Below, in pieces: positions 1 to 64,000 of a stretch of DNA of 64,000 nt; within the stretch, counting starts at the first letter, position 1; each line of letters opens with the position of its first letter. The notes beneath the pieces were generated by a model. It was given only the letters and a program-made list of their open reading frames with translations, made no database searches and was not told the DNA's origin. Made by a program: the position numbers and the translations under genes. Source of the stretch: Lineus longissimus (lineage: Eukaryota > Nemertea > Pilidiophora > Heteronemertea > Lineidae); assembly GCF_910592395.1 (NCBI RefSeq), contig NC_088312.1, forward strand, positions 22,265,292 to 22,329,291, given 5' to 3'.

Positions 1-1421
1 TATTGTTCAGGTAAACTCACACAATAGATAAACGTCGTCGTAGGGCCTAAACGGGTCGTTGCGAAACCTCACTTATAACTGATGCTGGACCGATATCCTG
101 GTGACCCCTATACGCCCCTAGCGATCGGCACCAGGTCCGTAATAATGCGCCTGAACCAAAAATAGGACATGACGCAACAATACCTGGTAAAGGCTTAATA
201 GCCTCGATACGAACTATCCTATCAAAATAACAATGTTTTTGAGCACGAAGTTTATAAGATCTATTTCGAGTATCTCTACGCGTGTATAGAGATATGCCCA
301 TGTGTACAACACTGAAAAATGAGTAATTGTGGCGGCCAACCTGCCTCAGGTCTGGCCTAACATCAGTCACGTGACGGGCAAAGGTTAAGCCTAATGCTTC
401 ATGACTTGAGATTATCATGTACTTAAAGCTGTTGGCGGCACGGTGATAACATTTGGCGATGACCATCCGCCCACGCTCATGTCACTGATCCCGACCAATC
501 TACATTAATCGCGCCCTGATCTGTTAATCAGAAAAAGGATGACTTCTTAAATTGGTGTGCCCATCAAGCAAAGTATGTCATAATCCAACCGTCTCTATTG
601 CAGACTGATGGGTTATTAGTAATAGTAGTAGAGTCTTTCGCTGATTATAGCAATATGATCCAAGCTTGCTCACACTCTTTGCTAATTAGCCTCAGTGAGT
701 GAACGCTAACTGTTCTAATGCCATGAATAATAATAGCAAAAAGAGAGAAACAAGTTTAGTGAATCTTCCCTGTAGTTGCAGCCTTATACGCCTCCTCCAT
801 TATATCCAGGGTTCCTTGTTAGTTTCTTCAACCTCAACTACCCTCCTGGGAAGCCGTATATTTAATGTGAATTCGTGACATTTATCAAGAATCCTCAGAT
901 CTCGAAAGCAAGACAAAGACTCGAAGCAGTCTGTCATTTTGTTTGTCTTATGTCTTTTGATGTAGCATAGTATCAAAGGAAAGAAATATGACAACAACCC
1001 GTCATTCTGGGTTTCGTCCTCAACTTGTGGGACAACGCGGCGTGAGCAGCATGGCTTGGAGTTTCGGCTAAGCCCCTGAAACACCAACGCAAACTTCGAT
1101 TAGGCTGTGGAAAAATCCAAAAATTGTGTTTATAGGCTTTATGCAAACACTTCCGAACCCCCTACAAGAGACGAGTGATTCTTCGTCTCCCCGACTTTGA
1201 CACCCTACTACGAACATATCAATGGATCAGTCAGCGGTTCTTGGTGTCGCTACGTGGCCATGGGTTACGACCATTGAACGTGTTTGCAAATGCCAAGGAA
1301 CCACTATCTGACATCAATATCATTCCCTTTTCTGTTTGTTACAATCGGGTGCTAACACCACAGCCTTGACAGTACTGCCAAAAATGAAGATAAGGTGCTA
1401 AATAGTTCTAGTTGATTATAC

Positions 1422-1460
1422 CTTGGAGGAATTATACTTGACAAGTATAATTCCTCCAAG
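1422..1460. repeat. Perfect 39-bp palindrome (19-1-19)
   Basis: The left arm CTTGGAGGAATTATACTTG is followed by one A and then by its exact reverse complement. With a one-base loop this is more like a small palindromic insertion or replication-slippage product than a microRNA precursor, which would need a larger loop. No target-site duplication is evident. Confidence 0.85.
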
Positions 1461-4400
1461 ATTATACGCAGTCCTCTTCCTTACATGTACATGTAGTTTT
1501 TTAATTCCTGACAACAATTCTGGGGCAGAATAAATTGCTTTTATCGTGATGAGTAAGATGCTTACACGTTCAATGGGAGTAACGCACGCGGCGACACCAA
1601 GAACCGCCGTTTATAATTTGCAAAAGGATTCTGTCACGCAAGCCACAGGCAACTTCAAAAACCTCGAATGCGCTTAAACTTCGTGATGTGCTTACACGAC
1701 CCTTGTAATCCAATGCCGACCAGAAAAAAGGATCACTATACCATATTTGTATCCGGCCTTTATGTCACAGTTCGTCAATCGATAGCTAACGCTGTTTTCT
1801 AGCGATGATAGGAATAAACTATGAGTTCTCTCGCCCTTTCAAGTGGAGACGCACCTTTCATTTCCCACACCTATCGATTGTACTCCCGAGTCAGATGACT
1901 CGGTACTGGTCAAAAAAGTCGCGCGAAATTAAACCAAAAGGGACATAGAGGGCGTAAGAAATGTTGCTTTTATACGAAAATGGCGTCCAGCTTCTTTCTG
2001 TTCAAGAGTTACCCAGCCGTTTTCTCGACAGAAGGTAGCCCTCCAGTAACGCTCGTTAAGATTAAACGCACTTACGTCCATGCGAGTTTGGGGTGATCCG
2101 GCTTAGAATGGAACGATACTAAAAACTATAAAAACGGAGCGAAGGATTAATGTACCAAAAGCCAGTCCCTGCCACAGGTCAATTTCGATAGTCGTCGCAG
2201 TTGCCCCTTCAGGGCTTAAGTGACAGCAAGGCATTTCTTCAACTTATGACCTCATCAGAAAGCAACTCTGCATGGGTCGACATTGACCGGCGATGTGGGC
2301 TATGAACACTCTGTGAGAATCCGGATCGAACTACGTGACGTGGTCAGTGCGTCATCATCAAACGTCGCTGTCACTCACAAGTGGTCAAAGCCCTGGCACA
2401 ATTAGAATGCCGACGAGCTGTTTGCAAGTGGCACACACCTCTATCAGTTTCGTCTCCGTGTCATCAACTAGCCATATTTATCTTCTAGATTTCGCATACC
2501 CTGAAATTCGTTCTTGGTCACAAATGTTTGATTCATTAACTCCAAAATATCACCTACTGTAGTCGTTGGCGCATTTCTAATAAAACGCAGAATTCGTCTC
2601 TTCTGATCGGGCAATGTGACCGGAAGTCACCCGTAGTCCTTGAATTCGAAAATGTTGGTCCTTTCTTACTCAGTTGAGGGACTAACATTTGTTTACGATG
2701 TGTGGTGTACAGTGGTGCACATCTTTGATTATCATCTCTGGTTTTGAGGGAAGTCTGGCCTGAGCCCACTTCATTCCATCGAAAGAGGAGTGAAAGGAGG
2801 CGGAGAAGAAGAAGAAGAACCAAGTGAAACTGACAGCAATATGAAAGTGCCTGCCAGATATTCGTGTATACATGTCGCCCTACTTTGAATTCAAGTCCGA
2901 GAGAGTGGTCGGTAGCCCCTCCGGTGAAGGGCTACTCCTTTGACGGGTCAAGCATGATACGTAGCTCTGGTCTCGGGTTGCCCAGCTGCTTTTAAGTGCT
3001 CTTGCTGGATAATAACCGTAATAGCTTAGGACAACTGGGGCTGTTTGTTTCATCAGTGCGATGTTTGCATTGAGAATAAAAGCAGGCCGGGATTGTGTTG
3101 ATTGAATGAGTGAGTGGCATTAGTTAGATTTTCCAACACCTATGGTCCACATAAAGGTCGACAAGGAGTTGTGTTGACGGAGGACATAGATACGTGTTTC
3201 TGGAAAATGACTTTTCTGTTAAGTTGGGCCTTGGCTACGCTGTATTTGGGATTCAAACAGAGCGCAGTGCCACACATGGTGATCCCGTAAGGATCCTAAA
3301 TGTGAATGCAAATTCTTTTAACACTGAAAAGACGTCTCATGATCTGGAGAATTCTGACGGTGTGCCATTTGAGGTGGCAACGCCTCGAAGTCAAGACCGA
3401 CACGAGCAATGTTATTAAGACGCGTGATGGCTGGTTTGAACTTGGTGAAAAAGGGGATTGAGCAGAATATTCTGTCAAATGACGCGAAGTATCTTCGGCG
3501 CTTAGTATTCTGGCGTCATGCATGAGTATGAATATTCCCTATGTACATAATTTCAAATTCCCATATGGTTCCTATGCAAATAAGCTCCCATCATTCATAT
3601 AAACCTTTGATCACACTTAATAGAAGCCCTTGAACCCGAAGGTCTCTTCAGATCAATCCAGTAACCGGTCAAAGTCGAATGTAGTAAAGCTTCTTGCAGT
3701 TTGCAACCGGTGAATGTCATAGATGGCTTCTTTGGTTGGAACTTTTCATCAAAGTCTGGCGAATCGGTAATGGTATCACGCGCGGGTTGCTTTCCTCGCT
3801 TGAAGCTCCTTGCTAGCGTCATTTGCAACAGCAGTGACGTCATAAAATTTCTGCCTTGCCAAAGAAAACTGGCCAACGCACTTTTAACGTCCAAGAACAA
3901 AGGTGAATCAATAAGGTGACCGGATAATTCATTTTACCATGTTTTATGACATTTTTATGGTCATCCACAATGATACCTATAAAATGTAAGCAGAGAGAAT
4001 GAAAAACTTGATCTCCTTCTTTTTCTCCTTCTTCAGCGATCAGATACTCAATCGCTTTCATCCTCAGGTCGTGCGCCGCGACAAAATCGACTATTTTGTT
4101 TTTTGAGGTCCTGTGCTTCAAATTCATCCTCCTTAACAACGGACAAGCGTCAACTTAAGAATTTCAGTTTGGCACACTTTTTTTTTGTTGAAATATTCCG
4201 TCAGACGACTTCCTTGTGTTTAAGATCTGTCAACTCGCTGATTACGCAAATTAACTCTGGGGCGTTAATCAAAGGAAAGGAATATCACAAACGCAGTGTG
4301 TGAAGGTTCAATGTTGTCCGCGGCAACTATCTACATATCTCAGGGGTTGATCCTCAATGAACTATCTATTGCTTGATGGTAATTGCGGTGCAAAGGGCGA

Positions 4401-5231
4401 ATTTGTAGATTTTGTTTTTGGTTGCAAAATGTATTGCAAATGCCTGATGATTTGGCAACAGACATCTGACCTTAACTGGACAAAGGCCTATGTCGGCTAT
4501 AGGACCAATGTCCTGGCGAAAAAGGACAGTTTACGAAAACCGTACTTTTTCCCGCCCCCGTGGGAGACACCATATCACCGCCCCAAAGCCTTGGCCTGAA
4601 ACTCAATCTTACATTTACCCACCTGACATTTTCAGACGGGACACTGACATATATCGGTTTCAGTATATTTCGCGCCATGATTTCCTATTCCTAGAAAACG
4701 GAAGTTGCTGGCATTAGGGTCCTTTTCGGGAACATGCTGCTCTGCTCAATCGCACTATTCAGTGAAGGCCTGTCTGATCTCACTGTCGTTGCCACCGCGG
4801 CAAAATTACGTCCGGCCCCAGCGGGTATCCGCACCCGCAAGTATATTTAATTTTCAATCGCTAAACTTAATTTTGACGCGACTATCCTGGCCGCAGGAGA
4901 AAACGCGCTCTGGCATGAGGCCTTCAGATTCAACTACGGGTTTGAAAATACTAATAATTGACTGTACGAGCCGAACGTTTTGCCGGGAAAGGAAATTAAA
5001 AGTGCTTTCGTTGAATCATGCCTTGAGGCTTGAGTCGATTATATCTTCTGAAGGTTGTAATCAAACCACGTACATCGTCTAAAGTACAATGTAGAAACAT
5101 ATCGTCATCGATGACGCTAATGAGTAGCTATTTTATCTATGATAAACGTTCCTCTGAATTTAAAGAGCAAATAATCAGATTTATGAAAGTGGTTATTCCT
5201 GTATTTTATGACTGCCTCCATTTTCCGACAT

Positions 5232-5299
5232 TCTTGATTTAGTGGTAAGGTATCTGCCTTATAATCGAAAGGTCTGTGGTTCAATCCCCGGGGTAACGC
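5232..5299 (+). repeat. tRNA-like sequence, probably a SINE head
   Basis: A TAGTGGTAAGG D-arm (A-box-like) is followed about 30 bases later by GGTTCAATCCCCGG (B-box and T-arm). The acceptor stem does not close cleanly, so a SINE or tRNA pseudogene is more likely than a working tRNA. No anticodon is assigned. Confidence 0.45.
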
Positions 5300-6315
5300 A
5301 AAAATCCGCAATTTGCTTATGAAACACAATCTGCGAAAAAACAAGGGTCTATTCCCCGCCGGTGTTGACCTTTTAGGGGACACTTGATCCCGACCGAGCG
5401 GCCGGTCAACCCGCAGTCGTCAAGTATACATTTCATTCACGCGCTTGTTTTTTACCTTGCGCTGTTTTCATCTAACGAACATTTGAAGCCGGACAACAGG
5501 TCCCTTGGGGTGATATTCCATATATAATGACCACCATCCGGACGGTGGAAATGTCACGGGGTTACTTGAGCCTGCTGGGAAGCCAAAACAATGTCGTGGT
5601 GACGACGCGGTTCGGCCACTGGTGGAAATGAAGACCGGAAAGGTCCGACTTGATGTTGGGGCTGACCTGTTGTTCAAAGTATCAGGTCAAAAATGCCAAC
5701 ATGTTTTTGTATCTGCCTCTTTTTCCATCCGAAAGGTGAATTGGCGAGAAACCCTGACAAAACTCTTTTTCTCTATTATTTATTGCTGGCATAGGCCCCC
5801 CATCAAAGTGGCAACCACGCAAAGAACAAATTCTACCATTAGAAACTCATGAATGGACATCGAGACGAAGCGAAAACGCGTCAAATCGCATTCAGTGTAC
5901 TCTGACCGCGTTCAGTGGAAACCTCTTCTTTCACTGACCGCATGCGTTGTCGGAATCGCCTTCAGTGTGGACCTTATCAATACTTCTCTTCAAAGTCGTC
6001 AGAATTGAGATGGCCGAGTCATTGACACCACGAGTCTGTTTCATGAATATAAAGTGGTCGATAGGACGATTCCTTGACCTCGTGAAATACAGACTTTGTG
6101 GTCCTGCTTATCCATTCATGAGATTCCCAATGAATATGGGCCGGTTAGCTTTACTCTGGGGATGGTGTGGGCGTGGGGATCTGATTTTTATATTCTATTT
6201 CAAAGGATTGAAGCAGCCTATGGCCACATGCAGGAGGCTGAAGGCAGTCACACACTACAGCAATTTGATACCGTAACAGACAGCTTTCAGTGATATTTCT
6301 TTGTTCATTCTTGAT

Positions 6316-8246
6316 ATGTTTTCCGTTTGGTTCTCTTTTAGGCGGCATGAGTACCACTTAATAGTTCTGGTCTTCCTGATCAGCCATTTCATCTGCCCCA
6401 CCGTCCAGTACCGTGGCTGTGGGCCCCACCTGGCTAACGCCGTGGAGCTAGTCTGCGAGATGCGACCGGGAGTCAACAACGAAGACCCTGAAGACCAAAC
6501 AGACGATGCCACACAACTGGTCTCGCTGCTGACGGAACAGAGTAGAAACAAGAAGAGTAAGTGGTCCATCTTGATTAGCTAATAAGAAGCAATTAGAGAG
6601 CTCGTGTCATTGTTTTAATGGCATGAAGCCATCTAACACTTAAGACGACAAAATGCCACTGACCCTTACTCAGTGTTTGCTTCTTTTCACGTATATATTA
6701 GTATTTTAGAAACACAGTCTCGCATACGTTACCTCCGTCTGCTCGTAGCTTCAGGGACGCCTTTTTGGGGTGGAGTCGATCCACGAACTTCGCTCCTTAT
6801 TAGGGAGGTTTCGACGTCTAATCCCAATTGGCTGCAACTGCTCAATGCATAAGGGATAACTAAGGGCAATTATAGTTTATACGCACACTTATACATATAA
6901 ATGCGACACCCATGACGGCAAACAGCTGATTAATGTTACATTATATAAAGACGTACGATATATACTCAACAGCCAATTAGATTTTGTATGATCGTAGAAT
7001 GGAAAAATATATCAACAAAGCTTTCATTAAACTTACCATGTTGGTTATTTCCTGTATCCAAATTTGTCGCGTTGTATATATCAACAAATACGGATTGCCA
7101 AGAGAGTCGGGGATCCACGATGGCTCAGCTGGTAGAGCAGTGGACCGGCAATCGGAAGACCTGTGGTTCGAATCCCAGTCAAGACAACTTGATTTGTCTG
7201 TACTAATTCTATTCTATATCAAAACGAATTCTTTATTCATTTGATATCATCTGAAAAGGAAGTTATCAAAACGGCAGCAAAGTTTTGCATTTTAATCTTG
7301 CCTGAAGGAAATGATTGATAGATTCTAAAAGACCGCGGTTGCCATGACTTCCATGTAGCACTGTTTACTTTAACTTTTTTCTGGAAAGATTTCCTATCTA
7401 CTGGTCATGGCGAGGGTGGCGGAAATATTTTACTTGTCAGTTTGTTTGAGCCACCCTGTGTAGTTGGCAGATATCATATCCAGTCTTTTTAATGGCACCC
7501 CACTTAAAATACGCTTTCTTGTTATTCCAGGCTCCCCTTTTGTTTCTAAACGTACAGCAAATGGCTTTTTGCGGGTACGATCCCGTCGGGGTATTGTGGA
7601 CGAGTGTTGCAACCGTGATTGTCACATTGAGGAGCTTGAGGAATACTGTCCGCCGGTAGTTGGTAAAATACCACGCGGGATCGAAGACGAGCAGCAGCAA
7701 GTAACGGCGAAGGAGGAAGAACCAATGGTCGAAGAGAGTGCAACAATCAATGGGAACGAGGCGTCCTTGAGGGACCAAGAAACAAACGGGAACGTTATAC
7801 CGGAAACGGAAACGGACAGAGTAGTGGCATCCAACATGGCGCTTGATATCAACGCAAACGAGGCTCCCTCTGCCGACCCAGTTCAAAATGAGATATCGGA
7901 AACCTATCTGGGAGTTGGCCTTATTCCAACAGCTGAGCCTGTTCAGAAAGAAACCCTCTCAGTTGAGGAGGAGCTCAAGGAGACCGCCTTAGGCCAGGCT
8001 CGTCAAAATATCGATCCAACTGTGAAATCCGTTCTTCCCCAGCAAATTATGAAGAATGTAAAACAGGTGGCGCCGTATATAGGACAATATAAGCCGGATG
8101 CGCACGCGGGTTCCGCTGCCCCAAGTGATGCTACCCAAGCCTATAAAATCCAAACGGTGCGAGTACCACCAATACCGAAAGTAGGGTCATCAAGAAGGCC
8201 TTTTCCACACAAGGTGCTTGAAAGTATTAATAGATGGAGGGGTTGA
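6316..8246 (+). CDS. Insulin/IGF-like peptide precursor, two exons, with long C-terminal extension
   Basis: Exons 6316-6556 and 7531-8246 splice in phase 1 (donor A|GTAAGT, acceptor TTATTCCAG) to give 318 residues. After a hydrophobic signal (LIVLVFLISHFIC) comes a B chain with CGPHLANAVELVC, that is Cys-x11-Cys as in insulin. A connecting segment with KR and RSRR cleavage sites follows. The A chain GIVDECCNRDCHIEELEEYC has the CC-x3-C-x8-C spacing. That gives the classic six cysteines with no extra pair. About 175 acidic, Pro/Thr/Glu-rich residues follow the A chain, far longer than a plain insulin and reminiscent of an IGF E-domain. It is secreted and presumably binds an insulin-type receptor. 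The start is uncertain: ATG 6316 lies in frame just before a good acceptor (TTCTCTTTTAG, ending at 6341), so the true first codons may come from an unseen upstream exon. Confidence 0.9.
7118..7183 (+). repeat. tRNA-like sequence inside the insulin-like gene intron
   Basis: GGCTCAGCTGGTAGAGCAG (A-box, D-arm) is followed by CTGTGGTTCGAATCCCAG (B-box, T-arm). The acceptor stem is poor, so it is read as a tRNA-derived SINE or pseudogene. It sits in sense orientation in the only intron of the precursor gene. Confidence 0.5.
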
Positions 8247-9048
8247 ATGATATATAGGTAGTTTTCAATTTAAAAGCTTGTAGTTCATTTTGAGTTGCTT
8301 TGTTCTGGAAAAGAATTCCTGACTTCACGTAAAGTTATGCTGACAAATTATGGCTGGAAAGGAATGGCGCATTTCCACATGACGGACTGCCTGCAACTCA
8401 GTGCCCTGTTGATTTGGCGGACTTTGTGGAATTCGATGGATATTCCAAAATACCGTAAGAACATAAACTACGATAAAATATCTCCACTAGCTTGACATCA
8501 GAATCTTTCTGTCTTGATAGGAACAGCTGATGCCTTCACTACTCATCTTCTTGCGGGTCGATAGCGCGTTTTGGTATAGAGTATTGCGTCCAAAGTATAA
8601 CTCATGTAACTCATTTATCATGTCCGACATCTGATGGCAGTGAACTACACTGAATTCCGCCATGTCCGCCTATTCGACGCGCTGGGTAAATTGGAAAATG
8701 TGCTGGCTGTCAGATTGAATCTCGTTTTGATGCAGGGCCGAAACAACGTAGATAACAGCCGGATATCTGTTTTTCTTTGTTTTTTAGGCTTATGTTACGT
8801 TTTATCAATTCGGGTCCAGGCATCCACCCTAGCGTCATCCGCCCTATACCACATCGAATTGACGGAATGGAATGAACGGAATGTGACAAAATCGTGCTCG
8901 GACATCGCCGAAGGGTTTTCAATTGGGTTGAAATGTGTAACGGTAGAAAACGCCGGACCGCCTCTAATTTCTAACAACAGTGTTCTGTTTGGAGTGCACC
9001 TCTGAGGTTCATCGGAAAATATGCACAAAAATGCATATACCAACACAT

Positions 9049-9095
9049 ACAGTAGAACCTCTCTATCAAGTACAACCTCGGGGTTGACAAGTGTG
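9049..9095 (+). repeat. Partial copy of the CAGTAGAACCTCTCTATCAAG repeat
   Basis: The terminal motif AGTAGAACCTCTCTATCAAG matches the left end of the fuller copy at 13.33 kb. The right end is missing or decayed. Confidence 0.6.
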
Positions 9096-9222
9096 CTATT
9101 TTGACATAGGCGTCGTTAATATCGCCTGCAGACCGAGCCCGAGTCATTCGAATCCTTTGAATCCGTTGAATCCTCTGTTTCGATGTTGCACTCAAGCATA
9201 GCTGCTATTGCTGGATGTGTGT

Positions 9223-9346
9223 TAGCCTGGTACCACTGGCCATCGTCAGACGACGCTGTATTGACGGGACGGACGGAGGCGGAACCTGGCCTCCGTCCGT
9301 CCCGTCAATACAGCGTCGTCTGACGGTGGCCAGTGGTACCAGGCTA
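9223..9346. mobile_element. Hairpin MITE with 9-bp target-site duplication
   Basis: Near-perfect inverted arms of about 57 bp start TAGCCTGGTACCACTGG and end with the reverse complement around a loop of about 10 bases. The arms differ at only one or two positions. The element is flanked on both sides by the direct repeat GATGTGTGT (9214-9222 and 9347-9355). A nine-base duplication is typical of Mutator-like elements, so this is a non-autonomous candidate for that group. The near identity of the arms suggests a recent insertion. Confidence 0.85.
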
Positions 9347-10084
9347 GATGTGTGTAGGCTATCCAAACAAAAATAACCGCGTGATGATTACTTTCTTGTC
9401 ATTCCGTGATCAAAGAGTGGGGACTTTTTAAATTGTACAATTGTCCTCAGCTCTCTTTGATTTTCTTCCTCATCAATCATGTTGCTGATGTGAATGTTGA
9501 TTAGCGAACTTGTACGGCACGATGCTTCGTCGGAATAAATGTGGTGTCCCTTTGTTTTCATTTTCATTTTGTCGTTTAATATTCACTTTTTTACACAACC
9601 CGTGATTACAGAAGATAGGTGATTAAAATTCTTAAAATACAATATTAGCGAGTACGACAAGGTATCCACTATGATAAAATGATAAAGTAGGCCTACACAG
9701 GACGAGATGGTTTAGAATTGCCCTTCTTTACACTTTCAGCGTCAGGAATTAGGTCAGAATCGCTTCTATAAAGTGTAAGAGTACATGGATGAACACATTC
9801 GTGACGAGTATATCATGATGATTACTGATGATGGTCCCGAGTCCCTTAAAGACTAAACTTCTGAAGGGGAATTATTCCTGTTGCACCAAATTAAATCACT
9901 CTAATATACCCCCACCGAGCCTCCATGCAATGTTACCGAAAGACGTTATACGTAGGCAAGGATAACCTATATATTGGGTCTTCGCCGTTAATACATGGGA
10001 ATGAATTGAGCTCTAAGATTATCAAGTACAGAACATTCAAAAAGAAAGTGGAACTCGTCTCCTCGACAAGGGCGCCATCTCGTG

Positions 10085-10560
10085 TGTAGGTCTCGTTAGG
10101 GAGTTTCTCCCGAATGTACGCGATGATGAAGGACGTAACATCTATTTTAAAATGCGTTTCCAAAGTGATTGCATGAGAACAACCCATTTGTGTCGCATAT
10201 CACTGGAAACGCCCGATTCCCCTGATTCTGCAGGATGTTAAATTGGGCATTTTATTTCTTTGAATAAATCATAAGCGTCGCATTTGCTCCTAGCTCTGTT
10301 CACCATCCCAAATGGCATTATTGCCAATTGGGCCGGACAATCACGGAAAACCCCAAATATTATACATTTCTTCCTGGATAATTCTTACAGTGACCATTCT
10401 CCCATGAAGGACAGTTGCTAACGCTACTCAAAAATAAAAAAAATCGAGGGTCAACCATTGAACTTTTGAGATATGTTGAATTGCACAAATCAGCGAAAAA
10501 CGCACCAACTGGCACTGGACGGCATTTCAACACGGGGCCGACGCACATTCCAAGTTTAGT
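10085..10560. repeat. Diverged interspersed repeat
   Basis: The 10085-10215 part recurs in inverted orientation at about 51615-51770, sharing GGAAACGC and CATTTTAAAATAGATGTTACG-type blocks. The 10330-10560 part resembles 53985-54240 in the same orientation, sharing GACAATCACGG, CAACTGGCACTG and CCGACGCACAT. No coding capacity is seen. Confidence 0.55.
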
Positions 10561-11570
10561 GTACACATACGTCGGCAACAACGGTAAATGCGTAGTTTCT
10601 TGTTAGCCGCCTATTAAGTAACGCTCTAGATTTCAGAAACTCCATAAAACATGTCTTTGCCAAAACAACTGCTAAATCAACACTGGCATACTGTGCGAAT
10701 CAAGAAATCAATGATTTTTTTAGAAACTAAGGTTACTACCGCGCATGAATACAAAAAACCTCCCTAATGAGACTGAATTTGGTGAGCGCTATCAGCAGTA
10801 CCAAACATGGACGACTCAAACTGTGAAAACGGTGGCGATTTTCACCAGAATAAGCTGGGGAAACTCGACCGATTGCGAGTATATTGGTTCTCAATAGACA
10901 GAAGGTATACTCAGAGAGATTCAAGATACAGAAAGCTTATCAAATAATGACGAAAACCATCTCTGCTCGGTAGGAATGGTGTTGCATGCTGGTGTTGTGA
11001 AAATCTCAATGAATGTCGTGGCGCAGCCAGGCCAGTACTGCAGTAGGGGTGGTAGTGTAGCATGGGCGGTGGGGGGGGGGGGGGGCAGCTCTGCTGATCT
11101 TGAGTGATCGGTGGGTTCTGCGCACGATTGAATCTGCCGTCCATTTTGTATACAACGACTGTCATCATACGTAATCATACAAAATCTTGTGTAACAGATT
11201 TGAATACAGACTACAGTACAGAGTGGGTGTGGCTAAAATTTTGTTACTTTAATTTATTTTTACAAACCATCTGTAATCGCACTCACAGCTCCATACAGGC
11301 GAATTGCCGAATGCAAATAGTTCAACCCAGGCCTCCGAGACAAAGACAAGGTAGTTCAGATCAGCATTGGACTGGTTACTACGAGAATATTTGAGAATGC
11401 ACAAAGGCAATTTTGGAGGGCAAATGACTGCCAGTCCAGTGCCATGCCCCATGGCTGTGGTGAACGAATTTGATTCGAGCTCCGCCTCCTGCTTTTGAAC
11501 AACGCCCAGTACACATTGTCCAAAGCAAAATTATTTTGCATAAACAGTCATGTTTGCTATCTGCTTGCAG

Positions 11571-14500
11571 AAAACTTGTGCGAGCGTTGTGCTTTGGTCA
11601 GGTCTTGTCCTTGCTGTTATGTGGTACCGCTGTGACCAGTGGCTTACTCCAAGAACACAACGTCTCAATCCCCACAGGTAAGACCAATACAACCAATGTA
11701 TTTGTAAGCACGCACCAATGGTCACTCGACTCGAATTCTCTGTTATTTGAAGACGTAAAAAAGGTACATGGTGTGTCATACTACACACATATTAAGTGAA
11801 AGAACCTCTGTCATATCTTAGAAGGTGTGAAACCTAAATTTTTCAGCATTTTATTAAGAACAAGTATCTTGAGAAGTGCGTCTTCTTCTTCTTGTCAATT
11901 AACACTACAAGCTACTAAATCTGTCCCTTATTTTCAAGCCCAGAGTTTCCTGAACTATGTGCTGCTGGGCTTAATCTATGCCCCAATGTTGGCGTGTCGG
12001 AAGAATAAGGATAACATCTTGGTGATATTACGAGAGCGTGGCTGGAAATACCTCCTGCTTGGTATAATTGACGTGGAAGGCAACTACCTCATTGTCAATG
12101 CATATCATTATACCACAGTCACTAGTGTTCAGGTCAGTTACAGGGTCGAATCAGTGAACTGAACCAGCTGAGCGTTTCAATATGTTTTGCTGTAGATAAG
12201 GTTTGATAGATTTAGTCCTGAAAGTTGAATACTATAGATTCATGCACTTGATTGGGAACAACGTTTACATGACGTAGTGTTGGCCGTCGTCACGTCACCA
12301 TGCATTTTACATTACTGTAACGTGATGAGACGCGACGTTTTCGTAAACGTTGGTCCCAATCAAGTGCATGGATCTATAGTTATCAAAATCAGACACAAAA
12401 ATGATCATAGCAAAAGCTCTCTTCGTACAATTTTGTCTGAACAAAATGACCCTCATCTGTTTTCTTTGTGTAATCTATTTCTGGTTTATTTCAGCTCCTG
12501 GACTGTTTTACAATTCCCGTGGTTCTCATTCTGTCATGGCTGATCCTAAAAGTCAAATACAAACTAGTCCATATTATTGGTGTATTAGTCTGTCTTGCCG
12601 GTGTAGGCTCTCTTGTTGGTGCTGATATTTTAACAAATAAAAATGGATCAGAGCAAGGTAGGTCAAGGTCAATACGTTTGGTGAAGGTCAAAGTCTGTGT
12701 TGTTAATTTCAGGGTCAGCTTGCAAACCATTAGATTAATATGATCAAAGGTTGTGTGACAATGGTCAGCACAGGCCTCCTATTTTCCCCTTTTATAGTCG
12801 ACATGGTGTTTTCCCAGTGATTTGTTTGAATAATTTCAAAACCCAATAACTTTAATCATTGCAATCTGTCCTCAGATTTCCCTAAAATATTTTTGTATTT
12901 GCAGCTGTGAATATGGTGCTTGGTGATCTCCTCTGTCTCGGTGGTGCAACGCTTTATGGCATTTCAAACGTCGCTGAAGAGTTTGTGGTGAAAAGTTTCG
13001 ATCAGGTTGAGTTTCTTGGAATGATAGGAATATTTGGCAGTTTGATAAGTGGATTGCAAGTGTAAGTTGTCAAAATAAAATACACAAATTGGAAAGATGT
13101 GTTATATCTCTGCATGTGCAGGACACCATCTTATTGGGGACAATGGCTTTTGTCCCATATTGGTCATTTCTATATAGTTTGACCTCTGTAATCAGGACAC
13201 CTCCCTAAAAAGAACACAATTTTTCAGCCTCAATGGTGTCCTTAATGTATGAAGGTTCTACTCACTGTTGTCAGAATTATCTTTTAAACTTGGCTTCTTG
13301 TGTGTCCTGGCCATTTGGCATTACATGTACAGTAGAACCTCTCTATCAAGGACCCCTTTGGGACTGAAAAGTGCTGTCCTTAATAGAGAGGTGTCCTGAT
13401 TAGATAGGTCAAATTGAATAGAAACAACCGCTTTGGGACCAAAACTTGTGTCCTTGATAGAGAGGTTGTCCTTAATAGAGAGGTGTCCACCAAGGGAGGT
13501 TCCACGGTACATACATTCGGATTATTCACTACAGGTACAACGGTTATTATTGAAACTTTGAACGAAGCAACTAATGTGTCATAATGTATGTTATCATATT
13601 CTAACAATTTGTCTTTCAGAGGATTACTGGAAAGAGATGCTGTTAGTGAAGTTGACTTCACTTCCTATAAAATAGGTAAGAATTCATCTTATAAGCAATA
13701 AAACTCTGTGTGTGACAAAAAGTAAAAATATCAATAAATGTACCTGAAAAAAACCCAGTTTTACCGCGGTTTTGCATAGGTATTTTCCAAATAAGGGTTC
13801 ATCAACAAGCATTTGAATGCTGAAATGAAGAAATTAAACATACAATTCAACACTTCTGCTGAATTGCCTAATTCAGTACTCAGATAGATTTCAGCTGAAC
13901 AGATATTTTAGTTGTTCATGGAACATTTTGGTTCAGATGGAATTTGGAATTGACTTTCTGAAACTCGAGTCACATAGGTTTTACCAAGAAGATTCATATC
14001 GCCCAAAAAAATTGGCATGACATTTTTCATCCTATTTTCTAATGTATTTGCAGTTGTTCATATGTTGTGCTGTTAAGATGCCCGTAAAGGTTTATTTCTT
14101 CTCCTGCCCTTCTTTCAGTCCTCCTCCTCCTGGGCTTCGTCGCTTGTCTCTTCTTCTACTACACATTCTTGCCGGTTGTGATAAAAGCCACAAGCGCTGC
14201 CACAGTCAATCTGAACATTTTGTCGGCTGATTTTTATTCATTACTCTTTGGAATATTCTTGTTCAGATACACAGTAAGTACTTGAATTGTCCATCGAGAT
14301 GACCTTGCTGAATAACAAGAGTTTTATATCGGGCCTTTCTGAAGACAGAGATGACCTGCCACAGCAAAACCTGGCACCTGTCGCTCTGAGCTTGGCAGGT
14401 AGAGACAAACTGGTTGTTCATTTCACTGTTGTCTGTCTGCCTGCCTTTTGTGAAATCTGAGCAGATCCATTTCTTCCAATGTCTCCTGGTTTCATTAGGC

Positions 14501-15034
14501 TAATCTTCTGTGGGACATGCGCCTTGTTTTGCTGTGACAGGTAACATATAAGACACTGATGAGATGTTAAACCCTGCTGGTCAGGATGGGGTATGAAGTG
14601 TTGAGGAATCATGTAGTACTTTGGGATGTATTTTTCTGGGGGGGGGGGGGACTTGTAGAGACTAGTCCATGGGTATGGTATCTGTAAATTCAAGATTTTG
14701 TGTGTATGATTAAGATTAAATGACATGTCGTGTGAGTATGAATTAACTAGACACTCCTTTCTTTCAGTTCCATCCCCTTTACTACGTTGCATTTGTGCTG
14801 ATTCTCGGCGGGGTTGTGGTCTACTGCTCAAAAGAAACTCCCCAGCGCGTCACAGATCAAAATGACACCACTGTGGAACACTTGCAGCATATCGTTGAGG
14901 AGCCGCCAACGACTCATAGCAGAGTTTCTGATGAGGATGAGGTCAATCTTACTGTACATGCTGAAGAATCATCACTGAACGCAACTCCTGATGTTTCACC
15001 TGATGAAAAAACTCCATTGAATACCAATGGATAA
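11571..15034 (+). CDS. SLC35F1/F2-like multi-pass transporter, N-terminus missing
   Basis: Seven exons join in frame: 11571-11677, 11939-12132, 12495-12657, 12905-13061, 13620-13675, 14119-14273 and 14768-15034, all with GT-AG ends and matching phases. They encode about 366 residues rich in membrane helices. Segments such as [47 protein letters not shown] and [12 protein letters not shown] are close to the vertebrate SLC35F1/F2 subgroup of the drug/metabolite transporter superfamily. The substrate of this subgroup is largely unsettled. The C-terminal tail of about 65 residues is acidic and cytosolic, ending PLNTNG before the stop. The first listed exon begins in the middle of a codon, so at least one upstream exon with the cytosolic N-terminus is not identified. 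The subgroup assignment is by recall, not by alignment. Confidence 0.9.
12231..12380. mobile_element. Inverted-repeat element in transporter intron 2
   Basis: The terminal arms (ACTATAGAT, then TGCACTTGATTGGGA and AACGTTTAC) recur as reverse complement at the right end, ending ATCTATAGT. The arms are about 45 bp around a core of about 50 bp, with a few mismatches. No coding capacity is seen, so it is read as a small MITE. The flanking duplication is not certain. Confidence 0.7.
13175..13508. repeat. Two adjacent copies of the CCTCTCTA(T/C)CAAGGAC repeat
   Basis: The fuller copy, 13329-13508, begins ACAGTAGAACCTCTCTATCA and ends GGAGGTTCCACGGT. Between the ends it alternates GTCCTTAATAGAGAGG blocks in both orientations. 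A degraded copy lies just before it at 13175-13262. Related copies are at 55.8 and 62.9 kb. It is a non-coding interspersed repeat in transporter intron 4. Confidence 0.75.
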
Positions 15035-17070
15035 GAAAAGTTATTTTTGTGAACATGATTATTTTAAGCACGCTTTCAACTGTCATGTGTGTTGAAAGTT
15101 TAACCATGGGATCTTGAGCATGATAATAAGATCAGTGTACTATAACAGAATGTGTCATAATTGATTTTGTTGATTGAAGGGTTATGTTTTAATATATCAT
15201 TCTATTTATGCATGCCATTAGCTGAGAAGCGTGTATTTTTACTGTCTTTTTGATATAATTTTCTTGAACCATTATACTGACTTACAAGTTCAGATCAGTT
15301 ATGTCATATTATGTTCTTCCTAAATGTAAAAGGTAATAATATACAATATATACAGAAGTATGATTTCAATAGTGGAAAAGTGTTTCAAATTATTTTTGTT
15401 TCACTTCCATTTGGACATTCTAATGAGTATTTTATCATAAAATCTTGTCTCTGTTGCTATGCCTAATTGTATCTAAAGAAAATTGTTTTGTATTGTCATG
15501 AAATTTATCACTTTTTTGATAATTATTTTATTATGATTTTATGTTACAATGTCTGGTTTGGTCTGACTGTTGAAAGTTGAGACAATCACTTCCATGCAGT
15601 CTTAGAATCAGGAAATCACTAAGTCTAATCTTAAACCATCCAGTGGCTTTAGATTTTATATAATGAGGACATGTAAGTGTTATATTTATTAATTTCTCAT
15701 TCCAAAAGGGAATATATTTACCCATTTTTCCTGCTCTCAAAAAGCTAACATAACAAATGTGATTTAGTTTCTATTCATACCATGTTGTGATATAATGAAA
15801 TATTCTTATTGAAAAGAATATGACAAATATTCTTGTTGAAAATAAAGAATATGACAAATATTCTTGTTGAAAATAAAGAATATGACAAATATTCTTGTTG
15901 AAAATAAAGAATATGACAAATATTCTTGTTGATAATAAAGAATATGACAAATATTCTTGTTGAAAATAAAGAATATGACAAATATTCTTGTTGAAAATAA
16001 AGAATATGACAAATATTCTTGTTGAAAATAAAGAATATGACAAATATTCTTGTTGAAAATAAAGAATATGACAAATATTCTTGTTGAAAATAAAGAATAT
16101 GACAACGAGAAATGCATTTTGGAATTTTTCATTTGCAAAAACTCACTAATGACACTGACAGCCCATGTCGGGAGGAGCTCCATTACCTCTCGGATTGGTA
16201 TGAGTAACTATGGAGTACTTGGTACTTGTCCTACCACAGTCAAATGACTTTAGGCAACCACCTATTCATCTGGGCACAACTGTGCACCAGTCATTTACAT
16301 GTAGTTAACCGTGTGCACTGACAACGAATCCAACTCCACGCAGCGATTGTGAAATCTGACTGAGAAGGATGCTCACAAAGTCTGCATGTTTAGCAACTTC
16401 AGTATCACTACAATTACCAGACATGACACATTTGTTAAAAAAAGCTTAAAGGACCATTGACATTACTAAGGGCGATATTACCCAGCTGTCGGCTGCCTAG
16501 TCACCTCCTATTCGACGAAAGTAGTAACCATCAACAAATTGCACAAAAAAGGAAAAAATTCAAAATCTGACTGAATTATCGCGCTTTTCCGATTTGACCC
16601 GAGTTGGCTCTCCTTACATCAACCATTTCCACGTGGAACGATGCACTAGTAAGGTGTTTCCTCGAGCTAGGGTCTTGGTGCTGATATCGATTTTTCCGAA
16701 GTCACGCTGATGGCTCTTGATTACCCCGCAACTGCGACGATAAATGGAAATGCCGTTGCGTCTTAATAGCGGGGTGACGTGAATTCGGATCTCGGCGTGC
16801 ACTGGTCTTTCGCGCCAAGACTTGTGCGAAATAGAAATAACGAATAACGCGTTTTTCTACTATCTTAAACAAAATTGGATAAGCATCAAACACGTTGAGA
16901 AAGAAAGTTTACTGCTGGACCAGAGGAAGAACAAACATACTGCAATAAAAAGCCGCCCATTCCTTTAAAATATTTCATCACATTAGCAGTTCCAGCCCAG
17001 TGTAGAAGTTTGAAATGACGGCCGAGAATAGGATAGGGGTGGTAGGATGCATACGTCTCAAGTTCTAAGT
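15035..17070. other. Spacer between transporter and channel array
   Basis: This is the convergent interval between the + strand transporter and the - strand channel gene A. It is AT-rich and presumably includes both 3' untranslated regions. The 31-bp tandem repeat lies inside it. Otherwise I see no exon and no RNA gene. Confidence 0.5.
15799..16104. repeat. 31-bp AT-rich minisatellite, about 9.5 copies
   Basis: The unit is GACAAATATTCTTGTTGAAA followed by ATAAAGAATAT. Each unit carries ATATTCTT and AAGAATAT, an internal inverted repeat that could form a hairpin. Copies are almost identical. One has GATAATAAAG in place of GAAAATAAAG, and the first is shortened. Because 31 is not a multiple of three and the unit lacks stops, long frames appear on the minus strand in all three phases. 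These are an artefact. Confidence 0.95.
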
Positions 17071-20000
17071 TTACTGTATGTTTTTTGTTTGTCCTTTCGT
17101 TCCAATTCTCTTTGCTTTGGTCAGGCACAGCTGGCATACTATGACAACCGTGTCTATTAGTTCAATCACGGTCAGACAGCTCCCGCCAACCAAAAGTCCC
17201 ATGGACCCTCCGATGTCACCTGAAAAAAAATGAAAATAGGCCCTTGTTCATGAACAACATAAGGTAGGCTACGTGGTCTTGTTGAGGCAAGAACTGCGTG
17301 TGCATCCTCACTCTTTCATGTCTTTGACTTTTTACCGCATTGAAGAGATGCTAAAACCTCCGATCTCCGGGCGCCCCAATGGCTCCTTGGGTGCGGGACA
17401 TAAGCAGGAAGCTTTTTCCTACTTCTAAACGGTTTCTCTAACCTTTTCCTGATTTATCCGACAAGTCCGAGGTGGATTTCTATAAACCTGTGAACAATAC
17501 CAGGGCTTCCCAAAATAGTCATTATGATCTTTAATGACCTATTTTGGGAAGCCCAGGTATTTTTCAAAGGTGTTTTAGAAATCCGACCTTTCAGGGAAAA
17601 GTCGAACTTGTGTCGGATAAATCAGGAAAAGGTGAGAGAAACCGTTGAGAACTAGAAAAAGCCTCCTTCTCGTGCATGTGCCCAGAATCACGGCGTCAAG
17701 CGTTGCCTTGGTTAACAGCGCAGGCTGACCTTTGCTCAAAGGTACGAATAGCTATGAGTTACGCTTACTGAGTAAGGCGACAATGTCATACGCCAACTGC
17801 TGCTCCACCTTTCGGTACGACATTTCCTGGAAGTACATGTCCACCTCCGCGAAGTTGTTCCTGAAGTAGAAAGGAAGACGTAAGAGACAGTGAGTGACTT
17901 AGTGAGAAAATCGTCGCTAGGCTATTTGATTATGGCATTTAGGAATATGCAAAATCTGAAACTGAATTTGAGATTTTTCAGTAAGATACCATTACCACCA
18001 TTGGATGTAAATTTCAGCCTTGCTGCTGTGAGCACCGATATTAATCTAGATACACCCAGAGACTGTTTTTGTTGATTTTGATCATAAAGAAGTCGACTAG
18101 TAAAGCCTACGGTGTGCTGTACACCATGAAGACTACTTTTATCACGTTGGCATCTTGTTGCTCTTCCACAGAAATGTTTATTTCTTTTAACATGTTGCAC
18201 AGACAAAACAATGTACATGTACATGTACATAGACGGCGTGGGGGTTTAAATGCTGCATCCGTTTCAAAGTCATTAACCTCACTCAGCATTTGGAGGGGGG
18301 CCAAGTTGGTAACAACGGCACCTCCACATGGAGCTGAATGGCACCAAGTATCTTTAACCCATACTTGATGGTATACCAAGTATCTTTAACCCATACTTGA
18401 TGGTATACCAAGTATCTTTAACCCATACTCGATGGTATACCAAGTATCTTTAACCCATACTCGATGGTATACCAAGTATCTTTAACCCATACTCGATGGT
18501 ATACCAAGTATCTTTAACCCATACTTGATGGTATTCCAAGTATCTTTAACCCATACATGATGGTATACCAAGTATCTTTAACCCATACTCGATGGTATAC
18601 CAAGTATCTTTAACCCATACTTGATGGTATACCAAGTATCTTTAACCCATACTCGATGGTATACCAAGTATCTTTAACCCATACTTGATGGTATACCAAG
18701 TATCTTTAACCCATACATGATGGTATACCAAGTATCTTTAACCCATACTCGATGGTATACCAAGTATCTTTAACCCATACTCGATGGTATACCAAGTATC
18801 TTTAACCCATACTTGATGGTATACCAAGTATCTTTAACCCATACTTGATGGTATACCAAGTAATTTAACCCATACTTGATGGTATACCAAGTATCTTTAA
18901 CCCATACTTGATGGTATACCAAGTATCTTTAACCCATACTTGATGGTATACCAAGTATCTTTAACCCATACTCGATGGTATACCAAGTATCTTTAACCCA
19001 TACTCGATGGTATACCAAGTATCTTTAACCCATACTCGATGGTATACCAAGTATCTTTAACCCATACTCGATGGTATACCAAGTATCTTTAACCCATACT
19101 TGATGGTATACCAAGTATCTTTAACCCATACTCGATGGTATACCAAGTATCTTTAACCCATACTCGATGGTATACCAAGTATCTTTAACCCATACTTGAT
19201 GGTATACCAAGTATCTTTAACCCATACTTGATGGTATACCAAGTATCTTTAACCCATACTTGATGGTATACCAAGTATCTTTAACCCATACTTGATGGTA
19301 TACCAAGTATCTTTAACCCATACTTGATGGTATACCAAGTATCTTTAACCCATACTTGATGGTATACCAAGTATCTTTAACCCATACTTGATGGTATACC
19401 AAGTATCTTTAACCCATACTCGATGGTATACCAAGTATCTTTAACCCATACTCGATGGTATACCAAGTATCTTTAACCCATACTCGATGGTATCTTTAAC
19501 CCATACTTGATGGTATACCAAGTATCTTTAACCCATACTTGATGGTATACCAAGTATCTTTAACCCATACTTGATGGTATACCAAGTATCTTTAACCCAT
19601 ACTCGATGGTATGCCAAGTATCTTTAACCCACACTCGATGGTATACCAAGTATCTTTAACCCATACTCGATGGTATACCAAGTATCTTTAACCCATACTC
19701 GATGGTATACCAAGTATCTTTAACCCATACTTGATGGTACCTTTCTGGACTCCAGTCAAACGAGATGACTTACTTATAGAATGTTCCGGTTGGCTCCAGT
19801 TCTCCAGAATACTCATCCAGCGATGCTTTCAGGTCCTCAAACTCCGGGGCAATGACCTCTACCACTCTCTCAAGGTCACCTTTCACTTGATCGAAATACT
19901 GCCTCCAGTAAACTTTCTGAACTTTTGTAGAGATCATATACCAGCATGCATTTATGTCCAGAGCGACCTCGGTCATTTTCTCTCCATTCTTCCGCCTGGT

Positions 20001-23000
20001 GTTTGGCACAGCCCCTGGGACCCATGTTATTTCGTTGTTTGCAAGATGACTGGCTAAATATACGTAGTTTTCCCACACATCGAAGATCTCCTTCAAACGC
20101 GCGAATCTCGCATTGGCCTCCGTTAGGTACTCCCGAAGTTTATAAATCGTGTACTGAAAGCGTTCGGATCTGATTCCTTGGTCAGCTGCTTTGCCATCTT
20201 TTGCAATCTTGCTCATGTCCAAAAGTCCCTTATCCTTAAGGTTATCAACCCAGGCCTCGTATTTTGCATTTATTTTGAAGTCAGAGAACCTGAAATCCAG
20301 GTCGTTAATCATTCCGTCAGTCATTGCTTTAGAAGCTGCCTCGTGCTGAAGCATTGTTTGGTTCTTCCAATCCACATACTCCATCGCGCCTTGGAGAAAC
20401 TTCTTCATCACTTCGACTCGTTTATTGGCTAATTTCAGCGTATCCGTTATAAACGAATCCCTCTTCGCCGTAAATGTTGCCCAGTCGACCGGTTTTGTCG
20501 AATCGTGCGAGTTCAATGTGTCGAGGAGAGTTTTCACGTGGGCTTGGTTGGCTTCGGCGAGGTTGTAGTATTCATTGCAGCGTCCCTTATTCAATACATT
20601 CTCCGCTGAATCAACGATTGGCTTTTTGAAGAAGAAGCCATCGTAAGTTGGTAAGTCCGCGACGATGTCTGCTGGCGTCAAGTACGGCATGACTGGAGAA
20701 GCGGAAGTGTATCTCTCCTGGATATCCTTTAACGTGCTGACGGAGTCGCGGAGAGTGGAATTCATGTTTTTCAGCTCAAATTTCACCATCCGTACGAAGT
20801 CTCCTTCGTCCGTTGTCGGGGATCGTTTCTGGCTTGTAATGATCTTGAGTGCCTCTTCGACGTTCATGGCTAATGTCTTTGCTCCCAGCGTCACATCAGG
20901 GAAGCGTAGTGAGGCCGGACTGTAGAAGAACTCATCATATATTTGACCCATCACCCCGAAATATCGTGCCGTTTTGTTCAGGGAGTGTTTACACCTGTCA
21001 GCCATCTTCGTAAAGTTTTCCCTGTGCTTGTTGACGTCAGCAGAAAATATTTCGCCGTATACCTTTCGGGCGTTAACTGCTGTTTCTTTAAACGTTTTCA
21101 TTGGACCTAAATACTTCTGGTACAAATTTGTGTCGGTGTTGCTGCGGAGGTCACGGGCCTCCTGGTTGGCCTTCATCATCTTCTCCAGGAAATTACCGTC
21201 AAGTTTTGTGATGTCGTTTTTGGAGGTCTTCAGGAACGAAAAGCTTGTCGGGAAGTTTCCGGATTCGCATGGAGCGTCACAGACGACACACCCTGTGTTG
21301 GTGATGTTTGTGGTAGTGCTTTCGATACCTAAGAACAAAATAGAAAATCCCTGCTTACTGTTCGGGTACGGTATGAAGGAGTCTCATAGCCTACAGTGGT
21401 TAACACTGCTGGCTACCACGCAATTGGGCCCGCGGGTTCGATCCCGGGGAGAACCCAGGATTGTATTTCTGGATGTACCGGGATGACTTTCAAGGAACTA
21501 AAATACCTGGCTTTTCACAGTCATTCGAATGAGACTTAAAACCGAGTTTCTTTGGTGTCTATCTGGTGTCTATGCCAGGGGAGGTAATAGACCCCAGCAC
21601 CAAGTGAGAATCATGAGTACAGCTTGCGTGGACTCAACCTCTGGCTTCGTCGACCAATTGGTGCCTAACCATAAATCACCCCCAAGCGCCAGAGCGAACG
21701 CTGAAGAAGAAGAACACACTTACCGTTACACGATAACGAATCTGCCACTGTACAGAGCGGAGTACCTGAAAAGGCGAAGAATGTTCAGTGAAATGTGACA
21801 AGGCATGACATGCACATCTTCAAAGTCTGAAGGTAGCAAACTTTAGGCGGATCTGCCCTGCCTGTGTCTGTACTATGAGTTCATCCGCACCCAGTGAGGC
21901 GAGCCATTGATCTTTTATGATACACAAGTCGATATTTTGGTCCTTCGCAAGCAAAATAAGTAATGAGAAGGAACATATGTGGAAAAGGAGAGATAAATAT
22001 TTTCAAAAAGGTTGTACATGGATATGTTTCGCTTCTGTTCAGGACTGGTATACTCCATCTCAAATGAACGATACGAAGGGAACATAAATAGCAAATGCCA
22101 GTATTAAAAACTCATATACATGATGTTTCAAGCATGATCTCGATTGTATGAATCTAGCTGGTATATAATGCTTGTTGGTTTGATAGAAGGGTGATACCGG
22201 GTTCTTCTGTAAGTCACACAACTGAATGATTATGCAAAGGCTAAATTTCGGATGAAAGAAATATGAAAAACCTCAGTGCCTGCAAAGTGCCCTTCTTTGA
22301 ACATCAAACTTGAACTTTTAACTTCGTCGCCTCGGCCGGCCATACCCATTGACCCACCCTATCTTCAATTGGAACCCATTCCTCCTTACCGTCATCCTTC
22401 CAGCGCGAAGACTTCCTGCACCCGCACCTCTCCACAAACTTCCTGGCCTCACAATCTTCAAGACATGCCAGCTGCGAGTAACTGTCAAAATACTTTAGTT
22501 TGGTCCCATGCGTACAATTTGTTGTCTTGCTGTTGATCCGAAGTGTCTGAAATATGCACACAAAAAACTACATCATGGAAATCAGTCAATAATCAGCCGG
22601 AATTTCAGTTTTACTAGGGGGAGGGGAAGTACGGGATGGGATATAGATGTCAACATTAGGCCCCTTAATTGTTCCAATCTCCAAGCCACGCCATTGGTAT
22701 GGATTGCTTAGTGATACTTGCAGCGTGTACTGACTCTGCTAGCTATCCTCCCATTGGGAGATAGTCTTTGGCCATGACATACCTCGTCATAACTTAAGCC
22801 AACAAACGTATATGTTCCAGGGGCGATACCTTCTCCTTGCGATCCGAATACAGGAAGGTCACCAGGCTCGTAGACCACCACTTTGAAGCCCGCGGATGCG
22901 TGTGGACCCGGGGAGTATTCATAACTTTCAGTGTTTAGGAGTAAATTGAGTCCCGCTTTTGAACCTAAAATGAAGATGAAACCTATTAAACGGGAAACGA

Positions 23001-25431
23001 CGCTTAATCCGGTAACCCTGAGTTTCACTTTTTTAAATATCACCGCACTTCCCTTGGAGTCGAACAATGGACTCCTGATACATGTACTTGCATCGTGCTG
23101 TTTTGGTTTCATGCTACTAGCATTCTTTCAAATGGTCATTCTCGGAACACAGACGAGTTCTTCGTCTCGGTCACAAACACCTGTAATATGGATTCGGCTT
23201 ATAATCCAACATGGCCGCCAGAATCCAAAATGGTTCTTGAAATATACTAGTATTTACTGAGTGGTTTCGACCTTTTTTTACTGACCTGCCGTTTTCGTGT
23301 CTGGCAGTTTGTACACGCCTGTCGTTGGAGACTTCAGACCTTTGAATTTGTAGCACAGTCCGTGGTCTGTCATGATCGGATCGAAGTTTTCCCAGCTGCA
23401 ATTTTCGTTACCAAAGCGACACCTGAAATGATGTGCACAAGCACCAACCGGTGTGAATAATTTAGAAACGAATATCATACATTCCTTGCAGGTTGTGTTT
23501 CAAAGTACTTCAAAGCACCGACAAATAAGGTGATTTTTATGTCCAAATATTAAGAGACGAGTTGTTTTGAGTTGAATCTATTTACAGAAACTTAACAGAC
23601 GAGATCCATTTTTCTGAAATATTCATGGCAAGCCAACCATTAGAAGTCTGACCCCGTAAAGCTGTGCCTATGATTTCAGCTGCTGAGAGTGCCAGAAAGG
23701 CTGATTTGAAGACATGTCCATACCTGGCGATCATGTCTTGTGGCAGATGCCCGAGATGGCTGAGAAGATACTCCCACGTTTTATTCAAGAATGCTTCATA
23801 ATTTGCTTTGCTTTTCGTACAAAGTCCGACCGGGGGTTTGGGCGTGATGGGTGTTGTGGCGTTTGGGTCAGACTTTTGGACGCTGACATGGGGAGTCAAT
23901 TCCTTGTTGAAGAATTGTTCTAAGTAGGAGTTCGACTTATCCTTAACTGCAGCACTAAATCTGAAATTAGTGAGACAGTGGGCTGTTAACGCTAGCGTTT
24001 GTCCAATGCCGATTGGGCAAGTGGTTCCGGGTTGTTCCCCTATTGAAAAGTCATTGTCTCTCTGGCTCATGTCTATTGCGTAAAAACACTGAAATATGGG
24101 GACCGACCAAACACCTTACATCATTCGACAACAATTTCGGCTGGAAAACTTAATCATGCATTTTGTCCCCGGATATTCAACTTCACTAACGCGACCATTC
24201 AACCTCGGTCCCATGAGTGGTCGTGTTACCGGGGTTCCACTGTATTATCAAAAATATATGAGGCGAGTTTAGATATTTTTGTTATCATATGGCAAGCGTT
24301 AAATATATCGGTACCTTCAATAGCAAGTTTATCTTTTGAAATAGCCATTAATATGAAGTTAAACGTAAGAGCATCAAACCTACTTGAATTGGTTCTGGTT
24401 GCAAATGGCTATGACGGGGAACTTCAGTGTATCATTGAATACAATATCAACGGAGACAAGGATTGGTTCCTTTGAGTAGAAGCGCACTCGTTCCTGGATC
24501 TGGTAGACGAGGTAAACACTGGCGACGAGAATGACCACTGCCCATGCAAGTCTGATGTGGGAAGAAAGGTTAAGGTTACTTTCGTCGGAAATTCGCTTGC
24601 AAGTGAAAACGTAGCAGCCGCAGAAAAGCTAGTGCGATGCAATGGAAATAGACTGCCGCTCGTCAGCGTAAAAAGAACCAGTCAGTCGTATCCTTCCCCC
24701 GTGCACACGCTCGCCCTCGTGGGTGCATGGAGCTGGGCTATATCACCCAAAATCTCGGCTCCCGCCTCGGTTTTAGCCTTCATTAAGCTCCACCCTCGCG
24801 GTGTTTAATGAGACAACCAATACCTCCACTTTGGTTTCAAATGCTTGTTACTATACCGCTAACTATGAGATCTTTAAAAAATGGCCCTTGTCGGGAATTT
24901 TCAGGCCGGAACGTGTCCTGGAGGCCAGTGTATTAAGGTATGGACGTCGTAGGAATGCAGGACCCCATACAATAGCTGTGTATTGTCAACGAATGTGGTT
25001 AATGGTTTGTTTAGGGTTAACTACAGAATCTTCAACAAAGGAACTCGGCGACTCTATTCACTTTAACAAAAGGACCGGACTTAGATTCCCAGAGACTTGT
25101 ATTTCTTTTACACTTGTATGTCGCGCGACATCGAGCCATCAAGTCCCCGAGCGCCAACGCGAACGCCCAGCCATTGTCCGAGCTCCTGATCACGATGTCG
25201 AGCAATGGGACAGGCTTTCCCCTTTGCGGGGTATTTGTGAGAACTCACTTATTCGATTCACAAAGGTGCATGCGCCCACGCCTACCTTCTGAAAAGGCCT
25301 GCCTGGTGCATGGTGACAAAGCGCACCCCATGAAAGGTGGTATCCTGGGTGAAGCCATGCCAGATATTGCTAGCTGATACATCGGGAGTTTCCGCACTCT
25401 CCTCATATGTCGAATCCTTGGCTTTGACCAT
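17071..25431 (-). CDS. DEG/ENaC-family ion channel A with giant extracellular insertion
   Basis: Ten exons (5' to 3'): 25286-25431, 24384-24551, 23724-23960, 23286-23422, 22783-22964, 22390-22546, 21724-21765, 19774-21328, 17769-17860 and 17071-17219. They join in phase to 954 residues. Family marks in order are TTFHG (His-Gly gate), TM1 (about 50-70), FPVIAICNQNQF, TDHGLCYKF, AGFKVVVYEPGD, then CEARKFVERCGCR, PLC and CDAPC. The pre-TM2 segment is EQQLAYDIVALLSDIGG, followed by TM2 with the GGS filter and LTVIELID. Relatives are about 500-600 residues long. The excess lies between CDAPC (near 378) and NNFAEVDMYF (near 875). It is expected to be a trimeric, amiloride-type cation channel of the plasma membrane. 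The gating stimulus is unknown. ATG 25431 sits in a strong Kozak context (GTCGCCATGG) 12 bases after an acceptor, but paralog C suggests an upstream coding exon is possible. Confidence 0.92.
17428..17648. mobile_element. Long imperfect hairpin element in channel A intron 9
   Basis: The left arm runs from AAACGGTTTCTC through TGATTTATCCGACAAG, GGATTTCTA, AATACCAGGGCTTCCCAAAA to TAGTCATTA. The right arm is its reverse complement and ends GAGAAACCGTT. Total length is about 220 bp. The orthologous element is in gene B but carries extra sequence in the loop. It is a MITE-like non-coding element that predates the A/B duplication. Confidence 0.8.
18340..19740. repeat. 32-bp minisatellite, about 43 copies, in channel A intron 8
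   Basis: The unit is GGTATACCAAGTATCTTTAA then CCCATACTTGAT. Copies differ chiefly at one position, CTTGAT or CTCGAT, with rare CATGAT. One unit has lost four bases near 18.86 kb and one is cut to about half near 19.49 kb. Each unit contains the palindrome GGTATACC. The array lies just downstream (in gene sense) of the giant exon's splice donor. The same site in gene B has a single unit. Confidence 0.97.
19774..21328 (-). other. Giant exon 8 of channel A (extracellular insertion)
   Basis: The 1,555-base exon has clean splice sites (acceptor TTGTTCTTAG, donor TATAA|GTAAGT). It starts with the conserved TGCVVCDAPC knuckle and then encodes about 480 residues with no match I know. The composition is rich in Lys, Glu, Asp, Ala and Leu, with few Pro or Gly and only three Cys, which suggests a mostly helical domain. 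It ends GELEPTGTFYK, leading directly into the pre-TM2 segment. In known channel structures this junction is at the knuckle near the top of the extracellular domain. Confidence 0.9.
21386..21456 (+). repeat. tRNA-like repeat in channel A intron 7
   Basis: AGCCTACAGTGGTTAACACT (A-box-like) is followed by CGCGGGTTCGATCCCGGGG (T-arm). An almost identical copy sits at the same intron position in gene B. It is probably a tRNA-derived SINE that predates the duplication. Confidence 0.5.
25139..25256. mobile_element. Decayed copy of the CGCCAACGCGAACGCC hairpin family (in A intron 1)
   Basis: AGCGCCAACGCGAACGCC, a central TGATCACGATGTCGAGCAAT and a closing GCGGGGTATTTGTGAGAACT match the arms of the fuller copies at 27.1 and 53.2 kb. 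The left terminus is eroded. The equivalent copy is present in gene B. Confidence 0.65.
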
Positions 25432-26149
25432 GGCGACAGATTTCTGCAGAAAAATTGTACATCGTATATACATGTATACCTGTAAATTGTTAGTGTTTTT
25501 ATTTCAAAAGCGGAACAACTGAAATCTTTGTGGGGAAGTCGAGTTAATTTTCCGTGCGAGTGGCAATCACTCGTTTGTGGAACATCGAAGGTCACTGCAT
25601 CCGGAACTTAGGCCAAATTAAATTTTTCAACCAAATTCAATGTGAATGTGGTCACCTGAGGCTGAGGGATATGGATTCATACCGGTGATAAACCATTCAA
25701 TGGGAACTTGTGTATCAGTCATAGGCTGTGTATTTATTAGATATAACACAATTTTATATTCTTTTGTCCCCCCCCCCTCCCCTTGTATAATCTGAGACTG
25801 AAGTTGAATTAGAAAATCAGAAAAAAATAGAGTTTTTTTTAAAATCCCCCTCCCACCACCCACATAGGTTTTGAGATTGAGGGGAAAAAATTCTACTTTT
25901 AAAAAAATCCCCCCCTCCCCATAGGTTTTGGCTCTGAAGTTTCGTAATCCAACTTGCCTAGAGGCGCTAATTTTTAAATTTCGTCACTGAGCGAGTTTGG
26001 GTCAATAGCTCTCTGCCTGTCCTGACGACCATCGTGAAGTCCTGGTGTGTCCCATGCGCGTGGAGATCAACCAGTCAATAGAAGAAGAAGAAGAAAACCA
26101 GTCAATAGCACTCGATCGATTCCTACAAAAAACACACATATAACCCTTA

Positions 26150-28500
26150 ATATAAAGTGATACTTGTATTATTTTTCTGATTGTGTGTATCAATTTATTC
26201 AGGGTTGCTAGATCGGTAAGATTTTGGTGAGCTGTGAGCTACGAATCGTGGAGTAGCAGATCCAATATGGCGGCCTGTATTTGCTGTCAGGTTACGACAT
26301 ACGTATACGCAACTGTGCAGGAGTGTTTGTTCATAATAAAAGCGTGGAGGTACTATTAAAAGTTTTAAAAACTGAAAAAATTCTGTCAAAAGACAGAAAA
26401 AAGTTATATCTTTAGTCTTCATGTGAAAATTACAAAATTAAAGTGAAGGATATTAGTTAGAATGCTATATGAAGTTCGCATCGAAAAATCAGTGAGTTAC
26501 GTCCGAGTACACATTTATTAAAAACAGCCTGAGTTTTGTCTTGGCAACGAATTCAGTGCAACCTAGGCAACATTGATATTTTGGTAAAAAAATAACAGAA
26601 GATTGCTCATGAGGCATCCATGCTTTTATGGTGTATTATCTGTTTTAAATACACCCAGCATGGAACAAAATACACAGGTTTTCAATAATGGTTCGTGACA
26701 ATATGTTGTTTACCTTCTTCTGTTCAGCTGTCAGATGATCAATGTTCAGAATGTGGATTTTCATAATTAATGCATTTCCATCACATGAACAATTTATATA
26801 GCAGAATGATTATCTGATAACATTCATACAACACCCATCATCAAGGCTGGAAAAATCATTGGTTGATTTCTCTAAGCTTAAGATGCTCGCAAATCGAATC
26901 GAAGCTCACTCATGTGTACAGGACCTGAAACCTTTAAAAATGAGTTACAGGGGGACTGGCAGGAGGAGCGTACTAGGCCTACACGATTCGTGTTCCGTGC
27001 CCATGGTGTAAATCTCGGAAAAAAGTACACCTTTCCTCAAACTGCTTGTGCTCATTGGATGTAAGCTACCGGTACTGGGATGGCGCACGGGAATACGGGA
27101 CCTGCAACTTTCATTAGGGAGTCTTCGCAAACCACAGGAAACGCCCACGCGAACGCCTATCCCATTATTCGACCTCTTGATTACGATGTAGAACAATCGG
27201 ATAGGCGTTCGCTTTGGCGTTTCGGGAGATTTGCGAAAACTCCCTCAAGGCGTACCGCGGCTCGCAGTGCCCGAAAAAAGCATTTTCAGGAACAAGAAAC
27301 TACCGGCACGGGAACTCATTCAAATTGCCCCCACCATTTTCCTGGCTTACACGATGCACACACATTCACGCGAGTGGTTTGCTGATGAGTGCGTTGTTGC
27401 TTAACATTTCTGTTCGAGTAAAACACTATGTCATTTTGTCTTGTCAACAAATTTAATGGGATTTTATGCAACCAATTTTAAACCTTAGCCAAATCGAGTA
27501 AATCTCCCTTTCCATTGTATTTGATCTATAAGAGCAAAAACTGCGCTTGTGCCGGCGGGACAACCACTTAGCAAAAAATACTAATGGCGAGACTTGTAGG
27601 TTTAAATCAAAAAGGGAGATTTTCTCGAAAGGGAGCGAGTACGATGTGTCTCATCAGGCAGTAAAGCACCTAAAACGCGCTTCCCGGATGTTTGCATGAG
27701 TATGTAAGCGGTCGTAGAGTTATCTTTTCATGTCTCAGGCGATAGTACAGAGCAAGAAACTACAAGTTTGCTTCTATTGGGTTTTCCGTTAAGGAATCAG
27801 CGGGTCAGTTCTTACTACAAAAACTGATGAAGTAACGCACAGGCTACCACGAGTATATAGGTTGGTATACTCTCGGTTGGCGGTCAATAGGTCTCTGGTC
27901 GAATCCATTAGTTTGATAGACGTATCGCTAATACTAAGTATGAAGGAATGAAATTACATTTATATACGGCAAAATCCAAACTATTTGCTCCAATGCCATT
28001 CGAAAACAGCGTCTGAATAGTTGGGTCTTTAGCCATTGTTAACCCATGCCTGAAAATGGCAACAGTCTTAGCATTTTGAATGTCAACACCAAAGTTCATT
28101 CAAAAGTCTTGCCGCTAGGAAAAGGAAGCCCCTACCGTACATCTCCAGGCGATACCGGGGGATCCTCAGGAAACATTTGTCCTCGGACGTCAGGGATCGC
28201 CCAGAGTCGTAGGACGGGAGGAGCCCGAACATGTACGTAGGGGCAAGTCCGTTTATTGCTTTGAAGAGCTGTAGCACTGCCTTGAATTCGATACGCCCAG
28301 TAATTCGACCAAACTCCGTCACTTACCTCCTCCCAGGAATCCATCTTCATGTTTAGGTCGGTCAACTCATTGCCAACGCTTATGTGACTCATCTGTCACT
28401 CACGTGATCCAGGCTGTGGAGGACTGCCTTAGTTACCGGACAATCATGTCGGGGGACACGTGATGGGAAAGTCAACAAGAGGAGACCAATGACAAAAGTA
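26150..28500. repeat. Duplicated flank, copy 1 (pairs with parts of 49.1-55.3 kb)
   Basis: Collinear blocks recur 5' of channel C. One block contains CCAATATGGCGGCC, another TGAGGCATCCATGCTTTTAT, and another GGGGGACTGGCAGGAGGAGC. A last block, including GCCGCTAGGAAAAGGAAGCC, runs to the end of the segment. No conserved reading frame is seen across the pair, so I treat it as non-coding repeat or flank. No gene is recognised from 25.43 to 29.48 kb. Confidence 0.75.
27114..27247. mobile_element. Hairpin element, CGCCAACGCGAACGCC family
   Basis: The left end TTAGGGAGTCTTCGCAAACC and the arm ACGCCCACGCGAACGCCTAT meet a central GACCTCTTGATTACGATGTA. The right arm is the reverse complement and ends TTTGCGAAAACTCCCTC. 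It is about 134 bp, non-coding, MITE-like. Confidence 0.8.
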
Positions 28501-29475
28501 TCATAGTCCATTTCAAGAGAAAACTAAAATATTTTTATTGAATATTTGTATTGCACGCTCAGGTCATGCGATAAATGTTTCATGCATCTTTCGCACATTT
28601 CTCTAAAAATAAAGTCTGCACAGTTATGAAGAGCAGTGGGGTTTGTGTTGTATTGTAAAAGCCGTTCCCTAGAGCACTGTCCGTAATTTTGGTTGAAGTT
28701 GAATGGTGGTCTTGTCTGCCAGATCACTTCACTTGGGGTATGATAATGTCACTTACTGCAAAAAAATTGTTTTTGGGGGGGAATAAAATTATTAATGGTT
28801 TTTGAAAAGTGTTTTAAAGTATCTTTCTGTATCTTGATATGATTGTGCATATTTATTCATCACTTGTTAAGCGCCACTGACAATTAATTTTTAAGTGGTG
28901 ATATATAAAGTAAATAACTATTATTATATATACATGTATACATGTATTCAGTTATTTTTATTATTTTGTTGACACAAATTTACCATCGCAGCAAGTCAAT
29001 TTATACCTAATGCAAACGTGGTCACAATTCAATGAACGATAATAATGCACATGCATTTTCTGAAGACTTTACAACAATAAAACATAAGTAATCATGATGA
29101 TGATGATAAAACGGTCTCGAGTCAACAGTTACACTAAAGTTAAAGCAGTTTGTGTTAAAAGAAAATTCAAAATGTTTACTGAAAGGGTGCGTTTCATGCA
29201 GTATAATCACAACATCGGCAGTATCTTTAGGGTCATATCGAGTTACCAATACAGTTATTTCATCAGCAGTTCCCTCATAGACTCTACCCGGTACTACATG
29301 TGCTTAGTTTTTGTATCGACAGAAACTCGGAAAAATGGTAGAAAGAATGTTGGCACACTATATAATTCGACACTAATTCAATTTTTACAGTTACGCCTGG
29401 ACGTGGGGTATGGGGGTGTGGGGGTGGTATAAGATGCATAAGACCCAAGTTCTAAGTTTACTGTACATTCTGTTC

Positions 29476-32400
29476 TTAAAACCGTTGTTCTACAACGTTA
29501 ATTGTTTGTCCTTTCGGTCCAATTTTCTTTCTCTTGGCCAGGCACAGCTGGCATACTATGATAACCGTGTCTATTAGTTCCATCACGGTCAGACAACTCC
29601 CGCCAACCAAAAGTCCCATGGACCCTCCGATGTCACCTGAAAAAAAAATAGGCCCTTGTTCATGAACAACGTAAGGTAGGCTACGTGGTCTTGTTGAGGC
29701 TAGAACTGCGTGTGCATCCTCACTCTTTCATGTCTTTGACTTTTACCGCATTGAAGAGATGCTAAAACCTCCGATCTCCGGGCGCCCCAATGGCTCCTTG
29801 GGTGCGGGACATAAGCAGGAGGCTTTTTCCTGATTTATCCGACAAAAGTGTGACGACTTTTCCCCGAAAGGTCGGATTTCTAGAAAACCTGTGAAAATAC
29901 CAGGGCGTCCAAAATAGAGCATAAAAGATCAAAGCCTTATGTCGAATGAGGTAAGTGAGGTGTGAACAGACCACTTCAAGTGATCTCAGTGAGTTACCGA
30001 ATTACATGTAGTATGTTCACATTTAGGGCAGGCACTCTGAGTATTTGGGTTACCCCAACCAAAAACTCATTAGTTTTTGCGGCTAATCAACATAGGCCTT
30101 AAATTTTTAATGTCCTATTTTGGGAAGCCCTGGTATTTTTCAAAGGTTTTTTAGAAATCCGACCTTTCAGAGAAAAGTCGGACTTGTGTCGGATAAATCA
30201 AGCAAATAGTTAGAGAAACCGTTAAGAAGTTGGAAAAAGTCTCCCACTCGTGTATGTGCCCAGAATCACGGCGTCAAGCGTTGCCTTGGTTTACAGGGCA
30301 GGCTGACCTTTGCTCAAAGGTACGAATAGCTAAGAGTTACGCTTACTGAGTAAGGCGACAATGTCATACGCCAACTGCTGCTCCACCTTTCGGTAAGACA
30401 TTTCCTGGAAATATATGTCCACCTCCGCGAAGTTGTTCCTGAAGTAGAAAGGAAGACGTAAGAGACAGTGACTTAGTGAGAAAATCGTCGCTAGGCTATT
30501 TGATTATGGCATTTAGGAATATGCAAAATCTGAAACTGAATTTGAGATTTTTCTGTAAGATACCATTACCACCATTAGATGTTAATTTCAGCCTTGCTGC
30601 TGTGAGCACCGATATTAATCTAGATACACCCAGAGACTGTTTTTGTTGATTTTGATCATAAAGAAGTCGACTAGTAAAGCCTACGGTGTGCTGTACGCCA
30701 TGAAGACTACTTTTATCACGTTGGCATCTTGTTGCTCTTCCATAGAAATGTTTATTTCTTTTAACATGTTGCACAGACAAAACAATGTACATGTACATGT
30801 ACATTGACGGCGTGGGCCTTTAAATGCTGCATCCGTTTCAAAGTCATTAACCTCACTCAGCATTTGGAGGGGGGCCAAGTTGGTAACAACGGCACCTCCA
30901 CATGAAGCTGAATGGTACCAAGTATCTTTAACCCATACTTGATGGTACCTTTGACTCCAGTCAAACGAGATGACTTACTTATAGAATGTTCCGGTTGGCT
31001 CCAGTTCTCCAGAATACTCATCCAGCAATGCTTTCAGCTCCTCAAACTGCGGGGCAATGACCTCTACCACTCTCTGAAGGTCACTTTTCACTTGTTCGAA
31101 ATACTGGCTCCAGTAAACTTTTCTCTGATTATTAGTATCTTGCAGAAATAGAGAGCAAGCAAATTTGTCCAGGGCGACCGTGGCCATTTTGTCTCCTTTC
31201 TTCCACGTGGGCTGTTGCGGACCCCCTTGGACCCATACTATGAGGATGGTCGTAAGGTGACTGACTGAATATACGTAGTTTTTCCACACATCGAAGATCT
31301 CCTTCAAACGCGAGAATCTCGCATTGGCCTCCGTTAGGTACTCCCGAAGTTTATAAATCGTGTACTGAAAGCGTTCGGATTCGATTCCTTGGTCAGCTGC
31401 TTTGGCATCTTTTGCAATCTTACTCATGTCCAAAAGTCCCTTATCCTTAAGGTTATCAACCCAGGCCTCGTATTTTGCATTTATTTTGAAGTCAGAGAAC
31501 CTGAAATCCAGGTCGTTAATCATTCCGTCAGTCATTGCTTTAGAAGCTGCCTCGTGCTGAAGCATTGTTTGGTTCTTCCAATCCACATACTCCATCGCGC
31601 CTTGGAGAAACTTCTTCATCACTTCGACTCGTTTATTGGCTAATTTCAGCGTATCCGTTATAAACGAATCCCTCTTCGCCGTAAATGTTGCCCAGTCGAC
31701 CGGTTTTGTCGAATCGTGCGAGTTCAATGTGTCGAGGAGAGTTTTCAGGTGGGCTTGGTTGGCTTCGGCGAGGTTGTAGTATTCATTGCAGCGTCCCTTA
31801 TTCAATACATTTTCCGCTGAATCAACGATTGGCCTTTTGAAGAAGAAGCCATCGTAAGTTGGTAAGGCCGCGACGATGTCTGCTGGCGTCAAGTACGGCA
31901 TGACTGGAGAAGCGGAAGTGTATCTCTCTTGGATATCCTTTAACGTGCTGACGGAGTCGCGGAGAGTGGAATTCATGTTTTTCAGCTCAAATTTCACCAT
32001 CCGTACGAAGTCTCCTTCGTCCGTTGTCGGGGGTCGCTTCTGGCTTGTAATGATCTTGAGTGCCTCTTCGACGTTCATGGCTAATGTCTTTGCTCCCAGC
32101 GTCACATCAGGGAAGCGTAGTGAGGCCGGACTGTAGAAGAACTCATCATAGATTTGACCCATCACCCCGAAATATCGTGCCGTTTTGTTCAGGGAGTGTT
32201 TACACCTGTCAGCCACCTTCGTAAAGTTTTCCCTGTGCTTGTTGACGTCAGCAGAAAATATTTCGCCGTATACCTTGCGGGCGTTAACTGCTGTTTCTTT
32301 AAAAGTTTTCATTGGACCTAAATACTTCTGGTACAAATTTGTGTCGGTGTTGCTGCGGAGGTCACGGGCCTCCTGGTTGGCCTTCATCATCTTCTCCAGG

Positions 32401-35400
32401 AAATGACCGTCAAGTTTTGTGATGTCGTTTTTGGAGGTCTTCAGGAACGAAAAGCTTGTCGGGAAGTTGACGGATTCGCATGGAGCGTCACAGACGACAC
32501 ACCCTGTGTTGGTGATGTTTGTGGTAGTGCTTTCGATACCTAAGAACAAGATAGAAAATCCCTGCTTACTGTTCGGGTACGGTATGAAGGAGTCTCATAG
32601 CCTACAGTGGTTAACACTGCTGGCTACCACGCAATTGGGCCCGCGGGTTCGATCCCGGGGAGAACCCAGGATTGTACTTCTGGATGTACCGGGATGACTT
32701 TCAAGGAACTAAAATACCTGGCTTTTCACAGTCATTCGAATGAGACTTAAAACCGAGTTTCTTTGGTGTCTATCTGATGTCTATGCCAGGGGAGGTAATA
32801 GACCCCAGCGCCAAGTGAGAATCATGAGTATAGCTTGCGTGGACTCAACCTCTGGCTTCGTCGACCAATTGGTGCCTAACCATAAATCACCCCCAAGCGC
32901 CAGAGCGAACGCTCAAGAAGAAGAACACACTTACCGTTACACGATAACGAATCTGCCACTGTACAGAGCGGAGTACCTGAAAAGGCGAAGAATGTTCAGT
33001 GAAATGTGACAAGGCATGACATGCACATCTTCAAAGTCTGAAGTTCGCAAACTTGGAGGCGGATCTGCCCTGCCTGTGTCTGTACTATGAGTTCATCCGC
33101 ACCCAGTGAGGCGAACCATTGATCTTTTTTGATACACAAGTCGATATTTTGGTCCTTCGCAAGCAAAATAAGTAATGAGAAGGAACATATGTGGAAAAGG
33201 AGAGATAAATATTTTCAAAAAGGTTGTACATGGATATGTTTCGCTTCTGTTCAGGACTGGTATACTCCATCTCAAATGAACGATTCGAAGGGGACATAAA
33301 TGGCAAATGCCAGTATTAAAAACTCATATAGGTGATGTTTCAAGCATGATCTCGATTGTATGAATCCAGCTGGTATACAATGCTTGTTAGTTTGATAGAA
33401 GGGTGATACCGGGTTCTTCTGTAAGTCACACAACTGCAATGATTATGCAAAGGCTAAATTTCGGATGAAAGAAATATGAAAAACCTGAGTGCCTGCAAAG
33501 TGCCCTTCTTTGAATATCAAACTTGAACTTTTAACTTCGTCGCCTCGGCCGGCCATACCCATTGACCCACCCTATCTTCAATTGGAACCCATTCCTCCTT
33601 ACCGTCATCCTTCCAGCGCGAAGACTTCCTGCACCCGCACCTCTCCACAAACTTCCTGGCCTCACAATCTTCAAGACATGCCAGCTGCGAGTAACTGTCA
33701 AAATACTTTAGTTTGGTCCCATGCGTACAATTTGTTGTCTTGCTGTTGATCCGAAGTGTCTGAAATATGCACACAAAAAACTACATCATGGAAATCAGTC
33801 AATAATCAGCCGGAATTTCAACTTTACTAGGGGGAGGGGAAGTACGGGATGGGATATAGATGTCAACATCAGGCCCCTTAATTGTTCCAATCTCCAAGCC
33901 TCGCCATTGGTATGGATTGCTTAGTGATACTTCCAGCGTGTACTGACTCTGCTAGCTGTCCTCCCATTGGGAGATTGTCTTTGGCCATGACATACCTCGT
34001 CATAACTTAAGCCAACAAACGTATATGTTCCAGGGGCGATGCCTTCTCCTTGCGATTCGAATACAGGAAGGTCACCAGGCTCGTAGACCACCACTTTGAA
34101 GCCCGCGGATGCGTGTGGACCCGGGGAGTATTCATAACTTTCAGTGTTTAGGAGTAAATTGAGTCCCGCTTTTGAACCTAAAATGAAGATGAAACCTATT
34201 AAACGGGAAACGACGCTTAATCCGGTAACCCTGAGTTTCACTTTTTTAAATATCACCGCACTTCCCTTGGAGTCGAACAATGGACTCCTGATAAATGTAC
34301 TTGCATCGTGCTGTGTTGGTTTCATGCTACTAGCGTTCTTTAAAATGGTCATTCTAGGAACACAGACGAGTTCTTCGTCTCGGTCACAAACACCTGAAAT
34401 ATGGTTTGGCTTATAATCCAACATGGCCGCCAGAATCCAAAATGGTTTCAAAGTAAGAGTTTTTCTTGAAATTTACATGTATACTGGTATTTACTGAGTG
34501 GTTTCGACCTTTTTTACTGACCTGCCGCTTTCGTGTCTGGCAGTTTGTACACGCCTGTCGTTGGACACTTCAGACCTTTGAATTTGTAGCACAGTCCGTG
34601 GTCTGTCATGATCGGATCGAAGTTTTCCCAGCTGCAATTTTCGTTACCAAAGCGACACCTGAAATGATGTGCACGAGCACCAACCGGTGTGAATAATTTA
34701 GAAACGAATATCATACATTCCTTGCAGGTTGTGTTTCAAAGTACTTCAAAGCACCGACAAATAAGGTGATTTTTATGTCCAAATATTAAGAGACGAGTTG
34801 TTTTGATTTGAATCTATTTACAGAAACGCTTTTCTTGGATTTCAAGTATTAACAGACGAGATACATTTTTCTGAAATATTCATGGCAAGCCAACCATTAG
34901 AAGTCTGACCCCGTAAAGCTGTGCCTAGGATTTCAGCTGCTGAGAGTGCCAGAAAGGCTGATTTGAAGACATGTCCATACCTGGCGATCATGTCTTGTGG
35001 CAGATGCCCCAGATGGCTGAGAAGATACTCCCACGTTTTATTCAAGAATGCTTCATAATTTGCTTTGCTCTTCGTACAAAGTCCGACCGGGGGTTTGGGC
35101 GTGATGGGTGTTGTGGCGTTTGGGTCAGACTTTTGGACGCTGACTGGGGGAGTCAATTCGTTGTTGAAGAATTGTGCTAAGTAGGAGTTCGACTTATCCT
35201 TAACTGCAGCACTAAATCTGAAATAAGTGAGACAGCGGGCTGGTTTATCGGACATGAATACAACCAAGTATTCATAAGTCTTTATGAATACTTGATACAA
35301 CTGACAAAAAAGTATGTGCGAAATGATTTCATTAACAGAAACTAACTTAATGGCCACGTGTGGTCATAAATGACGGCATTGAAGTGTATCGTTTAATGAA

Positions 35401-36989
35401 AGTTTCCGCTTCAAGGCCTTATTAATCGAGTGGTAGGTCATATTATATTGCGAACTGTAAATTAAATTCACTGCTGGAGATAATGTTTAATTGAGCGAAC
35501 GCTGGCGTTTGTCCAATGCCGATTGGGCAAGTGGTTCCGGGTGGTTCCCCTATTGAAAAGTCATTGTCTCTCTGGCTCATGTCTATTGCGTGAAAACACT
35601 GAAATATGGGGACCGACCAAACACCTTACATCATTCGACAAGCATACAATCTTAAAAATAAAGCTTTTTGAGCCTCTGAAAGAATTTTAGGTTTTTTTAG
35701 CCAACAGCAAAATGCGTGCCCTAGAAGTTTTTCAGAGAATTGACACACCTCTGGACTGAGATTTGATCGTGTCCATGGAAAACCTATACGAGTTGATATT
35801 TGTGTAAGCTGAAAATCCCAAATGGCTTTTCAGAAGCTAAAAAACGACTTTATTTTTTAGAGAGTCTCAAATAAATGACTAAGGATCGTGAATGATTCGG
35901 ATGATTGGTTCGCCTTACTCGCCTCATTTTGTCAAACTGGTCTCATCCAAAACATGGTGAAGACATTTTAGTCATCCTCAAAAAGTCTTGTTTCAATTGA
36001 GTGTGGGTATTATCAAAAATATATGAGGCGAGGTTATATATTTTCGGTATCATATGGCAAGCGTTAAATATATCGGTACCTTCAACAGCAAGTTTATCGT
36101 TTGAAATAGCCATTGATGTTAAGTTAAACAAAAGAGCATCAAACCTACTTGAATTGGTTTTGGTTGCAAATGGCTATGACGGGGAACCTCAGTGTATCAT
36201 TGAATACAATATCAACAGCGACAAGGATTGGTTCCTTTGAGTAGAAGCGCACTCGTTCCTGGATCTGGTAGACGAGGTAGACACTGGCGGCGAGGATGAC
36301 CACTGCCCATGCAAGTCTGGTGTGGGAAGAAAGGTTAAGGTTACTTTCGTCGGAAATTCGCTGGCAAGTAATCGCGAAGCAGCCGCAGAAAAGCTAGTGC
36401 GATGCAATGGAAATGGTCTGCTTCTCGTCAGCGTAAAAGAACCATGTCAGTCGTATCCTTCTCCAACGCAAACGCTCTCCCTCGCGGGAGCATGGAGCTG
36501 GGCTATATCACCCAAAATCTCGGCTCCCGCCTCGGCGGTTTTAGCCTTTATCTAGACAACCAATACCTCCACTTTGGTTTCAAATGCTTGTTACTACTGG
36601 TAACTAGATCTTCACAAAAATTGTCCTTGTCGGGAATTTTCAGGCCGCAACGTGTCCTGGAGGCCGGTATGTCGCGCGACATCAAGCCATCAAGTCCCCG
36701 AAGCGCCAACGCGAACACCTATAATATCCCATTGTCCGAGCTCCTGATCACGATGTCGAGCAATGGGACAGGCTTTCCCCTTTGCGGGGGATTTGCGAGA
36801 ACTCACTTATTCGGTTCACAAAGGTGCATGCGCCCACGCCTACCTTCTGAAAAGGCCTGCCTGGTGCATGGTGACAAAGCGCACCCCATGAAAGGTGGTA
36901 TCCTGGGTGAAGCCATGCCAGATATTGCTAGCTGATACATCGGGAGTTTCCGCACTCTCCTCATATTTCGGATCCTTGGTTTCGACCAA
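29476..36989 (-). CDS. DEG/ENaC-family ion channel B (recent duplicate of A)
   Basis: Exons: 36844-36989, 36149-36316, 34981-35217, 34522-34658, 33996-34177, 33603-33759, 32935-32976, 30979-32539, 30347-30438 and 29476-29636. All splice sites are intact and the sum is a whole frame (961 codons including stop). The domain order is as in A, and the insertion is two residues longer. TM2 reads GLLVGGSCLTVMELID, with a tail ending NVVEQRF. The position equivalent to A's ATG (36987-36989) is TTG, with the surrounding GTCGCC..GGTC kept and no other upstream in-frame ATG in the exon. Either translation begins in an unseen upstream exon, or B has lost its start and is an early pseudogene. Everything else looks functional. 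Confidence 0.88.
29826..30230. mobile_element. Hairpin element in channel B intron 9 with loop insertion
   Basis: Arms match the A-copy hairpin (CCTGATTTATCCGACAA, GGTCGGATTTCTA, ATACCAGGGC and their reverse complements). The loop, however, contains roughly 190 additional bases (about 29928-30110) that are absent from A. Either B gained an insertion or A lost it. Confidence 0.75.
30914..30949. repeat. Single 32-bp unit at the site of the A-copy satellite
   Basis: GGTACCAAGTATCTTTAACC followed by CATACTTGATGGTACC occurs once, bounded by the same unique flanks as the array in gene A (left AGCTGAATG, right TTTGACTCCAGTCAAACGAG after a small indel). It is the one-copy allele of the expanded minisatellite. 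Confidence 0.95.
30979..32539 (-). other. Giant exon 8 of channel B
   Basis: The 1,561-base exon is nearly identical to that of A over most of its length. The exception is a block at about 31120-31285, where the protein differs at many positions (for example KNYVYSVSHL against ENYVYLASHL, then almost unrelated residues for about 35 positions). Similarity resumes at KVYW.QYF.QVK. The reading frame and the GTFYK exit to the next exon are kept. Confidence 0.9.
32597..32667 (+). repeat. tRNA-like repeat in channel B intron 7
   Basis: Nearly identical to the tRNA-like sequence in channel A intron 7, at the matching intron position. Confidence 0.5.
36687..36813. mobile_element. Decayed CGCCAACGCGAACGCC hairpin copy (in B intron 1)
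   Basis: Allelic to the copy at 25.14 kb. GAAGCGCCAACGCGAAC and GGGGGATTTGCGAGAACTC are retained, with a four-base insertion in the left arm (ACACCTATAATATCCC). Confidence 0.65.
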
Positions 36990-38098
36990 GGCGACAGATT
37001 TCTGCAGAAAAATTGTTCATTGTATATACATGTACATGTATACCTGTAAATTGTTAGTGTTTTTAATCGGAACAAATGAAATCTTTGTGGGGAAGTCGAG
37101 TTACATGTCCGTGCGAGTGGCAATCACTCGTTTGTGGAACATCGAAGGTCACTGCATCCGGAACTCAGGCCAAATTAAATTGTTCAACCAAATTCAACCA
37201 TTCAATGGGAACTCAAGTTATGAATGTGGTCACCTGAGGGATATGGATTCATACTGGTGATAAACCATTCAATTGGAACTTGTGTATCAGTCATTGGCTG
37301 TGGACTTATTAAATATAATTTCTGATTCTTTTTTGTCCCCCTTGTATGATTGGAGACTGAAAATGAAATTTAAAAAATGAAAAAAATGTTGTTGTTTTTT
37401 TTAATTTCCCCCCTCCCAGGTTTTGAGGTTGAAGAAAAATATTTAAAAATTTTTTTTTGTTCCCCACACACACACATTTGAGATAAGAAATGCACTAAAT
37501 GCATGTTTATTGTCACTTCTTATGGGTATGTCCCAAAGTATGTAACTGAGAGACCACAAAGTACCGGCAACAGTCCAAGCAAGGCCATTTTATAATCCAA
37601 CTTATTAAAAAAGTGTGGCCTGGAGGCGCTAATTATTACATGTATTATTTTGTTGACGCAAATTTACCATCGCACCAAATCAATTTACCTAATGCAAACA
37701 TGGTCACAACTCAATGAACGACGTCTGGTTGCTTACTCAAACTCCCAAAACACCCTGTGAATTATTTATGGTAATTCATTTTATGATTTTCATGAATAAT
37801 CAGTCAGGCGAAGATCCTCGATTGGCCGCTCGAACCTTTTCACCGTATTTCACTCAAACCGCAGGCCATAGCTCCTCGTCCTTTGTACTCTGCATCTCAT
37901 TGTATAGGTTTCAATTGGTCTATTGTCTTTAAACAAATTAAATTCACATTGCTACTATCTCATCAAAAGGTTATCAGGGCATACTTTGATAACATTGACC
38001 ACACACGCTCACGCACACCCGCACGCACAAGACAGCCTTCATTGGTGACGACAGCCCTAAATCGGCAAGGAATGGGCAATGGGGTGGGGAGGAAAATA

Positions 38099-38215
38099 GG
38101 GAGGTTTCGCAAAGCCCCAGAAACGTCAAGGTAACACCTATCCCGTTGTTCGGCATCCTTAAAATGAGGTCGAACAATGAGATAGGCGTTGGGCTTTCGA
38201 GGACTTTGCCAAAAC
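38099..38215. mobile_element. Hairpin element, CGCCAACGCGAACGCC family
   Basis: GGGAGGTTTCGCAAAGCCCC opens the copy. The centre ATCCTTAAAATGAGGTCGAA is followed by the inverted arm CAATGAGATAGGCGTT. The right end GGACTTTGCCAAAAC is eroded. Confidence 0.7.
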
Positions 38216-40933
38216 GCCAAAATAACAAAGTCATAACGCGAACGTTGTCGCAATCGCGTTTACCGGAAACCTACACTGAGATTTGACGCGGCTTTATTGC
38301 ATTTGACTTTCCCGAAATGAAAAGAAGCTGTGAACTGTACTAATCCCCCTCTGGTTCTTAAAATCCTTTTGAGGTTTTTTTCGGCAAACACAAATATGCA
38401 CCAGCAGAGGTTTTGTAAAATGAAATACCCCAAATGGTGAATTCCTTAGATTGTGAAAAACCCGTCGGGTTTTTTTATATCGCTGAAAAATGTCTACGGG
38501 GTGCATGAGTTGTGTTTGCCGAAAAACCCTTATTTCTAAGAGCGTGGAAGTCGGTAAAGTGCCCAACCTCTTATGGCTAATGGCCAAAAACGCCCAAACT
38601 TATGTAAGCGCTATTATAACAATTAAAAGTATGAAATGAAGCGATATCGCGTTCGGTGGAAATCCGGGAAATTCCTATCCTCACTCACCTCGGGGACTGT
38701 GACGCCCATCTTGAGTGTGTCGCACATTCGTCCCCTCCGGTTGACGTTTATTTCGATAAACTTAATTCATGAACGGAACAGTGAAAATTAAAGTTCTACA
38801 CTTGAAACTTTTTTCTGAATGAAATCTGCAAACGGTAAAGCGAACTAAAACGTGTGACACGCTCACACAAATCGCTGTCTCGGTAACGAAATCGCACCGC
38901 CGTGACAATCTCCACAAACAGAAATGAAGTTTATCCGTAGTTTTGTGAGTTTTATTACGTGAATCGGCTGCTGCACGTAGCTTAGTCTTCCACAACGCTC
39001 CATAGTCTTCCGCAACGCTCCATCTGACTGCATATGATAACCTCCGCCGATCCGATCACAGTCACTTTCCGAGGAATTTTTAAACTGCAAAACTGTTGGT
39101 AAACCGCGCTCTATGATTTTGACCGCCCTCCCATGCAGGGTCGAGGGTTCACGTTCCCGTATCACGTTATACTTGTCGTTCGAGTAATGAAGAACGAACA
39201 GGTCTTTTCTAAAGAGCCTGCGGGCTACACACACGATTGGTACTTCTCACCCTCAGGTTGTATCATGTCATGCTTGTAAACCCAGAGCGTCCCGCAAACG
39301 AGCGATTTAAATCGCGTTCTCGATCGCATGCGGCATTGCTCGTTTGCAGTGGTACGTCATCCCAGGTGCCGGCGACAAAAATTAGGTGCTCGCAACGGCG
39401 ATCAATATAAAACCGCTGATTATCGGTTTTAACCGCTGACGAGAGATCTTTTTGTCGCACGTAGCAGCGATTTTAGTTGCAAGTTGCAGCAATTCAAATC
39501 GCTTGTATGAGCGGCGCTTTAGCGGCCAGAAAACAAACTTGCTCACGTCAAGTGATATAAGTGACTATTGAAAAGTGACTGCGTGATCGTGAACTCTTCA
39601 TAAACCCGGCCTATGCGAGGCTCTCAGACATTCGCGCTCTCAGAGGGAGATACCAATAGCAACCGGGCTGGCTACCAGTGAATGCTGTTTGATCGTACCC
39701 AATCGGTAAAACAATCAGAATGAACAAAACAAATTAGAGATGAGCCGAGTGCATCATTTGCCAACTATTGTTTGAAATGCTTAACAAAAGACGGCAATAC
39801 GCCCGAGGGGATTAGTGTCCGCAATTTAACCTACGGTTTGTGTTCATTGATTATTCATTATTCTTGGAAGTCACCAGTCAACAATAATCGGGGACACCTA
39901 CTTACTTACATGTACATGCATAATGCAGGAAGAGTTACTTTCAACATGGATGTATAGCGCATTCTAGCTATACCACGCATACACGGATGTATAGCACATC
40001 ATTTCAACAAAGCCGGGAGCAATTGCGCCATTTCCACCCTGTGGTATCAGCAATTATCTCTCCGATGGTTACCACCGCTTAGAGTCAAGGCTCACCACCT
40101 CTTCGAGTATAACCAGCCTCAGACTGAAATACAATCTCCAATCTGGGCCCATGTATGGTCGAAACATTCAGGTAGGCAACCCTCAGAGAGATTATTGCCG
40201 ATTCTCCCTGTGGTGATTTTGAGAAAATGGACGCAAGTGGTTAACAGTAAAAGTGTGTCGAAATCTCTATCATTGCTTAATGTTATTGCCAAAACTGAAC
40301 AAATTAAGAAAAGAATCTTTCGTCTTCAAGAAGAACTTTATTTCCTAGATTGTTTCTATCGCTCGGGTGAAAGAAGCTTTACATCAACAACACCAGTAGA
40401 ACCAAGTATATATATAATCCATAATTGGTAGGACCCATTGCATCGACTTTTAATGGTTCTTTACAAAGATGATACCGGCTGGCCAGTCTTCCAGTCTTCA
40501 ATTCTACAGTAGCAGGCCCTATAATCAAATACCGGACATGGTAATTCACCGGACATATATGAGGTGGAAACATTAAAAACTGACTGAGTTATCACGCCAT
40601 TCCCACGTTATTCCCGACTGGACCCAAATGGGTCTACGTGCAGGGACATTTGCCTACTTATGTAGCTACATAAGGACTTCTATGATGGAGCACAAACTAA
40701 ATGGTTCCAGCTTATCATATACGTATCTCAAAGCCACTCCATGCCGACTATTGGGAAAACCAACGCATTCATTATGCCAACCCAAAGACTACAAGCAGCA
40801 TTCTTAAAATGTTGAAATTTGAATCGGCTGAGAATTTTGAGTGATTTTGGGAAGACGAAGTATCAAAACATATATCTAAAACTACTCTTTGTGGACGTTC
40901 AATCATGTTAAACCTTCGTTTCACCTTAAGGAG

Positions 40934-41259
40934 TATCTTTCCTACATTATCAATCCTGAACAAAGACAGTTATTTACAAAACTTAGAATTGGGTCCCACC
41001 AGCTTGCAGTATAGAGTGTGGGAGATATGAAGACATTACACATACAAGGAAACAGAGGAAATGTCTTTCATGTAAAGGGGATATAGTGGAAGACGAGTTC
41101 CACTTTCTTATTGTTTGTGACAGGCACTCCGCTATACCCGGGAAGCAATGTTTCAATATACAGGTACAATCGATGCTGACTTTGTATATCTCAGAAATGG
41201 GTAAATTTAAATATCTTTTAACATGTACATGTATTTCTAGTCCTGCCTTTACTATATGA
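40934..41259 (+). pseudogene. 3' remnant of a non-LTR retrotransposon reverse-transcriptase ORF
   Basis: One frame reads YLSYIINPEQRQLFTKLRIG then SHQLAV and stops at 41012. From 41017 another frame continues with CGRYEDITHTRKQRKCLSC and then KGDIVEDEFHFLIVCDRHS, ending at a stop at 41257-41259. The Leu-Arg-x-x-(S)-H-x-L, GRY, CxxC and EDEFHF..xC pattern is the usual C-terminal zinc-knuckle tail of LINE ORF2 proteins in invertebrates. The stop and frameshift between the halves, and the absence of the catalytic core, show it is dead. Confidence 0.75.
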
Positions 41260-41652
41260 GTAAAAAAATATAAGTAAAATGTTAAGTGTCCACAAACTTG
41301 TGTTTTCGAACGTTTTGAAATCGGACCTCGATGCAGATTGCAACTGTGTACAATGCTCATGCACATTCCTCATTCAAAGAGACCTACGGCGAGAGTGGAA
41401 GTTTGCTGTGCGGATTCAGTGAACGCGGTAAGTTATGTACATGTATGTGGAAGTGTCTTTTGGGATTGCGGTGAATAACCTCCAGGGCACGTCTTGGACA
41501 CAACGCAAGAACAAGTGCAATGTATGATTCATTATACGCAATGTCAGCAGTTGTCTTGATATCAGTAACGGCCTCATGGAATTGAATTGAATTTTCGTGC
41601 AAATCGCACCAGCAAACAGAAATCAGCCGCATGTTTGCAGACGCGGATCTAA

Positions 41653-44600
41653 TCACATCCAGCCGTCCGGTGCTTTTTGTTGACGTGGTGCCTTCTGAAC
41701 ATTCGTCTTCGCTCTTCGTGCCCAAAATACTGCTATGCTGAAGGCGATGGTGTCAATAAGCTCACATACCGTCAAGCAGCTCCCGCCGATCAGAAGGCCC
41801 ATCGAGCCACCAATGTCGCCTGTAAACAGTGCAAGATGATTAGATATTCTCAAGGAGGATTGTCTCGAGATGATGCCGGGCCAGCACCACCGCGTCAGGT
41901 TGTTTCCAAACAAACAACAGCAAGATACTGTGACGTTTCAATACAGGAGAAAACACAGAAGAGCGTGTCAGCCTGTTGTTGGCGCAACGATTTGGCAGTT
42001 GCACAGGTATCTTCATGGGATTTCGCATGACGAGCCATTCGGCCTAGTACTTTTTCTCGGGCGGTGAAAATGAACCTTCTCATTTTCTGTTTAAAAGTCT
42101 GGCGCAAATCAGTTAGCTAGAGTCGGCCAGATGAACATGTGGCAATAGGATTCTATTCAGAAACACGCGTTTGACTTGATGATGCGTCAATTTCATTGAT
42201 ACCGACTGAGGTGCGATAAGGGCATTGTATTGCTCCTACGATATTTTTTTTTAAATCTTGGATCAATTCCAAAAGGCATACTTACTGAGTAAGGCGGTGA
42301 CATCGTAGGCTATGGTCTGCTTCACGGTTTGGTACGACATCTCCTTGAAAAACACATCTACGGCAACGAAGTTTTCCCTAAAGAAACGAAAAGAGATTCA
42401 CCGTTGTTAGGCAAGGAAAGGTCTTCATGTCTGTGTGCCAAATTTGTAGTTCAGTCATGATGGTAATAGGGAGGTTTGGCAATCGCTACAACAAAGTATA
42501 TACATGTACGAAGATCGGAGGTGTAATAACAATAATAATGCGAGTTCTTATAAAGCGCTTTAATATTATTAGCACTGTATCATCTATTGTCCCAAAGCGC
42601 TTTTCAATCGCAAACATTATTAACCAGCCTATCCAGAGACCTATCAAGAGAACAAAGGGGACATTTCAGGCCTGTTGAAGGTTACAAAGTGGCACCGGGC
42701 GGGTATCGAACCCGGGACCTCCCGATCTCTCCAAGCGTCATCTAGTTAGGTGCCTCATACTCGCTGGTGTCTTTAATGTCTTTAATGTCTGGAAGCATAA
42801 TAATACCGTCTGGCATAGAAATAAATCACCTTATTCTCGTTCTCGGGTCAATATCGGAAAGTCTCCATGATCTCAGACGCTCAACTGTTAAATTCAATCT
42901 GCAACTCAACCACTTACTTATAGAAAATTCCATCTCCGTCCAAATTCCCAATGTACTGAAGCAGCAGCGACTTTAGCTTCTCAAACCTTGACAGAATGAG
43001 ATCCTGGACTTTCTTGATAGCCTCCTTCTGCATCGGAAAGTACCTGAACCACCACCCTTTGTTGGACGTCCCAATGTAGGAACACGAACTCAATTCCAAT
43101 ATGCCAAGCAATTGGCGTAACTGCGATTCAGGTACACCTCCTTCTATATTGCTCCTGGCCGTATTTGATGCTTCTGATACCTTTTTCTCATACAATTTAA
43201 AGTTGGTTTCAAGACGAGAGAATCGTTGAAAGGACTCGATGAGGTGCTGGTGCATTTTGACGACAATTGAACTGAACCGCTTCTCGAGTGGACCACTATC
43301 CGCCTTATGTGCGACTTTGGCGTAAATGCTGACATTGAGAAACCCTGACTCGCTCAGACTCGCCACCCAATTGTCGTAGGCTGAATTCGTCACAAAGTTG
43401 TAGAAGTGACCAAACATATCACTCAACATCGTATAACCTATGGTTTCGGCCTCGCCTATGGTCTTCAGCAATGTCGCGCTAATCCACTCGGATACAAGAG
43501 ACGGCTTCTGGAACCTCTCAATCAGGTTCCTCCGTATATAACTCAGCTTTGACATGTCATCGAGAAATCTCTGCTTCCCCGCATTGACAAACTTTTCATT
43601 GGACATCTCCAGCGCGAGGCTTTTCAAAAAGTTGACGTTTTTGGTTGCAATTTCGTAATATTCATCGGTAAGTTTATTCGTTCCGGTATCCAACACAACA
43701 TTCTTTAATGGCTTGGTCATGTAAATGCCACCAAAACCTACAGTATTGTTGTAATCGGTGATATTGGTGTCTGGGACAACGGGAGTATAGTTTCCGTACT
43801 TGTAGAGGATTTCCTCCAGGGCAACCATGGAGTCTTTCAGAGCGATCCGCGCACTCACGATTTCAAACTCGACCGACTTCTTGAAATTAGCATCGACCGT
43901 GGGACGCAAAGCCTCTTCAACGTTTCTAATCAAGGACCGAGTGCCACTAGTCACATCGGGGAAGTTCCCCGCAGCTGGACCATAGAAATATTGGTTGTAA
44001 AAATCGAACATTTTGCTGAAATAGGTGGCTGTTTCGTTCAAAGATATGTGGCATCTTGATGTCTCCCGCCGAAATTTCACATTGTTATTTTCGACGGAAT
44101 CGGCAAACGCCGAGCCATAAACCTTGGCTGTATCCCGGGTCACTGCTTTGAATTCCTTGATCGCGTCCAAGTACTCCTTGTATCGGAGTTCGTCAGTGTT
44201 GATGCGATAGTCACGGGCCTTTGCGTTATCGTTCAATATCTTTTTCAGTACTTCTTGGTCCAGTTGGTTGATGTCATTTTCCGCGGTCTTCAGAAAAGAG
44301 AAGCTTGTGTCATAGTCCATTGTCTGGCATCGAGGCAGGCATGATTGACGACATGATTGCGTCTTCGAGTCCTCTAGCTTGTCAGTCGATGCAGTTTGGT
44401 TTGTAGTAAAGTTTGTTGCTGAAAAACAATTGAACAACCTGGTTATCGATTGAGCAGGTCAAAGTAGGGCCCTACGTTGTATACTTTTATTATTACTTCA
44501 ACAACGGCTTCCAGCAGTACCATGATCACTCCAAACAGGATCCTTATTTTTAAAAATTTAAATTGCCATTAATACTTCACTATAACGCATGTCACCATAG

Positions 44601-47600
44601 GCCGACCAGAACTTTGCAAGCATGCTTAAAACCACCTTATCAACATGAAAGAGCGATTTGGAGAGAAACGAAATTTTGTATACCATTTCTAGGCTTTTTG
44701 GCGTGCAGGAGCGTCGTTTTAGTATAACTATTTACCTAGATCATCCCCCAGACTCATAGTCATGGCAACTGTACACAGTGGAGTACCTGAAACGAACGGG
44801 AGAGCAGTGAGGTAAAACCGTCAATTTTCAAATTCCTCTCGCGAAGTCGTCGCAGGTGTGATAAATACCAAGCTGCAACAGAATATATCACAATCATCTT
44901 ATCATCGTATTTTATCGCAAGCGTTCCTCGCTGATTGAGACTGGAAAAGTTAGAAACCTGCAGATTGTGCCAACAAAACTGAAAAAATTGCTTAGACGTT
45001 TATTAGGTGCGTGACCTGGAGAAAAGTAGTGAAATGACCATGTCTTGTACGCAAGAATCTTCTGAACTATCAGCGATCACATACTCGGCTCATCATAGTT
45101 ATTCCACCTGGAAGTTTTTCGACAGCCATGATCTCTCAAGTATGCCTTGGCCTTGCAGTTTTCATGGCAGGCCATCTCCGTGTACAGATCGAAAAACGAC
45201 AAATTACGGCTCTTTTGTATGCATCTGGTCGATCGGCTGGTGATCCGTACTGTCTGTAAAGAACAAAGAAGGCGTGAATTCGAAACAAAAGTGTCGTATC
45301 GCTTATAACGAAGAAACGAACGAACATTTCGACTTTGTCAAGTGATATGTGAATTTAGATTTAGTCATTTGATCATACCATAACAAAATTTACTAATAAT
45401 CTTTATACGAAACACTCATAATATATACAACATAACATTACGTGAATCGGTGTCATCACATCTTTTTCTGAACCAACCTCTTCTCATACTGAACTTTAGG
45501 CCAACACTAGGCACAAACGAGTGCGAGGGGAGGACGATACGACTGACTCTGTTTTTTTTCGAGGATGACCTCTCCTCTGACCCACACCTACCTTTTCTGG
45601 TTTCAAAGCCACGAATGTATACGTGCCGGGTCCGACCCCCTCTCCCTGGGACCTGATCATTGGGATATCGCCGGGATCTAACAAGACCACCTTGAAGCCT
45701 GCCGACTCATGTTCGCCTGGTGAATATTCGTAGCTTTCCACATTAAGGAGCAGATTCAAGCCCTCTCTCGAGCCTGGACAAAGCAAAATGGTATCTGATT
45801 ATTGCTTGAAGTTAGGTGCACTTATATTTGGCCAACCGATATACATATATACGATATACATGTACAACCGAAATTCCGTACATGCACCTAACTGGCCACA
45901 TGGCTGAACGGTGCAATAATGGAGACAAAGCTCTGGGAATCAGGAGAGAAACAAGAGACGACAGCCAGATTTATCAGAGACATATAGGCGTGGTTCTGTA
46001 GTACAGCAATAAAAAGGATAATCGAAGGCTAAACAGAAGAAGAAGACATAGATTTGTCTGCGCTTACGTTCTAATGTCGAGTTATATTCTGTCGTCAACA
46101 GTAACAGATAATACACCGTACCTGCTTCTAGCGCATATGGAAGTTCGTACCCTTCTCCAGTTCGATTCAGTCCTTTGAACTTATAACAGAGTCCGTGATC
46201 TGTCATAACTGCTTGAAAGTCTTTAGCGCTGCACTTTTCGGAGGAGAAGTGACACCTGGAATATAAAACCAAGAGGCACATGCCACTTTCGCACAAGGCC
46301 CGTTGACAGCGCTCGCTGTGCAATAGAAATCAACTAGCGTGTTCGTTACTAGCGCGGCGCTTGCGCGATCTTTTTGGTACTGGCGCCTCATCTCGCGCCT
46401 GACCGAAGTGAGCGAGCGGGTTACTTAGACATAAAATGGCCGCCGCACCTGACTTTTGAGAAAAGATGGCACACGATCCAGTAAATGCCGGCTTTGCGAT
46501 ATATACAAATGTGTTTATTGCATCAGACTGTGTATTTTTTTGGCAAAAATAGAATACATGTAGCTGTGGGAAGAAAATAATACTAGAATGTGAAAAAAAT
46601 GGTCAATAAGGTTAGTGAGCAGATTTTGTAGTTTACGCACACCCAGTCGGGTGTCCGGTCATTCTTATTTACGCTACTTCACCCTAAAGTTACTCGGGCC
46701 TGGCGCGAGAGCGTTCGGGCTCAATTCATGCGCTTCAATGCGCGAGATCCGCTTTTTACCGAAGCGCGGCGCTAGAAATCGCACGCTAAACATGAATCGA
46801 GACGAGGGGCTACAGACTAAGGCACCCGTGGGATCAGAGCATGTCCGCTACGACATCTAGCGGTCAGACTAACTTTTGAAGAAGAATGGTGTAACCATTT
46901 GAAACGTTAAGTTGACGAATAACTTTGATTGTGTAAAAACTAACTTTTTTATCGGTACAATTCACGATCAGATGAACGTTTTCGCAGAATAGAAATAAAA
47001 AAAACCCTCTTGCACAAGATAAATGGAGTCATCTGGTCTAGGGTGACATCGTTAGGTTGTGGCCTGGTTCATTGTTAAAAACAAGTTTTGTCAATAAGGC
47101 TAGCGTTGCTAAACTCAGTTTAGTCCATTAAACTTAATACCAGCGTTACGGACAAAATTAGTTTTGAACAACAAAATAAACCAAATCTATTAACCCCTTC
47201 GAATCTAAGAATATCGTTGAAACAAAGCGTTTATACTATAGTTCCCGACGAGAGCTTTGTTGTCGTATCAAATTATTAGCTGCGCCCGGATCGTGTCCTT
47301 ACCTCATGATCATGTCCTCCACCTGATGACCGAGTGATGTCTGTAAGTTTTCCCACGTTTCGCCCAGGAACCTCTCGTACGTTTGCTTACTTCTGGTCAC
47401 GATTCCCACTTTTGATGGGTTTTGTGTGAACGTTTTGTTCATTGCCGAGCTGTTCAGTTGCCCCAGTGTGATTTCCGATTGCAAGTCGTGATTGTTGAAT
47501 ATCTGTTCCAGATACGAGCTGTACTTCCTGTCGACGGCAGCAGTAAACCTTGAAACGGGAATCACATAATACATGTAAGCTCTGATGAAACAGATTACGG

Positions 47601-48741
47601 TTAAGACCTATCCTCCCCATGAAAGGTGTTTCAAGGGGTCGATGACATCAAGATTTGCCCTGAGAACCCTGTGATAAGAGATTAGAACATGGGAATTTAT
47701 GCCTAAGTGCAAGCAGACAATAGACCGTTCATTGGGCTGGCCCTGATTTCGTTTTACTGCGAGGTACGCGGCAAAACAACGTAGGTAAGCTCGTCTGGCG
47801 TAGATTGAAATTACGGTCAGCGTTCTGTCGGTCGGCAGGGATGGCATTTCAAGGAATTCAACGATATCTCTGAGGTCTGCTTTACAAGGAAAAGCATAAA
47901 AAAATTGGAGGCTATCTCATTTTTTTCAAAGGAACTATGGTTCCCTTGACGGTAGTACAAGTGCCGTATACTCACCGAAACTGGTTCTGGTTGCAGATCG
48001 CGATGGACGGGAACCGGAGGGTGTCATTAAAAGTGATTGCGACGGAGACCAGGATAGGTTCGCTCAGGAAGTAATTGATACGGTCCTGGATCTGATAAAT
48101 TAGGTAGAAGCTGGCAGCAAGGATAACAAACGCCCAAAGTAGCCTAGAATTCATGAAATAGATATCTTCTTTAGAGCATATTAAGATAACGTGTAAAGGA
48201 TCAACTACAGTACTCGAAGAGGCACCCGTGTGCTGAGATAAGTTCCTTTTCTACCCATCAGATGGGTCTTTTCCGACCTAATTCGATGCAACCTTTGACA
48301 TTGGCTTGTGTTATTGATATGGTCGCTCAGCCCAACATATATTTTCAGCTTTGACATAAAATATTTTGACATTCAGGTGACCACTATGAATCGGACTATA
48401 CACGTGTATACGGTATTTCATGGCAACTAGGGGCATTACTGCCATGAGAAAGGGATCTGACGTAATTGGTTCAGCAAACGAACGTTATCGCAGAACTATA
48501 TCCAATACACAAAACTGTCATGTGGATTTCTGGTCAATTATTCTTTCGCAGTTTGAAGGTGAGCTCTTCCTTACCTTCTGCTGAAGCCAGCTTGATGCAT
48601 CGTGACGAAGCGTACGCCGTGGAAGGTGGTGTCTTGGCTGAATCCATGCCACACATGGCCAAGAGTTGCCTCATCGGCCGGAGGTTCAGTTTCGTATCCA
48701 TCCTGAGGATGTTTGGCCGCTGTGGCCGGTGGGCTGGTATT
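41653..48741 (-). CDS. DEG/ENaC-family ion channel C with giant extracellular insertion
   Basis: Exons: 48575-48741, 47976-48143, 47303-47548, 46122-46255, 45592-45773, 45085-45253, 44736-44786, 42918-44418, 42286-42377 and 41653-41819. They total 958 residues from the first acceptor, in one frame. The intron positions and phases are those of A and B, but the protein is clearly diverged. Marks are HVWHGFSQDTTFHG, TM1 LLWAFVILAASFYLIYQIQD, TDHGLCYKFKG, AGFKVVLLDPGD, CHENCKAKAYLRDHGCR, TSFSFLKTAENDI opening the insertion, then KQTIAYDVTALLSDIGG and GLLIGGSCLTVCELID. Exon 1 has no in-frame ATG after its acceptor (ATTTACAG|AATACC), so the start codon must be in an upstream exon that I could not find. 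The knuckle reads SCRQSCLPRC rather than the CDAPC of A and B. Confidence 0.9.
42691..42754 (-). repeat. tRNA-like sequence in channel C intron 8
   Basis: On the minus strand it starts GGCACC and ends GGTGCC (acceptor-like pairing) with a T-arm CCCGGGTTCGATACCCGCC. At about 64 bases, with no proper D-arm, it is read as a tRNA pseudogene or SINE head rather than a working tRNA. Confidence 0.5.
42918..44418 (-). other. Giant exon 8 of channel C
   Basis: The 1,501-base exon (acceptor TTTTTCAG, donor TATAA|GTAAGT) has the same phase and boundaries as in A and B. It aligns with them over its full length at modest identity: the ARD.R.NTD motif near the start, a VTSGTRSL..NVEEAL block in the middle (VTLGAKTL..NVEEAL in A and B), and GTFYK or GIFYK at the exit. 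Conservation across such diverged paralogs argues that the inserted domain is functional. Confidence 0.9.
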
Positions 48742-51309
48742 CTGTAAATGGCCGGAAATGTAATCTAACAGCAAAGTGCTTATAGAATGTTAAGCAATAT
48801 TTAAATATGATCAGCAATGAACTGATAGAACTTAAGCAAGTCATTTCATTCAAAAAATGTAATAACAAACAGTAGTGATATACATGTATATGTATCTGGT
48901 CGCCCAAGGCAACTGAGGCCACTGCATGTGTCCGCTCACTAATCTAACTGTGACGTTCCCGTAAAAGAGAATAATTTTAGTTCTTTTTTCAGCGGTTATA
49001 ATATGTGGTTGAATCTTCGGATTCGTTCGGCGTTTGCGCCGCCCCCCCCCCCCCCCGAGAATGTGCAGATTTCGCACGTACAGAAAACACACGTATAACC
49101 CTTGACATAATAAAGTGCCTCAGTGTGTATTACTTTTCGTATTGTGTGTATCAGTCAATTTGGGCCTGATCGATCGCTATGATTCTGGTATTCTGTTATT
49201 CTGCTGTTCTGGTATTATGGTGTTCTGGTATTCTCCACGAAAGGTGGAGTGGTGGATCCAACATGGCGGCCTGTCACGTGTTTTCCGTCACTTATCGACG
49301 TATAGTTATGCAACAGCGCAGGAGTGTACACTTTTTGTAAACTACAACGATAGATTGATGATGCCAGAAGCCATTACCCCACGAACTCAATGAGGCGTCC
49401 ATGCTTTTATGGTGTATTTATCCGTTTTAATACACAAATACACCCATAACGGACTTAAATACACAGGGGGGTTTTGATTATGGTTTGTTACAATAATTTA
49501 TTTACCTTCTACTATTCAGCTAACTGGTGATTGCACCAAATCAATTTACTTAATGCATTCGTGGTCACAACTCAATGAACGACATCTGGTTGCTTACTCA
49601 AACCCTCAACACCCTGTGAATTATTTATGGTAATTCATTTTATGATTTTTATGAATAATCAGTCAGGCGAAGATACTCGATTGGCCACTCGAACTATTTC
49701 ACCTTATTTCACTCAAACCGCATGGCATAGCACTCTGCATCTCATGGTGATTAACTGGTCACTGCCCCAATATGGAACGTTTCCGTAAAAGAGAAGAATT
49801 TTAGTTCTTTTTTCAGCGGTAAAAAGTTCGGATTTTGGCCGATTCGTTTGGCATTTACTTTCGCTTAGCAGAAGATGGCGCTGGTCAAGACCCATAGAAA
49901 TCATACTTTTTTAATAAGTTGGATAACGAATCCGCCGGGGTCATTTTCCCTGAAGCGAAATAAAAATTAAAGTCCCGACGACCATTTTTCACACTCTCGT
50001 TTTTTACCGCCGACCATAAAATTGAGGAAATTAAAAAATATTATACCCGACGAACAATTTCAAACCCTTGCTTTGTCATTTCCGCCAATTGTTGCTTGAC
50101 TGTAGGTATAAAAATATATCCAAAAAACCCACCTCTGCTCCGGTTCGGCGCAGTCCCTAGAGTGACTTAACCACTCTCTTGATGACATTTTTACATCACT
50201 TTTCTGATTGCGTGTATCAATTAATTTGTGGCTGATAGATCGCTATGATTCAGGTATCTTCACCCACTTGTACTTGATCTACTCCACGAATCGTGGAGTA
50301 CCTAGCGGTTCCAACCAGTCAGGGGACCAGTCTTTGCATAACGACGTAGTTACGCAACTGCGCAGGATAAAAGCATGGAGATACTATTAAATTGTTTATA
50401 AAACTGAAAAAAAGTTATATGAAAGGACAGAAAAAGGTTATCTGTAGTTACAAAATTAAAGTGAAGGATATTTAGTTTAGAATGCTATATGAAGTTCACA
50501 TCCAAAAATCAGTGAGTTACGCCCGAGAACACATTTATTATAAGCAGCCTGAGTTTTCTCTTGGCAACGAATTCAGTGCAACCTTGGCAACATTGATATT
50601 GTTGTTGAAAAATTACAGAAGATTGCTCATGAGGCATCCATGCTTTTATGGTGTATTATCTGTTTTAAATACACCCAGCATGGAACAAAATACACAGGTT
50701 TTCAATAATGGTTCGTGACAATATGTTGTTTACCTTCTCATGTTCAGCTGTCAGATGATCAATGTTCAGAATGTGGATTTTCATAATTAATGCATTTCCA
50801 TCACAGGAACAATTTACATACCACAATGATTATCTGATTACATTCACACAACACCCATCGTCAGGGCTGGAAAAATCATAGGTTGATTTCTCTATCGTGC
50901 CAACGTAGCATAAAACTTGTCATTGGTGACACGGCCCGGTTAGTGAAGTTCCGCATCACTCAAGATCTACGATTTTGAATTAAGAATTATTTACAAATTA
51001 CATGGACGAACACACAGAATTTGTCTTCGTAAGTCGTAATTCGTGAGTTTTGCAGAAGCTCACTCATGTGTACAGGATTTGAATCCCTTAAAAACGTAAC
51101 AGGGGGACTGGCAGGAGGAGCATACTATGTCCTGTCCAAAGACAGTTTTAAGCCAAAACGTCCGGCGAAGACAGAATGTGTCTACGGCGACAACGACAAC
51201 GCCAGACGCGCAAGCCATCGTCTGCTCCCGGAGGAAGATGTCCTTAAATTTCGATGATACGTTTTATCTGAATAGGGCGGATTTAATATGTAAAGTCAAG
51301 AACTTAGTG

Positions 51310-51490
51310 AGCCCCCCTTTAGGTCGGGGGAGCTCCCCCGAACCCCCCTACGAGCATATGTTAAGTGCAAGCTCTAACAACTACAGCTGTTACAATGGGG
51401 GGACACCCCCCAAACCCCCCTCCGTCGACATAGGTTTTTACCAGTGCGTTGGGGGGAAGCTCCCCCCAAACCCCCCCCCCCCCCCGGTGG
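51310..51490. repeat. Three G-run/C-run hairpin units
   Basis: Three units of the form G5-7, short spacer, C5-7, AA(A), C6-14 occur at roughly 50-70 base spacing: GGGGGAGCTCCCCCGAACC, GGGGGGACACCCCCCAAACC and GGGGGGAAGCTCCCCCCAAA. Each can fold on itself, and the C-runs could form an i-motif. A 153-codon frame through this region is low-complexity Pro/Gly sequence and is not called as a gene. Confidence 0.8.
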
Positions 51491-53245
51491 ACAGTCAACT
51501 AGCCCTTCTGTGTCATACTGCTGGAGGGGGGGTGCGATGGGACCATCCATATAGTTCCTTCCGACACATTTTTGTTTTGGTAATGTAATACATTGTGATT
51601 GACCTTATTCACGGGAATCGGGCGTTTCCAGTGATATACGACACAAATGGGTTGTCCTCATGCATTCACTTTCGAAACGCATTTTAAAATAGATGTTACG
51701 TCCTGTTAATGGGGCACGTCATCATCGCGTACATTTGGGAAAAACTCCCTAACGAGACCGGAGCAGACGGCTGAAAGTAGTTTAATTATTGGCCGCTAGG
51801 GTACAGAATGTACGTCGCTCACCCGAATTTTTCACGCAAGCTAAATAGAGCTAGTTCTAGTTTGTGATTCAATTTGATACTTCAGATTTGGGCAGTAGAC
51901 CAATATAACTTAGTCGTCAGTGTGGTTTTAAGCTGGAAAAACGTATTTGTTTTTCTTAAAGTGCCTTTTTTGGACGGGTGTGTGCGATTGTTTTGTTTTT
52001 ATGTCACGTGACCTCGATCATGTCGACACAAAATTGAAATAAACCACCCTTTTCTGTCATTATTTAGGACGGATATTTCTCTGATAAAAATATTAATATA
52101 ATTGGCCAATTTCTTAGGCATATGATGTAGCGAATTCCCATGAAGATTTAAATTAATTTCAACCAATGGGATAGCAACCACCACCGGAAGATCGCGGAGA
52201 AATCGGTAAACTCAACGGAGTTAATTCAGAAAAATACCAAAAAAAATTGTTTGTAGGATATACAATCTCTCTTTATTTCTCATCATTCATTTACATTATC
52301 TACTCCCGCACACACGTGTATCTTAAGAGCCCCTCCTAAAGGGGGGCTTAATATGCTTATGAATTGACAAGCGGGTATAAGAGGAAGCACAGGATGTAAG
52401 GGTCAAAATGATGTATAATAATCCCAAAGGTTTTGTCCATTGTCAGAGAAATATTATGTGTTTGAAGCAGTTACGTCGACTCAATCTGAAGGCTGCACCC
52501 GTGTCGCCCACTGTCTCTCCCGTCGTTCAACCTAAATACCGCTACTGTTATAATTCCTTCGAAACCTGAGTTAAAGTTGTTTCCTAGTGATGCTCTAGAT
52601 GTATATTGACAGATTTTAGGCAATAATTCCTGCTTATTTTGGTGTTTTTTGGTGTATTTTAGGCCACAGCTGATGCCCGGCCTCCTGTCCGCGAATAGGG
52701 GAGGCCTACTTTCGTTAAGGTCCCTTTTGGAAATCCGACAACTGGGTTGGATGTGGCACCTCCGACTTGTCCACATTCGTTTCAGATTGTGATGAGGTGT
52801 AATTGGTTTCAAGAGTATGTTTGCAGGGTTTTATCCCATCTGTTAGAATATGTTGACAAATTTATAAGACAGTGTTTTGATATTTGTATTTTGCAGTTGT
52901 ACCAATCAAGCAATGAAGCATGGAAATATACAAAGACATTGGAAGAATATGATTGCGTTCTTATCTGAATCAGTGCATACACCGAAGTTCAGTAGACCCG
53001 CGCCCAGTATCGTCATTGGGGCGATAACATACTAGGCCTACAGGATTCGTCTTCGGGCCATGGTGTAAATATCGGAAAAAAGTACCCCTTACCTCAAACT
53101 GCTTGTATGTATGTATGTATGTATATACCATATTTAAATTTAAGCGCCCTTTTCAGATTATTATCCGTTCAAAGGCGCTTTTACTTGTGCTCATTAGACG
53201 TAAGCTACTGGGTGGCGCACGGGAATACGGGGCTTGCCACTTTCA

Positions 53246-53379
53246 TCAGGGAGTTTTCGCAAATCCCCCAATCGCCCACGCGAACGCCTATCCCATTGTT
53301 TGACCTCTTGATTACGATGTAGAACAATCGGATAGGCGTTCGCTTTGGCGTTTCGGGAGATTTGCGAAATTCTCCCTCA
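53246..53379. mobile_element. Hairpin element, CGCCAACGCGAACGCC family
   Basis: TCAGGGAGTTTTCGCAAATC and CGCCCACGCGAACGCCTATC are followed by a centre GACCTCTTGATTACGATGTA and a reverse-complement arm ending TTTGCGAAATTCTCCCTC. It is the duplicate of the copy at 27.1 kb. Confidence 0.8.
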
Positions 53380-55803
53380 AGGCGTACCGCGGCTCGCAGT
53401 GCCGGAAAAAAGCATTTTCAGAAACAAGAAACTACCGGCACGGGAACTCATTCAAATTGCCCCCACCATTTTCCTGGCTTACACGATGCACACAAATTCA
53501 CGCGAGTGGTTTGCTGATGAGTGCGTTGTTGCTTAGCATTTCTGTTCGAGTAAACACTATGTCATTTTGTCTTGTCAACAAATTTAATGGGATTTTAAAT
53601 GCAACCAATTAACCTTACCAGATCGAGTTAATCTACCTTTATATTGTATTTATTCAGTAAGAGCAAAAAGTACGCTTCTGCCGGTTAATCAGTTCGCAAC
53701 AAATACTAATGGCGAGGCCTGTAGGTTTAAATCAAAAACGGAGGTTCCTCGCGAATGGGCGCGAGGACGATGTGTCTCATCAGGCAGTAAAGCACCTAAA
53801 ACGCACTTCCCGGATGTTTGCATGAACCGATTCGTGTCGTATATGACTGGAAAGGCCAGATTCTCCCCTTTTCTTCAGAAGGTAGAAATGTAAAATCAGA
53901 TGTCTGTTGTTTCTTAGTAATCCTTAGCGCTCCATTACATGTGCATGTAGTTCCTTGCTCTGGAAACTACTCAAGTGACAATCTGGCCTGACAATCACGG
54001 GAAAACGGCAAAATTCTACATTTTTTCTGGACACTCACTTCTTATACATGTACAAGTAATGACCGCTCTCTCATGAAAGATACTAAGTCTTGCCAAAGCT
54101 ATGCGAAGACCATTTTTAAAACGGAGTTCGTCCATTTCGGTTTCGAAATATTTAAAATTTTGCATAAATTAGCCGAAAAACGCATCAACTGGCACTGAGC
54201 GGCATCAAACACGCGACCGACGCACATCCCAAATTCAGTGTAAGTGACCAAACACATTCAGTGAGTGGTTTGTCGTCAGTCAGTGCGTCAGCATTCAGGC
54301 AAGAGTCCCAGTTTTGCCATTCTGAGATCAGGTTTTTGCTATACTCCTACCTCGTATAAAATATCGAGAGGCGGAGTATATTTAAAACCACCGATTACGT
54401 CAGGATGCAGTTTTGCGAGTTGTCGCTGCGATTTTTACGAGTTACTCGAAAGCGCATGAAGTAATTTGGCCCAACTCCTTCACTTAAGTTAGTAACTAAA
54501 GTATCAAACACTAGCGGGAAGTTAAAGGTCATGGGTGGGGCTATTCTGTGACTAAAACAGGGCCTATGCGGTCGTTGATTTACCTTTTCGTACAGAACAA
54601 GAAACTACCAGTTTGCTTCTATTGGGTTTTCCGTTAAGGAATCAGTGGGTCAGTTCTTACTAAAAAAACTGATGAAGTAACGCACAGGCTACCGCGAGTA
54701 TATAGGTCAATAGGTCTCTAGTTCGAATCCGGATTGATATAAGGGGAAAGGGTAATCGGGGAGAAGTAAACAGACGTATCGCTATGAAGGAATGAAATTA
54801 CATTTATATACGGCAAAGTCCAAACTATTTGCTCCAATGCCATTCGAAAACAGCGTCTGAAAATTTGGGTCTTTAGCCATTGTTAACCCATGCCTGAAAA
54901 TGGCAACAGTCTTAGCATTTTGAATGTCAACACCAAAGTCCATTCAAAAGTCTTGCCGCTAGGAAAAGGAAGCCCCTACCGTACGTCTCCAGGCGATACC
55001 TGTGGATCCTCAGGAAACATTTGTCCTCGGACGTCAGGGATCGCCCAGAGTCGTAGGACGGGAGGAGCCCGAACATGAAGGGGCAAGTCCGTTTATTGCT
55101 TTGTAGAGCTGTAGCCCTTGAATTCGATACGCCCAGTAATTTGACCAAACTCCGTCACTTACCTCCTCCCAGGAATCCATCTTCATGGTTAGGTCCGTCA
55201 ACTCATTGCCAACGCTTATGTGACTCATCTGTCCCGTTATCCAGGCTATGGAGGACTGCCTTAGTTACTGGACATGTCCAGGAACACGTGATGGGAAAGT
55301 CAACAAGAGGAAACCAATGACAAAAGCATCATAGTCCATTTCAAGAGAAATGGGCGGTAAGGTGGTTTCACACAGAAAACAGCAGTTGAACAAACATGTA
55401 TTTCATTATGTGAAACCTTGAAGTCAGAAATGTCTTAAACACTCATTATATTTGGCAAAAGTCGGACCTAGCCTGACCAAAACCGAAAGATAGGAAGCAA
55501 AACACTGGCAATATCTCTGGCTTTTTTTCATAAAAGGCGCACTATTCCATTCGTGTACACTGTTTCATCTGTCAGAGATGTATTGTTGAAAAATGAACGT
55601 AGCCGCTGTTTATACAATTTACAAACAGGCCTAGAGTACGGCCTGTATCTATGTTGGTACACGCAGCAACAATGTTGAATATCATATTCAACGTGCATCG
55701 ACATCATTTTGAAAAATCTCAAATTCAAGTTCAAATTTTGAACGAATGTATAAGACCTCATCTAAATATTATTAACTGGTGTCGCTTTTGTGCCTCCACA
55801 TGC

Positions 55804-55938
55804 AGTTGAACCTCCCCGATAGGACACCTCTCTAGTTAAAACAACCTCTTTATTCAATTTTACATCGCTAATCGGGACACCTTTTTGAGAGGCCGTACCT
55901 GTCAGTGCCTATAGGGTGTCCTTATAGAGAGGTTCAGG
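55804..55938. repeat. Copy of the CCTCTCTATCAAGGAC repeat
   Basis: It starts CAGTTGAACCTCCC and ends TATAGAGAGGTTC. Inside are GGACACCTCTCTAGTTAAAA and GGTGTCCTTATAGAGAGG blocks, as in the copy at 13.3 kb. Confidence 0.65.
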
Positions 55939-55981
55939 ACAAAAAAAGATGCCTGTTCGGCGAGCGGCTTGCCAAATAGAC

Positions 55982-56153
55982 CCGGTGTAAAAGTAAAAAG
56001 TGTCCCCCCCTGGAAAAAGTGTCCGGCCCTATTGTATTCTGCAATATGGTTCTATAGAGACCCTGACAGTCAATAGCTCAGAGATTGAAGCGCATAATAG
56101 AATCCTTTGTTCCCGGACATTTTATCCTAGGACATTTTAAACTTCTACACCGG
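55982..56153. mobile_element. CCGGTGTAAAA element, left copy
   Basis: It begins CCGGTGTAAAAGTAAAAAGT and ends AACTTCTACACCGG, so its termini are inverted repeats. It is about 172 bp. A second copy in the same orientation is at 62.1 kb. The two bracket the 5.35 kb TIR-bounded interval. Confidence 0.75.
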
Positions 56154-56799
56154 CCTAAAAATATACACTCCAAAAATTAAATGGTGAAAACTAACTATTA
56201 ATAGTTAAATGGTAACTACTTTGGGGCTTAGTATTGCACCGACTGATAAGTGGTTAGTTTAACTATTTCAAAATAGTTAATAAAATAACTACCATAAGTA
56301 GTTGATTTTTAACCATTTTATAGTTTCAATTTTAACCATTTTGATAGTGATCCTTACTACTTTATCCATCCACATTAACTATTATGTACTTGTGGCTCCC
56401 TTTTTGGCGGATGGGCTAGTTAGGGTCATAATGAGGAAATCCGGGCTGTAACTGCTACTGTTTCTCTCAAGCCGACACCTGTTCGTCTACTTGAGATCGG
56501 CAGCAAGGAGGCCCGGATTTTCTCATTATGAGGGGTCCAAAATAACCAGTATTTTGGACAGTGTGAGAACAATGAGTGATAGAACTAATGTCCAAAGAGC
56601 CTTTTGAAAGTGCATTTGCTGCATATTGCCAGGGTCACAGATCCCATCATTGGGTTGTAGTTCTTACAGGAGATAGCGTCCTACAACTAATTCTCAAAGA
56701 GATCAAGATTTATTGTACGGCGTTATCCTCTTTAAGCTAGGGTACACAACCATGTTGGCACTAAAAGAATTACCTTTTAATGAAAAACAAACACTAAAC

Positions 56800-57535
56800 G
56801 CATTTAGTCTGATTACATTTACATGTATTTACAACAGAAATTTATCATTAACTATAGTTTTCAACTCATTACATTCAAATTTGTGACTGGCATTTAAAGT
56901 AGAAATCTATCAATTAAGTTAACAATTCATTACTCACATTCATTCAATTTGAAAGCAGTAAAACGTTTTCAGGACAATAACCCCTTGATACATTGCCCCC
57001 TATACAGTAATCCCAAGATATCCTCACACTATAAATGGCCAGACCTTTGCAAATATCATAGGATCTTCCTCTTTATACTCTAGCAGATTTAGTCTGATTA
57101 ACATCTACATGTATTTACAACAGAAATTTATCACTAACTATATTTTTCAATTCATACATTCAAATTGAATCTAAAGTAGAAATCAGCAGATTTGGTCTGA
57201 TTACATCTACATGTATTTGCAACATAAATTTATCATTAACTATAGTTTTCAATTCATGACATTCAAATTGCATCTAAGCAGAAATCTATCAATTAAGTTA
57301 ACAATTCATTACTCACATTCATTCAATTTGAAAACAGTAAAACTGTTTCAGGAGAATAACCCCTTGATACATTGCCCCTATACAGTAATCCCAAGATACA
57401 TGTATCCTCACACTATAAATGCCCAGACCTTTGCAAATATCAAAGGATCTTCCTCTTTATACTCTAGCAGATTTAGTCTGATTAACATCTACATGTATTT
57501 ACAACAGAAATTCATCAGAGATCACCAAAGTCCTC
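56800..57535. repeat. Tandem repeat inside the TIR-bounded element
   Basis: A block starting AGATTTAGTCTGATTA and CTACATGTATTTACAACAGA, and containing ATCAATTAAGTTAACAATTC and GACCTTTGCAAATATCA, recurs at about 56.80, 57.09 (shortened), 57.19 and 57.47 kb (start only). Copies differ by small indels. No frame is conserved. Confidence 0.75.
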
Positions 57536-57559
57536 AATGAATTGCCACACAATAATGCA

Positions 57560-58090
57560 GTCCAGTAGGATATTCTAAGTCAGGAACATACAAAGCCTAA
57601 AAAACAGGCCTCAATGGCCTTCAGCAGTGTCAGATATTCTAAAGCGTTCACCTCAATGATAAGAAATGCCTGAGTTGGAGAGGTTCTATCACCAAGAGCC
57701 AACATTAAGGCTGCACAGTTACACTCATGAGAATGTCACACAATAAGGCAGTCAGTAGGATATTCTATGTCAAGAACATACAAAGCCTAAAACAGGCCTC
57801 AACAGCTTTCAGCAGTGTCAGATATTCTAAAGCGTTCACCTCAATGATAAGAAATGCCTGAGTTGGAGAGGTTCTATCACCAAAAGCCAACATTAAGGTT
57901 GCACAGTTACACTAATGAGAATGTCACACAGTCAGTAGGATATTCTATGTCAAGAACATACAAAGCCTAAAACAGGCCTCAACGGCCTTCAGCAGTGTTG
58001 GATATTCTAAAGCGTTCTTCTCAATTATAAGAAATGCCTGCGTTGGAGAGGTTCTATCCCCAAGAGCCAACACGAAGGGCTGCACAGCTC
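57560..58090. repeat. Three tandem copies of a ~185-bp unit containing a coding exon
   Basis: The unit CAAGAACATACAAAGCCTAA ... GAAATGCCTGAGTTGGAGAG ... TGTCACACA occurs three times. The rightmost overlaps the last readable exon of the SAM gene. The other two share a one-base deletion in the segment matching CAGCCCTTCGTG (they have CAGCCTTAATG), which shifts the frame. They are therefore decayed exon duplicates. Confidence 0.8.
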
Positions 58091-61000
58091 CACTTGGGAG
58101 GTCCTGAAGGAATGAGGGGATATTTGTTGTCACCTGCAAGACAAATCAATTTCTATCAGACAATTAAGCTAATGTAATATACATGTAAGCAAAGACCCCT
58201 CTAGACTACCGGTAGTCATCTACTAAAAAACTATGGCCCTGTTAATTTCAAATTAATTCATCAGAGGACCACTTCCCTTGTTCATTTCAAACAAGTTGAC
58301 ACAAAATTATGAATTTGTTATAATACAATCAAAAATCTGTATGCAATAGTCAAGGTTGCCATGCTCAAATCGCAAAAACTACATGTAGGCAATAACTCTA
58401 TACCTGCTTGAACTGTATGAACGATGACATTGCCTCAGTCACGGATGGTCTATGACCTTTTGTTGGCCTGGGGGGCAGCATGATCGGTAGAAGTTGCATT
58501 GCAACTACACTCTGTTCCACTGGAAAATAACCATTATAATGTATTTTGGAAATGATACTCAGTTAGCAGTACTGGTTCCATTCATTCATTGGTCTAAATT
58601 GAGGTCCTCGGTGAAATAATTTCAATAAAACTGAATATGCTACCGTATGTTTGCACTTATTAGCACACTGTCATGTGCTTATTAAAATAAGGTGCGCTTA
58701 TATGGCCAAACACCACTAAATGTTCTCTGGCATCCATTTTGCGCACACAAAAAATACTTACCAGCATAGGTTAGTGCATGCGACATCCGCAGGTGGATAA
58801 ATAATGTTTTTAATCCTCCTGTCACATTCTGTGAACAAACGAAACAAGTTAAAGGTAGGTCCATACTTGACGATTACAACACAAAGAATCACTTTTCAAA
58901 GCAATTCCACACTTTCCGAGTATGATTTTCTATAATCAAATCAGATCCTTACCCCAAGACTACTATCATGACTATTACATAGTAGTAGATTGCGGTACTT
59001 CCTTGCAAACTTCATTCTGGTACCAATTTTTGGAATCAGCTCCTTTATTATTTCATTGTCCAACATACAGAATGCCTCCTCATCAATGCCTTCATCTGAA
59101 AATAGATGTAGTCCTAAATGACATGAAAATCATGCAAAAATGAAGGTTGCTATAGCTTAATCTGGTGGTATTACGTATACTAAGTACTAGTAATTAATGA
59201 CAACAGGCCAGCCAGTCAATACTGACATGCTTCCATAGAGTAATTCTTGGTTTGATCAGGATTCAATTCTGCAAAAAAAAGAAAAAAAACCTAGGTCACC
59301 ATCACCTCCCACAAAATGGACACAAAAAACGTTGTAGTCCAAAAGCACCACCCCTTCTCAGCGGCCTACATGTAATGGAATGGTTTGCAGTTTTTGGAGT
59401 ATTTTCAACATCCTGTGCAAATTTTATTGTAGCACTAGCAGCCAATTTAGAATCAATAAAACAAATTTTGGAACAAAAAGATTCATCAACCCACAATCAT
59501 TCAACAACCACTGCTGCGCACTATCGCTAGCCATTAATCTTGGTACATCCTGTTGTGAGACTTTTCAATACTATCAATACTACCAATTATGACCCCCCCT
59601 ACTTTCGTCAAAATTATAGAATTAACCCTAACCCTAACCCTAAGCATTATAGAATTTCCATCTATCTAGGCCTACCACTCTTGTTAATGCAGGCAAGCAT
59701 TGTGTTGCAAAAGGAAAGGATCATGGGGAGACCCTACTGAGATCCGATATATCAATTCGATGATATACCAGGTACTGTTATTCACTGTAATCTACAAGAG
59801 TACTCAATTTCGACCTGGCCATTTCATTCGATAATAACCAGTTAAAAATACAGAGTTGGTAGATAATCATAAAGACATTTAGTAATTAGTAGAGGACAGG
59901 AAGGATCCAAGAAAGCATCCACAGAACGAACTTCTCTTTCCAAATACATAAAATTAAATAAGCTACACTACTGAACACTGACTGGACCTGGCGGTCCTGG
60001 ATGATTATATGTCTCAGGCAAACTGCACTGCAAAACTTACAACTATCAATAAGACTGCAGACAATTCAGACAATGACCCATCCAGAATGCCAGATCAAAA
60101 CGTCCAGATTGAATGAACAGTCTCACGACGAGTGACCAGTCAGACCAGTAGGCCTTCTGGTCTCGGCAGTGGATTTCGACTGAATTCAGTGTGGACATTT
60201 CAAAGCCTTTAGGCCTATGGTGGCCAGGCTGCACCACTAACAGGGCTATAATGTACATTGCATGTAGGGCCTAGCATGCTAGGCCCTACATGTACATATG
60301 TACATGTATTGTAGACTATACACTGTATGTGGTGGGTCAGTGCATGCAAATCATGAATGAATGAATCATCATCTGTTCTGAATGAAGCGTCTGTGTCCGA
60401 AGCATTTTTCAGCAAGACATTTCACGCAATATGCGTGAATTTGACACTCTGCTATAATGAGACAACAATTTCTGCTCGCAAGTATTTGGAAAAGGAACAT
60501 TTGGCAGAATGAGGTCGAAATCGATCGCATTTTAGATCAGTATAAAACGTCAACAGTCCCGGCGACTTCCGCCATCGATTTTGAGCTCGATCCGAGTGCA
60601 CCCTCTCGGAAATACTTCACACTTGCGTCAACTTTTTCGGCGGGAATATTCAAACTAACGAGTATCTCATTAAATGCATGTAATGCGCGAATGCTCTACT
60701 AATACTTCGGAACAAATTTTCAATAATGTTCATATAAAATTTAGCACTAAAATCGAATAAAACTGTTTGAAACTGTTCTTAAATCGAGAGTGCGACACTT
60801 TGCTTCATGGCGCGCATCGCATTATCACAAGAGCGCTGACGGGCGCGCACTTTCGCGGGCCTTTTTAAGTTGTCTTTTACTTATCACATCGCCTACAAAC
60901 TTCTTCTTTTTCCAGTTTAGTGCATTCTTCATTAATAGAGTAGCCTACAGGCCTATCGAACTGGTGATAAAAATGTTTTGTGCATGCGTCGTGAGAACTG

Positions 61001-61203
61001 AAGAAAAAAGAGAACTAAAAACAGGTTTCGAATGGTGCGCGTTTTCTTTTTTGCCTTAGGCCTTTACAAAATTGTCAAAAAAAATGTCTTTTGTGCTGTC
61101 GGAAACATGAAAAAAAGAATATCTACAAAAGCTATATCTTACCCTTGAACACTTTAACCAGTTCTCCCATCCCCCATGATGCCAACGTTTCCTCCACGTC
61201 CAT
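57945..61203 (-). CDS. SAM-domain protein of a TIR-bounded element, 191 residues
   Basis: Five exons join in phase: 61143-61203, 58953-59095, 58762-58828, 58404-58519 and 57945-58133. Exons 1-2 together give a SAM-like domain: W-x-M-x-x-L-V-K-V-F, GIDEEAF, the helix KELIPKIGTRMKFARK. Exon 3 has GGLKTLFIHLRMSH, which looks like the second half of a C2H2 finger whose Cys pair is not in the predicted exon. Exon 5 has VLALGDRTSPTQAFLIIE and LLKAVEACF. This combination resembles a multi-copy family of uncharacterised SAM/C2H2 proteins that I recall from fish and invertebrate genomes, but I cannot verify it here. The stop follows shortly after; a GTATGT donor just after AGG CTT T suggests that the intact gene had further exons now missing. 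Function unknown. Confidence 0.7.
59622..59643. repeat. Short interstitial telomere-like repeat
   Basis: Three full CCCTAA units in a row occur within TTAACCCTAACCCTAACC CTAA. It is too short to imply a telomere fusion and may be chance or repair insertion. Confidence 0.7.
60261..60292. repeat. Perfect 32-bp palindrome
   Basis: CATGTAGGGCCTAGC followed by A/T-centred ATGCTAGGCCCTACATG reads the same on both strands. It lies in the first intron of the SAM-domain gene, next to an ACATGTACAT simple repeat. Confidence 0.85.
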
Positions 61204-62074
61204 TTCAAAGATCAGCGAAAACGAAGTTTGGCTTTTGAAGCGGGTTAAAAATGGCGGCGATCGACGCTGGACGTCTGCTGTCTGGGGGCGCATTCTGATT
61301 GGTCGAAGCTTACTACTTCAAGTGGTTAATTCACAAAATCAGTGATTCTGATTGGTTGGCTGATTTTACTACTTGAAATGGTAAAAAAGTATTCATGCTG
61401 TTTGGATTTCAAGTAGTTACTCTAACTATGAAAATAGTTATGTTAACTACTTATTGGTAAACGTATCGTTAACAACTTCAAATGGTAAATGATTTACTAT
61501 TTAATTTTTGGAGTGTACGTCCTTGACGACCACGTCGTTACATTAGACGCTTATTTCGTTGCCGTTTTGTACGGTTGTGATGGTTGTGACATCACCGACA
61601 GGCGGTTCCAGCATAAACATGTAGCCCATGTAACCTGCTGTATATTTTTGCCATTATAGTGTATACAGCCCTCGTAGGCATTATTATACTTCACACAAGA
61701 AGAATCTTGGACCCCTACTGATGGTGAGGCGAACTATAGTACACGTACATCTGCTCTGTAGTCCTTTTGACAATACAAATGAAAATCCAATCAACATTTT
61801 TTTGGAATGAATCACGATTTTATTTCAAAACCTGAAAATGTGGTTACGTTCTAATTCTACATGTCAAAACTCTAAATGTCCATATTATACCCTTCAAGCT
61901 AGGATTCCAGAGGGAACACAACGATATGTGTCTTTAAGTTCTTTCAAAATTCATTTGGCAGTGATTGGTCAGTGATGATTCCGTCTTTCAGATGCGAGAG
62001 AAAAAAAATCACACCAGATGAGTCTTTATGCACACATGAGTTCAGTTACGTCCGTGCGAATGTCTAATTCACAA

Positions 62075-62251
62075 CCGGTGTAAAAATGTCCTCCCACTGG
62101 AAAAATTGTCCGACCCTATTGTATGCTGACGGATTAAAGTGAATGGTTCTATAGAGGCCATGGCTTCAATAGCTTAGAGAGGTAAGAGCAAAAGAGAATC
62201 ATTTTGTTTCCCGGACATTCTATCCGGGGACCATTCAAACTTCTACACCGG
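62075..62251. mobile_element. CCGGTGTAAAA element, right copy
   Basis: It starts CCGGTGTAAAAATGTCCTCC and ends CAAACTTCTACACCGG. It is in the same orientation as the copy at 56 kb and similar along its whole length, including GGTTCTATAGAG and TCCCGGACATT. Confidence 0.75.
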
Positions 62252-62286
62252 TAAGTCTTTCAGCACACCAGGAACGGGATCAGGAA

Positions 62287-63207
62287 TTAGTCTATTAGGA
62301 GCATCAACTCATCATCGGGCTCTCTTCCCTGCGTAAGACATAGCCGACACCATAAACTACGAAAGGTGCTGCCGCCAGTCACGAAGTCCCGGGCATGAAT
62401 TCCGCCAGGTCGGCGGCTTCGTGGAACGATGCCGACGCTCCTTTTGCTGACCACGCCCCCGCCGAGCCCACCACCGAACCCGCCTCCCAATCCCCAGCAC
62501 CGAAGACAGGCTGTGTTGTATTGGGGCCCGGGCCGCATCCTTCCGGCGGGTCCACCGCCTCTACGGTCCTCTGGATCGAGAGCAATCACCCGGCCAGGCT
62601 GAGGCATGGCAGCGCTCCGCCGGTGGAGATGCTTGGCGACGACGAATGGGCCGCGACTTCCAATTCCCCCGAAGCCGCCACCGCCACCAATTCCCCCGAA
62701 GCCGCCACCGCCGCCGTGACCGCGACTCCCTCCCGACCATCCGCCTCCTCCATGACGTCCCCCTAATGACCTGTGGTCACCGACACTTCCGACTCGAACA
62801 GGTTTACGTGGATAAGTCGTATCTGAAATAGCAATACAAGGTTCCATCAATATATATATACATGTATATACAGTGGAATTACCTTAGCAGGCACCTCTCT
62901 ATTAAGGACAACCTCTCTACTAAGGACTGACAATACTTTTGGTCCCGAAGTGCTGATTTCCATTCACCTTGACCTCTCTAATCAGGACACCTCTCTGTTA
63001 AGGACAGCACGTCAGTCCTTGATAATAGAGTGGTTCAGCTAAGGTGCGAAGTTCACGAAGAGGGAAGTTCATTAGAGAGCATCAATGACTCCAAAAAACG
63101 AAATTGTCGAAAGGTTTTTAAACATTTTGATGTGATAGATACCTACATGAAAGAACTCCCTCTAATACTGCAAGTCCAAGCACCAACATGAATACGCAAG
63201 TCTTCAT
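62287..63207 (-). CDS. Secreted glycine-rich protein, two exons, 198 residues
   Basis: Exon 1 (63147-63207) encodes a signal peptide, MKTCVFMLVLGLAVLEGVLS, ending in phase 1 at donor T|GTAGGT. Exon 2 (62287-62822, acceptor GCTATTTCAG) continues YTTYPRKPVRVGSVGDHRS and then a glycine-rich stretch with two GGGGGFGGIG repeats. The second half has RRGGGPAGRMRPGP, a CLRC pair, GLGGGFGGGLGGG, KR and RSRR dibasic sites, and a C-terminal CRLC before an acidic end. Features fit a secreted structural, matrix or antimicrobial-type protein, or a processed peptide precursor, but I recognise no family. The exon is strongly GC-rich compared with its surroundings. Part of exon 2 is duplicated in inverted orientation 0.7 kb away. 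Confidence 0.75.
62870..63035. repeat. Copy of the CCTCTCTATTAAGGAC repeat, in intron of the glycine-rich gene
   Basis: ACAGTGGAATTACCTTAGCA and CACCTCTCTATTAAGGACAA open it. GTCAGTCCTTGATAATAGAG and GTGGTTC close it. It belongs to the family seen at 9.05, 13.3 and 55.8 kb. Confidence 0.7.
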
Positions 63208-63293
63208 TCTTGTATACCCTGAAAATGAGAAGATATAGATAGTTTTAGAAAATGTACCCAGTGCAATTTGTTACGCATCTGCAGGGAAAATGT

Positions 63294-63428
63294 TTAGGGT
63301 GTTTTCGAAAAGCCCCCTAAACGCCAACGTAAACGCCTATATCCCATAGATTGACAGTCTGATAACGAAGGCGAGGATAGGATAGGCCTTCACGTGGACG
63401 TTTCGGAGGCTTTGCGAAAACTCCCTAA
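63294..63428. mobile_element. Hairpin element, CGCCAACGCGAACGCC family
   Basis: The left end TTAGGGTGTTTTCGAAAAGC and ACGCCAACGTAAACGCCTAT face a right arm GGCCTTCACGTGGACGTTTC that ends TTTGCGAAAACTCCCTAA. It keeps both TTAGGG/CCCTAA termini, so it gives the best view of the element ends. It lies just 5' of the glycine-rich gene. Confidence 0.8.
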
Positions 63429-63552
63429 TGAACTTCGTATGCGCACAGTCTTCGAAAGTCCCGCAGTTGTCTCATCAAACAGTCGCTAGCTATTCTCAAC
63501 TTCCATCATAGCATCACACTCCAACAGTACACCCGCAAAGGGTCAACCATCA

Positions 63553-63764
63553 GCAAGCCTCTCCACCGGCGGAGCGCTGCCATGCCTCAGCCTGGCCGGG
63601 TGATTGCTCTCGATCCAGAGGACCGTAGAGGCGGTGGACCCGCCGGAAGGATGCGGCCCGGGCCCCATTACAGCACAGCCTGTCTTCGGTGCTGGGGATT
63701 GGGAGGCGGGTTCGGTGGCGGGGCTGTGGTCAGCAAGAGGTGCGTCAGCTCTGACATTGTCTGA
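63553..63764 (+). pseudogene. Inverted partial copy of the glycine-rich protein exon
   Basis: About 190 bases repeat the middle of the glycine-rich exon on the opposite strand with few changes: PQPGRVIALDPEDRRGGG, RMRPGPHYSTACLRCWG, GGGFGGG. The copy has lost one LGGG block, then runs VVSKR to a stop at 63762-63764. It lacks the signal exon and the C-terminal part. It could instead be one exon of a second, oppositely oriented gene, but no signal exon is seen upstream. Confidence 0.7.
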
Positions 63765-64000
63765 TTTCGGTTGACGGAGAATTATTTCCGAAATTTTTTT
63801 AATCAATGGAGATATATTACTCACTGTGACACTATAATAATTGTTTTAAAAACTTACCTTTTTGAGATCCTTCGAACGTTTTGTCCAATTGATAAATGAA
63901 TTTATTGATCAATATCGGCGAATAACTTTTTCACGATGTCTCCTACCGAAAGAGCAGAGCTAGACTGGCGAAGAAAGAGCGCATGCCCAATTATATACAT
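63765..64000. other. Window end, nothing recognised
   Basis: AT-rich sequence with no exon, RNA gene or repeat that I can support. Confidence 0.4.

What the first reader, a model, noticed from the sequence alone, without database searches (positions are those of the whole stretch)
19774..44418. DEG/ENaC channels with a ~450-residue domain inserted at the extracellular knuckle
Seen: three genes share a single 1.5-kb exon between the conserved knuckle Cys-Pro-Cys motif (CDAPC in A and B) and the pre-TM2 segment (AEVDMYF...AYDIVALLSDIGG). In ordinary members this gap is about 40 residues; here it is about 490. Exon borders and phases are the same in all three, and the insert aligns even between A/B and the diverged C. 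Known: this position is the knuckle and alpha-6 region at the top of the trimer. Inference: each trimer would carry three large, mostly helical domains above the channel, perhaps a ligand-binding or tethering module. I know of no described DEG/ENaC member built this way.
Basis: partly seen in the sequence, partly recalled or inferred. Interest (0 to 1): 0.88.

Follow-up and report, generated by a model that had tools for sequence, protein, structure and literature searches.

The report
Sodium channels with giant knuckle domain
A ribbon worm carries a family of DEG/ENaC sodium-channel genes in which a small loop on top of the channel has grown into a helical domain of about 480 residues, possibly a variable sensor for something outside the cell.

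Summary
The window is from the bootlace worm Lineus longissimus. Three tandem minus-strand DEG/ENaC genes share ten coding exons; exon 8 (1,555, 1,561 and 1,501 bp, same phases) puts 483, 485 and 455 residues between the CxxxC thumb end and pre-TM2. Predicted database proteins of A (954 aa) and C (980 aa) match my models letter for letter, insert included. No Pfam or PDB entry clearly resembles the insert.

New here: I count at least 16 insert-bearing genes in this worm, on at least five contigs; most share an entry motif. All 13 insert ends checked have the same phase-2 donor. A tree separates insert-bearing from ordinary genes (93/94), so one origin is likely. 14 of 14 inserts tested show amphipathic-helix periodicity and no clear membrane segment. 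The insert evolves about twice as fast as the channel, and A/B hold a divergent 300-bp island in it.

Function is inferred. I favour a diversifying extracellular recognition domain coupled to gating through the knuckle; a matrix tether is the main rival. AlphaFold confidence was low (55.5), so no fold is claimed. Whether other animals have it remains open.

The parts
17071..25431 (-). Gene A: ten coding exons (25431-25286, 24551-24384, 23960-23724, 23422-23286, 22964-22783, 22546-22390, 21765-21724, 21328-19774, 17860-17769, 17219-17071); 954 aa
   Evidence: Splice sites and phases; identical to P0001 (LOC135488615)
19774..21328 (-). Gene A exon 8 with the knuckle insert (residues 390-872 of the protein)
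   Evidence: phase 1 in, phase 2 out
28327..28392 (-). Possible upstream first exon of gene A (MSHISVGNELTDLNMKMDSWEE, donor GTAAGT); differs in one residue from the start of P0002; not used in the public model of A
29476..37001 (-). Gene B: ten coding exons (37001-36844, 36316-36149, 35217-34981, 34658-34522, 34177-33996, 33759-33603, 32976-32935, 32539-30979, 30438-30347, 29636-29476); start codon not found
30979..32539 (-). Gene B exon 8 with a 485-residue insert
41653..48741 (-). Gene C: ten exons (48741-48575, 48143-47976, 47548-47303, 46255-46122, 45773-45592, 45253-45085, 44786-44736, 44418-42918, 42377-42286, 41819-41653); equals residues 23-980 of P0002 (LOC135487906)
42918..44418 (-). 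Gene C exon 8 with a 455-residue insert
55163..55228 (-). First coding exon of gene C (MSHISVGNELTDLTMKMDSWEE, residues 1-22 of P0002)
19850..20149 (-). Divergent island inside exon 8 (A against B: 14.7-19.2% substitutions; 0-6.8% in the other 27 bins of the aligned block 19700-23990); C-terminal part of the insert

Best explanation
These genes encode a nemertean subfamily of DEG/ENaC channels in which knuckle helix alpha-6 has been replaced by, or has grown into, an all-helical extracellular domain of about 480 residues. Shown by sequence: the gene structure, the site of the insert, its amphipathic helical periodicity, a family of at least 16 genes in this worm, and fast divergence of the insert. 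Inferred: the subunits form an ordinary trimer with two membrane helices and a G-x-S filter, so three such domains stand on top. The domain is a recognition module that binds ligands from outside (environmental or secreted) and differs from paralogue to paralogue. Binding shifts alpha-6 against the finger of the neighbouring subunit and against palm strand beta-10, and so changes the gate.
For: Architecture. Best solved relatives are ASIC channels (6l6p ASIC2, 3.4e-48), aligned over residues 27-406 and 873-930 of A, that is up to 17 residues into the insert and again after it. Family: three more database proteins with 484-491-residue inserts and further genes in the worm's own genome. The phase-2 donor is the same at 13 of 13 insert ends looked at. 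Insert-bearing and ordinary genes are separated with SH-aLRT 93.2 / bootstrap 94 (90.1/77 without seven fast genes). The insert is 33% identical where the channel N part is 53% (A-C), 22-24% where 44-49% (P0003-5), and 11-16% where 30-33% (between these groups). The A/B patch (codons 771-865) has dN 0.265 and dS 0.163 against dN 0.011 and dS 0.030 in codons 390-770 of the insert. Tandem arrays stand here and on C10. [quoted passage not shown]
Against: No ligand, no expression data and no current was seen. Fast divergence also fits relaxed constraint: within the A/B patch dN is not significantly above dS (Fisher p = 0.28), and the raised dS there points to conversion from an older copy as much as to selection; dS is also raised (0.132) in the exons after the insert, where dN is 0.068. 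In FaNaC1 alpha-6 itself stays rather static during gating. The AlphaFold models are weak (mean pLDDT 43.5 and 55.5), and the fold search gave only generic helical matches.
Confidence: 0.45

Rival explanations
1. The insert is a rigid tether: a long helical, N-glycosylated spacer that links each subunit to mucus, cuticle or matrix, so that shear or stretch pulls on the knuckle and opens the channel.
For: 4-7 N-glycosylation sequons per insert in 6 of 6; long helices in both weak models; length kept at 455-491 in these six despite 11-24% identity in the more distant pairs. Asn511 in the knuckle of alpha-ENaC is reported to matter for shear response, with N-glycans as candidate tethers to the matrix (PMC7958617, passages seen; the original 2020 paper is not held).
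Against: No Pfam adhesion or matrix domain over cut-off; sequons are no denser than in the rest of the ectodomain; a mere spacer would not need a multigene repertoire or the divergent island (inference).
Confidence: 0.3
2. The insert is an assembly or inhibitory cap: it holds subunits in fixed heteromers or blocks proteases and ions, and binds nothing foreign.
For: Many paralogues, some in tandem, could form heteromers; alpha-6 touches the neighbouring subunit in FaNaC1.
Against: Ordinary DEG/ENaC trimers assemble without it; subunit contacts usually evolve slowly (both recalled) while this evolves fast.
Confidence: 0.15
3. Gene-model artefact: exon 8 is not joined to the channel mRNA, or the long frame is open by chance.
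For: No RNA was seen here; the public LOC records look like predictions (naming convention recalled).
Against: 1.5-kb frames kept open in A, B and C, with A and C at 33% identity, canonical splice sites with matching phases, exact agreement with public gene predictions for A and C, and the same layout in genes on other contigs.
Confidence: 0.03

Closest known systems
Acid-sensing ion channels ASIC1/ASIC2 (best PDB relatives: 6l6p, 9e4a)
   Same: Two-membrane-helix channel with the HG motif before TM1, thumb Cys pattern, pre-TM2 strand, D-I-G-G-x-x-G-L and G-x-S filter aligned
   Different: About 20 residues at the insert point (my reading); the H73 and K211 proton determinants (named in PMC10507113, passages) align with Ile79 and Thr228 of gene A (my reading)
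FMRFamide-gated Na+ channels (FaNaC1, 8on7; FMRFamide-gated Na+ channel 7yvb)
   Same: DEG/ENaC of lophotrochozoans with a ligand pocket touching alpha-6
   Different: Weaker sequence match (8on7 8e-17, 7yvb 1.7e-21); only a short alpha-6 segment is described there, not a 480-residue domain
C. elegans EGAS channels ('EGF plus ASC domain', PMC10424705 passages)
   Same: A DEG/ENaC with an added domain
   Different: EGF modules are Cys-rich and the EGAS ones lie outside the knuckle as far as I recall; the present insert has 2-4 Cys in 455-491 residues and no EGF hit
Ptychodera flava DEG/ENaC P0006 with LDLa, F5/8C and PAN domains
   Same: Large domains added to the ectodomain
   Different: They lie between TM1 and the palm (finger region) and are known folds; its knuckle is ordinary, 75 residues from CxxxC to GG

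Membership tests
DEG/ENaC | Pfam PF00858 (ASC) match over its cut-off | tested here: met
   A 267 bits, C 280.8, P0003 278.4, P0004 277.6, P0005 287.1 against cut-off 23.6
DEG/ENaC | Two membrane helices around one large ectodomain | tested here: met
   TM1 (exon 2) and TM2 (exon 10) align with ASIC1/2; in 14 inserts the highest 19-residue Kyte-Doolittle mean is 1.61 (C4 copy, at the usual limit of 1.6, recalled), the others 0.84-1.51
DEG/ENaC | G-x-S selectivity filter and thumb cysteines | tested here: met
   GGS or GAS in A, B, C and P0003-P0005; CxxxC and thumb Cys aligned. Of the further copies read, C5:22.78 Mb has GAT, the others GGS or GAS
DEG/ENaC | Trimer conducting Na+, amiloride block | not testable with these tools
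   Needs expression
ASIC (proton-gated) | His73 and Lys211 equivalents | tested here: not met
   Ile79 and Thr228 of gene A at those columns of the alignment to ASIC1; residues named as determinants in PMC10507113. Other members were not checked
FaNaC (FMRFamide-gated) | Finger-domain FMRFamide pocket | not tested
   Only overall similarity was compared
EGAS (EGF plus ASC) | EGF domain in the ectodomain | tested here: not met
   No EGF match at E up to 1 in exon 8 of A, B, C nor at 0.1 in whole P0001-P0005; insert poor in Cys
Known helical folds (four-helix bundles, ClyA-like, chemoreceptor ligand domains) | Fold match well above background for helical models | tested here: inconclusive

The most novel reading that the evidence does not exclude
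Ribbon worms have evolved a receptor repertoire from DEG/ENaC channels: a helical domain that arose in the knuckle, unrelated to any known fold, serves as a variable recognition head and is spread and varied by tandem duplication and by exchange of segments such as the A/B island.
Probability: 0.25. Interest if true: 0.88.

Novelty: new variant of a known kind. Interest (0 to 1): 0.72.

Why it matters
DEG/ENaC channels are gated by protons, peptides, proteases or force, and how the outer domains pass such signals to the pore is open. A natural family that carries a module of about 480 residues exactly at the knuckle, with ordinary DEG/ENaC genes in the same genome, would let one test directly what the knuckle can transmit. 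If the domain binds ligands it would be a new kind of ligand-gated channel head; if it tethers, it would be a visible tether of the sort the force-from-filament model calls for. Surveys of the family could lose such genes: one that included a nemertean removed sequences over 1,000 residues and badly aligning segments (PMC9234716, section 14 read), although four of the five database members here are just under that length (954-980; P0005 has 1,015).

Tried and rejected
Insert as a known domain: rejected. Pfam gave only weak hits below cut-off (for example BAR_3 0.0069 for B, ACBP 0.09 for A, HSBP1 0.002 for P0003). PDB sequences: none at E up to 1 for exon 8 of A or for the A/B/C profile, six weak long-helix or small-protein matches for the P0003-5 profile (best 0.04).

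Internal repeat of the insert: first against second half showed nothing in 5 of 6; P0003 alone z 3.4, 0 of 200 shuffles. Not followed up.

Common origin by plain sequence: failed at first. Smith-Waterman between A/B/C and P0003-5 inserts gave z below 2 in 9 of 9 pairs, and a first profile comparison gave 1.1%. With six sequences in the second group it gave 91.1%, E 1e-6, over 179 columns; the P0003 group against C5:22.78 Mb gave 98.6% over 471 columns. The other 8 of 10 profile pairs stayed at or below 26%. For the C10 and C4:3.74 Mb copies common origin rests on position, intron phase and tree, not on profile scores; the C10 copies also lack the A-R-D part of the entry motif.

Fold: AlphaFold on full A (pLDDT 43.5) and on exon 8 (55.5); matches generic. 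The absence of a clear match does not show a new fold.

Tree: the first version read one TM1 piece (C5:22.78 Mb) in the wrong frame and carried intron sequence in the C10 pieces; one search replaces it (the same split had 95.6/91). Of the C10 array two of four copies were entered; L019, L024, L025 and L028 were left out. L023 was entered as 'ordinary' because no long insert frame shows there, without a full gene model. Deep branches among insert-bearing groups are weak (bootstrap 47 and 71 in the 25-sequence tree).

Other animals: three protein searches found insert-bearing proteins only in L. longissimus. One search missed P0002-P0005 even at E up to 10, so this search is not sensitive and absence elsewhere is not shown.

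Literature: ten searches; searches used 'DEG ENaC', which does not match the printed slash.
Full report
What is there. The window lies in the genome of Lineus longissimus: the gene A protein is identical to LOC135488615 of that species over 954 residues, and the window maps to contig C5:22265292-22329291 of the held assembly. On the minus strand stand three tandem genes, C, B and A in the direction of transcription, with ten coding exons each. Splice sites are GT/AG and the phases agree exon by exon. Exon 8 carries the end of the thumb with the CxxxC motif, then F-S-F-L, then the insert, and ends inside F-Y-K. Exon 9 carries the pre-TM2 strand and exon 10 TM2. Gene C equals residues 23-980 of LOC135487906, whose first 22 residues come from an exon at 55228-55163. 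A twin of that exon lies upstream of A at 28392-28327, though the public model of A starts in the next exon. Gene B has intact frames, but TTG in place of A's ATG, and I found no first exon for it.

How unusual the gap is. From CxxxC to the x-x-G-G motif before TM2 there are 501-537 residues in six insert-bearing proteins, 96-124 in the 8 single-frame DEG/ENaC genes of the same worm that I read (of 9 such matches), and 75 in a hemichordate relative. Pfam and PDB matches cover the channel before and after; they run 40 and 17 residues into the insert of A and then stop.

The family. A profile search and a further protein search brought in P0003, P0004 and P0005, all L. longissimus, with inserts of 488, 491 and 484 residues at the same point. 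The worm's own genome gave 104 exon-level Pfam matches, a capped count. I read 22 stretches of 5-10 kb around part of them. Insert frames stand on C5 at 22.78 Mb and at 0.89 Mb, on C4 at 3.74 Mb, on C11 at 3.63 Mb, in two genes on C17 near 9.81 Mb, and in an array of four on C10 near 18.86 Mb; P0003 itself lies on C5 at 3.55 Mb. Together with A, B, C, P0004 and P0005 this makes at least 16 genes. Of these, 13 inserts were read from end to end (those of C11:3.63 and C5:0.89 joined from two and three pieces with approximate joints). One C17 gene lacks its first part; the other C17 gene and the fourth C10 copy were read only in pieces. P0004 and P0005 were not located in the held assembly; their contig length suggests C11. 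The search for still more copies did not complete by the server, so 16 is a lower bound. In L023, L024, L025 and L028 I saw channel pieces but no long insert frame; these genes were not modelled fully.

One origin. Most inserts share an entry motif, roughly P-x-F-S-Y-L-x-x-S-x-F-D-I-x-K followed by A-R-D-x-x-x-x-T-D; the C10 copies lack its second part. At 13 of 13 insert ends looked at (A, B, C, L012, L009, L026, L015, L016, L017, L027, L014 and both C17 genes) the GT of a donor follows two bases after the last full codon. A tree of 192 channel columns from 25 sequences (14 insert-bearing, 11 taken as ordinary) splits the two sets with SH-aLRT 93.2 and bootstrap 94; without seven fast single-exon genes the values are 90.1 and 77. 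Against this, the insert cores of the A/B/C group and the P0003 group cannot be matched by simple alignment (9 of 9 pairs with z below 2), and only 2 of 10 profile comparisons between groups were convincing. I take one gain and fast divergence as most likely. Separate gains at the same point are not excluded for the C10 and C4 copies.

What kind of domain. All 14 inserts tested (one of them, C17a, without its first part) show helical amphipathic periodicity (z 3.1-6.7 against shuffles). None has a clear membrane span: the highest 19-residue hydropathy is 1.61 in the C4 copy, at the usual limit, and 0.84-1.51 in the others. Proline and glycine make up 3.5-7.1%. Cysteine is rare (2-4), and 4-7 glycosylation sequons occur in each of the six examined. 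Both AlphaFold models make it nearly all helix, with helices up to 84 residues, at low confidence. Foldseek and VIA-align gave only generic helical matches. The libraries searched hold no clear homologue of the insert.

Evolution of the insert. At every distance it changes about twice as fast as the channel: 33 against 53% identity for A and C, 22-24 against 44-49% within P0003-P0005, and 11-16 against 30-33% between the two groups. Along the aligned block 19700-23990, A and B differ by 0-6.8% in 27 of 29 bins of 150 bp, mostly 1-3%, in introns and exons alike; the two bins at 19850-20149 have 14.7-19.2%. In the second block, behind the tandem array, 5 of 6 bins differ by 2-5% and one, at 17505-17654 in the last intron, by 13.4%. 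In codons 771-865 dN is 0.265 and dS 0.163, against 0.011 and 0.030 in codons 390-770; in the exons after the insert dS is 0.132 and dN 0.068. The nonsynonymous share in the patch is higher than in the rest of the gene (Fisher p = 0.012), but dN is not significantly above dS within it (p = 0.28). The high dS says that the patch is older than its surroundings, so exchange with a third copy or allele is as good a reading as selection.

How it most likely works. Shown elsewhere: beta-10 runs from the thumb to the knuckle on the trimer axis, and knuckle changes alter ENaC gating (PMC9052164, passages). In FaNaC1 alpha-6 of the neighbouring subunit helps to line the peptide pocket, though alpha-6 itself hardly moves (PMC11026163, passages). 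In alpha-ENaC a glycosylated knuckle asparagine matters for shear response (PMC7958617, passages). A domain planted at alpha-6 is therefore well placed to sense and to act on the gate. A repertoire of fast-evolving paralogues, partly in arrays, is what recognition domains look like, so I put a ligand-recognition head first (0.45) and a matrix tether second (0.3). Both steps, binding and coupling, are inference. The two proton residues of ASICs are absent from gene A, so gating by protons in the ASIC manner is unlikely.

What is known. I found no paper on such a subfamily in ten searches of the held library. Two phylogenetic surveys included nemerteans (PMC9949801, passages and section 18; PMC9234716, passages and section 14); 'insertion' and 'knuckle' do not occur in the main text of the first, nor 'knuckle' in that of the second. 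Known DEG/ENaC with added domains are the EGAS channels of C. elegans (PMC10424705, passages) and, seen here, a Ptychodera protein with LDLa, F5/8C and PAN domains in the finger region. I therefore call this a new variant of a known kind.

Noticed in passing
window 19850-20149: A/B divergent island of 15-19% in exon 8 amid mostly 1-3% divergence; looks like an exchanged or selected segment. A second divergent bin (13.4%) lies in the last intron at 17505-17654.
   Followed up: partly
window 18343-19739: Tandem array of a 32-bp unit, 44 copies at 96% match, in the intron after exon 8 of gene A; no such array was listed in gene B.
   Followed up: no
window 36844-37001: Gene B has TTG where A starts with ATG, and no first exon like those of A and C was found; its frames are otherwise intact.
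   Followed up: partly
P0006 (Ptychodera flava, 1307 aa): A hemichordate DEG/ENaC with four LDLa, three F5/8C-type and one PAN match placed in the finger region, another case of large domain gain in this channel family.
   Followed up: partly
L015-L018 (C10:18849001-18889000): Array of four closely alike insert-bearing genes on one strand, an insert group of its own with a CTHPC knuckle motif.
   Followed up: partly
P0003 insert: Its two halves match each other better than shuffles (z 3.4), unlike the other five inserts tested; a possible internal repeat.
   Followed up: no
window 15813-16105 and 57546-58094: Further tandem arrays of 31-bp and 180-bp units.
   Followed up: no
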